Part shown: positions 1 to 64,000 of the stretch, piece after piece | Position numbering within the stretch: position 1 is the first letter of the stretch | How the letters are laid out: the number at the start of each line of letters is the position of its first letter | Assembly (NCBI GenBank): GCA_002118135.1 | Contig: BDIU01000217.1 | Coordinates: 62,001-126,000 of the forward strand | Direction: 5' to 3' | Origin: Trebouxia sp. TZW2008 | Lineage: Eukaryota > Chlorophyta > Trebouxiophyceae > Trebouxiales > Trebouxiaceae | Length of the DNA: 64,000 nt | The notes under the pieces: generated by a model | Seen by the model: the letters and a program-made list of their open reading frames with translations, nothing else | Told to the model about the DNA's origin: nothing | Database searches by the model: none | Translations under genes and position numbers: made by a program

Positions 1-352
1 AGCAGAGCTTTGCAACTCCGAGCTTCAAACGCTGCCTGGGAACCGCCTTGCACAGGGCCAAAAGGGCCGCGGCTTTTTTTTCTGCCCTCACTGCGGCTTT
101 GAAACTTTAAACCTGTCGAAGTATGCCATGCCTACATTACGGTCCGTGCGTCAGGTGGTCGATGTCAGCGATCAAAAGCCACGCTTTTCGCTGCGGGCTC
201 GCTGGACGACAATTCTTGGAGCCTTGCACACGCTGTGCTTGCCACTGGATGCTTGCAGCTGCGTTTGACCTAACCGGCTCGTAACATAGGTCAACTAGCG
301 GCTTTTGCGGCCTGCATCAGGCGGAGTCTCGACTAATCAGAATGTCGATGCT
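1..352. other. upstream region of the first GT49-like gene
   Basis: No coding exon can be supported here. The stretch runs up to the first in-frame ATG of the gene at 353 and presumably holds its promoter and 5' UTR, or the end of a gene outside the window. A run of T at about 74-81 is the only obvious low-complexity tract. No convincing TATA box was seen. Confidence 0.3.
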
Positions 353-3300
353 ATGTACCCTTCCTCCTTGGGCAGTAAGTGCAGAATAGCTGTTGCAGCT
401 TCGACGATCAACCAGCCTCGATCAAGCACCCCGGCCAGCTTCATAGCGTGTATGACTGACTCAGTCACGCAGATCATCGTACTCTTGGTGTTGCTTGCCA
501 CCTGCCAAGGTCGACGACATTTTCGCAGCGACAGCGGCATAAGCAGCCAGGGTGACAGTGGCCTGCCAAGCCAGCAAGCAGCATGCACTGATGCCATACC
601 AAAGCTGATTCATGAGCAGTCATGGCAGAGCTCAAGGCCCAGATGCAGCTCAGACATTACACTGGTCACACATCTATCATCAAGTTGGTAAGATTCCCAT
701 GCAAAGCACATTTAAGAATCAAGCTCTGGCCCCTGTTGAATGTCTTTGTGTTCCAGGCTGGTGTCTCTGAGTTCCCTGTGTGTGACATGGAAAGGATGGA
801 TTTCAGCTGCTGTTCATCTCCCTTCTGGTGCAGATCATGCTTCTGTGCTGTCAGATCTGAGTCAGTGGCATGCTGATCTTGATATCATTGGTAAGCTTCC
901 AATCAGGTTGGCATGCCTCGTATGTAGCTGATGCTAAGCAAAGTTGCGAAAACCTTATCTGAGCAGCAAATGAAGCAAGGCACAAAGCTGTATTGTTGTG
1001 CAGTGACAGTTCACAGCGTTCCTGTATGGTTTTGCAGATGCCTGTGCACTAGACTTGTCAGTCTTCTCCAGCAAAGATGACTTACAGAATGAAGCAGCTG
1101 TACATGAGCCTGCTAATAGCTTGCGCAACAGAGCACTGGCCATGGCCACAGCAGAGGTGAACTTTAGCAGCAGTGGTATTGCAGGCAGTGCTATACTGTC
1201 TCAAGTTGGGCTGCAATGATGCATGTGCCACCGTGGCCAATGCAGAAAAGATAGTCTGTGTCACAAACTCACACAAAATGTGCAGAAGTCTGATGCAAAT
1301 GCTGCGACTTTGCTGCTGACAGCAGTCTGCTTCAAAGCTTCTGTCTTTTCAGTCATGCGCAGGTGCGACAGTATTTGCATTGACAGCTGCCAAATACCTG
1401 GCAGTAGTTTTTGGAGCTTTGTGTCCCCAACACAACACGCCTCTCAAGCAGTCTTTTGCAATGCAGATGGTTTTGCCGATTGACGTGGACTTCTTGGTGA
1501 GTAATCATCTGAGTGAAACAGATAGTGTGCAGCAGTTGTTGAGGTGGGCAGCTGCTGGTGCAGCTTCTGTCATTCCAGCTTGGCAGATGACTGCTGATTC
1601 AGCTGCTAGTCAACAGCACGCCACAAAATTGGTGACAGGTACTGCCAGCAGGGTTTGCAATGCACAGAAGGCGCTCACTCATTGCAAAACCTGTTCTGAT
1701 GTAATGATGTGTGTTCAAAGAGGTACCAATGACATTGTTTTGCTTGCGTCTGCAGCTGAGAAACCATTTCACATTTGCTGTTGTCCCAAGTAAATTACAG
1801 CTCAACCCAAGGCAATGTGACTGCTGTTGTCATCTGTGTGCCTCCACCTGCGGTCAGCAACAAGACCAGGACTTGCGCAATATGTCAGCTCGTTGTTTGC
1901 CTGGCCACCGATGTGGGTCAGACAGTATGCATGCAAAATGACATACTGTGTTAGTCATGAACCCTCATGTGTTGCTCCCCAGCAGTCTCAGTGCAAAGCA
2001 GCTATGAAATGAATCAGACCTCATGCTGTGCAATCCTTCCGTCTGCATCAGTGACGTTGATCACCACTTTTCTGTGTTGTGCAAGCTTGTTCTCCGGATG
2101 GGGACGTTGCTTGGGCAGAAATCAAGGCCCAGCTGACAGAAAGCGTCCAAAGCAGTACTGTCACAGCATTTGTATGCTTCTGCCAAACTGCCTTCTCTGA
2201 ATGTTATTGTTGACTGAACAGGGCCAAAATCTCAGCTGACAGAAGCAGTCCGAAGGGGTGCTGTCACCTCATGGCAGAATGGCTCACAGTCCGCCAGCAG
2301 ACTAGACTACTGGCTGCATAGCGATGCATGGTATGGAGTTGATTTCACAGCAGTAAGTCTTGCTTCTTGTCTGAGCAGCTGTTTACCAGCAAATGAGATT
2401 ACTGGCGGCAAAGTGATGCCTGGTGAAAATCAATTCCACAGCAGTAAGTGCTGCTTCCTTTCTGTGAGTAGCTTGTGCAGTTTGAGCTATTGCTAGCCCA
2501 GGGTTTGCTGCACACCCAAACTGTCTTAAAATTGATACACTGGAAATCTCGTCTGCACCAACTGACAGCAAAGGATAGCTGTGCACCTCCAAAGTCTCAA
2601 GCATTTGCAGCCAGTTGATTATACTCGTCACAAGCACACGTATTGTCACATTGGCAGCATGTGACCTTTTGGTGCTGAAGATAGCATTGATGCCGTAAGC
2701 ATTACAACTTTTAAGCTATGCAACACTGGGCCATGTCAGCATCCTGCACTCCTTTGTTTGCCATGTGTGTGTGATGATGAGCTTTTGTATGCCCGGCCTA
2801 CCAACAATGCACTAGTGGCACTGCTTTCATTCTGAGGCACTCCATAGCCCACAAGTGTACCCGGGTACCGGTGGCCCATGATCAGATCTTCAGCACGCCT
2901 GCTTGAATGCTGCATAGCTTATTCCTGCCATGTCTGCCGTTGATCCAGATTCATATGCGTCTACAGGGATACGGACCCCTGGTGGTCGTGTCCAAGAAAG
3001 CGGTCCCCTGGTTTGATGAGCGCATACATGACGGTGGTCTAGGCAGGCAGATGCACCTGGAACATATGCATGCAAAGGGGCTGGGCTTTGTTGTGCACCC
3101 TGATGCCTTTGTAGTACAACAGCCTGCAGTCAGCAGTACCGGGCAACAGGATGCAGGACAGTTGCAGCAAGCTGCAGTCAGCAGCATTGTATATCATGAC
3201 CCAGGACAGCTGCCGCAAGCAGACTCAGACTTAGCTGGACGCACCAGTTCCAAGCAATGGCAGCAAGCAGATGTGAGTACTGACGCCAGCAGTTGACTGT

Positions 3301-3994
3301 GGTTTGCAGCTTTTGGAAGCGGCCTCCATGTTGATTTAGGGATCACACTTCTCTGACTTGTGCAAAGTTGACAATGCCCAACTGTTGCGTTTGTCCCTCT
3401 GCAGTTGTTGAAGCCACCTGAAACCTTTTAGGGTTCTCACTCCATATCATGACATCAGAATCCTTGCAGTAGTTAGAATGGGTCAGCAACACCGACTGCT
3501 CCTGTGAAAGGACAGTGCAGATTTGTTGCTTGCAGGTTTTCCTTACTGCAATTGTCTGCATATTGGCCCTGATTGAGAGGATTGATGCAAGGGTCAAAAT
3601 GGGGTCATAATTTCCACTTGCGTACGGACATGCACTACTTTATGCTTGACATGCACAATAGCTGCAACATCTCACAGATCAAAGCAACCCTCACACAGAT
3701 TGCCCGCTAAACAGCAACAGCCACATGCTAATCAATCAGTTTCACAATTACTATCGGCGTATTTGCAACCAGTGCTCCAAAGCTGCTCAAATGTCACTCA
3801 AAGCAACGTTTTTTTTTCAATTGCAGGCCGATTTGACAGAGCTTATCCATCAGCAGCTGCTGCAGGGAACATACAAGCCTGCTGCCTACTACACCCCTTG
3901 CAGCGATCAAGATGTTTCTCCTGCAGATGTGTCCCCGCAAAAGCGTCAAGAATGCTCTGAAGCAGAAGCTCAAGGTGCTGGTGCCCGCAATTGA
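353..3994 (+). CDS. LARGE-type glycosyltransferase, GT49-like (paralogue 1)
   Basis: Predicted Golgi type II glycosyltransferase of the LARGE/GT49 family (Glyco_transf_49), which transfers sugars from nucleotide donors onto glycans. Exons: 353-687, 757-890, 1038-1156, 1467-1638, 2222-2352, 2967-3272, 3827-3994; phases close to a 454-aa protein. Residues about 37-51 form a short hydrophobic signal-anchor candidate. The metal-binding DxD is seen as LPIDVDFLV (D202-D204). The C-terminal half has the family block VSKKAVPWFDER, and the end of exon 6 is Gln-rich with an internal repeat. It matches the gene at 7300-11535 exon by exon: exons 3 and 4 are 119 and 172 nt in both. Exon 5 is the least conserved. 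Start: first in-frame ATG. The acceptor substrate cannot be told from sequence. Partial copies of exon 5 flank it in the introns. Confidence 0.82.
2110..2449. repeat. partial copies of GT49-like gene 1 exon 5
   Basis: Exon 5 is 2222-2352. Its 5' part (GGCC...CAGCTGACAGAA) recurs diverged at about 2120-2175 in the upstream intron. Its 3' part with the splice donor (TACTGGC...CACAGCAGTAAG) recurs at about 2399-2449 in the downstream intron. Only 2222-2352 is open in the phase demanded by its neighbours. Confidence 0.7.
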
Positions 3995-4515
3995 CTGGCA
4001 ATCACATTGCAGCATGATGATGAACTCAAGCATCACGTTTTGCAGCATGATGATGAATTGATTCGATACGCTTTGCAGCATGATGATGATTACAGTCATA
4101 CATTTTGCAGCATGATGATAATTACAATCAATACGCTTTCTAGCATACATTGCTAGGTGTGCAGATATCCTGTCTTGCTAGGCAGGGGTGACTTGAGCGT
4201 CATAATAAGGACTCTTGTTGTTCAATCTATCGGCATCCAGACAGCCCTCATGCCTGGGCTGAGAAAGCATGAGCAAAATACTTTGAGCTCGCTGTGATGT
4301 GCCAAGGCAACTATTGAGGCAGTTATGACCATTGCCTTGAACACCTGACAGAAGACGCGTGTGATGGCTTTGATTGTGCCATGTCTACAGGCAGGGTTTG
4401 GTAGTCGCATCATGCTGGCATGCATCACAAAATGCATGAAAGGCTGTCTTTGGCATGTCAGGAAAGTTCCCATCCACCACCATCGCAGGCTATGACATTT
4501 AACTTGTGCCTGCAG
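3995..4515. other. spacer between GT49-like gene 1 and the beta-helix gene
   Basis: It holds the 3' minisatellite and, towards 4200-4515, presumably the promoter and a short first exon of the next gene. The exon at 4516 needs an upstream exon ending in phase 1. ATGs near 4363 and 4420 exist, but I could not choose among them. Confidence 0.35.
4009..4135. repeat. minisatellite, about 33-nt unit, 4 copies
   Basis: Four head-to-tail units share the core TTTGCAGCATGATGAT, each followed by a more variable A/T-rich half. The array begins 15 bases after the stop codon of the first GT49-like gene, so it would lie in its 3' UTR. Confidence 0.8.
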
Positions 4516-6553
4516 AAAAAAAACCTAGGATATCAGCTTTGTGGGGAGTGCACAGGGAGTTATTCAACTCAGCTGGCCAACTCAGAGATTGGTCAAGGGC
4601 TGGCTACAGGGCTGGAAAGGCACCCATACCTCAAGCACCTGCCTGGTCTGACCTCATCTTGGACTGGCATGCAGCTGGTGATGGTGTGACTGATGACACA
4701 CAGGTACAGGCAGATTTGCCAATGTGATCTATCTCATGGCTGTTGACCTTGCAGTCCTGCTTGTCTGTTTGCTTGTCTGCTCTGACTGGCAGCTTGAGCT
4801 GCTTGTGTATGTTGGAAAGATGTGCACCGCAGTCAAAGAGTAAAGCTGCTGCAAAGCATGCTGCTGCAGATTGTAAATTACTTTGCATGTTTGCCACCAC
4901 TTTGGAAGCCTGACTTTTACACAGCATGGTTTCACTTGTGTTTCCTGTTGTCATCAACAGGAGCTTTGCACATGTGGCATGAGGGCGTGATTGCATGCCT
5001 TTCACCATGTGCTGCATTGTACAAGCAAACACTGCGTTTGCTTATGGACATTCAGCAAACTGGACAAGTACAATCAGCAGCTGAGTGGACACAGGACACT
5101 GACAACAGACACACTGTATGACATGGTTGACATGCAGAACAAACACTGAGATATTTATCTGCAGGCTCTGAAACGCGCCATTGAGCTCAGCCCTGAGGGA
5201 AGTGTATTGTACTTGCCAGAAGGTAAATACAGAATCACAGAAATGATCAACATCACCAAATCAGTCATCCTGCGGGGCGCTGGCCCATCTCAGAGCATCC
5301 TGTACTTCCCCTTCTCCCTTACTGAAGTCTATGGCAACACCCCAGATCCTGTCACAGGCTACTCACAGTGGGCATTTCGGCCAGGGTTCATCAATTTCCT
5401 AGGGATTGACCCGATTGAACCAAGGACCCTCTTGGCACATGTGGTCAGGGGAGCTTTTAAAGGGGATAAAGAACTCAGCCATGGGGGTTGGGTGAAGCCA
5501 GGGTTGCGTCCTAGGGTGGGAGACTGGGTCAGGCTTGTGCAGAGTGACCTTGGCACAGGCGACAGCCCAGCATCACAGCAAACCCTACCTGGTCAAGCGT
5601 TGGTGCAATCCCATAGCCTCATTGAGCACCTGTATGGCGGCTGGCAAGTCATGTCACCTGATGCTCCTCCCCACGTGTATGCTGGCGAGCTACAAGGCAC
5701 CCAGTATGCTGCACAACTGATGGCTAAGCTCAGCAGTGTTAGTGAGGACACCATCAGCCTGGACCGTGAGCTTCCCTTTGATATACATACTCATTGGCAC
5801 CCTGAGATACATACAGTGCTGGCTAGCTTGAGAGAGGCTGGTGTTGAGGATTTGACAATTGACTTTGCTGAGGCGCAGTATGGCGGTCACTTCAAGGAAG
5901 TTGGGTACAATGCCTTGTACATGAGTGCAGCGCATGATTGCTGGGTAAGGAATGTACACATCATCAATGCTGACTATGCAGTCGGGATGAACGGAACTCA
6001 CTTTTGCACGCTGGACAATCTCAGCATCTATGACAGCTTTGACCGTGGTGGCGGGCATCATGGCATTGATGTCAGCTATGGTGCAGACAATCTGATCAAA
6101 GACTTTTCCATCTACAAGCAGTTTCTGCATGACATTAGCATAGAGTGGTACACCCATGGGAATGTCTTTGTTAACGGTTCTGGTTTGGACCTGAATCTAG
6201 ATCACCATAGAGGTGCCCCTTTTGGCAATCTGTTTACTAATCTTGACTTTGGCAAGGGAACCAGGCCTTTTGCAAGCAGTGGTGCTCATGGTAGGGGAGC
6301 CCATTCAGGCGCTTACAATACATTTTGGAACATGCTGAGCAGAGATTGTTGGGCATACCCCTTTGAGGATTTTGGACATGAACTGACTTTTGCTGGTGCA
6401 TTGGCTGATACACCATGCGCAGATCCTGAAATGCAGGCGCTCCAGGGTCTGATGTTTCCATTCAGCTTGTATGATGCTATGAAAACCAAGATTGGTCATC
6501 AAACAACTGTGTCAAGGCATGCAAGGCACCTGACAAGCAGCTTCAAGTCATAG
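4516..6553 (+). CDS. pectate-lyase-superfamily / right-handed beta-helix protein (N-terminus incomplete)
   Basis: Member of the Pectate_lyase_3 / GH55-like beta-helix group, acting on or binding polysaccharide; the substrate is unknown. Exons seen: 4516-4703 and 5165-6553 (intron 4704-5164, phase 0), giving about 525 codons. Exon 1 encodes the entry motif WHAAGDGVTDDTQ, followed after splicing by ALKRAIE and VLYLPEGKYRI, the typical first helical rungs. Repeated short strand patterns (for example NVHIINADYAVGMNG and NTFWNMLSRDCW) support the parallel beta-helix. The first coding exon, probably a secretion signal, lies upstream and was not resolved; the acceptor at 4515 is in phase 1. It ends with TAG at 6551-6553. 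The gene sits between two GT49-like glycosyltransferases on the same strand, suggesting a glycan or cell-wall role, which is inference only. Confidence 0.85.
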
Positions 6554-7299
6554 TGAAGTGGCTGCTTTTACTGTGCAGCATCAATAAATTGTGCATGTTC
6601 ACCAGTCAGTTTGGAAGTGCAGCGGAGTTATGGATATTCATTTGCTCTTTTGCTACTAAGTTTATGCAAAGTCAGGCAGCTAATTTACGTGCTGTAGCAG
6701 CTTGCCCACAAACAAGAAAGACTTTGTATTTCAATCAAATAGCTAGTGCCCACAATCATTGAATGCATTTCTCGCAGCCCTGCTAAATTAGCAGTGCCGA
6801 CTGTTTCTGATGCAACATCAGGCACACGTTTGCCTGACTATCATTGTTGTCAACAACAATGGTAGTGAAACAGCGGCTGCTGTACGCTGCGCATCTTGTA
6901 GTACTGTCTCAAGAACCCTGTTGAGACAGTACAGTCAAAAACAGATGTCAAGTTCGACAAGGGTGCATGCTGCCGTGCACAAGTGATTGCACCTGACATG
7001 CTGCAAGTGGGTGATGCATGTCTCGCCCGTAACGCCAGCACTGGCATCTCATTCAAAAGTCAAAGCAGCAGGCGCAGGTTCCTCAATACCTGTCCGAGGC
7101 TACCACTCAGCATGATGATGAACAAAGCCTACAACGCGTTTGAGATTGAATGTCGCAATTGCTTTCACCTGGCCTATGAGAAGCTGTCATGCACTGGTGC
7201 ACGAAGCATGCACCGTGATCCGACACATGCAACCTCGTGTCGAGCAACCGGCGTTCAACGGTTTGACATTGCTGCGATCCGCAAACCACCGTTCAAAAG
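6554..7299. other. spacer between beta-helix gene and GT49-like gene 2
   Basis: No supported exon. It holds AATAAA at about 6583-6588, a short inverted repeat at about 6843-6860 (ATTGTTGT and ACAACAAT) and a perfect 12-bp hairpin at 6901-6932. The right part is presumably the promoter or leader of the gene starting at 7300. Confidence 0.35.
6901..6932. promoter_or_regulatory. perfect 12-bp inverted repeat, 8-nt loop
   Basis: GTACTGTCTCAA, an 8-nt spacer, then TTGAGACAGTAC. It lies about 370 bases upstream of the GT49-like gene 2 start. It could be an RNA hairpin in a leader or a binding site for a dimeric regulator; the sequence does not decide. Confidence 0.5.
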
Positions 7300-10200
7300 A
7301 TGCGCAGCTTTTCAACAGCAGGAGCTCTGCGTAAGGGCCAAATTCGCAAGGAACTTGATGGACTTGACTGCTTGCATGCAGCGTTGACCCTGCTTATTTG
7401 TCGCGCAGGCCTGGGCTGCATCCTCACTGTTTGCGTCTGGATGACAAACTTTGCACACGGGAGCCTGGTCTCAGACGAGGCGTCACGAATCATCGGACAG
7501 CAGGATGCAGCCTTGTTGCGTCACTCTTCAGCTTGTGATGCCTGGCTGCCAGACCTCATGAAGATCAAGGTATGGAGAAGCTCCGGCAGTCGTTGCCAAC
7601 AGGACATCACAGTGACAACGCAGCTGTCTATGGACAGGTACACGAAGATATCAAGCTCTTACGCTGCAGACCTTGTTGAATGGCTCAATCGACATGTTGC
7701 AATGTTCAAATGCATGTGTCTGACGTCTACAGCAGTCTGTGCACTTAATGCCTCTACTAGTATGCCAGCTTTTCTTTGTGATTTCTTTGGCAAGCACGAA
7801 GTCATCATGGAACCGCCACTGTCCTGCATGCTTGCATGATGATACTTCATTCATAGACAGTCATGCTGATTGGCTATACGCCCTGTGAGGAGTAGTTGAT
7901 GCACTTGCACTTCATCAAAGAAGTTACTTGCTGCAGAATCCAAAGGCATGCATGCTCCTGCGGTCAGCATGTGATAGTGTCTGCGTGCGTCCTTGAAGTC
8001 AATCAGCTTGAGTTTTGAGGAACCTGAGTTTTGAGGATTGAGGAACCTGCAGGACAGCTGTCTCTCAAGTCATGCCCTTGCAAGACAGCTATAGCACTTG
8101 CTGTACTGTCGCAAGTTAATGACATGCAATGTGACTTTGCCTTCAGGCTTGACATGCTGGAGCGTCTGTGTCTGACGTGGCATGGCTGGGTCTCAGCTGC
8201 AGTGTATCAGCACGCACATCCGAACAGCCACTCAAGCCACCTCCACCTTGCAGTTGCAAAGCTGGATGACCTACATTTGCAATTTGAGCAAAATGGTATA
8301 CTAAAATGATTACCTTAACCAAATCCGCACATGGCAGTCTCTTCCTTGGACTCTTGTGCAATTGCTCTATTCATATGCATGCAGGCAGACATGCACTGCG
8401 TTTACGAGAATTGCATTTGTCTTTCATTTCCTGGAGTTCATCAAGCTAAGTTTTGTCCCTGCATGTCACATCTCATATCTGTGAAGCCCGATGCATAAAA
8501 GTAGTCTCACCTGTTAAGTATCCACGCATCATGCCAGAATCTGACAGTTCTGTTGGGCTGGGCAAGTGTCAAGTCTGGAAAGCCCCTTGCAAGCTGCTTT
8601 TGAGCCCACCTTTATCCTCCGCGCCTTCCAGCTCACCCCAACCCGTAAGATCTGACACGTGCCGCATATTGCACAACAAAGCATGTCCTGCCTGCTTTAG
8701 CATTGCAAGCATCAATAACGGGTTTCGGCGTTTCATGTCTTGCTATGACTTGCATGCAGCCAAGTGCCACATAGCTCATGTGGGCTCAGCAAGTCTAGTG
8801 TTCCACATTCTGACGCAAAGAGCATGCAGGCAAATGTCACCTGAACATATCAGTGCCAAATTCATGCAGGCAAATGTCACCTGGACATGATGCTGTACAC
8901 CCCTCAGGGGCCCCCACCCCCTCACCACCACTTCATGCACCCCTTGAATGCCCTGAGAAACAAAGCCATTGCAGCCGCACAGACTGAGGTGTGTCAATCA
9001 CACAAAGCTACTGCATGCAATGCTTACAACATCCCTGACTGCTTCAAGGCACATTTACGCTTTACCATGCTGGCGTATGGTTGTCAAAAGGAGTCTGACA
9101 GGCTTGTTATTATAATTTGATCAGTGCGGCATACCTGACTGGTCAGCTTGTAGCGGCAGCCACAAGTAAACTTGCATTTCTCGTTTACTCATTGCAGGTC
9201 TGCCTGCATGCATATGAATATAGCAATTGCACAGGAGTGAAAGGGCAGCAACAAGTGCACTCTGCTTCAGCGCTGGCATGATGGCATGCGGTTGGCAGCT
9301 GCTTGTTCTGCCAATAAGAAGCTGTGTGGTTGTCCCACATACATGGTCTTCTCACTCCTCTTTTGCGTGTAGATCTGACTTACTTTGAGAAGGTTTCTAC
9401 GTTGCTATGACAGTGAGAGCTTGTGTACTTTGGTGTGTGCAGGTATTGCTGCTGTTGGATGTGGACTTCATGATCAGCAGCTCACTGAATGAGGTTCAGC
9501 ATAGCAGCTGGCTCTATAGTGTAGTGTCTCAAGGCTTGCTGGTGGTTCTTCCTGCCTTTGAGCCTGTGAACCATGACTCACACAGTCAAGAAGCCATCAT
9601 CAGAGCATGTCAAGGTGAGCACATCACATTACAGACCACACAGAACACCTGTGCTGGCAGTCAGTCAGCAGCTGTGTGGTTAAGCAAGGCATGCTGGTGG
9701 TTCTGTCTGCCTTTGATTAGGCTGGTGATGACTCACACAGTCAGGAAGCCATCATCAGAGCATGTCAAGGTGAGCACATGGCATGACAAAGCCAAACAAA
9801 CTAGCTGTAGTGGCAGTCACACAACAGCTCTTTGAACGGCATTCAGCACAAGCAATTGGCTGTACACTGAAGTTTGCCAAGGCGTACTTGTATTGCTGCC
9901 TGCCTGTTCAATGCAAGTGTGCAACGTTTGCAGGTGGCAAAGCTGAAGCCCTAGCAGGAGTAGGGCAGGGGCTGCTGCAGCCCTTCCACGTGAACCGCTT
10001 TGCAGCAGGCCATAACGCAACAGATTTTCCGCGCTGGCTGGCCTCAGATGAACTCTTTGATGTGCAATATAATATGGTAAGCAGTTTGAGCTGATATAGG
10101 CATGTGCAGGATGTTATCCAGACTGTGTCCTGTGAGGGAAGTTACAGTCTGCCTGGACACAGTGCATCAGACTTCACTGACTAAATGGCCACAGACGAGC

Positions 10201-11535
10201 TTTACAGTGAGCGGTACCCTGTGGTGAGCATTCAGGACTTATAGCCCAGGGCTTCTTATACTAGGGGCATCTGTAGAGTACTACACCCATGCTTTTGTAC
10301 ACAAAGAGGGTGCTTTCTGCCTGGGCATAGTACCCAAGAATTCCCTCTGTGGCTGGCCACAGGTGAGCTCTACATTGCCAAATGTTCAACGGCAAGCAAG
10401 AACAGGCATCATAAGCACAGCGGCAAAAGAGCACGCATTCTGGCATAGAGCTAGGTGTGTGTGGCACAAGTCCTGCCTTGAAAGGCCAGTTTGTCTGCAT
10501 CAAGTTGTGCATAGGCTCATCACACTTGAGGTATGTTGGTATTGTGTTACTAGCAGGACTGTCAGAGTGTGCCCAGCCGACTACGTATGTACATGTGCCT
10601 AAGAGTCCGTTGCCTTCGCATGACAAGCGCTTCATTGACTATCATAAAGAGACCATAAAGCGGTGCACATCCAGACCATGCACCATGGGTGTGCAGCTTT
10701 TCATTCAAATTGATCACAGGGCTTTTGAGCCCAATGTGTTAGTGCTCAGGAGCCTTGTGAACTGGTATGACAAATGCTTCACAGGGTACTTTGAAAATGA
10801 CGTGGCGCACTCAGACCATGCACCACATGGTCTCAGCTTTTGCCAACTCAACAATCCTGATGCAGGAGTTGGAATCGTGTATGATCATGTGAATGCAGGG
10901 TTTTGAGCCGTATGTGATTGTGTCCAAGAGCCTGGTCCCTTGGTATGATGAACGCTTCACTGGCTACCTTGAAGACAAGGTGGTGCATATACAGACCATG
11001 CATCACATGGGCTTCCAGTTTGCAGTACATCCAACTGCCTTTGTGGCCCATTACCCGCACCCTGACTCCCAAGACCAGGCCCTTGTCAAGTCTACAAGAC
11101 TCATGGACGAGGTAACAGACTGAGGCTTTGCTCACTACTTGGCCCCTCACCAAGTCAACTAGTTTGATGCATGAGGTCAATCAATAGCAGGCAGGCTTAG
11201 CTTTGGTGGTGCATTACCCGCATCCTGACTCCCAAGACCAAGCCCTCGTGAAGTCAGCAAGACTCATGGACGAGGTGAGACAACATTGACTCACTGAGCT
11301 GAAATTTGAAGAATTTTTCCAACAGGTTGTCCTTTACCAGCTGCTGCATGCACAGCAGCAGTTCCAGCCTGCTGCATACAGATACAAAGAGATTTTTCTT
11401 GAAGCTGCTGCTGCATGGATGCTTCTTAGCTGCATACCCTTTTGGCTGCACTGTACTTTGCTGCCTGCACTTTCAAGGGATAGGGGACGAAGCACATGCA
11501 GAATGGCTGCTGCAGTTCGACTGCTGCCAACCTAA
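7300..11535 (+). CDS. LARGE-type glycosyltransferase, GT49-like (paralogue 2)
   Basis: Second Golgi-type GT49-like glycosyltransferase. Exons: 7300-7637, 8147-8295, 8870-8988, 9443-9614, 9934-10076, 10899-11111, 11326-11535; phases close to 447 aa. Residues about 22-48 form a hydrophobic signal-anchor. The DxD is LLLLDVDFM (D208-D210). Downstream are the family blocks AAGHNATDFPRWL and FEPYVIVSKSLVPWYDER, and a His-containing segment FVAHYPHPDS. Exon 3 carries a Pro/His-rich insertion before HPLNALRNKA. The last exon starts well (VVLYQLLHAQQQFQPAAY, matching paralogue 1) but then becomes compositionally odd. A further splice to downstream exons near 11.6-12.2 kb is possible, so the C-terminus is the weak point. 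Several exons have degenerate duplicates in the neighbouring introns. Confidence 0.82.
8823..8886 (+). repeat. duplicated acceptor region of GT49-like gene 2 exon 3
   Basis: CATGCAGGCAAATGTCACCTG occurs twice (about 8823-8844 and 8863-8883). The second copy provides the acceptor used for exon 3 (8870). The first continues differently, so it is an upstream decoy acceptor. Confidence 0.75.
9530..9785 (+). repeat. tandem partial duplicate of GT49-like gene 2 exon 4
   Basis: The 3' half of exon 4 plus its donor (about 9530-9624) is repeated at about 9685-9780, including GAAGCCATCATCAGAGCATG and the GTGAGCACA donor. The downstream copy carries a TAG in the exon frame and has no acceptor of its own, so it is taken as a ghost exon. 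Confidence 0.8.
10150..10225 (+). repeat. degenerate copy of the 3' end of GT49-like gene 2 exon 5
   Basis: Around 10182-10222 a short reading MATDELYSERYPVV resembles WLASDELFDVQYNMV of exon 5 (9934-10076). It is isolated by stops and lacks a good frame connection. Confidence 0.45.
10570..11285 (+). repeat. four copies of GT49-like gene 2 exon 6 (one intact)
   Basis: The intact exon is 10899-11111. Upstream are two decayed copies: about 10570-10716 (stops and frameshifts; shares GTGCACATCCAGACCATGCA with the intact exon) and about 10717-10866 (reading FEPNVLVLRSLVNWYDKCF, then diverging). Downstream, 11200-11280 repeats the exon end, including CCCGCATCCTGACTCCCAAG and a GTGAG donor. Only the central copy has both splice sites and an open frame in phase. 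Confidence 0.85.
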
Positions 11536-11925
11536 TTTGCGCCTTGGCTCTTTAAATGTTCCTTTTGCTGCACTGCGGTGTCACGACACTGTGATTCTGG
11601 TGCCTGCAGATTCAGGCCATGGGAGATGGAGCACGTGCAGAAATGGCTGCTGGAGTGTATCTGCCACCCACCAGATTTGCACCCTGTCATGCGCCGTACA
11701 AACTTCCTGCCACTACAGGCTTTGTGCAAGGATGCACCACCTCTGGCACACTTGACCAGTCAGGTGCAGCGAGTCAGCAATTTGTCATGCATGACACAAT
11801 AAGTTTTCTGAACTGCAATGTGCTGTGCTGTTTTGCTGTAAAAGCAATTGTCAACTTTCTGTCAACACAGGCTTTGTGCAAAGCTGCACCACTTTTGGCA
11901 CACATGACCAATCAGGTAAGTACAG
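11464..11925 (+). repeat. paired degenerate duplicates 3' of GT49-like gene 2
   Basis: About 11470-11545 and 11605-11690 are similar (GGGACGAAGCACATGCAGAAT versus GGAGATGGAGCACGTGCAGAA). A second pair, about 11719-11765 and 11868-11915, shares GGCTTTGTGCAA and GGCACAC..TGACCA.TCAGGT. They look like additional exons of the upstream gene or their ghosts. A further candidate exon is 12109-12171 (reading TYQLRGCMRRDDAGSHWEK, followed by GTAGTC). Confidence 0.5.
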
Positions 11926-13471
11926 CAAAGCCCCACACTCATTATCTCTGCAGCTTATTATCTCTGCAGCTCAAGGTGCTTGATGTGCCACATTTGCCAG
12001 GTTTGCAGCTTGAATTGGTCACTTTCTGACTTGTAGCTTGTGGCGACTTTTGCAAAACTGAGTGCCAACTTGTGAGCGCAACTTCATCTAGTGCTCTTCA
12101 TGCTGCAGGGACAAACGTATCAACTCAGAGGCTGCATGCGACGTGACGATGCCGGCAGCCACTGGGAAAAGGTAGTCTCACACAGCAATTTTATAGGCAA
12201 AGACGGTACGCTAGCTAGGTACCTCAATCCTCAAGCTGCTTCAAACCCCTGCTCCCAAGTGTGGAGCAATTGTGGTCCACTAACCCTGAGGCAGCCATTA
12301 TTGATTATTGATATCTGCTCAAGGTCACAAAAACAATAAATGATGCCCAACACTTTTCAGCCAGTTAATACTAATTGCTTGTTACAGCCCTTGAATGCTT
12401 TGAACTCAAAGTACGCTTAGCTTAGATCCTACAGTCCTCTGCTGGCTGAGCATGTGAAGGCGTAAAGCCAGACATGGCATGCTCACCACGCAGCCTTCAA
12501 GATTTTGTTTGCAGTACTAGTAGTAGTACAGTGCGTAGCAAATAAGATGGCATGAAAGCATGTTAGCCAGAAACAGTGTGATTGTCTGCGGCTGTCTTTA
12601 GACTGCGCCAATATACTTCTATAGAATCCTCATAGCTAGGACCTTGCAACTGGTCCTCAGTGCTCAGATGCTTTGCAAGCCCATGACATGTCTTGGATAG
12701 CTTACAGTTTGATACAGGTCTTGCATAGCTTACAGTCTCCAACTTGTCTAGCTGTTGGTCAAGGTCTTGCATAGCCAACAGTCTCCAATGTGTACAGCTG
12801 TTGCAGCTGAGACTGCGATGTTCAGCAGCCATTTGCATTGCTAAGACATGCATTGGGGCATTGATGTCTGTTTGGATGCTTAGACTGCTTGCAGAGGCTG
12901 ATTGAACAGCACGATGTAAAGTGACTGCAACTTGAACTTGGCATTAAGCGAACAAACTCCCAACTCAACTTGCCAGTAGCTGAAATAAGTGGCCACCACA
13001 ACAGCACCAATGCCATATGCATATGGTGCATGATGTTCGGCTTTCAAGCAGGCACTGCCAAGTATGCTGGGCACATAGTTCACACGCTGCAAGCATGGCA
13101 GATTTTGAGGCATGCTGCCAAGATCATGATGGCGCATGGATAGCGGGTCTTCAAGCAATCATTGCAAATCAAGAGCACAGATAGCACGCCTTGCAAACTT
13201 GGTCTGCTGCTCTCATGCCTAAGTGGACTTCGATGGTCTGAAGGCATGCTGCAAAGATTGGACGCGTGGCCTGTCCAGGTGGGCCTCATGCCAGCAAGGC
13301 AATGCAGCTTCATCGTAGCACTGCCTGTGTTGGTTGGCGTTAGATTCCGCTAACCTTCTAGCAACTGCTCAAAGGGCATCCTCGTGTCTTACTGGGACAC
13401 AGTTTGCTGTTGCGCTTCGACCGTTGCAATCAAAGAAACTGCTTTGTCAACGCTCAAGTAAATCGTTCATC
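11926..13471. other. spacer with no supported gene
   Basis: Apart from the possible exon near 12109-12171 and a short tandem repeat at 12692-12806, nothing convincing was found. Short open stretches on both strands lack codon-like composition or splice context. Confidence 0.35.
12692..12806. repeat. short tandem repeat, about 46-nt unit
   Basis: Units share GGTCTTGCATAGC..ACAGTCTCCAA followed by T-G-rich sequence (about 12718-12760 and 12764-12806), with a weaker copy from 12692. No coding function seen. Confidence 0.6.
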
Positions 13472-14678
13472 ATGGTTTTTGGCTGGGGTACGTGCTATGA
13501 TCGCTGCTGATGGCTTGTATGCAGGCGCGGCATCGGTCGCCGATGGGACGCAGCAATGTGTGATGCTGCCATCTATGTTTTGGAGATGCTGTGCAGGTGG
13601 TGACAATCACGAGGAGGCATACAATGCCGTATACGACGACAACAACCCACCCTACGATGATGACAACAAGGCAAAGTTCAGCCATGAGGCTGTTGGAGGT
13701 AAGACATTTTGCAATACGCTTTGGGCTAGCATTATCGATCGTGTTCTTTTGTGAATGAGCAGCTTTTGACAAGAAATCGACACCTCGATCGATGTGCAGG
13801 AGCCGCAGCGTTCTTCGCCATGCGTGAGTACGAGAAGCATCAGTCTGCCAACGGACAGCCTCCTAGCCACCAGTTTGCAAAGGAGCTGATGGCTGGCATT
13901 GCCGGCGCCGAGGTACAGGGTCTTTTCCGATGCATCAGCCTTTGACACAGTATCAAAGAATTGCAGTCTAGCTTGCGTGTGCACCAGTTAAGCATAGCAT
14001 TCTCTGTGCCTCCATTTGTCTGTTTGGCACATCTGTGTTGCAAGGATGTGCTGCTAGCCACATTTGGAAGTGCTTGCTCAGAACCACCCACTTACAGTCT
14101 GTCAGCTTCAGCAACTTCCATGACCTATTTCGCATGTTGTACCTCCCCTGATGTGGTTGCATGCAAGTGAGGTGCATTACACCAAACAGGTCATGCAGGC
14201 TGCTGGGCATCAAGCAAATGGCCTCAACCAGCCAGTGCACCTATTCTTCACAAGCCATGGTCATGTCAGCCAATACATATTGCCAAGTGCTGCACAAGCT
14301 CTGATGGGTGTTTCCATGGAGCATTGGTATGGGTGTTTCCATGAAGCATTGGTATGGGTGTTGGGTTTGCATGCTGCTCAGCATAGCATTGATGATCATC
14401 ATCATCATTCCCATCCTCTTTTTGGCACAGGCATGCACATGTGCACATCATGCTTGCTGCTCCGTCTGCAGGTTGACAGGCTGGCTGAGACCAAGGGTAT
14501 GGACTACCTTGACAAGGAGAAGGCAAAGCGCCAAGCCAAGCAGCAGGCAGAGCAGCTGTATGACCAGAACTACGGCAACCAGGACCTGGGCGGTGGTGGC
14601 GGTGGCAACTGGGATGGCGTCAGGGACAACTACCAGCAGCAGTATGGTGACAGCTACCAGCACGGCGGCTACTACTAG
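13472..14678 (+). CDS. CipC/DUF3759-like protein 1
   Basis: Homologue of the CipC-like antibiotic-response/DUF3759 family, small soluble proteins best known from fungi and also present in some bacteria; the molecular function is not established. Exons: 13472-13487, 13597-13698, 13800-13912, 14472-14678, all phases consistent, 145 aa. Hallmarks in order: an acidic Tyr/Asn-rich N-terminus, AKFSHEAVGG, AAFFAMREYEKHQ, NGQPPSHQFAKELMAGIAGAE, and an acidic-basic helix LAETKGMDYLDKEKAKR. It ends in a short Gly/Tyr/Gln-rich tail. The first exon is only 16 nt (MVFGW plus one base) but is matched by an equivalent first exon in the neighbouring paralogue. A TGTAA poly(A)-type signal of green algae lies at 14715-14719. 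Confidence 0.88.
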
Positions 14679-14712
14679 AGTAGACAGCACTGCGGCTACT
14701 ACTAGAGTAGAC
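14665..14712 (+). repeat. 21-nt direct repeat across the CipC-like 1 stop codon
   Basis: GCGGCTACTACTAGAGTAGAC occurs at 14665-14685 and again at 14692-14712. The first copy contains the last codons and the TAG stop. Confidence 0.9.
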
Positions 14713-15608
14713 TGTGTAACCCTTGAGACTTGTGCTAGCAAGGCTATCTACCGCCAATGCTCTGCCTTTGATTAAACAGGCAATGGTAGAAACAGTTTGA
14801 TAGCACATCTGCAATATGAGGCTGATAAAGCTGCAAACATCAGCCATACTGACTAGTGCAGAGGTGTACTGTTTGTAGTTTCAGCAGCCTCACAATATGA
14901 TGGCAGCACTGTGTATTGTAAGCCCTGTGTGGAACACAGTACATGATGTTCTCACCAACAATCAAGGGATGACCTCACTTGTAAGAGTTTAGTCACTCCA
15001 TTGCAAGCCTTCTGGCTGCAGTGCAGTTCTGGCTATTCTGTCATTGGACTGCACAGCTCATGTGACAACGCATAACAAACTGCAACATGCCAGCAGGATG
15101 ACCTAATCAGCTCGACTCAAAAGTCAAGCCAGCATGCCAGGCAAAGCAGATTGTTGTTTGGCAAAAAGTGTACGGTGAAATGTCAATTAATAGTGCATGT
15201 ACCGTTGGTGTGAGCTGACGTGTGTGCCAGGACTGACTTTCCAACGAAGCAGCATTATGGATTAGATGGACAGTTGCATCAGATACATAGCTCAATAGTC
15301 AATCAATTGATATCAAAGCCAACACACCTCAACAGCAACTGTACAATCTGTGTCCTGTACAAAATTGTGCGGCACATGCACCATTCTGATTGTGGGTGAT
15401 GTCACAGACACTCTCAATGCCTTCGAGTCGCCAACACACTGCTTGTGCCAGCCTGTAAGGTTAGGCAATGCCAGCTTCCAGATGGAAGCTGCAACACCAA
15501 TCGATTCATCTTCTCGCAGATCCTGTTCTAGACAGCTGAGCCGGATCGTTTCAGCAATTCTTCCCAAAACAGTACACCCATTGAGCAGCGCAAAAGCTCT
15601 GAGCAACC
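14679..15608. other. spacer between the two CipC-like genes
   Basis: No supported exon or RNA gene. Apart from the 3' repeat and the TGTAA signal of the upstream gene nothing stands out; the right part is the presumed promoter of CipC-like gene 2. Confidence 0.35.
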
Positions 15609-17303
15609 ATGGTGTTCGGCTTCGGCGGCGATGATGGTACGTCTCTGAGAGTCCCTGCGTTGGCGCATCCACAAGACATACTCGTCTCTCACGCACCTGT
15701 AGTTGATAGCGTCGCTTCTATGCAGACGACAATGAGCGACACTACGACAATGTGTACAACAAGCCGCACGAGGGTAGCTTGACACATGAAGCTCTCGGAG
15801 GTACGCTTTTAAGCGGACCATCAGATCTGATGGCATCGATTTTTGATGCTCTCCCCCGACAGTTGACTTGAGCCCTTTGTCGCTTAGGTGGTGCTGCCTT
15901 CTTTGCCATGCGGGAGTACGAGAAGCACCAAGCCGCAAACGGGCATCCACCAAGCCACGCTTTCGCCAAGGAGCTGCTGGCTGGGATTGCTGCAGCAGAG
16001 GTATCTGACGCCCAGCCGACTGCCTGCTGCTGCAGCATGAAGCATTGTCCACACCATTATGCCATGCAGAACGCATGCAGCAAGAATACACAGCGCGTGC
16101 GTCGTGTCCATACGCACAAATGGTCGCTGGTTAACTGACATACTGAGCTGTGTATCTCGCCATATGGTTCATCTGTAATGCATGATCATGAACCAATGCA
16201 TGAGTAGCTCAATCACAAGAGCAACAAGCAAACAGTCAAGCAGTGAAGAAGACACACCCATCAAAATGCAGTGTAATACAGGTTGAACATGCAAATCAAC
16301 ATGGAATGTCGTGCTTGCAGGTTGACAAGCTGGTTGAGACCAAGGGGCTAGACTACATGGACAGGGAGAAGGCCAAGAGACATGCAAAGCAACAGGCCGA
16401 GCAGATGTATGACCAGCAATACGGTGGCCGTGACATTCAGGGCGGTGGCGGCGGCAACTGGGGCAACCTCGGCAACCAGTATGGTGTCGGAGGTGGAGGT
16501 ATTGGCATCATTTGTTTTTCATCATGCGTTTTGTGGAAAGAAAGAAGGAAGGTTTTCATGGTCTGCCTATCCAACGAGGCTGATTGCATGTGCCATGTAT
16601 TGGCAATGACTACATGTCTTTCATGTTCAGGCAACTTGTACAAAGTGGCCAATGTATGGCTGCTGCACTGGCTGAATTGCTCAACTTGTTGCTTTTGGAA
16701 ATGAGTGCGCGCCTGAGACTGTTGCATGCTGACTTTGCCACTTCCATCAGTGTATCTTCATTTGTACTGTTGCGACACTTAACCTTGCCCAGACTGTTTA
16801 GGCAGACTGAGACAAATCTAAGACGTCGGTGCAGCTGGAGGAAGGCACTTTCATTTGGCACAATGGCGCTGTCAAGTCTTGAGAGTTGTCACAGCAAGGA
16901 ACTTGCCTAGAAATGAGCCCAATAGATTGTGCGCAGAACATGTTTGCAGAACATACCTTTCATGGGCACATCCTGCCATGTTGCATCACGCCCACATGAC
17001 GTCTCGAAATCGCATGCAAACAATCTGTCAACACTCTTCTGCTGGTATGCTGCAGGTGGGTACGGCGGTGGTGGCGGATATGGTGGTGGCGGTGGTGGCT
17101 ATGACCAAGGCGGCTACGGTGGCGGTGGCGGAGGCGGAGGCTATGGCCAGCAAGGTGGTTATGGTGGTCAACAGGGTGGTTACGGTGGTCAGCAAGGTGG
17201 TTACGGTGGCGGCGGTGGGTATGGTGGGGGCCAAGAGGGCTATGGGGGTGGACCCCCTCCTGAGGGCCACCACCACCATCACCATGGCGGTGGAGGGTTC
17301 TAA
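15609..17303 (+). CDS. CipC/DUF3759-like protein 2 with Gly-rich His-tract tail
   Basis: Paralogue of the gene at 13472. Exons: 15609-15636, 15726-15800, 15888-16000, 16321-16498, 17056-17303; phases 1,1,0,1; 213 aa. Exon 3 is 113 nt in both genes. The core motifs are the same: THEALGGGAAFFAMREYEKH, NGHPPSHAFAKELLAGIAAAE, and KLVETKGLDYMDREKAKRH. An extra fifth exon (about 82 residues) encodes a Gly/Tyr/Gln-rich low-complexity tail built from GGYGGGGGYGG and GQQGGYGG units, ending PPPEGHHHHHHGGGGF. Such tails are typical of cell-wall, RNA-binding or phase-separating glycine-rich proteins; which applies is unknown. The long intron before exon 5 (557 nt) could allow a short isoform ending after exon 4. 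Confidence 0.87.
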
Positions 17304-18296
17304 ATACTGTCATTTCAGCACAAAAAGAGCCTGCCAGCTCATTTGAGTATACATAAGAAGTAGAAGTCAGACCGAAGTTCTGCACTGATTGACTACAGAC
17401 CCTGCTGCAATCAGTGCAGCTGCTATATGTCTAGGCAGAGTGTTAGATGACTGCAACGAATTGATGCAGGACAGCTTATTATACAGACGACACCATGATG
17501 AGCGCATGCAGTCTGATCATGCTCCCAGATTTGATTGCATGAAGTCTGAAGGTGTCAATGCTTAGCAAGGTCACGACTGAAAGTCACACACCGGTAATTT
17601 TTGTCAATGCATGTGCTCTTACCTTGCATACAATCGCCAGTGCTCGTATGCATTTTGCGGACAACGCATCTCATAGATACTACCGTAGGAGTCAAAGAGC
17701 CTGATGACTGCGCGTTGCAAGCATAACGTGCCAGAAGGTGGCTGGGTATTCAAAGGTCAATTTGAAATTTGACCATTGACGACAGGCATTGACAGACCAG
17801 TGTTGTCAAGCTAAGGAATGGCTCATACTGTATTTACAGAATACATGCATAATAATTGCCGCAGAATCACTGTCCATGCAAAGTGATGGCACAGGCAATG
17901 TTGACATCAACACTGATCTAGAAGAAGAAAGGCATGCACGGTTGTGCCAAGCCCAACCTGACGTTCAAATACACTGCACAGCTTGCTAAATTGTCTTGCA
18001 TAACTGCACGGCTGACAGATATTTCACACAGTCCAACACCAGGCCAAGCGTCATATAAAAGCAAGCAAAGATGCTTGGACCATCACAAAACTCTTGTCTG
18101 CAATGCTTAATTTTCAAGGCATAGCAACCGCATGGGGATCACATGCCTATCATGATCACTGCACCATATATGTTTTTGGAACAGACCCATTCAGCACTGT
18201 CCGCTGTTTGCTTCTGCCACATGCTGCATAACATCAAACCAGCTACTGCTTGCAGCAGCGATGATCAACATCTGTTTGCAGTTTGTGTCTCTCAGA
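17304..18296. other. convergent spacer between CipC-like gene 2 (+) and the CAX gene (-)
   Basis: Both neighbours end here, so it holds two 3' UTRs. A TATAAAA string at 18054-18060 is not followed by a recognisable gene. No tRNA-like B box was found. Confidence 0.35.
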
Positions 18297-21200
18297 TCAG
18301 AAAAGCAGACGCCTTTCAGTGGGCGTTGTTGTGGAATTGGCAACAGCTGGTGTCCTGCTTGCTGAACTACCGTAGCCTTGATCTACATTGCCATGCACAA
18401 AGCCAAACAGCAGCGCTATGAGGACATAGGTGCCCACCAATTGAAGACCCATCATCCAGTTTGATTGCCCATCTGCAAACAACAGCAGCCTCGGTGTCAA
18501 TTTGGAGCCAGCCAGACAAGGGACTGGCACAAGCATTTGTGCAAAGGCAAGCAACGCTTTGTGCAACATCTGAGGCATTGAAAAGACACATACCCACAAG
18601 AACGCAGCCATCACAGGTGCAGAGCCCATGTACAATCACAGAGTCAGGTCTCCAGCCGCAAACAAACTTTAAGTTGCTGAGCAGTGCAAGCTATCAGACA
18701 CGATCAAACAAAGCACCATCAGCAAGACCGCCAGAGAATGAAATCAGTGACATGACCACAGAATTTACCCACCTGAGGACACAAAGTGGGCATGGATGAC
18801 AGACAGGGTCAAGATGAGGATGAGGAACGGGTCCAGATCCAGTGAGAACTCTTTGCCAATTGCCCACCTGCAAACACAGAATATGCGTAATCAACCAGTC
18901 AACCAATCAATCAATCAATCAGTCAACCAATGACATCTGTTGCTTGTAAAACAAGCACTTCCTTGCCAAGGGGTCTCTTTCAAGCATGATGGAGATGTCA
19001 AACATGAGCACAGTCGCAGAACTGTGTGGGCATTGTTACTGTCCTTTACATGCAGCATGTGACAAGCTGAGCTCTCATACCTACGTTGCCACAGCAGGAC
19101 CTGATGGAGCTGAGAATACATCAGCAAGAAATGACAAAGTGCAGAGATCTTTTTTCAAAGCAGCCTAGCCAGCATGGGCAACAGGCAGCACAAATTCAGC
19201 AAATTGTAGTCTCAGCACAAAAGATAGACGGCAACATGAGCATATCCAACCTGCACACCCAATGAGCACCAAAATGGGCAGCAACAAGATGGCAATCTGA
19301 ATACAGGAGTCAAAACGGAACATCAATGACTCAATACATAGGGTTGTCTACAGGCCATAGGATTAATGAGGAAGCTGAACACCAGGATCAGCAGCACAAC
19401 AACAGCAACCTGGATTGAACCCACCACCCTTAGTCACAATGATTCAGCACAGAGGGCAGGGAAGGAAATATATACCCAATGAGCACCAGAACAGGCAGCA
19501 CAAATATTGCAATCTGGATAGAGGATCCAAGCGCAACGCCAATAGCCAGGTCCATCTTGTCTTTGTACGCCACCAACACTGCTGTAATGTGCTCACATGC
19601 ATTGCCGGCAATTGGCAAGATGATCAGTCCCAGGAAAGCTTGGCTCAGGCCAGATTTCTCGCTCACATCTGAAATAGCGTCTGTTAAAAACCTGCAAAGC
19701 AATAGAAAATGGTGATGCTTGAGAGGTGTGGTCACAGCACATTGCTGCCGGCGTCAGTGCTGGAGACGACCAGCACTGCTACAGGCTTGTTGCCAAAGTG
19801 ATGATAGGCCACCAGCACTGAAATAGCGTCTGCTAGAAACCTGCAAAAGCAGCAACAAGAGGTGCTGTGGTGATCTAGACATAAGCCTGTTGGCAATGTG
19901 CAGCTTCACGTTTATGGTCGTTTCTGGACGTTGCGCGGGGGCAGAGCATATGACAAAATGCTGTGCGGTTGGCCACAAGCTTATTGTGACAACAATTGAC
20001 TGAGCCACTGTGACTGCTGCAGAGGAACAACGGGCAGCAGTCGCAACAGAGGGTGAGGGACCAGCATTACGGACATTGCTGAAAGCATGCCAAGCATACT
20101 AGGACCAACCAGTGCACCGATGGCAAAACTGACAAGCTGTTCAGCCATGCAAGCGACAGCTGCTGTTTGCTCAGGCGAGGATGTCATTTTGATTGGCAGC
20201 AACCTCACAAGAGCTGTAGCATACAGCAGCTATGATCAGCATGGTTGGAGCAACTATGAACAGTGGCGTTGCATACAGCACTTGTGATGAGCAACAGTCC
20301 TTTTGGCGTGGCTGCAGCCTTAAGCAAATGAGCAGCATGCCATGCACACTGTCAAGAAAACACATCAGTGCTGTGTAACAATACCTTTGCCTTGAGGCAG
20401 CCTCAAGCAAATTTGACACCAAATTCAAGTGTTGTGCATAGATACTCATGCTTGGCGCCAATGGCAACACTGGCAGTCAGCAAAGTCAGCAACAAAACAG
20501 CTGCAACTCGTGATGCATGTTGTCTGCTTTGGTGGCAAGAATGACACACTCACACCAGCAGCACGGCCAACGACACCTGCTGTTTCTGGCAGAGCCGATG
20601 ACAAGAACAACACTCATGTGCATGCCACACAACTGCAAGGAAAACATTGAGCAGAATGTCATGCACAGGTGTGCTTACCCTGCGTTGATGGCAACCATGA
20701 CAGTTACGCCAGTCAGCCCCCAACTTTGCTGCTGTGAAATACGTGCAACACGAATTTGCACTACTAGAAAATATAGCTTGTTGGCAACAGTTGTACTTAC
20801 TCTGCACTAATAGCAACAATCACAGTCACGCTGGACAGGCCAATAACAGCTGCTGCCAGTGAGAAACAGGTTGGAGCAAAGACAGTTGTAGCAGGTTGGA
20901 TGTAGTGCACTTGCTCTCTGCACTAGTAGCAGTCAACAATCAATGGCTTCATAAATGTGACAGTCTGGAAGTACGTACTCTGCACTGATGGCAACAATGA
21001 CAGTCACGCCAGTCAGGCCAATCACGGCGGCTGTGAGGGACATGACAGGCTCCTCTTCATCTTCCTCTTCACCGCTGAACATGGCCCTGTGGGTCTTCAG
21101 CTGGAAGAAGAGGTATGCCACATACCTGTACCAAGGTGTGACTAATAAGACTAACAGCTGCAATGAGTCAGGGCACCCTACACGGACTGCAATGAAAAAC

Positions 21201-24200
21201 ACAGGGTGACAGTACACTTGAGCACCAGACCGACAGCATCAAGCACAGATCGACACTGACATTATAAAAGGATCAAGGCTGACACAAATACCAGGGTAAA
21301 GTCCATGCTGTGGATGATGATTTCAATGTTCTCCCCCGCAAGAGGCCTGTACAATTGACAAGCGTGAAGCATGAAACTCACAACAGAGCGCAAACAGGAT
21401 GTTGACTTCAGGCAACAAATCAACAACAACAAGCATGGACTGAAACAAGTCTGGGGCTGACACAAGCTCCACAATGACGGCTGTGCTGTGGCTCATGTTT
21501 CTCACAGACTCATCACTCAGGCTGCTGCAGGAGCAGTTGGCATGTTGACTGATAGCACAAAGTCACCAGCACAAAGTCAACAGCACAAAGTGAACAGCAC
21601 AGAGTGAGGCAGGAACTTACACAAGCACAAGAATGATGGCGGTGCTGTGGCTGATGTTGTTCACAGACTTGTCACTCAGAGTGCTGTAGGAGTAGAGGGC
21701 TGGCGCAGCTGTGGGTATCACAATGGCAATGCACGCCAGGAACAGCAGTGAGCAGGACGCCTTGTTTACTGTAGCGCTGAACTTCTGGGTGTTGAACTTG
21801 TAGCCGCCTATCAGAAAACAACACCCTGCAAAGCAATAGTGCAGTCAGTTCATGTGAACATGAATGCCAACAAGGTGTGAGTTGTGATGCAGCCAAGGCA
21901 CAGCAGCGAGCAAGAGGCCTTGTTCACAATAGCGCTGAAATTCTGGGTGTTGAAAGTGTAATCGCCTATCAGGAAACAACATCCTGCAAAGCAGCAAAGT
22001 TGTGCAGTGAGCAGCAGTGCTGTGAACAGTGCTGTGAATGTGATGTCAACCATGTCAATAAGGGGTGATTCAGAGAGTAGGACAGGTACAGCAGCAAGCA
22101 GAAGGTCTTTTTCCTGATAGCGCTGAACTTGTGGGTACGGAATGTGTAGCCGTCTGTCAGCAAACAGCACCCTGCATTTTAGAGCAGCAGCAGTGTTATG
22201 GACGCCAATATGCATCAATCAGCAATGCAAATGAGGAACAGCAGCAGGCAGGAAGCATACCTAGCACAAGCAGCAGATTGAAAAGGAACGAGCCACACCG
22301 CATAGCATGAATCTTTTTGGTGTGTTATGCACTTAGGCGCATAATGCATGGCATGCCTTCCCAGCACAGGCATCAAGGTGACAATGCATTAGACCCTTTT
22401 CTGAGTGCATCATGAATGAGGGGCGTACCGAGCACAAGCAGCAGATTGGAAAGGATAGACCCCACAAGCGAGGAGGCCACAACGGTGTATAGCCCTTTGG
22501 TGAGGGCCACAATGGAAAGGATGAGCTCCACCACATTGCCAAAAGTGGCATTCAGCAAGCCTCCTACAGTCGGCCCAAATCGTACAGCCAAATCCTCTGT
22601 GATCTCTCCCAGGATGAGAGCCAGGGGAATCAGCCCAATGATGTTCTGCAGGGACAAAGCAGCCATCGACTCACATCCTTGTCTAGTCATTTGGGCATCC
22701 AGCCTGACAAGGTGCAAAGGGTCAGCAGTGCGTTGAGACTGCCAAAATGCCCACACGCAGCAAACGTGCGAAACACCCTCACAGTGACAAAGACCACAAC
22801 ACTGTTGAGATGGCGGAAGCAGAAAGTTGACATCACATTTCTCATGAAAAAGAAGGGCGCACCATGACAGAGATTGAGGCGCTGATTGACTTTGCAGAAG
22901 TGGCCAATCCAGTTGACTGCACCACAGCAAGGACTCACCATGCTGCTTAGTGTTTTGGCAGTAACACACAATCAACACCAAGCACTGAACTAGCCTCATT
23001 ATGGCACTTAAGTAGGCTCACCGTGACAAACACCACGACGCTGTTGACATGGCAGAAGTGGCAGATCCAGCCGACAGGGACAATCAGCAGCATCAGGTTA
23101 AGCCAGCTGGAGGTCAGCAGGCCATACAGCGCCTTGGCATCAGTCTTGCCAGGAATCCACCCTGCACAAGAATGCACATGTAAATTATGGTGTAGGTTTC
23201 ATCTACAAGAGCAAAGTGAGCTGCTGTGGGGAATGGCAGTCAGCGGGCTGTACAGCGCCTTGGGTAGTCTTGCCCAAATCGTACCAACAGAGCAACACAA
23301 CTATGCTTCCATGAATGAGTCAAGACCTTGATTTCCAGATGTCCTCCTTTGCAATGCATGCAGCTGTGGGCGTCTGTCTGTCAATTGCAAGGATGCTTGT
23401 CAGACGTCCTGAGTTTGCTGCTACTGCTGCTGCTGCTACTACCGCCATAAATGCTATGCTTTTTGTGGGGCGGGCATTGCTGCTGCAGCGACTGCTGAAA
23501 CTCTTTGCAAGTTTCTGGACATGCTATAAGCTTCACAGCACATGTTGCAGAGAAAGTAAATTGACGCAGCCTGGCGCACTGGAAGCTGCTCAGAGTGGGC
23601 AAGCTAGGTAGCTTGTCTCTTGCTTGCTGCTGCTGCTGCAGATGCTGCTGAGACTTCTGCTGCCATTCTTGCTGCTTCCACTGATGCTGCTGTCCTGTGT
23701 TTTCCTTCTGCTGCTTTCTTCTGCTGCTTTCTTCTGCTGCTACTGCTGTGCTGCAGACGGCCTAGCTTCACATCAGGTCCAAACTCAATGCCACTTACAG
23801 TTGTGCATTCGCTGACTAAGAAGCCACGCCAGCACCTGAGATCAACTGCTTGCAACCCCATCTGGTTGACACCTTCAAGTTTGACCCAGAGTGAGCCTCA
23901 AGTGACCTGGCAGTATGGCACTGACAGACTGGGACTCCGACACCAGCCACTCATGCTAGACTTGACTGGGAGTGCAGTCTAGGCAGACTGCAGCACTGTT
24001 TGATTGCAAAATTGTAAGCTGCTGACCCACCTCTGCAGGCAAGTGCCTGCTGAGCTCAGGTTGAGAGCAATGAACACCCTCACAATGGTAATCAGTATGA
24101 ATGATCACTGCAAAAGTCAGGTTACAGCTGACCTGGGCGGCGTGACTTTCGTGCAGGCTCAGTTGAAGTGGGTGCAGGAAACGTAGTAGCAGACTCCTTG

Positions 24201-27200
24201 AGAAGGCGGAAGAAGTCATCTGCATCTCGAGGGCCAGGGCTATCCCTCTTGAGGTGCTAGACACGCAAGCAATGAAGGACTGATATGCAAGCTCTCAAAG
24301 TCGATTTGAGATGCAAATACTCAAAATCTGACCTGAACGGTGAGTCTTTCTGGCAGGCTCAATTGAGGTGGGAGCTTAGTGCCAGCCTTTTTGAGCAGGC
24401 AGAACAGGTGATCAGCATCACGAGAGGGGCTGCCCCCAGGGCTGTCCCTCTTCATGTACTAGACACGCAAGCACTGGAAGTCTGAGGTGCAAGCACTGAA
24501 AACTGACCTGGGCGGCGAGACTTTCTGGCAGGCTCAGTTGAGGTGGGTGCGGGGAATTTAGCAGCAGCCTCTTTGAGCAGGCGGAACAGGTCATCAGCAT
24601 CACGAGGGGGACTGCCCCCAGGGCTGTCTCTCTTGAGATGCTTGCGGGCAACACCAATGTCGCCGGCGGCCTGCCTCCACTTCTCCCCGGGGGAGATCTT
24701 CCTGTGCTCTGAGACCGCTGGCAGCTGGCCGGACTCAGTGCGGGGGGTGCCTCCTGATGAGTTGGTGCTCAGTCTCCTTCCTGCAAGAGCAAGCTTATGG
24801 GTTGTGCCTAGGGTTTGACTATGAGGATTTGTGTGTCAAAATCTCTTCGTGAGCAATGTAGCAGACATGTCACATCAAGCAAGAGACAACTGCAGAGGAC
24901 AGCGACAGCAAGCTGAGATGGATTTGCTGGAACCCTTGGAAGTTTTGTGTTGTCAATGCTTCCATGGAGTGCAGCAAATACCCCTGAGCTTGATGTGTTT
25001 GTCATCTGCAGTTGTCTCAGGGGCGCTTTTGACCTGGCTGCTGTATTCCGTCATACAGGCCAGAAGGCTCTTTGCCATCATCAGCTTTTTCTGCGTTTGG
25101 CACCCAGCGATCCAGTAACACACAGTATTTACATGGAGGCAATATTTCATGTGCATGGCGGAGGCGTTTGTAATTTGCAATGGTTGATGATTCAGTCACA
25201 CATTTGCAGAGGAGGTGCAAGGATCAGCCCAAATCTGTACTGAGGCGTTGCAGAAATTGTGCAATTGCAAAGCAAATATGATGATCTGCCAAAGCCTGTA
25301 CCAAATTCCAGCAGTCACATCTCATGGCATGCTGAGGCAGATGGCATGCTGAGGCAGATGGCATGCTGACTGAAGCAAGATGTGCAAACCCACAGCAAGC
25401 TGAAGCACCGAGGCTTCAACATACGAAAGTTTTGGGTCATCATTACTTTCATCAGTTGAGGCATCTGTGCCGTGGCTTGTTGAATTTGTCATCTGCAAGT
25501 GTCTACAACAAGCTTCTGACATAGCTGCTGGGTACCAGACGGCTCCTTGGCATCATCAGCTGTTGATGGGTTTTGCATCCCATATTTTGTTTATACACTT
25601 GCAGGGCAGATGCGAAGATGTGCCAGTCTCTATATGAAGGCAAGGGCTTGGTCACATTTTTGCAGAGCAGCAGGAAAGATGTGCCAAACATGACCTTGGG
25701 GCAGTTCAACAGTCATGTTGCTGAAAGTAAATGCGCATGAGCGATGTTGTTTCAAGTGAGAGACGTCTGCAGATGACAAAGGCAGCAAGCTTAGGTACAG
25801 CTGGCTGAAATCATGTAAGTTCTGTGTCATCACCACTGCCATGAATTGAGGCAGCTGTGTCTCAGCTTGTTGTCTTAGTCATCTGCAGTTGTCTCAAAGT
25901 AGCTTTTGATTAGATGCTAGGTGCCAGAAGGCTCCTCCACAGCATCAGCTCTTCCCAAAACGCAGAACGGTGTGCCTTTGCAGGCAGCAGGTAGCTTTGC
26001 TGTGCATGACCTGTCATTCTTGATTAGGGACTCCCTACACTGTTGTTGGCCATAGCACAGATGGCCACATCTGTCCCCAGTGTGGGGTACCCCAACTGTT
26101 CAGAACAGGTGGGGAAACTCACAGCCAGAAGAGACAAGCGACCGCAATTCCTGACGTGTACTGGCTCCAGCAATGTCTAAACGCCTCAATTGAATCAATA
26201 CATGAACAAATGCATGCGTACCTGATCTTTCATTCTTGATCAAGGACTGACTGCGCCACCTGGCAGCCAAGGGACCGACTGATTGGGGCTCCCTGTAGGG
26301 CTGGGGCTGGGGCATGTGGCCTAGCCCTGCCCCTGCCACCCCCCCAGTGAACGTGGGGGGCATGATGGGGGGTACAGCGTCACTGACCCCTGACCCCTGC
26401 CTTGCTGGCTGAACCTCCTCTTGCTGCAGGGCAAGGTGAGCATCCTGTAAGAAGACAACAGTGAGAAAAAGACCAGTTCTGCACTGCGGTGACACCCAGC
26501 AGCGCTTTGTAGAAATACAGGGCAGAGCGTGAGCTCAGGATCTGGTGCGCATTGAGTGCAATGAACATCCTTCATGGTGTTGCATAAAGTTGCTGCTGCT
26601 TCTGAGTTTGATGCGTACACATGCAAGATGCAAGATCAGCACCCATGAACGCCGCAATGTACCTGCAAATTGATGCTGCCTGTGCAAAGTTGTGCCTCAG
26701 CACTGCGGTATGCCATTACTACATTACTGTGGCGAGAATCACACTATGCCAAGTGCACCCAAAGAATCGTCACAACAGCTTATCTGGACAGTTTGTAACA
26801 CCTCTTGAGAACAAGCAAGCAACACGTTGCACACCTGCTTGACGCAAGCAACACTGTCTCGATGACACACCTGTAGCAACCCCAAGAACTGACAACTTGC
26901 TACTAAGTATCATGCCAATTGATCAATCTGCCTTGCATGAGCATGCCCAGACCTGCTCAGTAACAGCTTCTGAGCTTGCTGCCCTGCATGCAAAAAACAG
27001 CATCTATCTTGACACTCTCCTCACCTTTGCACTGTCCCTGCTGGTCAGTTCTGGGATATCAACGGTGGTGTGTGAAGGAGGCCTCTGAAGGGTACGGCCA
27101 CTGCGACTGTAGTCCTGCTCAGCATGAGCTACCAGAGTCTCTTCTGGAATGCTATCATTCAGGCCCCTAGACTCTCTGTCAACATCTTGCCCCTGAGCCT

Positions 27201-27306
27201 CTGCTGCTGCAAGCTCCTGAGTGGCTCTTCTGCTTTCTGCTGTTGCTCTCTCAAATCGGTCAATGATGCGCAGGGCCTGACGGGCCCGCAGCATGGACGT
27301 TGCCAT
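18297..27306 (-). CDS. CAX-type Ca2+/H+ exchanger
   Basis: Ca2+:cation antiporter of the CAX family, moving Ca2+ (or Mn2+) into vacuole-like stores against H+. Exons in transcript order: 27306-27025, 26444-26222, 24780-24508, 23161-23022, 22645-22429, 21825-21621, 21125-20979, 19691-19476, 18867-18773, 18472-18297; all phases close, 657 aa. The first ~259 residues are hydrophilic (acidic/Arg-rich, Pro-rich, Ser-rich) and may be regulatory, as N-termini are in plant CAX. Alpha-repeat 1 is [20 protein letters not shown] (Glu near residue 346) and alpha-repeat 2 is [14 protein letters not shown] (Glu near 529). An acidic loop EEEDEEE separates the halves, as in the family. The second half ends in [14 protein letters not shown] and a last helix [17 protein letters not shown]. 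Start: first [16 protein letters not shown]. Nearly every exon has decayed copies in adjacent introns. Confidence 0.92.
19240..19850 (-). repeat. partial copies around CAX exon 8
   Basis: Exon 8 is 19476-19691. A diverged copy of its 3' end (CACCCAATGAGCACC on the plus strand, with the donor) lies at about 19245-19305. A copy of its 5' end with the acceptor (AAATAGCGTCTGCTAGAAACCTGC) lies at about 19820-19850. Neither is a full exon. Confidence 0.7.
20670..21060 (-). repeat. three copies of the CAX exon 7 3' end
   Basis: The functional exon is 20979-21125. Two further copies, about 20798-20870 and 20670-20745, repeat the sequence that reads [12 protein letters not shown] and its donor. They drift in sequence and lack the exon's acidic 5' half. 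Confidence 0.75.
21462..22190 (-). repeat. copies of CAX exon 6 (membrane-helix exon)
   Basis: The functional exon is 21621-21825 (starts [17 protein letters not shown]). Copies at about 21890-21990 ([17 protein letters not shown]) and 22075-22190 ([17 protein letters not shown]) keep the acceptor and first ~35 residues, then lose the hydrophobic continuation. The 3' end ([14 protein letters not shown] plus donor) is copied at about 21462-21520. The three acceptor-containing copies are arranged as mutually exclusive exons would be, but two seem broken. Confidence 0.8.
22250..23280 (-). repeat. partial copies around CAX exons 4 and 5
   Basis: The 3' end of exon 5 (22429-22645), including GCACAAGCAGCAGATTG on the plus strand, recurs at about 22255-22300. 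The 3' part of exon 4 (23022-23161) recurs at about 22785-22830 and 22888-22925. Its 5' part recurs at about 23215-23270 (TACAGCGCCTTGG). All lie in introns of the same gene. Confidence 0.7.
24130..24600 (-). repeat. three copies of the CAX exon 3 3' end
   Basis: Exon 3 is 24508-24780. Its final ~100 bases with the donor recur at about 24320-24460 and 24140-24260, sharing TTTCTGGCAGGCTCA-like and GAGGTGGG-like blocks on the plus strand and the AGACACGCAAGCA trailer. The copies have lost the frame. Confidence 0.8.
24930..25975. repeat. diverged ~400-nt tandem repeat in CAX intron 2
   Basis: Three segments (about 24930-25100, 25415-25590, 25805-25970) share an ordered set of blocks on the plus strand: TTTTG.GT..TCA, TTTGTCATCTGCA-GTGTCT, and GCTCCTTGGCATCATCAGCT-like. 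They are non-coding in the CAX model. Confidence 0.55.
25324..25371. repeat. 17-nt minisatellite (GGCATGCTGAGGCAGAT)
   Basis: Two full perfect units and a partial third, inside CAX intron 2. Confidence 0.9.
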
Positions 27307-27613
27307 GGCTAGCTTGACCCCAAGCACCGCTCAAAAGGCCTTCAGTTGCAAACAGTCTTCAGTCATAAGGGTTGAAAGCAACAGCACCATACAGGCATCA
27401 AACATCAGCCGAATACCTTGTTATGATCGCGATCAAACTACTCACGTGTTGTGAGCCACACCACGCGGCCTACGAGGGACCTCAAGACAGATATTCGTTA
27501 ATTTCGAGCCAGTTGATGCTCAGGGTGCTCTAAACCCGCGCGCTGTGCTGTCAAATCAGTCGGAAGTACAGGGAGCCTGAAGCATGCGACAGCTTTTGAG
27601 AGTCCTCATATCG

Positions 27614-27621
27614 GTATAAAT
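27614..27621. promoter_or_regulatory. TATA-box candidate
   Basis: GTATAAATAGG context in the spacer upstream of the CAX start. The orientation is ambiguous because the reverse complement also approximates a TATA element. Confidence 0.4.
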
Positions 27622-27902
27622 AGGCTTGCGCAAGGACACGGCCTTAAAGCGAAGCTGACATCGGAGCTACTGCTCAGTTGTGCAACGTACGGTAAGTACG
27701 GAAACGTAACTAAGCGTAACTCAAGCACGTGAGGGGGGCAAGGTGGACGCGCTGACCTAACAGGAACATTCGGTGACCATGTTGTAGTTCACGGCAACAG
27801 CTGCCAAGCAAGGCCACACAGAAGCAAATCTGTAAGCACAAAACACTATGCTATCCCACATGCTCCAAAAATCCACGCTGCAGCAGATTCTACTCTAGGA
27901 AT

Positions 27903-27924
27903 CATGATTTTGATCAAAATCATG
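27903..27924. promoter_or_regulatory. 22-bp perfect palindrome
   Basis: CATGATTTTGA joined directly to its reverse complement TCAAAATCATG. It could bind a dimeric regulator or form a cruciform. It lies about 600 bases upstream of the CAX start. Confidence 0.55.
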
Positions 27925-28640
27925 TACTTGTATCTAAGTAGTATAGTCCCAGGCCTGTCCAGCTGAGGTGTGTAAGTCTGCGCATATTGGTACAAAGTCA
28001 GCACTGATCTACCCTTGCTGGTGTGCAACATACAGCTGTAATCTACATACCGTTTGATCGGGTGTTCAGCTAAGACGAATTATTTGGTTGGCGTACAAAC
28101 TGATTAGTTCAGTCGCACTAAGTTAGCTTTAAGCTCAGTACCCTTTACGCTTTAGAACACTTGCTTGACTGCTACCCGAGCTGGAAATACACGGAAGCTG
28201 GCAGCAAGCCAACAAGCGTTTGGAACTCTCACTCTGCGAATGAATGCAACAGGGACCGTTCTACTAACAGCCTGGGACTACATGTATAAGGAATGGGACC
28301 AACTGTACTAGTCCCATACTGCAGCACGGCATTGCTTGAGGCTCCAAGCGGGAATGTAAAGGGGTGTGCATTTGTAGGCAGAAGCAATCATCGCTGAACA
28401 ACATTTGTTTCTGATCTCTCTGCTGCTGCAAGGCAAGTGGTTTGCTACTGTACGCATTCAGGTTGTCGTTCAAGCTGTCATTTGCAACTCTCTTGTTGAG
28501 CCTCATCATCCTGCAAGCGAGCCTCTGCATATCAGATATCATCTTCTTTCGGCCTAACTTGTTTGCAACACAACTGTCTGCGAGCTTTCAAATTGCTATC
28601 TTGGTCACAAAGCAAGCACAGGCATTCGGTTGACATTTGC

Positions 28641-28982
28641 TCATGAGCAGGCCATGCTCAACTCACCGGCGCTTTCCGCTTTACGCAGTCGACGTATATG
28701 CCTTCTGACAGACAAGGGCCAGATAGTGGCTGGAGAGGTCTCTTCGATGCTCGCTGCTGCACTGCATGCCTTTGGGCAATCACTCAGAGCCGAATCCGTC
28801 GATTCCGTCCTGAGTGATTGCCTTCGTAGAGCATAGCAGGCGCGCTTGGCAAACAAGGGCCAGACCACATCGCTCTGAGTTGGCTGCTGTGACTGGTCAG
28901 GCTTATCGTCAGCGAGCTGTGCAGACTGAGGGAAGCTGTCTGCTTTTGCAACTATTCGTGCTGCGTGACGTCCACGACCCAT
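28641..28982 (-). CDS. hypothetical small basic protein (doubtful)
   Basis: An open frame of 113 codons starts MGRGRHAARIVAKADSF. It is rich in Arg, Ala and Ser with no recognised domain. It contains two related segments (VVWPLFAKRACYALRR and IWPLSVRRHIRRLRK), reflecting a DNA duplication, and an embedded 48-nt hairpin. It may be a first exon spliced to 28540-28390 (RMMRLNKRVANDSLNDNLNA). Without homology it may equally be non-coding. Confidence 0.25.
   Translation of the reverse strand: MGRGRHAARIVAKADSFPQSAQLADDKPDQSQQPTQSDVVWPLFAKRACYALRRQSLRTESTDSALSDCPKACSAAASIEETSPATIWPLSVRRHIRRLRKAESAGELSMACS
28775..28822. repeat. 48-nt near-perfect hairpin
   Basis: A perfect 13-bp outer stem (GGCAATCACTCAG / CTGAGTGATTGCC) and a 5-bp inner stem (GAATC / GATTC) enclose a 4-nt loop CGTC, separated by a short imperfect stretch. 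About 20 of 22 positions per arm can pair or wobble. Confidence 0.75.
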
Positions 28983-29937
28983 CGCTGTATTGAAACCGAT
29001 TCAAACCACAGGGGCAAAGCTGAGCTCCCAAGCTAGGGCTTACACACGATGCGACGTTACGATCACTTCAATCTTTCGGTGTCGTCAGTAGACACAAGCT
29101 GGATTAAATCACCATCACGAATTCCGCATCTCCGGATGCAAGCTTTTCTTGAAAGCTCTGTTTGATGCTGCCAATCATAGAGCGTTCGAGACGGAAAGGG
29201 CAGAGCGGTGTTCAAGATCAAACGAGCAAGGGAGATTCTTGGCAGAATGGCTTCGGAGCACGCCAAGATTCAGCACAGGCACAGTTCATCGCTAGTTTGG
29301 CTTCAGTTGGCTTCTTGAGCCGATGCATTCACCCGCGACCGCTGCAGAAGTCTCTTGAGCTGCATGGCGTGCAAGCAAAGCATGCTAGCATACTGAGGTT
29401 GTATCTGACACACTGACTAAGAAAGATCAGAGCTGTCAAAGAAACTGTGCGCATGCGTTTGCAATTTGACAGTCACTAGGAAACGGTTTCAACGCTGCTT
29501 GTGCGGCTGTCATAACAGGGATGCAACAGCATGCATGTTACACTAGATGTACGCCCATCATACTTGCGGAGCAGTACGCAGTGCAATGCGCGGCATCAAT
29601 GCGTTCTTGCGATGCAAAAGCACTTCATGACTGGCTCGCTCTGTGATACGATTGATGATAGTAAACTTCAAAGGCACCCTCATAATATCATGCTAGCGAT
29701 TTTTCTCTGTGGCAGCTGCGCAAAACCTCATAAAGTCAAGAATCATTTTCTCACATGACAAAACACAAGCACCTACAGAGTCAACGCGACAAATCATGAA
29801 TGTCATTCTCAAAATGTGAAGTAGTCCTCGCATTGATACAAGGTCACTAGTATTGGTGTCATGTGCTCACATCTGCAGTCTACAATACAGATGCAGCCAG
29901 CACAAAGCAGCACAGAGAGCAGGTCCAACTTGCAGCA
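28983..29937. other. spacer with no supported gene
   Basis: Open stretches exist at 29162-29416 (+) and 29266-29063 (-, ending GDLIQLVSTDDTERLK). They overlap on opposite strands and neither has a family match I recognise. Confidence 0.3.
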
Positions 29938-32900
29938 TCACTTCAGGAGAGGGATGTGAGTTCTTGTCTTCTTCAATATGCCCACCAGCCCAGTGATTGA
30001 CTTGCGCTCAGATCTGGAACTGCACAGACAAAAACAAAATGTTAGACAAGAGCAGCCTCATGCAACAGGCTAGATGCAATTGACATGATCACGAGATCAG
30101 GCTTGCCATCTGATCTTGGGTCTTATGAAACGTCAATCCACGTCTACAGGCCAGTCTCATTGACAGCATTGTAACAAAATTCATTTGAAATGAGTACAAG
30201 GTGAGGGACTTACTCGACGCTGAAAGTTGTCTGACTGCGCTCAATCACATTTGCAGGCTTTATGTTGCTGCCAATTGTGCTTGCGCTGCCTCTCCCTATG
30301 CCACTGCCGTATCTACCAATGCCACTGCCGGAGTAAGCCTCTGCCCTGCCTGGTTTACTAGCAACTCGACTTGTGCCACTGCCAGAAACAGAACTTACAG
30401 CAGTGGCACTGCTCCTATCTGGCCTGCTGTCTTCTTCAGGAGCCCAAGAGGCACTTATGGCGTCTTGGACTACAGTGCTGTTACCGCTGTACAGCTTGCC
30501 ATACACACCTTCGGACAGATTCCTAGTCTGATAAGCTACAGAACTTTGGCTGCTTGCAAGCTTACTGTCCATACCCTTGGACAGACCCTGGGATGCACAA
30601 GCCATTGTGTTCTTGCTGGTGTAGAGGCGGCTGATGGGGGGGTGGAGGCTTGGGTGGGTGGAGTCAGTGGGGTGTGAGCCCTCATACATGGCTATTGCAT
30701 CCTTGACGGTGCTTCTGGTTGGTAACAGCTGGTTGGTCGCAACATCCATCTTCAAATCAGCTGCATGACTGATCTCAGCTCCAGCATCAGCAGCTGATGA
30801 CTCAGCAGCGACAATCTGTACTGACTCAGCATAATGAGTTGTGCTGTTGTACCCAATCGCTTGTCGTCTGTCTGCTGTGTGTGCGTGGCTGTCATGGACA
30901 AAAGACAGGGCAGAAGAGGTGATGCTGTCTGCTGGGGTGGTGAGACCAGACATGCCAGTGGCATAACCATGGGCTTTGCCAGATGGTTCTGCCACATTTT
31001 GCTGATGAGGGACCCTGGCTAGACCCTGAGCCACATGACTGCTATGACTGGTTATGCCATTTGGCAGAACTGTGCCGCCTGGGGTTAGCATGCCGGCTTT
31101 ACTTCCATTTGGGGGAGTCACAGCTCCAGGAGGAGTTACAGCATCCAGTGTAACCCTTCCAGAAGGCGTAGTCACACAGGAATCACTAGGGCTAGGTGGG
31201 CTGACCCTGCCTGAGGCATATGGGCCCCCTGCTAGGGTGTGGGGGGAAACCCTGGCAGTTGGAGTGCTTCTGCCACTGCTGCCAGCTAGGGCTGTTGCAA
31301 AGGGCTGCTGGAAGGTGCCCCTGACTTGACGTGCCTCTTCCTTTTCCATCTGGCGCATGGCTTTCTCCATTTCCCGCATCTTCACCTGCAAACACTGCCA
31401 AGTTCAGCGCTTTTGCTGAAGCAATTGTTGGTCACCGACAGGGATGATGACAACAACAAAAATACAATACATGTGTTCAGGACTGGACAGCAGAAGGTGC
31501 AGCTCCTGATGTTTCCACAGTTGGATGTGTTCTGTTGAAAGTGCAACCAAGCATAGCAGAAGGAGCATGCACACAGAGTAACATACAACGCTGGTGTTTG
31601 CTGCCAGCTTGCATCTATCTTGCTTTTCTTGTGACAGAGTACAGGAAGCTTGGTGCTTGCACATCTGAGACATATGAGTCAGCATATGCATCACAAGCGC
31701 CTGCAGATGTGCTCTATACTGAAAGCATGCTGACATGATACCACCAAGGCAAAAACTGTTTGGCGTGCCAAATACTGCTGCATGCAACACCTTATAGGTG
31801 TCACAGCTGCATGTTGATTGATGCCAACTGAGAGTCTGGCAAGCGCAGGACGTGGCAGCCAAAGCGTATGCCTCACAGCAGGTTCAGATCTTGAGATGTG
31901 TTTCAAGCCGTACTGAGTCAGGGATGCGCATCAGCATTCAGCTGTCGGTTCCCTTAACAAGCCTTTGCCGTGTTAGAAGACACATACACACAACCTGTAG
32001 AAAATCATACCTTGAAGTCAAACTTCCAGTTGTTGAAGCGCCTGTGCAATGACTGAAGCTCCATGCTAGGGTTCATGCCAGCAGCCAGGGTTTGATGAGT
32101 CTGTACCTCCTGAATGAATGCTAGGTCATCATTTAGGGTCTCCTGGTGCTGCCGCAATTCGCCTTGCAATTTAGCCACAAGCTGGGACCCCAGGCTGGTC
32201 CCTATCTGATGTAGAGAAGACTGCGCTGACAGCGAGGAAGCTGATGCAGCAGCTGCAGGCAGTGCTGAAGAAGAAGAGCAGGGGGAGACTGGCGCAATGG
32301 AGGGAGCTGCAGATGTTGGCGGGAAGCATGTGGTTTGAATGAGCTCGACATTTTGAGCTGTCAGATCTGACGGCGCAGCTTCTGGCTGACTGGCGGAGCT
32401 GGCGGGTAGCTGCTGTGGTGAAGAATAATCTGTTGATTCCGCTGCAGTTGCATTGTTGCCTGACTTGTACTGTTCACCATCATGCAGGGCTGAGGCATGG
32501 GTTGCTTTGCCATGCTGTGCTTTGCCACGCTGAGCTCTGTCAAAAGTTTGAGTGTACACTGGTGGAGCAGAAGGCGAAGCTGTGTCAGTGACTGAACCTG
32601 CTGCTGCAGCAGCTGCAGAAGAAGCAGTGAATGGAGCCAGAGCGGCGGCAGCGGTGGCGCTGGCAGATGACAGTTCTGCCAACAGGGCTTCTAGGGAAGC
32701 ATCTGCTGAGTCAGCTCTGCCAATGCCAGAAGACGAAGAAGCACGGGCAAGTCTGCCGTCTGGTGAAGGAGAAGTGTCATCACTGCCTGACAAAGCTGCA
32801 GCCTGAGAAGAAGATGAAGGCCTGAGCGCACTGACTGAAGAGCCTCCTGCTACAACAGCTGGGGTTTGCGAAGCTGGTGCAGCAGCTGACAGAGACGAAG

Positions 32901-35900
32901 CAGAAGGGTACTCTGACAATACATCTGACTCAGCATCTTGGTGTGTGTTGTGCAAACAAGTGTCAGCATACTGGAAGCTTCCGTGTTGCTCCTCTTTACC
33001 ATAGGGCATCTGCATCACAGCACAGCAAGGTCCATGTGGCGATTTGCATCAGGCAAAGTGGTGAACCATGACCCCATTCATCATGTTCACGCTCAGAAAA
33101 TGGTTTCATGAGACAGTAGACTCAGGTTCAATGATGACTGGTCGCATACAAGCTGGAGATGCTTACTTTGACTAGTATGCCTCAAACGCTCGCGTACTAA
33201 GACAGCAACTAGGTTTCAAAGTTTTGCCTGACAGTGTGCGGAGAGCTCTGCAAGGTGGCCGTGAGGTGACTCTGAATCAGGTATTTTTCCGTAGCTGCCA
33301 TGTGGATTCACAGCGAATCCAATCTTGTCTAGCACTGGCAAATTGTGCATCAGTGCGCTATGATGCAAAAGTTTTGACACTACTGGACACCATGCAATGC
33401 ATACCTGTGTACCGTTGCAGCTCTTCTTCCGCCTGGAGGGCTTGTTCTGCATGAGCCCCTCCAGCACAAGGTCCCCAACAGGACTGCCCTGCTGATACTG
33501 TGCCTGTGTCGCCTGTATTGAAGAAGACGCTGTAGGGTCCGAGAGATCAGCCTCTGAAGAAGAAGCTGAATGGGGCTGCAGAGCAGCTGGTGAAGAAGAA
33601 GCTGCATGGGGCTGCAGATCAGCTGCTGAAGTAGACGCTGTAGGGGACTGGATGTCAGGTGCTGAAAAGGCTGTAGGAACCTGAATGTCAGCTGGTGAAG
33701 AAGAAGCTGCATGAGTCTGGGATGCAAGCAGCACTTCTTCAGGTAATGAAACGGTGTGATGACTGCTGCACTCTGAAGCAGAAGAGGACTGGTAGTTAAT
33801 CTCAAAAGCTGCAGCAGAGGTGTCTTCAGAGATGTCTCCAATCAGCTCATTCAACACTTCATCTGCAGTGCTGACAGTGTGTAAGAACCCATCCAATACG
33901 GTATTACCGTATGCTGACTCAGCAGGGGCAGCAGCATCAGAAGAGGTGTAGTCTTCATCCTCAGCAAAGCGCTGGTCGTCACCATGCAGCAAGCTCTGAT
34001 TGCTGTCAGCTGACTGTCGAATCAGCTCAACTGAATGCTCCATTGCTAAGAGGGCATTGTGCAGGTCCTCTGTGCTGCGCTCAGGGCCATTACACAGTTC
34101 AGCTTCTGGTTGTAGTACAGTAGACAGCACACTGACTGCATCCAATACGCTACATCCATCATCTGCCAGACAGGCTGCAGCTTGCGCATGCTCTCTGTCT
34201 GCCAGCAACGTCTCTTGAGCCGTGGCTGCATCTGCATGCACACAAGCCGCATTTGAAGACAAGATCCAAATAAACTGAAGTGGGCCAGGTAGGCATCGCA
34301 GATGAAGTGTTGAATGAGCTGTTTGTAGACATTACTGATCATGCCAATAGCTAGCCCATGCTTTGCAGGGCACCAATAAACCTGTGTGATGCAAAAGTGC
34401 AATTGGTCCCGGATCACACATCCTAGGCAGGGTGCACAATACATTGAGGTTATGGTATGGGGGACATGCACAGGCCTAGGCAATTTTCATCATTTTTTCA
34501 TGAAAACCGTGGGCTAGGCAGGCTCAGCAGGCCCAATTAGGTACGCACAGAAGCAATCAACTGTCTCCAACCAGTTTGGTTATGTGCTGACCTAAACCAA
34601 TTGTTTTGGACATGAAGGGCGGAGAGGTCCTTGTACACAGTTCACTGTCAAGTATCTCTGGGTTTACCCTTGGCTTACGCAATGCCACTGATCATGCCAT
34701 ATGACATAATCATGGAGCGTGTGCTGAAGTCAGCTAAGCATTGATTGTCTTAGGGTAACTTCCATCACAAATGTTGAATTGCTTGATAGCTTTGTGCCCC
34801 TGGGTCGTTTGCAGGTCATGTGGGCTGTGATGATGCATGTTATGACTGATCATGCTGTTCCTACAGTTTGCACATGTCATAGAAAAGGCATGACAGAGAG
34901 AAACGCTTGACACTGCAAGAGTTAATGCACAAAGGCTGCTTTGACAGGTAGGCACCCAAAGGGCTGCTTGAAGAGTACGATCATGCACAATGGGTTTTGT
35001 TCAGACATGACTGCTAGCTTTCCAAACGTCCCAATGCTGATTTGATAGGATGTGCGTCAATCTGTGGGTGCAGAGTGGACCCAATGCTGTTTGATGCAAT
35101 GAGGTGAGCACTCGCATTGCTTCAGGAAAGCTGTTGCACATTTGTGCAACAGCAGCTTTTTATTGCCCACCACAACTCAAGTTGACAACATTGCTATCCC
35201 AGCCAGTCCGCAGTGTCAGCCTATCAAGACATAAAACATAAAAACAAAGCAGGTCTGTACATCATTTTGATAAAATACTGTCTGCCTGTGCAACAGCACT
35301 CTCACTGCAACAGCAATGAGGTTGATGGCAGTCATTGCATTCTAGACTCTGTCTATCTGTCTAGTTATGTTTGCCTTGTTGCAGCAAAGCTTCAAACTCA
35401 CTTTGCAATGCTTAGCAAGCTTGCACAGTCATGTATTGGTCTCAAAAGATTGCCAATTCTGCAGTGCATTGTTGCACTAAAGCTAGGGGTACAAGTACAA
35501 CATCATGCCATTACATTTATCTGAAAAGTCATTACAGCCAGATGCTGCTAATGAGTCATCAGCTTCTCACCTGCATCACACAGGGTTGACTCTTGTTCTG
35601 CTTCAAATCCAGCTGGCAGCACTCGCCACTCTTCTTTGTCCTGTACTTCATTGCCCCTTGCAGCAGTAATGAGGGCATTTGGCGTGCCTGCCTCCAAGAA
35701 GTAGCCCTCTTTCAGAAAATAGTCCCCGCCAGTAGGAGCTGAGTTACGCTGTGCATGCTGAGACTTGGCCTCTGCCTGCAGTAACTCCAGCTGTGCCGCT
35801 GATCTGCTGATTGAGGCAGACTGACTGGGCAAATGCTGAGCAGCCATTGATTCAGCTTGATTGCTGATCAGTACCTGAGCAGCATTGACTGCTGCTGTTG

Positions 35901-38900
35901 GTGCCACAGCTGTGGCGTCCTGAGGCTGCATTGGCGGCTCCTGGTCATGGCCACTGGCCACAGCTGTGGCTAGCTGCAGGCTGCTGGCCCCCAGCTGTGG
36001 TTCTGCTGCCACTGCCAGCTCTGTTGCTGATCTGGCCGGCGGCTGAGACAGGGCATTACCATTACAGCGCAACATTGCCGTAATTTGCGAAAGGACAGGA
36101 GGTAAGCTATGGGTCCTAGTCACTTCCCAAGCGGCCTGTTTAGTCAACAGGGCAGCCTGAGCTGCCTGCCCCGCCCTGAGGGGCTGATTTGGGGATGCCC
36201 TTGGCCTCTCCAGCAGGCCCTGCAGCTTGCTGGCCAGAGAAGAAGAAGTGATGAAGGGGCAGGGCTGAGACTGAGACTGATCCTGAGGCTCTGCGACTGG
36301 ATTTGGGTCATGGCCAACCCTGCTGGCAACCCTGGCCAGGGCTTTTCCAGCTGGCGACCAGGCCTTGCTATGCACAGCTGGGGCAGGAGAGGTCTGCTTC
36401 TTCTTTGCAGGTTTTGCCGAAATGGCAGGTGCGTGATTGGGCACGTGGTCAGCTCCACTAGGGGCAGCTTCCTGAGGCCTGTCCCAAACAGCCCTGGTGG
36501 TGGGCCATGCCCGGAATGAGATCCTGGAGGAGCCCTGGTACAGCCTCCTGGTAGGGGCTGCGCGGGAACGCCCTGCCCTCTCAGGCGTCACATGCCGATC
36601 GTAGTGCTGCCATGCAGGCTGAGTCACTGCCTTGGATTGATGACCCTGAGGCTGAGGGCTGAGACTCCGAGCTCTGAGTCCCTGCATGAATGATGGCTTA
36701 TCTTGCTGCTGCAGCTTCCGCACTTCTTCTTGCGCTGCCTGCCAGGTCAAGAAAGGGCGCCGACTAGGGTTCTCCCTTGTGCCAGGTGTCGTGCTCTGAG
36801 CAATTGAGAAGTCTGTCAGCTGTCCATTTGCCGCTTGCCTAGGGACTAAAGGGGAGGAACGGATGGGACCAAAGCCAGGGTTGGCTAAGGATTGACCATT
36901 GCCTATTTTGGACAGCGGAGAAGAGGGACGCCGCTGCAAAGGAGCCATGCCAGGGTCAGGCCCATAAGGAGCTGCATGAGAAGCTAGGGCGGCAGCCTGG
37001 CCTGATCTGGCAAGGTAGCTATTGGGGGACAGCGATCTAGGGCTTGTGGTGGCAGAGCCCACATGATCTAGGGTTTGAGCCGGCAAAGAAGAGCAGCCCA
37101 GCTGAGCCAGGTTGCCTGATGAGGCAAAGGCTGCATTGGCTGAAGTGAAAGGTGTGGTCTGCATTGCTGCTGACCCAGGTCTGCTTTTTGAAGGGCCCAT
37201 CTGCCTTTCAGTGACTCTGCCATTTTGCCTTTCGGCAGAGACCTGAAGGGCATTGGTACAGGCGTGCTGCAGGGTGACATGCCTGTTGATGGGCACCTCA
37301 GCCCTCAGATGCCCCCAGTCAACATCTCTCAAAAGGGCCAAGTTCTGCCTATTGAGCCTAGGACCCTTCCCATCGACCCGCCCATCGACCCTTTTGGCCC
37401 CGGTTGAAAAGTTCCAATCGGCTCGATGCCCAAAGGCAATCTCGGCTCTGTTGCGCTGAGGCGCGGATCTCGGCCTGTCGCCCTGCTGCTGTGACTGTTG
37501 CATTGACTGTTGCTGCTGACTCAGCGTGGTGGCCTGTCTGGGCTGCTGCTGCTGTGACTGCATTCGTCGCTGCTGCAGCTGCTGCTGCTGCCTGAGTGCC
37601 AGCTGGACAGCTGAGAGGGGCGCAGCCTTGATCTTCACAACAGGAGTCTGTGCAATGTCTGCAGTGTCACACACAGCCCTTGTCAGCTGTGCGTAGGCGC
37701 TCTTTGCAGTCTTGCAAGCAAATTGTGTTGGGGCTGTGCATCCAGCCATAGCAGAGGTACAGTATCTCTTTGTAACATCGAGAGCATGCAAGGCCAATGC
37801 TTTAACAGCAACGTTGCAACACAAGGCATTCACGGGCGGTGAGGTCTGGGGGCTGGCATGAGCTAGCATACAACAAACAATCTGCTGCGACAGTGGTTGA
37901 ATGGCTAGCCATAAAGGCTGCTGTTGCGCAGCATGATTGAAACCAGTCAGCATAAACGGCATTCAGCAATCATGTACCTGGGGATTCTAGAAGCAGCTGT
38001 TCCTGAAAGATATGAGCTGGTGGCCGCCCCAGCTTGCTCTCTCTCACTGAGTACAGGTGGGCACTCACATTGCTGCTGGCAGGCTGACAGTCCAGAGTCA
38101 GCAGCCCTGCACAACAGATTGAAGATTTTCAGCTGACAAACTTGGTGTTGCCAGGTGAGGTCTGGCTGCCTGGCAAACCAGTGTCAGTAACACTGCAAGT
38201 TCTTGGATACTGTTAATCTAGTTTTGACCAATGTGTGCACGAATGAGCACTACGGGCATTGCTGCTGGCAGCCTGACAATCTAGTGTCAACAGCCCTGCA
38301 CGACAGGTACAGCAATTGACCTTCTGCTTTGATTCAGCCAAACTCCACTGCGGGCACCCACATTGCTGCTAGCCGCCTAACGACTCGGAGTCTGCTATGG
38401 CTGTATGGCAAAGTTGATGCTGCAGGCTTGCAAGTGCAGACTGACCCTTAAACCCTCTGTAACCCTTAGACTAATTTTTTGATTGTATCTTGGAATGTTC
38501 AATTGACATTGGGACACTTCAATCCTCTGCAGCCCTTGGGCAGATTGTTTTGATTGTGTCCTGTGATGTGCAAATGGCATTGGGAAAATTCACTTTGCTG
38601 CTGGCTGCCTGAGCATCCAGCATCAGCAACATCAGACGCAGCCCTCACCTTGGTTGAAACCCTAGCAGAAAGACAGATGGGCTCGTTGTCAGGCATAGTG
38701 GCTTGGGTTCTGGGTCAATGAAACATCATACGTAATGCTCAATTAGCAATACGTAATGCGCAATACATGGTAAGTTGAGCGTATATTTTACTGAGATGCA
38801 GTGCAAACTTTCAAATATATGCAATATGCCAATGCCGATGTGTAATGTGCAATATGCAGGTATGCTGAAGTATTGATCACTGGAAGTGAGACTATGGTGA

Positions 38901-41036
38901 TTCATGGTTGTGATGCATTGGTGGATGCAGAGTTCACTGAAAAATTCGCTGAAAAAAGGAACCTGCTGGCAGCCAGACATAGCAATGCAAGCCAAGTTGC
39001 AACACAAGCTTTTCAGGGTCGCAAGCATTCAACTTCAGTGCATGTGAGGACCAGGACAGCAATGAATGTTGCAGCATCAATGCTTGCAGCTGAATGAGAT
39101 GCAAGAGCTATACAAGGATTTCCCCATCAGAACATTTGATGTAAGGACTTGTTTGAAGAAAGGACAAGGCAGTTTGGAATCAATCACTGCACTTTGACTG
39201 CAGTAGTATCTCTGAGTGAGGACCATTTGGTGTTCAGGACAATTTTCCTGGCAATTGATACGATCAGTAGACAGAGAAAACCTGTAATGAACAATGCAGT
39301 GCCAATGCTTGCAGTAAAGGGATGCAAGGTTCCAGATAACTTTACAAAGTTTTGTCAGTGAGTGACCGTAGCAGTCCAGGACTTGATGTAAATGCTCTTA
39401 ATCGTGCATTGCTGGGCTGATCACCAAAGCATACTTCAGTGGCTGCTCTCTGTGTGCATTTTGCAGTCAGCTTGGCAATGCAATGGCAAAGAGTCCATAT
39501 CAACAGCCAAACGCCAAGACCTGAGCTGCTATGAAGACTTCCTGACATCCGCCATTAGTGAATCGGTGATTGATTGATTGATTGATCGATCGATCTTTTG
39601 ATCAATCAACACCTGTGCCCGCAAAAAGGCAGGTGACAGGTATGCCTCACCTTGTGTTTGTAGGCCATACAGCAGGCTCATTTTGTAAATCAATAATGAT
39701 GCGCTAGAATGTGATGCTGAAATCCAACACTACTACCTAGAGTGTCTTATAGGCCAGTGACAAGATTCTGTAATGTTTCTGTACCTGGCATGAGATCCAC
39801 AATAAAGGCGCGCTGCTCCCTAGGGTTCATGCCTGCCGTGACAGGGTTCCCAGCCAACCATAGGTGCTGCAAGTGCGGCAGGGCTGCTAGCAGTCTGACA
39901 TCCAACTCATGCTTGATGCTGTTGCCCTCTAGCTGCAAAGACTGCAGACTAAGCAGACCTGCATGACGGCAACTGACTGACATGTACAATCATGGTCTTC
40001 TCATTTTCTGCTGAGGGGCAAAAGTGTTGAGGTGGCGCTGCTGCGAACAAGCTGTGCTTGATGCAATAGCTTTAGTTCCGTGCCTGCTTGATCAGTTGCT
40101 ATGATAAGTCCAGCGCTAACATGCAAGAGGCAAGCAATAGAATGTGTCACTTGCACTCTGGGGTATGCATTGCTTGTGAGTGACTGGAGGCAAGCAGACC
40201 ATCCAAGCTACTAAGCTGGTAATTCCGTTGCTACATTGCAAGAGGCAAGGAATCCAGTCTGTCACTTGCGCTCTGGCGTATGCATTGCTCGTGAGTGACT
40301 GAAGGCAAGCATGCCTTCCATGCCATGCAGGCAGTCAATGGCTACATTGTCAGTGGTAAGCAGCTAACATTGTCCCTTGCACTTGGGCACATGCATTGTT
40401 CATGAGTGAAAGGAGGCAAGCGTACCTTCCAAGCCATCTAGGTGGGTTAGATGGTTGTTGGCTAGACTGAGGACTTGCAGCTTATCCAGCTTCATCAGTT
40501 GCTCAGCTGACTGCATGCATAAGCAAATTTGGCTCAGCAAACAAACACGATGATGAGAAGCAGAACTTCAGTCTGAAGCTCTGAGCGAGCTATTGTCGCT
40601 ATCACTTACTTGCAAACTGTTGAGGCTAGCGTCTAGCCAGATCAGATTGCGCAAGTCTTGCACACCATTCAGGGCTTCTAAACAGTTGCCAGAAATGTCC
40701 AAATGCCTAAGGGTGGTGGTCATTTGCTGCAGAGGCAGCAAGACGTGTCAGCGCACCCCGTGATGTTGACAGTGTCAAACAGAAATTACTTAGCGCACTT
40801 ACCGCAGCCCCAATTTGCGTGAGTCGGCATCTAGCCAAAGACAGCGATGTGAGCTGTGAGTAGGCTTCCAGTCCGTCCAGTGATTCAAGCGGGTTGCCAC
40901 ATGCGTCCAGGGCCAATACGCGCCGTGAGTAGATGCGTCTGCGTTGTCTGTCGGTGAAACGCTGCAGAAGCTCTTCGCAAGACAGGCCTTGCAGGCCAAC
41001 CCATCTGACAGTGATGATGTGGTAAGTAGCGGGCAT
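29938..41036 (-). CDS. SDS22-type leucine-rich-repeat protein with long disordered tail
   Basis: Probable scaffold or regulatory-subunit-like protein. Exons: 41036-40803, 40726-40610, 40510-40426, 39958-39785, 38106-38069, 38002-37978, 37658-35571, 34231-33405, 33009-32011, 31385-30214, 30019-29938; phases close, 1946 aa. LRRs of the LDxSxN-xLxxLxG type fill residues ~35-215 (for example LRHLDISGNCLEALNGVQDL and LQVLSLANNHLTHLDGLEG), with a cap-like end MNPREQRAFIVDLMPGLLTLD. The rest is low complexity: poly-Gln near 240-290, Ser/Pro/Ala-rich stretches, acidic Ser repeats (AASSSPADIQVPTA-like), a short coiled coil (GELRQHQETLNDDLAF), and a charged helix MREMEKAMRQMEKEEAR. The C-terminus is basic (ILKKTRTHIPLLK). 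The 25-nt exon 6 is inferred from phase and splice sites. Function unknown; SDS22/LRRC-like proteins often serve PP1 or ciliary complexes. Confidence 0.82.
34511..34676. repeat. dispersed repeat family, copy 1
   Basis: It starts GGGCTAGGCAGGCTCAGCAG and ends near TTTACCCTTGGCTT. It is in an intron of the LRR gene. It is related along its length to copies at 50468-50635 and 50691-50788 in the CBP60-like gene. No ORF, terminal inverted repeat or clear Pol III box was seen. Confidence 0.75.
38060..38640 (-). repeat. four copies of LRR-gene exon 5
   Basis: The functional copy, 38069-38106, reads GLLTLDCQPASSN and is followed by GTGAGTGCC. Copies at about 38255-38295 (no GT donor), 38350-38400 (stop codon) and 38585-38640 (scrambled) share GCTGCTGGC..CTGA on the plus strand. 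Only the promoter-distal copy keeps frame, acceptor and donor together. Confidence 0.8.
39566..39608. repeat. GATT/GATC microsatellite
   Basis: A run of GATT units passing into GATC units, in an intron of the LRR gene. A related CAATCAAT run lies at about 18895-18935. Confidence 0.85.
40180..40335 (-). repeat. degenerate copies of LRR-gene exon 3 end
   Basis: The donor region of exon 3 (GAGGCAAGCGTACCTTCCAAGCC on the plus strand at 40413-40435) recurs as GAAGGCAAGCATGCCTTCCA at about 40301-40320 and GGAGGCAAGCAGACCATCCAAG at about 40187-40208. Both are in the next intron and without a usable donor. Confidence 0.65.
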
Positions 41037-42121
41037 GTCTGGTTGGTTTGGCTACAAAGTGCTTGGCATGCGCTATTGGTAAACTTGCTGCACAGGCAAT
41101 GGGAGCTCGCGACTACGTAGATAGATTTTGCGTTGCGTTCGCATCCTTGGCGTGGGGCTCATGGTGCAACAGTACCGTCAGCGGCCCCCGGCGTTGTGGC
41201 TCAGCCTGTCGCGCACCATATTGCAAAATGCATGAGTAACAGCGAAATTCGTTTCTCCTCGCACCCAGTTTCGCTCCAAAATGGGTAGCAACAAAGCTTG
41301 AGAAATGCATGCAGTGCCTGTCCAAGCAAATTGCTGCTAATCTTGAGTTGCCGTCCAGAATATTTGCAGCAGACAACGATTGGACGCATGTTTCCAAGAG
41401 CTGCCAGCAAGCTTACACAAGATGGTCATCTTAGTAGCACATGCATGACATTGCTGAATGGATCACCACAACCAAAATGGGCAACAAAGCACCTGGATAG
41501 CTGACGTGCATCATTACATTGTACATACAATAACGAACAAGAGATGCGCTGACATCCGTTCACTGGTACTTCAGTGTGAGCTGAGGCCTCGTTCAACGAG
41601 GTCAAAACAAAATATGTACTGAACTTAAGGAGCTCTGAGAGCAGGGTTTGACGCGAAACATGAGCACAGACAAATAGACAGCTGCCTAGACCTGCTGCGA
41701 CACACAAGTAAGCTAGTAGAAAGTCAAGATAGGCACTGTAGGCTGAAAATAGCAACACAATCCAGAAAGTGTAAGATGCAAATCTAGCATGCTGGCTGCC
41801 CTTGAAATCTTCTCTGACAGCAACAGCCAATTTGCTGCAACCACCCATTGAAGTGCAATGTGCACTTTTGTGACATCAGTTGAAATGAACTTTTCTGATT
41901 CATTTTGAGCTGCCCCAACAATTGCATTGCATCTCTGCAACAACTTCACCACATCACAATGCCATGGTCCCATCGTGACAAGCATCATCTACTGCCTGAT
42001 TCTCTGCATCCCTAAAAACACACTGCTGTTGGTCTCTGCCATAGTGTAGGCAACCAGGGTGTCATTACTTTTGTGATTGGTACATGGTTTGTCTCATGTT
42101 TTTGTCTCATGGGTAAACCTC
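41037..42121. other. spacer between LRR gene start and Mpv17 gene end
   Basis: Contains the LRR gene promoter and the Mpv17 3' UTR. A minus-strand open frame 41848-41426 has a hydrophobic stretch (FWIVLLFSAYSAYLDFLLAYL) but lacks a family match or splice context, so it is not called as a gene. Confidence 0.35.
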
Positions 42122-45100
42122 CTATGCTATTGCCTGCATGTGAAACCTGCTGGCTCTGTAAGCAGCTGAGCTTTTGGTTGGGGAGGGTAGGCTGGGGGTA
42201 GAAGGGGGGGTCAAGCCTGCCAGGACCTGGTTGATTGCCAAGTCTAGGCTGTTCCTGCCTGTAGAGGATCTGTCCAAATTGTCAAGGCACTTTGAAGCCG
42301 CCCGCTCAAAGTTTTGACTAGCACTCATTGCTCTCGACGCTGCACGGTCCAAGGCCTGCATTGCAGCAGTGAGTGAACTATCAGGCAATGCAGGAATGTA
42401 AGTGTAGTGTGAGGGTCCCTGCAAGTCAGTGATACTGCATGCAGGCTGACCACTCTTATCTGATGACAACAGCCATTTCAATGAACAGTAAGAGCCATTT
42501 CGCTGAGATAGACAATACATGTAAAGTTCAGGTTAGCACTCATGGCCCTTGGTGGAACCACTGCATTACAGCAGCGGACTATCAGACAATGCAGGAACTT
42601 TACATGTTGCCTAGAGATACAGACACAGTCCAGGAAGTACACTAGGCAAAATGAGCATGTTGGCTGTTCATGACACCTTGTCTGCCAGAACTTGCCATTT
42701 TGCTGCAACAGGCAACATTTGTGCAATGCATTGGCTTTTATCACCAAGGGCAGCTGCCAGATGCCGAAAAGCACTTTTGATGGGCTTGACATAATATGCC
42801 AGAAACTGTTTCAAGCGGCCTGGATTTACAATTCAAGAGAAACGCTAGGGTTTGAGTTTTCAACCCTAACCCAATCCTGGGCCATAAAGGAGGTGGCTTG
42901 AGCCATGTCCAGCTTGCTGCACCTCATTGTCATACGACCCTATTTCAATTCGAATGTATAATCCTGATGACAAACCCTAAGTACAAGTCAAATCCATACC
43001 TGGGCCATGGAGGAGGTGGCTTTGGCCATGTCCAGCTTGCTGCGTTCCATGAGGTTATGCGCCTGCCGCTGCATGCCGGGTCCATGCCTTTCAAGCATAT
43101 GTGAAGCCGCTCTGCCCATTGGGCCAGCTGCTGCCGTGAAAGCCGCACCCGCTGCACCTGCTGCCCCTGTCTCTAGCAACTGTGATGGATGCCTGTGTGA
43201 GAAAAGAGGAATGAATCACATGCTTGAGCCAGACAACAAGTGTGACTGTGTGCTGCCCATGTTTCCAGCAGCTGAGACGGATGCCTGCATGCATTGATCT
43301 CCAGTCAGAGGTACTGGGCAGAGTAGTCAGATGTGAGGCCTGGGTCATGGACCATAGAACTATGAATGATTGCTTTGATGTTTGGTGACGCTCACCCAGC
43401 CATGTGTGGTGTGGTGTCACCACATACAATGATAGGAACGGCGGAAGCATGGGTCATGCCAAACAACAAACATGCACGCACAGTTGCAGTAGAGATGCAG
43501 AGCTGTGCATGTATATGGTCCATTTGACGTTTAGTGATGCTCACCTAGCCATCCTCTCAAAGGGCGTCACCACGTCTAGTGACTTGCTGAAGGCCTTATC
43601 CAAGAAAGCACTGGGCAGGCGGTCGATCACATCGCTGGCAGACTCCATTGCATGTGATGCATGATCCAAGAACGGGCTCACAAAATTTTCGACCGAGGCG
43701 CTGATGGCGTGTGACACCTGAGAGTGTATGTGGTCCTGCAACACAACACAACACATCAATTGTAGCACCCACACAGCAAGGCGGTCTATGAATCTGCAGC
43801 ATCATGTTCTGTGTTCTGAATGAGACACTATCTCCAGATATGTGCTCACAAAGATTTCCAAGTGGTGCGCTGATGGCATATGACGCCCGAGAGTGTGTAC
43901 GATCCTGCAGCTAAGCCAAGCAGCAATTGAGACTGAATGTGACAAGGTATACTATTGTGTGGTTCTCAATTGTTTGACTGTACAAGCAAGCTCTGCTAAT
44001 TGACATGATCTGAAGCATCAGCATCAGCAGCATCAGCATCGACAGCAGCAGCACCAGCAGCAGCAGTTCAGAGCAAGCAGTACACACCATTGCAGACGTC
44101 AGGTCTAGTAGCAACAGCAACAACATGAAAAGCAGCACAGCAAATTGCTGCAGTAGTGCACGGACCTGGAAACTTACAGGCACGAACTGCTCTACAAGGT
44201 TGGAGGCGGTGTCTTCTAGGTGGTGGACAGCAGCTGTGTCTGCCAAGTCAGCAATGCTAGGAGCATGACCCAAAGTAGACAGCCAGGCACTCCAAACCAC
44301 CTGCACAGGCAATTCAAGATGTCAAAGGCTGACCTGCAAATGGCTCCATTTCTACTTGGTCATGATATAAATTAGCTTCAACACAAGTGACACACAGCTA
44401 AGCCTGCTGGACAACGGTTGTTGATGAGAGCACTGTGCACATGATAGAATGATGAGGATTCTCAATGATCCAGCTCTGCAATATTGCTAAACATACAGCC
44501 TCTACTTGCGATGCCCAACAGCACAAACTTTCCTGTTCATTATTGCTTGCAAGGCATGCAAGTGGCATCCTTGCTTTGAGCAACCAACAGCACCACAGAA
44601 TGCAGGTCACCTGGCTGCACTTGAGCCAAGCAACACTTCGAGCGCTTGAGCCAACACTGGACAGATTGTACACAGGCGCAACTGCATGCAAGTCAAGTAA
44701 GCATGACTGCATGCTTTACAGACAAGGAAATAATGCATGCTTGTTAATCACATAATATGGCAATGCAGTGCAGGCAGGGCTGACTTGCAACCAACCTGCA
44801 CAAGCTTGTTGGCGACAGGCTGATGCTGCTTAGGCACCCACATGGCATCCACAAACTTTAATAATCTACCAAGCAGAAATTGTGTCAGAAAGACTGAAAC
44901 CGCGGGCAATACTGACCTGCACAAGCTTGTTAGCCACAGGCTGATGCTGCTTAGGCACCCACTTGGCGTTCACAAACTTAGCCAATGGCCATAAGATGTG
45001 ATTGGCTACCGCCATGGACAGCATTTTATCCTGCACAACACACACGCAGACGTCAGACACCAAGCCATTGAGTTCTTGCTCAAATTGGGAAGCACAACAT

Positions 45101-46510
45101 TTGCATGAGTGCTGAATTGAGATGCTCACCCACCCTTGCCCACTTATTGCTGAAACTGTAATGAACACGCTCACAAAGTTAACTGCATCTGCGCAGTGCA
45201 TGAATGTAGACCCAACTTGCTACAAGTTGCTATGATGAGCGGGGACTGAATGCACACTCAGAGCCTGCAAACTGCCAGCATGCAACTTGCTGAATATGCA
45301 GGTTGCAAACTGAAGGATGCATGTAAAGTTGAGTGTATCAATCTGACACATGAACACTATCCTCAAGTTTGTGTGCTGACCTGACACATGCTGACCTGAC
45401 ACGTCGACACAATCTCTTCCGGCTGTCCTTGAGCCAGCTTGAGTGCAGCCAACACCAGGCAAATTGCAACATGCAACACCCCAAACACACACAGCATGAA
45501 ACAACAACACAAACTCAATCAGGGCCAGCTCAGAGCAATGGGTGTTTCCATTTGTTGTGTGCTAACCTGACATGTGGACACTATCTCCTCTGGCTGTCCT
45601 TGAGCCAGCTTGAGCGCAGCCAACACCAGGCAAGTGGTGACTGGCATCCATATGGCATTGTTTGCTGCAGCCCTAGCAAATTTTGCCCTTGCCCCTGTGC
45701 CTACTGCCTTGTCTACTGTCTTGTTGAACATCGCCTTGATGGGCCCATCTGCAGAAAAGCAGAGAGCACGGTGCCAACAGTCGCATCAACATATGTATGC
45801 ACACTGACTGCTGCATGAACTGACTGCTGTCTTCACTCGTGTATGGCGCCTGAAGCGATGCATCTGCATGCTGTGCGTTGTGTTGCAAGTTGCATCTAGT
45901 AATCTACGCTGTTAGGCCCCCTTGTGAGGCCTCATACAGACCGTGATATTCCTTTATCAAGTTGCATCTACCTTCACAGCGAAGCTTTGCATACCTAGCA
46001 AGGTACCATATAGCCCAAGCTCCAAGCTACGCACTGCATCAAAGGCTTCGCCAGTCAAGCGCTGCGCCAAGATGTCACCAACGATGAAGCCCATGCCGCT
46101 GTTGACAGCTTTCTGAACTGGATCTGCTTCACGGTGTATGGTCTCCTTTTGTGCTGTCTGGAAAGGAGTGGAGAGCTGACCTGCAGACATCACTGCAGTG
46201 TCAGCTTGATGTGAGCTGCTTGCTGTGCCCTTGGGGCTTGCCAAATGTCTGGCAGGAAGTGGCATCATCTTGTGAACGCTCTAGTCATACCAGCTGCTGC
46301 CTGACCCTGAGCTGAGGCCTGTGCTACCGTACGTTTCCTGCCGAAGCTTGCTTCTGATGAACGGTGTTTGAGACGCTGCGAAACAGCTCGTGATAGACCA
46401 CATTTTCGCCCATATGTAGCGCTTGATGTAGCAGTTCTGCCATTGCGCTGACTCAGAGCGCCTGCCTTAGGCAAGCTCCCTACGGTAGGTCGACTAAGCA
46501 CTTGCTGCAT
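42122..46510 (-). CDS. Mpv17/PMP22 family membrane protein, predicted plastid-targeted, with C-terminal extension
   Basis: Member of the Mpv17/PMP22 family of small four-helix organelle membrane proteins. Exons: 46510-46291, 46180-45995, 45748-45567, 45030-44917, 44300-44178, 43735-43545, 43192-43000, 42418-42122; phases close, 501 aa. Residues 1-70 are Ser/Arg-rich with no acidic cluster, like a chloroplast transit peptide. Family landmarks follow: GMGFIVGDILAQRLTG, then GLYGTLLDGPIKAMFNKTVD, NNAIWMPVTTCLVLAALKL, and ILWPLAKFVNAKWVPKQHQP (the WP...NF.fvP motif), then VVWSAWLSTLG. About 220 extra residues follow, Ala/Ser-rich amphipathic helices unlike ordinary family members. The transit exon is joined by a 110-nt intron chosen because it restores frame. 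Partial exon copies surround exons 3, 4, 6, 7 and 8. Confidence 0.87.
42535..42600 (-). repeat. copy of the 5' end of Mpv17-gene exon 8
   Basis: The plus-strand block TGCATT..AGCAG, ACTATCAG.CAATGCAGGAA resembles 42358-42405. It is in intron 7 and has no open frame in phase. Confidence 0.6.
42855..43290 (-). repeat. copies of both ends of Mpv17-gene exon 7
   Basis: Exon 7 is 43000-43192. Its 3' end recurs at about 42865-42925 (CCTGGGCCAT and AGGAGGTGGCTT with CCATGTCCAGCTTGCTGC). Its 5' end recurs at about 43248-43290 (GCTGCCC.TGT.TC.AGCA and GATGCCTG). Confidence 0.75.
43378..43915 (-). repeat. copies of both ends of Mpv17-gene exon 6
   Basis: Exon 6 is 43545-43735. The 3' end recurs at about 43378-43425 (GTTTGGTGACGCTCACCCAGCCA). 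The 5' end with acceptor recurs at about 43850-43915 (GCGCTGATGGCATATGACGCC and GATCCTGCAG). Confidence 0.75.
44790..44865 (-). repeat. copy of Mpv17-gene exon 4, 3' part
   Basis: About 60 bases nearly identical to 44915-44975, sharing CTGCACAAGCTTGTT and AGGCTGATGCTGCTTAGGCA. A GT donor follows but no acceptor was found. It is the best-preserved ghost exon of this gene. Confidence 0.85.
45375..45468 (-). repeat. copy of Mpv17-gene exon 3, 3' part
   Basis: Repeats 45560-45640, including GGCTGTCCTTGAGCCAGCTTGAG and GCAGCCAACACCAGGCAA. It lies in intron 3. Confidence 0.85.
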
Positions 46511-48436
46511 GCTTAGCTCGCGACGTGAAAGCGAATGTTATTTGAACACGAAAGACATCAGACTCTGCGCCGGCGCTGAAGTAGCTGCTATTGCAAGCGG
46601 AAAGAAAGCTTTCGAGTCTGTTTTGCGACCGCGTCCTGAACCTGCTTTGCTACCTTCGCTGTGCCTAATTCTCGTCCTGTCGTTTTCGTGAGGTTACGGC
46701 AGAAGCTGTCATATGACGCCGTCAATGGGCAGCAATTAGACAGGTGGCAATTCACATGGGCCCGCCAGCTGGAAGCCAAAGCATTGCAGCTCAAGTTTCT
46801 GTGCAAATTTCGTGCCTTGAGCTTGCACTGCAACAAGCAGCAAGTGTAGGTTGACAAGAAACCCGGCAGCACAGCAGACTACTGCAGCAAGCTTGCACTG
46901 TATCGCTGTGATGCATCACAAAATAGCTTCATTGCATTGCTTCTGACAATGACACGTATGTCCAAGCCTTCAGCAATGAAAACGCAGCAAAAGTACAAGC
47001 ACAACCACAACCATGTGCTCTAGTAGAAGTTCACTAGCTGCGAGTATCAGAGATATGCAGAGTCTCAGCAGATGGCAAAGATCTGGCATTTCTTATCTGA
47101 CAACAATCAAATCTTGCTGCAAGAGGTCTTAGCAATCAGCAAACATGTTATGGAAATGGCAATTGACAGCTATGGGCAACTCTGGGCCCCCATTGGGATG
47201 GGTGTTGCACCCCTTGCAGTCAGCACTTGCGCATCTGTAGCTGCAGCTCTTGACGTTTGTGACCTACAGGCTCAGCATGACATTGCCATTCATTAGCAAC
47301 TGGTGCATTTGACCATATCTGCCAGTTCGCTTTGCTCAGCTGCGGCGGGCTGGGCCTCGTGGAGCTGCTGTGCTATCTGTCCGGTACAGTGCAGGCCGAC
47401 ATGCTGAGTAAGACCGCTTGTGACAGCTCAAAAGTCGTGACAATAGCAAGCTGATCTATACATCCAGAGTGAAGGTGTAGCTCCAGTGCGGGCACTTTGG
47501 CGCGCTGGCCCCAAGCCATGGACGGTGGGCAACAGACAGCGGGTCTGCGCGGCGCATTGCTCTGGTCAGCGCAGTGGGCAGCCTTGGTCCTCTCCTTGCC
47601 GGGCTTGATTTTTGGGTGGGCTGTTATTGCTTGGAGCTGCTTCCTGCTTGGCAGCGCCAGCTGTATTTTGAGGGCCTTGCAGCAGCTTCATCAGCATTGG
47701 CCTGCCGAGCTCAGCAGCTTGCCATGGAAAAGATGAGCAAAGTTTATGAGGCACTCCACCAGCTTCAGCACCGCAAGGGCAGCTGACTGCAAAAGTCCTT
47801 GAAGAAGACAACGTGCTGATACGATCCAAACGCTTCCAAATGCGCACAATGTACAGTGGCATGTTAAAACATTAGCTGGACGTCTGGCTCAAGCACATAA
47901 GGTTCTGAGCATTGCGAGCTACAAGCTTGTTGCAACATCTCATTAAATTTTGACAATGTGAGCAAGTATACGCGACATGCAAACAGCACGTACAGCACAA
48001 GCCTTGCTCAGCTATGCAACGAGATGCGCACCAACAAAAACCAATTATTACATGCAGCATACAGACCACATAGCATTTGCAACAGACAGTATGCTTGACA
48101 TATTGGCGTGTTGATAGATTGTAGGGAGAGGCAAGTCCACACAGCACTACTACTTACACTAGCTTGAAGAGACCTGAACATTGCAAGCAACACACATAAA
48201 TAGCTGTACTACACAGCAACATTGCAAGCTGTAACTACACACAAAACTTTGTCAGCTCTGTTCTTGATCAGCATAGCTAGTAATGAGTTCATGCTGATCA
48301 ACTTGTTGAATCGTATCAACAGTTCAAAACCAAAGCGCTGCGTAAAATTTGCCAACCCCTTGGCAACTTGTGTTAGTTGTTGCACTTGCTACTTGTTTAC
48401 TGTACTTGCAAAATCACATGCAGCTGTACAAGTTTG
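46511..48436. other. spacer with a possible plus-strand gene
   Basis: Between the Mpv17 start and the end of the CBP60-like gene. Plus-strand segments at about 46640-46849 (QLDRWQFTWARQLEAKALQL, followed by GTAGG) and 47487-47787 could be exons. I could not join them in a consistent frame. Confidence 0.3.
47487..47787 (+). CDS. hypothetical protein, last-exon candidate
   Basis: After an acceptor-like CTCCAG at 47481-47486, a frame stays open for 100 codons to a stop at 47785-47787. It has a hydrophobic middle (GSLGPLLAGLDFWVGCYCLE) and a helical end (AMEKMSKVYEALHQLQHRKG). An overlapping frame starting ATG at 47518 gives a different 72-aa hydrophobic peptide. I recognise neither; the first has the more protein-like end. 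Confidence 0.3.
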
Positions 48437-51400
48437 TCAACTCTGGTCTCCATCAGAGTCAGTACCATCATTGTCACCGTCATCATCTGTGGCTTCAGAA
48501 TCCTCTGCCCGGTCACTACCATTGTCATAGTTGTGCCAGTCCCTTTGTTTGTTATCAACTGTATTGTTCTCATCATATGCATGTGGGCTGTCCTTGCCTA
48601 AGTAAGGGTCATGACTCACAGCATCATGACTCACAGGATCATGTCCTACATTGTCAGCATCATACCCACGCTGTGTTGGTAGCTGCTGATGCTTTCTGTC
48701 ATGAGGCAAAGCATGCTGCTTTGCATCAGTATCGTCACCCCGCTGTGTTTGCTGCTGAGCAGCAGATAAGGCGCCTGGATAAGCCTTTTCTGTGGGGGCG
48801 CTGTGATGCATGTGCGAAGCTATTTCGTGATGATCCCCATGAGCAGGTGAGCGTGGGTCTCTGTTAGGGTATTGGTGCTGGTAGGATCCCTGGAAGGGCC
48901 CCTTTGGCGCTGGGGATGCCCTTTGGTGCACAGTGCCCTGCGCGTGCTCATCTTCTTCTTGAAGGGCTGGATCAACTGACTGCTTCTGGCGTAGTCTTTG
49001 CGTCGCATCAGCGCTGCCAGAGTCTCTTTTCCTCTTCCTCTCCCTGCAATGCAAAGTTATATGTTCATTGAACACAATGGCTTGGCCAGCAGAGCAGGAG
49101 ACTAGAAACTCGCATCTTGGGGTGAATGTTTTCTGGGCACCGGCCATGCAAAGGGATGCTCATGGTGCAAGTTGTCAGCACAGTCAGTTGTGACGCAGAG
49201 AGCATCCTGCAAAGCAGCAGTGCATGGCATGAAGCAGCAACAGCGCAGCGCAGCTAGGAGCTTGAGCGTCCAAGTCTTGAGACGCTATGCATGCTGTGCA
49301 GTCAGCCACACACCTGGCCATACAGCAGGACTTTGCTCCACAATTTGGTCACAAGTGCACAGCCATGTACATGTATGAAGCACAGGCTCAGCATATGGTG
49401 ATGCCGCATTCCTTTCTCTTCACATGCAAAGCATTGATCGCTGCACTTGCCTGTTGTCCTTTGCCATGTGTTCTAGTGCCATTGCATGGCGCTGTGTACG
49501 CCCGGGGCTAGTTGGTGCAGCCCTGCCCTGGTGCCCATGACCTTCATTGTAGACATTGTTGCTGTCCCTGTGGCCAGCACTTGCAGGTCTGCCCCTTGCC
49601 TGGTCAGGCTCAGGAGCAGGGCTACTTGAAGGCGCTCTGCTCCAGGCCTGATCTGGTTCCGCCCTAGGGCTGTTCGGTGCAGCCCTGCCCCAGGGCTGGT
49701 CCCTGTCAGCCCTGGGGCTGTTTGGTGCACTCCTGCCATGGGGCTGGTCCCTATCAGCCCTAGGGCTATTCGGCGCCGCCCTGATCCAGGGCTTGCTTGA
49801 GTCATGCTTAGGGCTGACTGATGGCGGAGGTGTCCGACTTCTCTGCAGCTGGTTGAAGTGCGCCAAGGCAGGAGAGCTGTCCTCCACCATTTCCTGCTTC
49901 TTTGTTGGCGCCTTTTTTTGAATGTCCTGCATGCGCCCAATTTCCCGCTGCTGCTGCTGATGATGCTGCTGCAGCTGTGCACGCTGTGTCTCTGTGCGCT
50001 GCTGCTGCTGAAGCTGCTTCAGCAGCTTGTCCCCTAAGTGCTGCCTGATCTCATCCTGACCCTGCACAGAAAGCACAGTCATATCCTCGCAAAAATAGTG
50101 TATACAAGCTGACAGCGTTTTGAAAACTTTGCTCTGTAAGTGCTGCATGACTGCGTCAAGGCCCTCTCAAAGCAGCCAATGACAATTTGTCAGCAGATTA
50201 GCAGCTTTCAATAGTGGAAACTGCAGCTTCAAAAGATGTTCCAAGTACTGCTTCATGGCATACTGACCCTGACAAGACAGCACAACCACAATTTGGTGGG
50301 AAGATATCACCCTTAACATAGCAACAGCAGTCCATGCAGGACAAATTGGACAAGATACTGTAGCTCATCTATGATTGAGAGTTTCCGGCCGGTTGAGGAC
50401 CTGTCTTTTTGACATGTTGAACATGCAGTTTGCAACGCATTTCGTTCAATCTATGCATTCTAAATATGTGCTAGGCAGGCTCAGCAGGCCCAGCTAGGTA
50501 CGTACTGGAGGAGCCAACTGTCTCCAACCAGTTCATTCCTATGCTATCCTAAACCATTTGTACTGAGCATGAAGGGAGGTGAGGTTCTTGTATATGGTTG
50601 TCTGCCAAATGTCTCTGGGCTTGCCCCTGGCCTTTGTACCTGAGAACTGCCCAAACATACACTGCTCATTCTTTCATTCATTATGAATGTAGGCTAGGCA
50701 GGCTCAGCAGGCCCAACCATGTACGTACAGAAGCAATCAAATGTCTCCAGCCAGTTCGATCATGAGCTAACCTAAACCAATTATATTGTATTGCTCTGCT
50801 CATGCGACTTTGACATTAACTTGCCTGTTGAGGACCTCTTGCTGAGGGGCTAGCAGCATCTTGACCATCCCCAAACACCCCCTGATGAGTCCCTACCCCG
50901 CCCCTGCTGGGGTTCCTGGAGGGCTGTGCCAAACTGCCCTTGCCCTCATGCTGCCCTCTGTGCTTGCTCGTGGACAGTAACTCATCACCAGTGACTGATG
51001 GCATGGCTGACATGTCATTCAGATTGTGACTGTTGAAACTGCCAAGGCTGCTGTTTTTGGCAAAGTTGCTCCATGATAGCAAAGACGGCAGAGCACTGGC
51101 CTGCAACATGAACAGAACCATTGTTGCAACAATAAAAGCGCTATCGACATAGTGCTGAGTTCATGACCATGACTGACAGATTCCTCTACACAACAAGAAT
51201 AACATGATGGGTGTCATGAAGTTTCAAAAGTGTGACTGTTGAAGCTGCCTAGGCTGCTGTTCTTGTCAAAGTTGAGATGGCAATGCGCCGGCCTGCAGCA
51301 CCACACAGCTGATCAAAACGAAGCACACGGTGGGAAAATCAACTTCTTGCAACACTACAGCACTTGTGGCAATGATTGCACAACTTTGCCTCGGCTAGGC

Positions 51401-54400
51401 AAAACGTGTTGCTGCGCCACCGGAATACGACAATAGCATGTGTCTGTGAAGTAGTTGTCAAATGCAAGTAATGCTTTCTGACAAATCATACACATGCAAC
51501 ATCATGCACAATGGTTAGGCAGGTTGCCACCAGATGCTTCTGTCTGCATTTGATACCAGACATAAAACACAGCAAAGCACTGTATGCTTTTCAGCAATGC
51601 CCACATTTTGCTGGATGACAGTGTCACTGTCGACAGATCCCCTGGCCCCCATTTGCTCCATCCAAATGTGCAGCAAGTGACGCAGAAAGTTCTGATCCTT
51701 GTCTTTGTGCGCTTTGACTTACATTGTGCTGGTTGGCAATGTCACTGTTGACTGATCCCATGCCCCCCAACTGTTCCATCCAGCTAGGGCTGGGGCCATT
51801 CCAAGAGCCCTCTGGCACCCCATGGAAGTCCTTCTTGCCTGACAAGCAGATATCGTTTCAGCGGCATCATCACCACAGCATGGGCAGAACATTGACATGT
51901 TGTCCCATTGAATGCTTGATGATCATAACAAGCAGATCTACAAGGGACATGAACAGACATCAGACTGCATTTTTGGCAAGCACTAGTGGCTCATCAAGAG
52001 GTATGGGTTGCGTAGTCATATGCAACATAGCCTGTACAGACTTGGCGGGAAGATGCAGCTTGCCTGAATCCTGGAAGGGCAGACTGGTCAAACCCTCAAA
52101 GGGGTTTGGCGGAATGGAGCGTGAGCCAGTTCCAGTTGCCGTATGCTCGCTGCCCTGCCCTTCAGGAATCTTGCTGGCCTCAAAAATGGCCTTGGAGGGC
52201 AGTTTGGGGCCTGCCCTGCCCTCCTGATTGCCTGCTAGCTGTTGAGCAAACATCTGGCTCAGCAGTGCAGCGCTCTCCTCCTGAAAGCAGAAAAAGACTG
52301 TCAAAGGCAAAAATGACCACAACATGGTGTTTGCATTGCCTACACAAGACACAAAGCCGGCCCGCTCTCCTTTTGATGTATTGACTGGAAGACAATATGG
52401 AGCCTGTCCTGCGCTTCTCAACACAGTGTGTGGGTTGCGCCGTGCGTATGCCTGGTTGCTGATTGATGCTTGAACAATAAACTCACTCAGCACTGAAGCA
52501 TCTGCGGGGTGGGAGTCCCTACAGGTTCCACGACGTACTGCAGTTCTCAAATAGATCAGCTGAATTTGCATGCAAAAGCACTGACCTGGGCACTCATGTG
52601 ATGACCAGCCCTGCCAGGGGGGGCCTGCTGAGTGGGCCAGGGGGGTGGGGAGCCCCCAAAGGACAACCCTTCCCGCCTGCTGCCACCGCTGCCCTTGCGT
52701 CCAAAGCCTGTCAGCTCTGCATTGGGCATTTGGAGTTCAACATGTTCTGTTCTTGTGACGTTGTAGACAGCAGCGTGAACCGAGACATACGCTCAGAAGC
52801 TGCTTGATAAAGCTGGACTGAAAAATGTCGCGCATTGATGCTATGTGTTTCACTTTATGTGCTGCCAGACGTCAGGGCAAGCTTAGGACCGCATTGACCT
52901 CAGTTTTAAGCCCAGGTGTGTATTACTGAATCACACTATACTGTGGAGCAGTTTCCACACCGACCATACATGCATGGACACATCGGTGACAGCACAGTGA
53001 CTCAGCATTGTTGCTTTCATGGCTCTGTTGATCAAGCCAAGGCCAAAGCGCTGCCACCATACACTAATCTGGGTGAAGCATGTGGACAAGCAGCCAGGAG
53101 CATGCAGGCAAGCGGGCAGGCAAACTGGCATAGGCTGATGGCAGGCAGACAGGCAGACAAGCAGACAGACACACACAGACACACACATACAAGCGGACGG
53201 ATAGAGGAGAAGCTCTCACCGCTAGCAAGACCATTGCTGTGTGCATCTGCCCGCCCATAGGCTTCCTCCTGCAGCACAGACAGACTCTATCAGCACTCAC
53301 AATGCCTGATGCTGCTAGAGTAACCTCTCTTTGTAACGACTGCTTTGGTCACCAAGAAATTTGTCCTTACATCAAATTGTCCTTACTCAGAGGGCCCACT
53401 GCAGTCAGAATGCAGTCCTTCGTTCCCAGATGCAATGTCCTTACATTGAGAATGTCCTTATATCGAGTGTCCTTATAACGAGACATTACTGTATGCTGAG
53501 GCAGTACTCATGAAAAGCTGGGTGCACTCACAGCAGCAAAAGAAGAACTTTGCTTCAGATGTTTATGCAAAACTTCAACATGACAGTGCCAGCCATTACT
53601 TGCAGACAATATTCTGTCAAAGCTCAATTGTGCAGTCAAGCCTGTGTATGAAATGGAACCCTTCACCTGACTGCATACTTGCACAGGAGTCAGAGCTCCC
53701 AAGAACAGTTAGGGCCAGGCCTGGGCCATCACTGATTTGACCCATGAGTCTGCACTGGAATTGAAGCCCCCTTTCCCCCTGACGATACAGGAGTGACAGC
53801 TTGGCATCAGGCTTTGACAACACAATGATCGTTGAAACTACAGTGAACGAGGTCTGAGCTTTCTCTGCTTACCTGCACAGGAGTCAAGGCGCCCTTGATG
53901 ACGCTGGACTGGCTGTACTGAATGATCTGGTTCAGGGTCTCAAAGTGTTGGTTGCCCAGAGTGAAGATCATCCAACCTGGGTGAAAGTCTTCCCACCACA
54001 GCCGCATTGCTTGCTCGCAACTGGCCTGAACCTGTAACAGCACAACAGAAACATCAGCACAGTTTGCTTTCATGACGCTGGACTGGCTGTACTGAATGAT
54101 CTGGTTCAGGGTCTCAAAGTGTTGGTTGCCCAGGGTGAAGATCCTCCATCCTGGATGGAAGTCCTCCCACCAAGTCGCATTGCTTGCTCGCAACTGGCCT
54201 GAACCTGTAACAGCACAACAGAAACATCAGCACAGTTTGCATTCATGACGCTGGACTGGCTGTACTGAATGATCTGGTTCAGGGTCTCAAAGTGTTGGTT
54301 GCCCAAGGTGAAGATCCTCCATCCTGGATGGAAGTCCTCCTACCAAGTCGCATTGCTTGCTCACAACTGGCCTGAACCTGTCAAAACACAACAGACTCAT

Positions 54401-56565
54401 GTACACAGCTTGCTTTGACCAATGATTGCCATGACTAAATTCTATGATGTGGTTCAGTGTCTCAAAGTGCCCAGAGTGAATATCAGGCAGCCTGCGTGGA
54501 AATCCTGCACAACCGCATTGCTTGCTCACAACTGGCCTGCACCTGCAACAATACGACAGACACATTTGCGCAATCTGCCTTAAACAGAAATTGCCATGAC
54601 TGACGAAAATTTCTGGTTTGTCTCAAAGTGCTGGTTGCCCTGGGTGAAGACCAGGTGATCCAGCCTGAATGACAGTCGTGCCACCGCAGCCGCATCGCCT
54701 GCTGGCCTGAACCTGCATCAGCATGATTCAAGTGTTGCTGTAGCCCAACATAGTTGGCCTGTAATTTTGAAGCAATGCAATCTGTTGACATGGCTTAGAT
54801 CCACAGCTTGATTCAAGTAGTGTTGATCACCCACATTCTAAATGGAAGTCTCCCCGCCACAAATGCATTGCCTGCTCACGGCCGGCCTGCATCTACAGCA
54901 GTCAGATCCCTGCTAACGCAACAGCTGAAATCCATGCTCAATTGCTTACAGCAGTAGTGGCTAATTGCAGCCTGGATGAAAGTTGTGAATGATCATTACT
55001 TATGTTGCAAAATGATCTCACCTGACCCCTTTGGGCGGGAAGTTGATGCTCTATGAGCAATGACTCCATGTGAAAACCAAACTCAAATCGTTTCAGGCTG
55101 CTGTGCCAACAAACTGTCCCTGATGTAAGTTGCTGGCATGCAACCCATGACCGTTGACTGATCATTAGTCCTGATGCATATTGATCTCACCTGATCCCTT
55201 TGGGCGGAAAGTTGATGCGCCATGGCAATACTTCCATGCAGTCCACCCCTTGAAATTATGTTTTGCTTTCCTTTGTATGAACTGAGTGTTGATTTACTCT
55301 GCAATCATTCAGTGATGATAGCAAATGTTGAGTCATGACACTGACAAGGGGTCAAGGATAAACGCACCTGATCTCTTTGGGCGGGAAGTTGATGCTCCAT
55401 GGGCACAACCTCCATAAAGTCCACCCCTTCATGCCGCCGGTTCTGAAGCAGAGCAACGGGAGCATCCAATTTGAGGTCACCCAAGCTACACTGGTACAAC
55501 AGTCCTACACTCATGTTCTTGATGTACCACGCTCGCATCCTGTTGTCCACCTGCGACATCATGAATCAAGTGGCTTGAACAACAGTGACGCAACAGGTGT
55601 GTGATTTCACACTTGGTCCAGTACGTGAACCAGGCGAGCAGCTGGATGCCAAAGCAGCTGGATGTGTGCAACAGGTGTCTTACCTTATTTGAACACGAGT
55701 CCTTTGTAGCTATACTATGCTACAAGATACACACACATTGAATGTCTTGCATGTGCATTGTGCCGCCATGTGAAGTGCATGAGGCATCTGTAAATCCTCT
55801 CTGATCCCTGGTACCTCGTATACCTGGACAGCAGTCTTGGCATGCTCACAAGCAGTGTCCCACTTCTTCTTACTTGGCTTCAGCAGTAGATGCTCTTTTT
55901 GATATATGTCATCACTGTGTGCAGTGCATTATGCAGCTGCAAACCCTGACGAAACCCTGGAGTGACTCCAGAGCAACCCATGCCTGGACAAGCAGTCTTG
56001 GCGTGCTCACAGGCAGCGTGCCACTTCTCTTTGCTCAGCTTCAGCAGCTGCCTCACTTTCCTGTTGCATGTGGTCAACATGTGCAGTGCACTGTGCAGCT
56101 GCAAACCATGATTGAACCCTAAAGCAACTATACAGCAACCCGTACCTGGACAGCAGTCTTGGCATGCTCACAGGCAGCGTCCCACTTCTCCTTGCTCAGC
56201 TTCAGTAGCTGCTTCAGCTTCTGCTGCATGTGACCATCAGCTTCACAGATCTTGGCGACCCTCTGAAACTCCCGCACTTTGGTCACCCTGCATAAGCATC
56301 CAAGCAGTATTTGTCTGCTGTCAAAGAGAGCCAACAGTGCATGTAACCTTCGACCTTACAAATCTTGGCGACCCTCTGAAACTCCCAGCATTTAGTCACC
56401 CTGCCAGACCAGGCATACACTGGTAAACAAAAGATAAATTGCAGAACTGAATAACGAAGGGCTGCAACATGAGATCGTCAAACAAGATGCAGCAGCAGCA
56501 ACAGAAGCAGCAAAACAAGCAGCAGAATAAGAATCAGAAGACAGGATACCTACAAAACAGCGAAG

Positions 56566-56605
<40 letters not shown>

Positions 56606-59600
56606 CAGCAAGACGCACAGGCTTTGCCTCTTTCTGAAAGACAAATCAGAAGAAGAAAATGAGAAGGATGAACACGATGAGAAGAGCAAGATAGTGGAGA
56701 AGAAAAGATACCTCCAGAGCTCCCTTGGCAGCTTCAGATCCAGGTTCATCTCATCAGCGCTAGCCTTGATCTCGTTCAGCTTCTTAACAGTTTCCTTGCC
56801 AATGTGGTTCAGCTTGCTGATCGGATCATCCAGGGAGGGAATCTCCTGCTTCTTCAGATTCTTGGTGCGCTTAGTCACCACCACAAACTCCTCTGACACA
56901 GCTGGCCTGATATTTAAGCGGGAGCCGCTGTTGCTGACTGCTCGCACTACCATTCTGAAAGGCGGCCGCTTGGTTCCCGCCAAAACTGACTCGCTACTTT
57001 CTGTGACTTTCACCTCCCTGCAGAAGGAAAGCTGACAATCATGCAGGATGCCTTTGCAGCGTTGTGGTTGTTTGAAGCAGCAAAGATGTAGACAACAGCT
57101 AGAGGTTTTTCACAGTAATGGTCAATGCATCAAGCCAAGCCTGATTACATCTGGGCTATTGCACAAGCCAAGCTACTTAGCAGTAGTTTCAAGCTCACAA
57201 CAATTATGCGTCCCAGAGACAATCCAGTACTCCTGTCAGGTCCTCCTGGACTTCACTACGCCCCATGAGAGGCAGCGAAAAGGACAGCATTTTCTTAGCT
57301 TCTCCCTCAAAAAGACAGACACAGCCAAAATCCACACAGCAGCAACCATCACGAGGCTTACTTGAGTAATGCAACTGTTCCATTGGTCTGGAAGTTGAGA
57401 GTGACTTGGGGCGACTAAACACTAATGGCCGACCCCCCTGCCACCATGAGGGGTTGCCCCACAATAAATAATACAACAATCATGCACTGCTCATTTGACA
57501 TCGGGATTTGAAGCAGACTCACTTGCGTGACACAAATCCCTCGTTGGTCTGGAACTTGAAAGTAACTTGGGGGTGATTCTACACTGTTTGCCACCCACAA
57601 TAAGCGACAAACACAATCATGTAGCAATTGTTCAATGCAAAGCAAGCTTCCTTTAATGCAACAGACGCCCAGATGTTGCAAGACACAACAGACAGCAAGG
57701 AGTGTAGCAGCCGTCAACATGCTTACTTGAGTGATACAAATGTCTCATCGGTCTGAGACCTGAGGGTGACTTGGGGTGCTCCACCTTCTTGGTCACACAC
57801 ATCATGCAACACATCATGGCTTTCTGTCAATCAAGAATGCCTGGTGACAACTTACTTGAGTGACACAAAAGTCTCATTGGTCTGGAACTTGAGGGTGACT
57901 TGGGGTCACTCAACGATGTTGGCCACCACCGCTGCCACCACGAGGGGTTGCACCACAACAATCCATGCAGCAACCATGCAATGATCATTCAAGCATTTAC
58001 AGTAAACTCACTTTAGGGATACAAATGTCTCGTTGTTCTGGAATTTGAGGGTAACCTGGGGGGACTCAACACTGTTGGCCACCCCCCCTGCCACCATGAG
58101 GGGCTCCCCCTTCTGGTTCTTCAGCACCTCACACTCATCCAGGATTTCCATTCTTTGCTCGCCAACCTCCCGACATCTACTGTTGAACTTGTTGCCGTCC
58201 AGTATGCACAACTGCACAAAGTACAGAATGAAGTGAGTCATATTTTGTGCCGCAGACAACAATCAGACTACCAGATCTTGTCCTGATGCAGGCTCTCTAT
58301 GCTTTGCTCCCCAACAGGAGTGTGTCAACAGGAGCTGTTGAGCTGTTGAAGATGCTGCTGTCCAATGAGGACGCGCACACACTCAGACAGTTGTCACAAA
58401 CAGAATGTCTTGTTTCATCAGCCTTCTAACACAAGCACACGACAAGACTACAGCACTTCACACTCTTGCAGAATACCCATGTTTTGCTCTCTGACAGCAG
58501 CGGCTGTTCAACTTGTTGCCCTACAGTATGCAACAAACAGGGTGTTCTCCATTCTGGGGAAAGGCAAAGCTTGCCTTCATTTTCATGCTGAACAAGTCAT
58601 CAGCAATGCATCTAATGGTAGCCCGATGATACAGTTTCAAATCAGGTTTCCCCCAGCATCTGGCCAGCGTTTGCAGAAAAGGCCAAAAAGGGGCCACAAG
58701 GGCAAAAAACAAAGAAGGAAAAGAATAGGAAAGCTCACCTCCAATTTCATGCCAGACAGATCATCAGTGATGCGCTCTCCAGTGACACCGTCAACCAATT
58801 CAACTTGGATCTCTCCTTCACACTTGGCCAAGAGCTTGTCACCAACCCAGTATTTGTGCGCAAAGTTGCCGGTGCAGCGCTTGTTGGGGTTGTGCTTGCA
58901 TAGCACGCACTGCAGCCGATTGCACCCATGATTCCTGCAATCATCCAAGGATGATGGAGTCAGCACTAGTGAAGACAACAGGAAACATATTTTGAAAGCC
59001 ATCAACCAATTCTGCTTGAAAGTCTCCCTCGCACTTGGCCAAAAAGCTTGGTCCCCACCCAGTTCTTGTGGGCAAAGTTACCAGTGCAGCGTTTTTTGGG
59101 GTGCTTGCACCAAACACACTGCAGCCTGTTGCACCCATGATTCCTGCAATCATCACAAGATGACCATGGTGAAAGACGGTGATTCTTGCAGGCACCAAGG
59201 GAAGAAGACAGCACATCGTCCCTGTTCAGAAACTCACAGGACCACCACCGATGCTTGTGCGCAAATTTGCCAGTGCAGCGCCTGTTGGGATTGTGCTTGC
59301 ACAGTACACACTGCAGCCTGTTGCGCCCATGGTTCCTGCAAACATCAAAAGATGGTCATGGTGAAAGGCAGTGTTTTCTGCAGGCATTGAGGGAAGAAGA
59401 CAGCACTTGGTCCCTGTCAAGAAACTCAAGGGACCACCACCGATGCTTGTGCACAAATTTGCCTGTGCAGCGCTTGTTGGGATTGTGCTTGCATAGCACA
59501 CACTGCAGCCTGTCGCACTTGTGACTCCTGCAAACATCAAGGCGGATACATAGCAAGAGCAGATGCGAAGTATACACAGCATTGTCACAACAGCATGCAC

Positions 59601-61647
59601 TGACCCCGGTTGCACTCATGGTTTCTTCAAGCGTGAAAGCAACTGAAGTGAGCAGTGTAGCACTGGTTGCCTGTGTGTTTGCACAGCGGAGAGGCTAATG
59701 TTCTACTGACTACACCTTTGCAGGAGTTGAGCAAATCACAAATATCACCAGCGTCAGTGACTTTTACATCTGCCCTGCCTTGCTGCTATGCTGCTTGACT
59801 AAGAGATTCAAAAAGGTCCTACCCTGTTTCTCTTTCCCACCAAAAGGGGAGTATCCAGTATCCCAACAAGATTCCCCTGTTATCATTTCTTTAGGACTTG
59901 TGCTGCCTTACTGTATCACTGAGGAGTTGTGCTATCTTACTGTCTTGTTCAATCTTATGCTGCCCTTCCACTGTACTGTTATTGATTGTGCTGGGATTCG
60001 CAATATCACTTCTGCTGGAATTCTGCTAACTTGCTGCTGAGAAAATTTGCTATCTCATGCTGTTGTGCTGTTGCTGTGACCTGACTGTGACCCACCATGC
60101 AAGGACACTCTGATTCAGGCTGCTGCATGTTGACTGCTAATGCTACAAGTAGCGCTTGTCTGCAACGTTGCTTGCTGTGATGAACGAGATGATGTTTGTG
60201 TTGGGTACACATGCAGTGAATCACATCTCAGCTGCATTTATTGTATGTGATGACCATTACTATGTCCAAAGCAGGGCTGATTGTAGCAGTTGAGGTCTAC
60301 CAGGCATGAATATGCCCAAGTGGACGGTCAGAACATCTGCTGTTCCAAGCAAGATCAGATTTGTCAAGGGGATACTTGGCAGTGGTTGGAGCACGGACCA
60401 GCTGCATGTGATCTGACACGGCATGGACGTCTTAGGCAGGGCTGACTGTATCAGTTGAGGTCCAGCAGGCATTAACCTGCCCAGTGCTAGGTCAAAATAT
60501 ATGCTCGGACAGCAACTGTAGGCTGCACATTCTGTTGTGTTGCTGCGATGTTGTTTCTGTGCTACCTGCTGTCTGCTTTGTTGCTGTTGTCTTCCTGCTG
60601 TTCATACGCTGTGACTGCCGCTTCAATGGGATTGGCATTGGCCCTCTATTTGGCAAGTTGGCTAGGACATAAATGGCTGCTGTCGGCTAGTGCTAGAAGC
60701 ACCGCCCATCTGAATTCATGTGCTGCCTTGTGCAAGGAGTGGTTTGCCTGGGGTACATATGCAGTGATCACAGCCACAACATACTTTTATGACGGCGCTG
60801 AATATGCACCTGAAGCAGCGCTGATGACGCAACCAGTGAGCTTTAGCAGAGGTGAGGCTGCCCGAGTGCAAGGTCAGAACAAATGCTCCAGCAGCAACTC
60901 TAGGCTTCTGACCAATTTGGGTCAGATGCTGGCAACATTCGAAATGTCTGCAGGCCGCTGTAGCAGGTGCGTGGCTGGCAACTGCTTCTCAGGGCTCATG
61001 CGCCAGGCGCTGTACATGTGCAGAGCTACATTAGACAGCAAGCTCTGCCTGCTGCTGTGACCTCACTGACAGTGGCACTGACAGGTATAAGCTCAACAGA
61101 TGTGTACTATTCAAAAAGATCTGCTGAGTCTTTCAAAGTCACAACTTGCACCTTTGTGCTTTGAGATGTTTACAGGGGCTGCCTGCGACAGACGGTGAGA
61201 GACACAGCTGCTGCTGCACAAATGCTGCTTAGGCTCGCTGTATGAGGATTGGTGAATCACCTGCAGTCATGGACATAAACCAGCTCCATTTGCTTCTGTT
61301 CTTGACTGGGTGGCGCCTTGGGTGCCACCATGCTATTGGAGAGGGCTGTCGCTTCCGCTATTGTCTGCCTGATGGCTTGCTGAACAGCTTGTATAGGCGT
61401 GCCCGGCGCCAACAGCTGGGCCAGCCTCAACCCGAAATGCTGCAGAAACTCCTCGGAAGACCCCAACTGAAGCAAACAAGGTTGCTGAGGACGTACGACT
61501 CAAATGTGACGTGTCCCGTGACAGCTTTGCGTGAAAGCGGAAAGGCGCAAAGTTCAAGCGTGCCTGGTCTCCAAGATTCGGCTCTTGTGACGCTTTGTAA
61601 GGCGCGGCCTGCTGGCCGTACAGCATTGCCGCCGCGACAGGATCCAT
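48437..61647 (-). CDS. CBP60-like protein with Cys/His cluster and long disordered tail
   Basis: Resembles plant calmodulin-binding protein 60 (CBP60), DNA-binding regulators of defence. Exons: ~61647-61261 (contains an unresolved short intron), 60899-60810, 58934-58739, 58211-58012, 57017-56712, 56287-56146, 55550-55368, 54031-53873, 53268-53220, 52716-52586, 52280-52064, 51838-51723, 51100-50825, 50061-49451, 49043-48437; phases close from exon 2, about 1.2 kb residues. In order: a helical Gln-rich N-terminus; a Cys/His cluster (CNRLQCVLCKHNPNKRC); a CBP60-like core (GEIQVELVDGVTGERITD, then EVLKNQKGEPLM, then KRPPFRMVVRAV, then SEEFVVVTKRTKN, then DDPISKLNHIGKETVKKL, then KEKWDAACEHAKT); then a disordered Ser/Pro/Gln/Asp tail with SPRADRDQP repeats. 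Introns 11, 13 and 14 fit GC-AG. Exons 3, 4, 6, 7 and 8 have tandem ghost copies. Confidence 0.75.
50468..50788. repeat. dispersed repeat family, copies 2 and 3
   Basis: Copy 2 (50468-50635) and copy 3 (50691-50788) begin CTAGGCAGGCTCAGCAGGCC and continue with GTACGTAC, TGTCTCCA.CCAGTT and CCTAAACCA. Both lie in intron 13 of the CBP60-like gene, in the same orientation as copy 1 at 34511-34676. Confidence 0.8.
51215..51300 (-). repeat. copy of CBP60-like exon 13, 5' part
   Basis: GTGACTGTTGAA.CTGCC.AGGCTGCTGTT matches 51028-51056 of exon 13, followed by a degenerate GCCGGCCTGCAGCA acceptor. It lies in intron 12. Confidence 0.7.
51600..51690 (-). repeat. copy of CBP60-like exon 12, 3' part
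   Basis: Block similarity with 51722-51790: TGCTGG, TGTCACTGT.GAC.GATCCC and CCCCCA..TG.TCCATCCA. It lies in intron 12. Confidence 0.7.
53095..53200. repeat. AGGC/AGAC/ACAC microsatellite
   Basis: Imperfect GGCAGGCAA, CAGACAGG and ACACACAGACACAC runs in intron 9 of the CBP60-like gene. Confidence 0.85.
53318..53491. mobile_element. MITE-like element with pogo/Tigger-like ends
   Basis: The right end, read inwards, is CAGTAATGTCTCGTTATAAG with repeated ATAAGGACA/GTAAGGACA subterminal motifs. The left end (GAGTAACCTCTCTTTGTAACG) is an imperfect inverted match, and ATTTGTCCTTACATC and ATTGTCCTTAC repeats face inwards from it. The 174-bp body is bordered by TA at 53316-53317 and 53492-53493, as expected for a Tc1/mariner-pogo target duplication. 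No transposase, so non-autonomous. It sits in intron 8 of the CBP60-like gene. Confidence 0.6.
53671..54900 (-). repeat. exon array: six copies (plus one fragment) of CBP60-like exon 8
   Basis: The intact exon is 53873-54031 (reads ASCEQAMRL, FTLGNQHFETLNQIIQYSQS, ALTPVQ). Copies: about 54069-54204 and 54249-54377 (very similar, each with a one-base loss causing a frameshift and lacking the exon's 3' end), about 54425-54542, 54600-54712 and 54830-54895 (progressively diverged). A fragment of the 3' end lies at 53671-53705. Each large copy keeps an acceptor and the Cys/Gln start. The array runs at ~170-nt period. Confidence 0.9.
55018..55410 (-). repeat. three copies of the CBP60-like exon 7 3' end
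   Basis: The functional end is at 55368 (EHQLPAQRDQ, then the GTGCG donor). Copies at about 55190-55250 and 55018-55085 repeat CTGATC.CTTTGGGCGG.AAGTTGATGC on the plus strand but have no exon 5' half. Confidence 0.8.
55805..56402 (-). repeat. copies of CBP60-like exon 6 halves
   Basis: Exon 6 is 56146-56287. Its 3' half recurs at about 55975-56065 (AAGCAGTCTTGGCGTGCTCA) and 55818-55870. Its 5' half recurs at about 56346-56402 (ATCTTGGCGACCCTCTGAAA). All are in flanking introns. Confidence 0.85.
56544..56612. repeat. CAG/AGC trinucleotide tract
   Basis: About a dozen AGC units at 56570-56606 after a looser AGCAACAAG-rich stretch, in intron 5 of the CBP60-like gene. Both strands are open here by composition only. 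Confidence 0.85.
57358..58140 (-). repeat. exon array: five copies of CBP60-like exon 4, 3' part
   Basis: The functional exon 4 is 58012-58211. Copies of its last ~100 bases plus donor lie at about 57850-57960, 57722-57785, 57520-57600 and 57358-57470. They share TCTCATTGGTCTGGAACTTGAGGGTGACTTGGGG-like sequence on the plus strand. They carry no exon 5' part or acceptor. Confidence 0.88.
58739..59635 (-). repeat. exon array: copies of the CBP60-like Cys/His-cluster exon 3
   Basis: The functional exon is 58739-58934. Copies at about 59010-59143 (CNRLQCVWCKHPKKRC, then frameshift), 59215-59337 (NRLQCVLCKHNPNRRC) and 59410-59530 (CDRLQCVLCKHNPNKRC) keep the acceptor and Cys/His cluster but diverge after ~25 residues. 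A fragment lies at about 59600-59635. Confidence 0.9.
60181..60899 (-). repeat. copies of CBP60-like exon 2
   Basis: Exon 2 is 60810-60899. Diverged copies sit at about 60430-60520 and 60264-60345 (GCAGGGCTGA, CAG.TGAGGT, AGG.AT.A..TGCCCA on the plus strand). A further related pair, 60181-60226 and 60731-60781, shares GGGTACA.ATGCAGTGA. The downstream copies contain stops. Confidence 0.65.
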
Positions 61648-64000
61648 GACTTTGATCTGGTGTCTAACAAGCTGGCCCGTGTGCTACTACCTCGCTGCAA
61701 GCGACCCTACACTTGACCCTCGCACAGCAGGGATCCGCCTTGCTGCGGCTTCCGTAATCAGCAAGACAGACACACGGGCCATGGCCGAGCTTCTGAGCTG
61801 AGCCACCCGCTGCACATTTCCGCGCTGCAGCGTCAGTTTCGTTGCTGCTTGTCTTACACCTGCGCTTTGAGTACCCCTCAGCTGAAATTTAGTGTACTTT
61901 ACGCATACACAGTCGCAATCAGCAACAATGAGTCATGAGTCGACTGCCGTTATCTTCAGCCTTGCAGTTCCGCCTTTCTGACTAACATTGGCGTCGTGGC
62001 GCTCTGTCGGGTCAGGTGCGCTCAGTGTCACCGCAGCTGCACTGCGAGTGACAGCCTGCATCAACATGCCAGTTTCATCTCACCCAGGCAGTGGGCTGCC
62101 CCAGTGCACTGCCTTCCGCAATTGCAGCGCTGCAAGCATGTACGACGCTCATAAATGCCAGTCCAATTGGCATTCAAAGTCTGCACCTGATACCTACCGG
62201 TAGGTAGCATCACACTACAGTCTGTACCACAGTGTTACCCATCCTGAATGCTACAGCTGCAAGTGCACTTGGGCCTGCAGTACAAAAGCCTGGCTAGGAG
62301 TTGCACCATGATCAGCCAAAGCTGCTGCATAGCATTGCGCATCTGTTGACTCTAAAGTTCAGGCGCGCATTTTGCAAGCAGCAGCCACATGCATTATACA
62401 TGTGCAGTGACGCTGGCCTTCATCAAGCTATTTGTATAGCATTACTGGTAGTTTCTGATCATGACCAGTCGGACAGGATTCAAGAGAGACACTCAGCGTC
62501 TGCAGCGCAGCAAATGCACTCATGCAGTCTCATCCAAAGTACATAAGACTATAGATTATACAAGAGTTCATGCAGTACATGGCTGCACAAAGCCATGCAG
62601 CGAGTAAAGTCAAAGCCTGTCCCCACAATGCCCTCGTGGCCGGCAGCTTACATGTATACAGCACAGCTTCAGTCAAAGCTGATACATAGCAGCAGCCTCA
62701 GAAGCAAGGACTGTAATGACTACACTCTGTGCGGCATTGTGTGGCGTATGCATCAGCTTAGGTGTGAGTCTTGTTGCAGATACTCTCATGCCCAAGTGAC
62801 CTTTGGGTCTCAAAGGCTGTCTCCAAGTCCTGGAAGCTGTCAGGCAAGCCCTCAGAAGTTCCACATGGCAGCCCTCAAGAAGGCTGCAATTTTGTCAAGT
62901 TGGGCAGACTAGCAAAAGACACATTTGGGTCAAGCTCCTGTCAACTTCTATCAGGCAGCATGATCTGGTTTGCAACACCATAATTAGGCCCAATGACTGC
63001 TGACTGTCGGGCTGCTCTCCAGGAAATCCTTCATTGGCTTGACTACACTATCAGTCTGAGGGCAGCATGATCCAGAATTGCACAAGTTAGTGCAAAGTAA
63101 CATGACGTAAGCATCATGCATTTGATGTCAGAAGGATAAGCAAGCGTGCCATCAGAGGCTGCAGGTATGCAAAGACAAGTTCCTTGACCTGGCATTGCAG
63201 CTTGTTGCTCTTGCACGCCTCTGATGTCCTGTCTTGTAAGAGGCTTTGCAGAGTCTGCAACAAACTCGCGAACAATGTGATGCAGGAAAGGCCACTGGGT
63301 AGACCTAGCGTGCAAGACTTGCCTATCACGATGGCAGTGGCCACAAATAGCTGGCAAGCTTCACAAATCACCTGCAGACCCAGCATGCACATGACATGCT
63401 TTGCCGTGACATTACTGCATCAACTTTGATGTCAATTGCTGATGTGCATTGCCGTGCAGCAAGGCAAAACATTGTATTGTTTAACAACTAGGCATCCTGC
63501 CTTGTGCTGAATACAACAGGTGATAGAGACGCTTTTTGACGGAAACCAAGTACCTCAAGGCATAGCAGCAATTGGTATGATTGCTTACACTGGCCATGAG
63601 CTTGTGGTACACAAGGCAGGATCCATCAAATATTATGTGAATATCTGCAGCTGCTATGGCTTTATTCGCTCAACTGATTTTGGATGCTGTGGCAGCTGTG
63701 ATTATATCGCACATTGCCAGTGCACTGAAGGACAATTTCCAACATATCAACCCACTTGCATCCAGCGTGAAGTCTGGATCACCTGTTCTGACTTGAGCAA
63801 CAGGGGAGCAATTTTGGCAAGCTGTTTGCATAAGTAGGCTAGTCAGGAGGTGGCTGCTGCAATGGTGCAACAACTTTGATATGGTGCCACACAGACTGTC
63901 TAGATGCGTCGCAAGTAGTTAAGGTGAGCAGGTACTCAGCTCAAACGTATGGGAAGAGCTGCATGTGCTGGGATTAAAGATGACTGGTCACTTTTGCTAG
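61648..64000. other. upstream region of the CBP60-like gene and unresolved right end
   Basis: The left part is the presumed promoter of the minus-strand gene. Further right, plus-strand segments at 62780-62983 (open in all three frames) and a good-looking small exon at 63522-63575 suggest a plus-strand gene running out of the window. I cannot assemble or name it. Confidence 0.3.
63522..63575 (+). CDS. candidate internal exon of an unidentified gene
   Basis: The context is ACAACAG, then a 54-nt open frame reading VIETLFDGNQVPQGIAAI, then a GTATGA donor. Compact, polar/hydrophobic-balanced sequence and good splice signals make it exon-like. No family could be assigned and neighbouring exons were not found. 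Confidence 0.3.

Follow-up and report, generated by a model that had tools for sequence, protein, structure and literature searches.

Lengthening of introns is usually argued from transposons, and mutually exclusive exons are a familiar case of exon sequence duplicated within a gene. Small direct tandem duplications in plants and humans are thought, according to PMC8355091, to arise from nearby nicks on opposite strands, and the same source cites Vaughn and Bennetzen (2014) and Schiml (2016) for duplication at staggered breaks or paired nicks. The Rogers model of intron gain by tandem duplication is discussed in PMC4974935 together with a case in the potato RdRp gene, and exon duplication and internal gene duplication are treated there with reference to Gao and Lynch (2009). 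Among articles on Trebouxia and Asterochloris genomes, a word search of the main texts found no 'tandem' in PMC12712428 (on A48) and PMC6652019, and neither 'tandem' nor 'intron' nor 'exon' in PMC11523091, which covers six PacBio assemblies. The HSP70 protein, at 97% identity, places the host among the green algae, close to Trebouxia. In the Trebouxia sp. TZW2008 genome, we find numerous diverged partial copies of exons ('ghosts') in the adjacent introns, which are probably the spare pieces of short direct tandem duplications straddling splice junctions. Such decaying exon copies could record how introns grow.

Self-alignment of the window, i.e., the entire analysed stretch of 64,000 nucleotides, yielded 52 direct and 3 inverted local pairs (copies within 1 kb, low-complexity pairs dropped), and local repeat pairs cover 17.0% of its length. 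The direct pairs are distributed among the GT49 (5), CAX (9), LRR (3), Mpv17 (5) and CBP60-like (11) regions, with 19 located elsewhere. In a genome sample consisting of 19 stretches placed blind and six tiles of the window, 235 direct vs 5 inverted pairs were detected within 1 kb, compared to none in the dinucleotide-shuffled versions of the 25 pieces (one shuffle per piece) and a single pair in 50 kb of Escherichia coli DNA; a stricter cut, with offsets of 60-1500 bp, gives 243 direct vs 4 inverted pairs. Exact k-mers reveal the direct excess as a wide maximum between about 90 and 230 bp that becomes small past 700, and the inverted signal is small except at offsets below 10. The presence of ghost exons across introns, first noticed in a preliminary description that proposed self-alignment against shuffled sequence as a check, is thus confirmed. 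Its restriction of the feature to six genes is contradicted by the spread of the repeats over the genome sample, where some arrays touch no mapped exon. Two gene pairs, GT49-like and DUF3759-like, were considered as gene duplications and resemble conventional genes in tandem, offset by 7.9 and 1.8 kb rather than 160 bp.

The event count, which covers 248 kb of the sample, stands at 122, with a median period of 160 bp (interquartile range 134-196). Identity is 60-90% in 114 of these events and in none of the 122 does the highest-scoring pair reach 95%; of the 243 stringent pairs, 7 are at least 95% identical over at least 50 bp (hand count). Near-identical copies are too rare for a steady birth of tandem duplications. 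This scarcity could also reflect collapse in the assembly, but an assembly artefact is a very improbable source of the repeats as such, given that the copies are mostly 60-90% identical and that one Mpv17 ghost occupies the same place in read-through open reading frames from two further contigs (P0254 and P0281, judged by eye).

The gene labels given to the window earlier held up in part. Pfam searches support Mpv17 (Mpv17_PMP22, 47.9 bits on joined exons) and GT49 (36.7 bits on joined pieces) above the cut-off of 27, and alignment to homologs supports CAX, whereas the LRR label scores 19.4 bits, under the same cut-off, and the CBP60-like gene has no hit in the Pfam search; 3 hits were obtained among 20 long open reading frames. 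Local direct repeats were identified by self-alignment around the second GT49-like gene (10584..11917, plus strand) and in the CBP60-like region (57317..58110), and a repeat with an offset of 115 lies near the LRR-like gene (40102..40445, minus strand). An array of coding-looking units with offsets of about 190-210 occupies 58788..59547 (minus strand), and a tandem array of 173-174 bp units occupies 53895..55429, its best pair being 95.4% identical over 325 bp. The abundance of similar-sized repeats within introns, along with one repeat that is dispersed in the window (34450/50407), could suggest mobile or introner-like elements; however, the copies match the adjacent exon, in direct orientation and within 1 kb, and a 498-bp query from the 53895..55429 array, the one array searched genome-wide, found two places, both within that array, so that dispersed elements appear exceedingly improbable.

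The model of the CAX gene, which lies on the minus strand, comes from spliced alignment with six homologs. These concur at the internal boundaries within their reach, with three deviations: exon 4 is split by P0025, P0002 begins within exon 2, and P0007 contributes additional small pieces upstream. Each of the 12 local pairs of the gene, at E up to 0.01, touches an exon. Exon 1 (modelled part, 23022..23159) has two ghosts of its donor end, at 22778..22819 (86% over 42 bp, offset 239) and 22856..22917 (74% over 62 bp, offset 159), and an upstream ghost of its 5' part at 23234..23274 (79% over 43 bp, offset 126). The donor end of exon 2 (22429..22645) is repeated at 22255..22294 (85% over 40 bp, offset 168). 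Exon 3 (21621..21825) belongs to a tandem array with decayed copies at 21415..22256 (offset 156; pairs 21415-21988/21571-22176 and 21737-21918/22083-22256), the translations of which indicate that a single copy fits the homologs, one ghost is open over 49 codons and the other is more decayed. Exon 4 (20979..21125) is followed by three ghosts of its donor end, at 20793..20870 (80%, offset 178), 20671..20737 (78%, offset 300) and, more weakly, 20464..20583 (65%, offset 456). For exon 5 (19476..19691), there is a ghost of the donor end at 19257..19327 (79%, offset 217) and one of the acceptor end upstream, at 19818..19867 (80%, offset 149). Exons 6 (18773-18867) and 7 (18348-18472, end approximate), jointly 18348..18867, have no ghosts in the local pair search. 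The retention of frame, acceptor and donor by one copy per set, as stated earlier, was assessed in this gene alone.

The Mpv17 region, also read on the minus strand, could be modelled in parts, its database relatives being fragments or read-through open reading frames. An exon tail ending in CAG and followed by GT (44915..44979; Pfam on joined exons and alignment) has a ghost that is 92% identical at 44794..44858, the one shared with P0254 and P0281. A further exon part, at 45560..45646 by alignment, is copied at 45389..45475, with an ungapped block at 45389-45462.

Geometry was examined in 74 direct pairs, of which 3 were dropped because both copies are exonic and a further 28 make no contact with a mapped exon. 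The count excludes L022, L031 and L046, where the exon maps are ambiguous or incomplete, and treats the L025 fragment 588-725 as a ghost. In all of the remaining 43 pairs, which were scored and come from 12 loci with 28 different exon ends, an exon tail is copied downstream and an exon head upstream. The blocks reach the exon end in 39 of the 43; in an earlier set of 41 pairs, not all of them independent, 37 did so vs 28.4 expected under random placement (7 of 20000 simulations).

The two copies have diverged asymmetrically. Over 22 pairs, exon-ghost columns show 18.5% mismatch and 3.7% gaps, and intron-intron (noncoding-noncoding) columns 23.6% and 17.8%, respectively; exon-ghost mismatch by codon position is 16.4, 15.3 and 24.0%. 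At 204 amino acid differences, homologs match the exon in 159 cases and the ghost in 8, with 37 undecided, a count biased by the choice of the best-fitting copy. In the 19 blind stretches, without any annotation, period-3 mismatch power is 114.6 vs a null mean of 87.1 (0.3% of 300 simulations), and 115.2 is obtained when the exon-ghost bias is simulated; the gene loci alone give no significant signal in this test (9.7% of simulations). Blocks with open frames number 107 of 111 vs 105.7 expected, in a test without power. P0123 (656 aa, from a 2250-base contig) matches the HSP70 model that skips the ghosts at 594 of 594.

Some ghosts might instead be functional, as alternative or mutually exclusive exons, or be long-lived exons that died recently. 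In the thioredoxin-like L004 pair 2887/3045, 9 of 10 mismatches fall in one codon phase, as do 7 of 7 in the ungapped block of Mpv17 45389/45560, and pairs lacking spacer homology exceed the period-3 bias of dead ghosts (2% of simulations at identities of at least 85%, 7% below). These two extreme cases are nevertheless near expectation among about 150 pairs (an estimate), the homologs favour the exon by 159 to 8, divergence is equal at codon positions 1 and 2, and each of the 43 scored ghosts covers part of an exon and never an entire one, which makes function distinctly improbable. Taken by themselves, the 7/7 and 9/10 copies look too well preserved at the protein level for dead DNA left by tandem duplication.

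The evidence does not establish the earlier suggestion that duplication occurs specifically around splice junctions, given that a uniform process combined with the visibility of exons predicts 55-57% of events touching an exon, a value obtained, like the 0.39 for CAX below, with first L036 and L039 gene models that were partly wrong and were later revised. An excess of exons is no proof of targeting because a conserved exon keeps a pair visible longer. Copying aimed at exons or splice junctions, for instance through nucleosomes positioned on exons, nicks coupled to transcription or templated insertion of 50-130 bp from nearby, would account for CAX, a gene flagged beforehand, where all 7 events touch an exon vs 0.39 in the uniform simulation, and for the HSP70 and CCT genes, where 13 of 16 do vs 0.55-0.57 expected (p 0.028-0.040). 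The latter excess shrinks once L036 and L039 are set aside, two loci in which the family table had already revealed duplicated stretches of the profile: of the other 9 events, 6 touch an exon (p 0.39). The HSP70 and kinase sets are partly non-blind in the same sense (C150, C165, C73, C130). In the kinase loci, whose exon maps are incomplete, 21 of 42 pairs touch an exon vs 21.7 expected by rotation; arrays in L044, L045 and L023 lie inside introns, off mapped exons; and blocks extend to the exon end, as tandem geometry requires. High-identity blocks (90-98%) with unrelated spacers would fit targeting, which on the whole we consider unlikely.

Residual spacer homology (z>2) is detectable in 51% of 114 pairs. 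At identities of at least 90%, 9 of 18 pairs lack it, 7 of these with z<1, and coding periodicity is stronger in pairs without spacer homology than in those that have it. In a young tandem unit the spacer should still align, and from this standpoint the roughly one half of the pairs without spacer homology runs against tandem duplication. A more elaborate possibility, in our opinion rather unlikely, is that in this algal lineage nucleosome-sized units were duplicated where exons meet introns, probably during a burst in the past, and that introns consist largely of generation after generation of their own exons, some of them remaining translated before they died; if so, boundary duplication would keep supplying decoy splice sites and replacement exons.

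The inherited splice dinucleotide is kept in 13 of 17 ghosts, a count based on first L036 and L039 models (two of the 17 are L039 rows, and one of the four losses is unalignable), so that most ghosts do retain the signal, the loss of which the preliminary description lists among the defects of the spare copies. Because most ghosts retain GT or AG, their action as decoy splice sites is plausible. Intron gain by duplication of AG-GT segments, scored where an intron start resembles the head of the next exon and the intron end the tail of the previous one, was not found in the six gene models scanned, two of them first versions; the candidate in L039 intron 9, a single match, vanished upon remodelling with the E. 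coli DnaK query.

Direct orientation, unit size, geometry, asymmetric decay and codon periodicity characterize these repeats, and local tandem duplication with drift of the spare copies, as originally envisaged, is well supported by orientation, period, geometry and asymmetric divergence. Under tandem duplication, many short direct duplications of narrow unit length (median 160 bp) would have accumulated, presumably via repair of staggered breaks or paired nicks. Where an exon-intron junction falls inside a unit, the copy still attached to the remainder of the exon would stay in use and the other would be left in the intron, so that exon tails end up downstream and exon heads upstream. Often only the formerly exonic part would remain recognizable, because the used copy is presumably under purifying selection and the spare drifts neutrally. 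The ghosts are likely spliced out, and introns would lengthen and acquire single decoy splice sites; intron lengthening is implied by the anatomy of the ghosts.

Like the break-repair duplications treated in PMC8355091, the Trebouxia repeats are small direct tandem duplications; unlike those described there, they are old, make up about a fifth of the sampled DNA, have a narrow unit of about 160 bp and breakpoints too diverged to read. As in exon and internal gene duplication, exon sequence is duplicated inside the gene, but the scored copies are incomplete, in most cases extend across a single junction and appear to be dead. The potato RdRp duplication, as presented in PMC4974935, likewise crosses an intron-exon boundary; it made a new intron, whereas in the present genome existing introns were lengthened and the scan of six models yielded no new one.

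Self-alignment of the window (G000:C209:62001-126000) and of blind stretches of the host assembly (68.5 Mb, 527 contigs) bears out the claim of the preliminary description that exon-related local repeats are real, with a strong direct excess that vanishes in shuffles. At spacings under 1 kb, the window contains 52 direct vs 3 inverted pairs, which cover 17.0% of its length. The blind sample (bases 20001-30000 from each 25th contig; 19 stretches, 2 of them short) and six window tiles together yield 235 direct vs 5 inverted pairs within 1 kb, with 0 pairs in a control of one shuffled copy per stretch or tile and 1 pair in 50 kb of E. coli, a bacterial rather than eukaryotic control. The repeat-covered share varies from 0.6 to 50% per stretch. 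The exact k-mer spectrum has a broad peak of direct excess at about 90-230 bp that is small past 700, and the inverted signal is small save at offsets under 10. Merging of the pairs gives 122 events in 248,163 bp (median period 160, IQR 134-196), the spans of which make up 23.4% of the sampled DNA.

Several other features were encountered in the window. A likely tandem gene pair (14467-14613 and 16316-16462, plus strand; 80% identity over 147 bp) includes a DUF3759 match in the first copy, and a dispersed repeat (34450-34674 and 50407-50788, about 16 kb between, 72-82% identity) is perhaps a mobile element fragment. An uninterrupted 467-codon reading frame (5150-6553, plus strand) that gives a pectate-lyase-like match (PF12708) in otherwise intron-rich surroundings is possibly a recent or foreign gene.

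The geometry of the repeats was analyzed in CAX, in HSP70 and CCT genes, chosen via family search because their exon maps are nearly complete, and in kinase loci chosen for several exon rows; the choice was partly non-blind because family tables already showed duplicated stretches on contigs C150, C165, C73 and C130. Spliced alignment of six homologs resolves CAX into seven exons, with internal boundaries concordant wherever covered except in P0025, where exon 4 is split, and all 12 local pairs in this gene touch an exon. Among the 74 direct pairs in these loci, 43 are exonic/non-exonic, 28 lie off mapped exons and 3, excluded from the geometry count, are both-exonic. Copies of exon tails are located downstream and copies of exon heads upstream in 43/43 pairs (28 exon ends, 12 loci), and the repeat block extends to the exon end in 39 of the 43 (37/41 in the first-version set vs 28.4 expected under random placement, the pairs being not all independent), as tandem duplication of a unit spanning a splice junction must produce. 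An HSP70 gene, L036 (G000:C150:63970-64534), carries the start of one of its exons in three tandem copies, all profile-significant and about 170 bp apart. In another, L039, a ghost with an intact frame (L039:2020-2122) caused a spurious intron in spliced alignment; ghosts in this genome may mislead gene prediction.

Enrichment at exons could also reflect uniform duplication, because the conserved exon copy remains recognizable longer. Under this model, simulated on the first gene models, 55-57% of visible events are expected to touch an exon. The preliminary description had suggested duplication around splice junctions. With events counted under one clustering rule, such possible targeting is favored by HSP70 and CCT (13/16, P 0.028-0.040; one L046 event left unclassed) and by CAX (7/7, expected share 0.39 in an earlier simulation), but not by HSP70 and CCT without L036 and L039 (6/9, P 0.39); the kinase loci show no exon excess (21/42 pairs vs 21.7 by rotation). 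Some kinase matches, such as those on contigs C229, C261 and C154, lie within open frames of great length (460-790 codons), which sets them apart from most of the other kinase rows.

The spare copies appear decayed. Across 22 pairs from splice-resolved genes, identity is 81.5% in exon-ghost columns vs 76.4% in noncoding-noncoding columns of the same alignments, and gap columns amount to 3.7% vs 17.8%. Exon-ghost mismatch at codon positions 1, 2 and 3 is 16.4, 15.3 and 24.0%; the similarity of positions 1 and 2 is consistent with an unconstrained ghost and the extra third-position mismatch with silent change in the exon itself. Homologs back the exon at 159 of 204 amino-acid differences and the ghost at 8 (37 undecided), a count biased by the selection of the best-fitting copy as the exon.

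A test independent of annotation measures period-3 power of mismatches between ungapped copies. In the 19 blind stretches (87 pairs), power is 114.6 vs a null mean of 87.1 (0.3% of 300 simulations), and simulation with exon-ghost bias in all pairs gives 115.2; the window shows 39.8 vs 24.4 (1%), and the gene loci are not significant (44.9 vs 36.6, 9.7%). Pairs lacking spacer homology are more coding-periodic: 35.2 vs 21.2 in the 21 pairs of at least 85% identity and 39.5 vs 24.0 in the 24 less similar pairs, with the proportion of 400 null simulations reaching these values given as 0.00 in both classes. With spacer homology, periodicity is weaker in the 22 pairs of at least 85% identity (30.4 vs 21.9, 2%) and absent in the 30 pairs of lower identity (31.6 vs 29.6, 35%). 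The repeats seem to be a mixture of ghosts anchored on exons and plain noncoding duplications. Two observations do not fit this picture of tandem duplication and decay: residual spacer homology is absent in 9/18 pairs at 90% identity or more, and in a few copies the mismatches fall almost exclusively in a single codon phase (Mpv17 45389/45560, 7/7; thioredoxin-like L004 2887/3045, 9/10). Both suggest that some copies stayed translated for a while or that some were inserted without flank.

With regard to age, none of the 122 events reaches 95% identity by its highest-scoring pair; a shorter pair inside an array (window 53895-55429) whose 173-174 bp units contain coding-looking frames, the top pair there, attains 95.4% over 325 bp and is the longest seen at 95% or above. 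Given that a constant birth rate would yield at least as many young copies as old ones, either births slowed or the assembler merged identical copies. Two database ORFs, P0254 and P0281, read past the donor of the Mpv17 exon that is copied in the ghost at 44794-44858; compared by eye, they track the window intron and ghost gap-free, covering 8 and about 20 ghost codons, respectively, so that this duplication would predate the split from their source lineages. Protein similarity identifies the host as Trebouxia or a very near relative, a green alga of the lichen-photobiont kind: HSP70 L037, joined from pieces of a non-window contig, is 97% identical to proteins of Trebouxia sp. C0005, C0006 and C0010 and 100% identical to one further contig-encoded protein, and the nearest CAX protein is a gene model of Astpho2, presumably Asterochloris.

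Every duplication event lengthens an intron by about one unit. In six genes with exon models (L036 and L039 in their first versions), between 0 and 36% of the intronic sequence consists of local direct repeats, and no new introns were found in these models. The one inherited splice dinucleotide is retained in 13/17 ghosts, which are hence possible decoy splice sites; P0123, the contig of which appears to be RNA-derived on the sole basis of its length, agrees with the HSP70 model that skips the ghost.

Vaughn and Bennetzen in 2014 and Schiml in 2016 reportedly dealt with short tandem duplication from break repair, and Gao and Lynch in 2009 are said to have addressed exon duplication, or internal gene duplication. 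By the words searched, the parts consulted of PMC12712428, PMC11523091 and PMC6652019 do not report the ghost-exon/tandem pattern. The nearest mechanisms, as far as the consulted portions of the sources describe them, are short tandem duplication by break or nick repair (PMC8355091) and intron gain through tandem duplication (PMC4974935).
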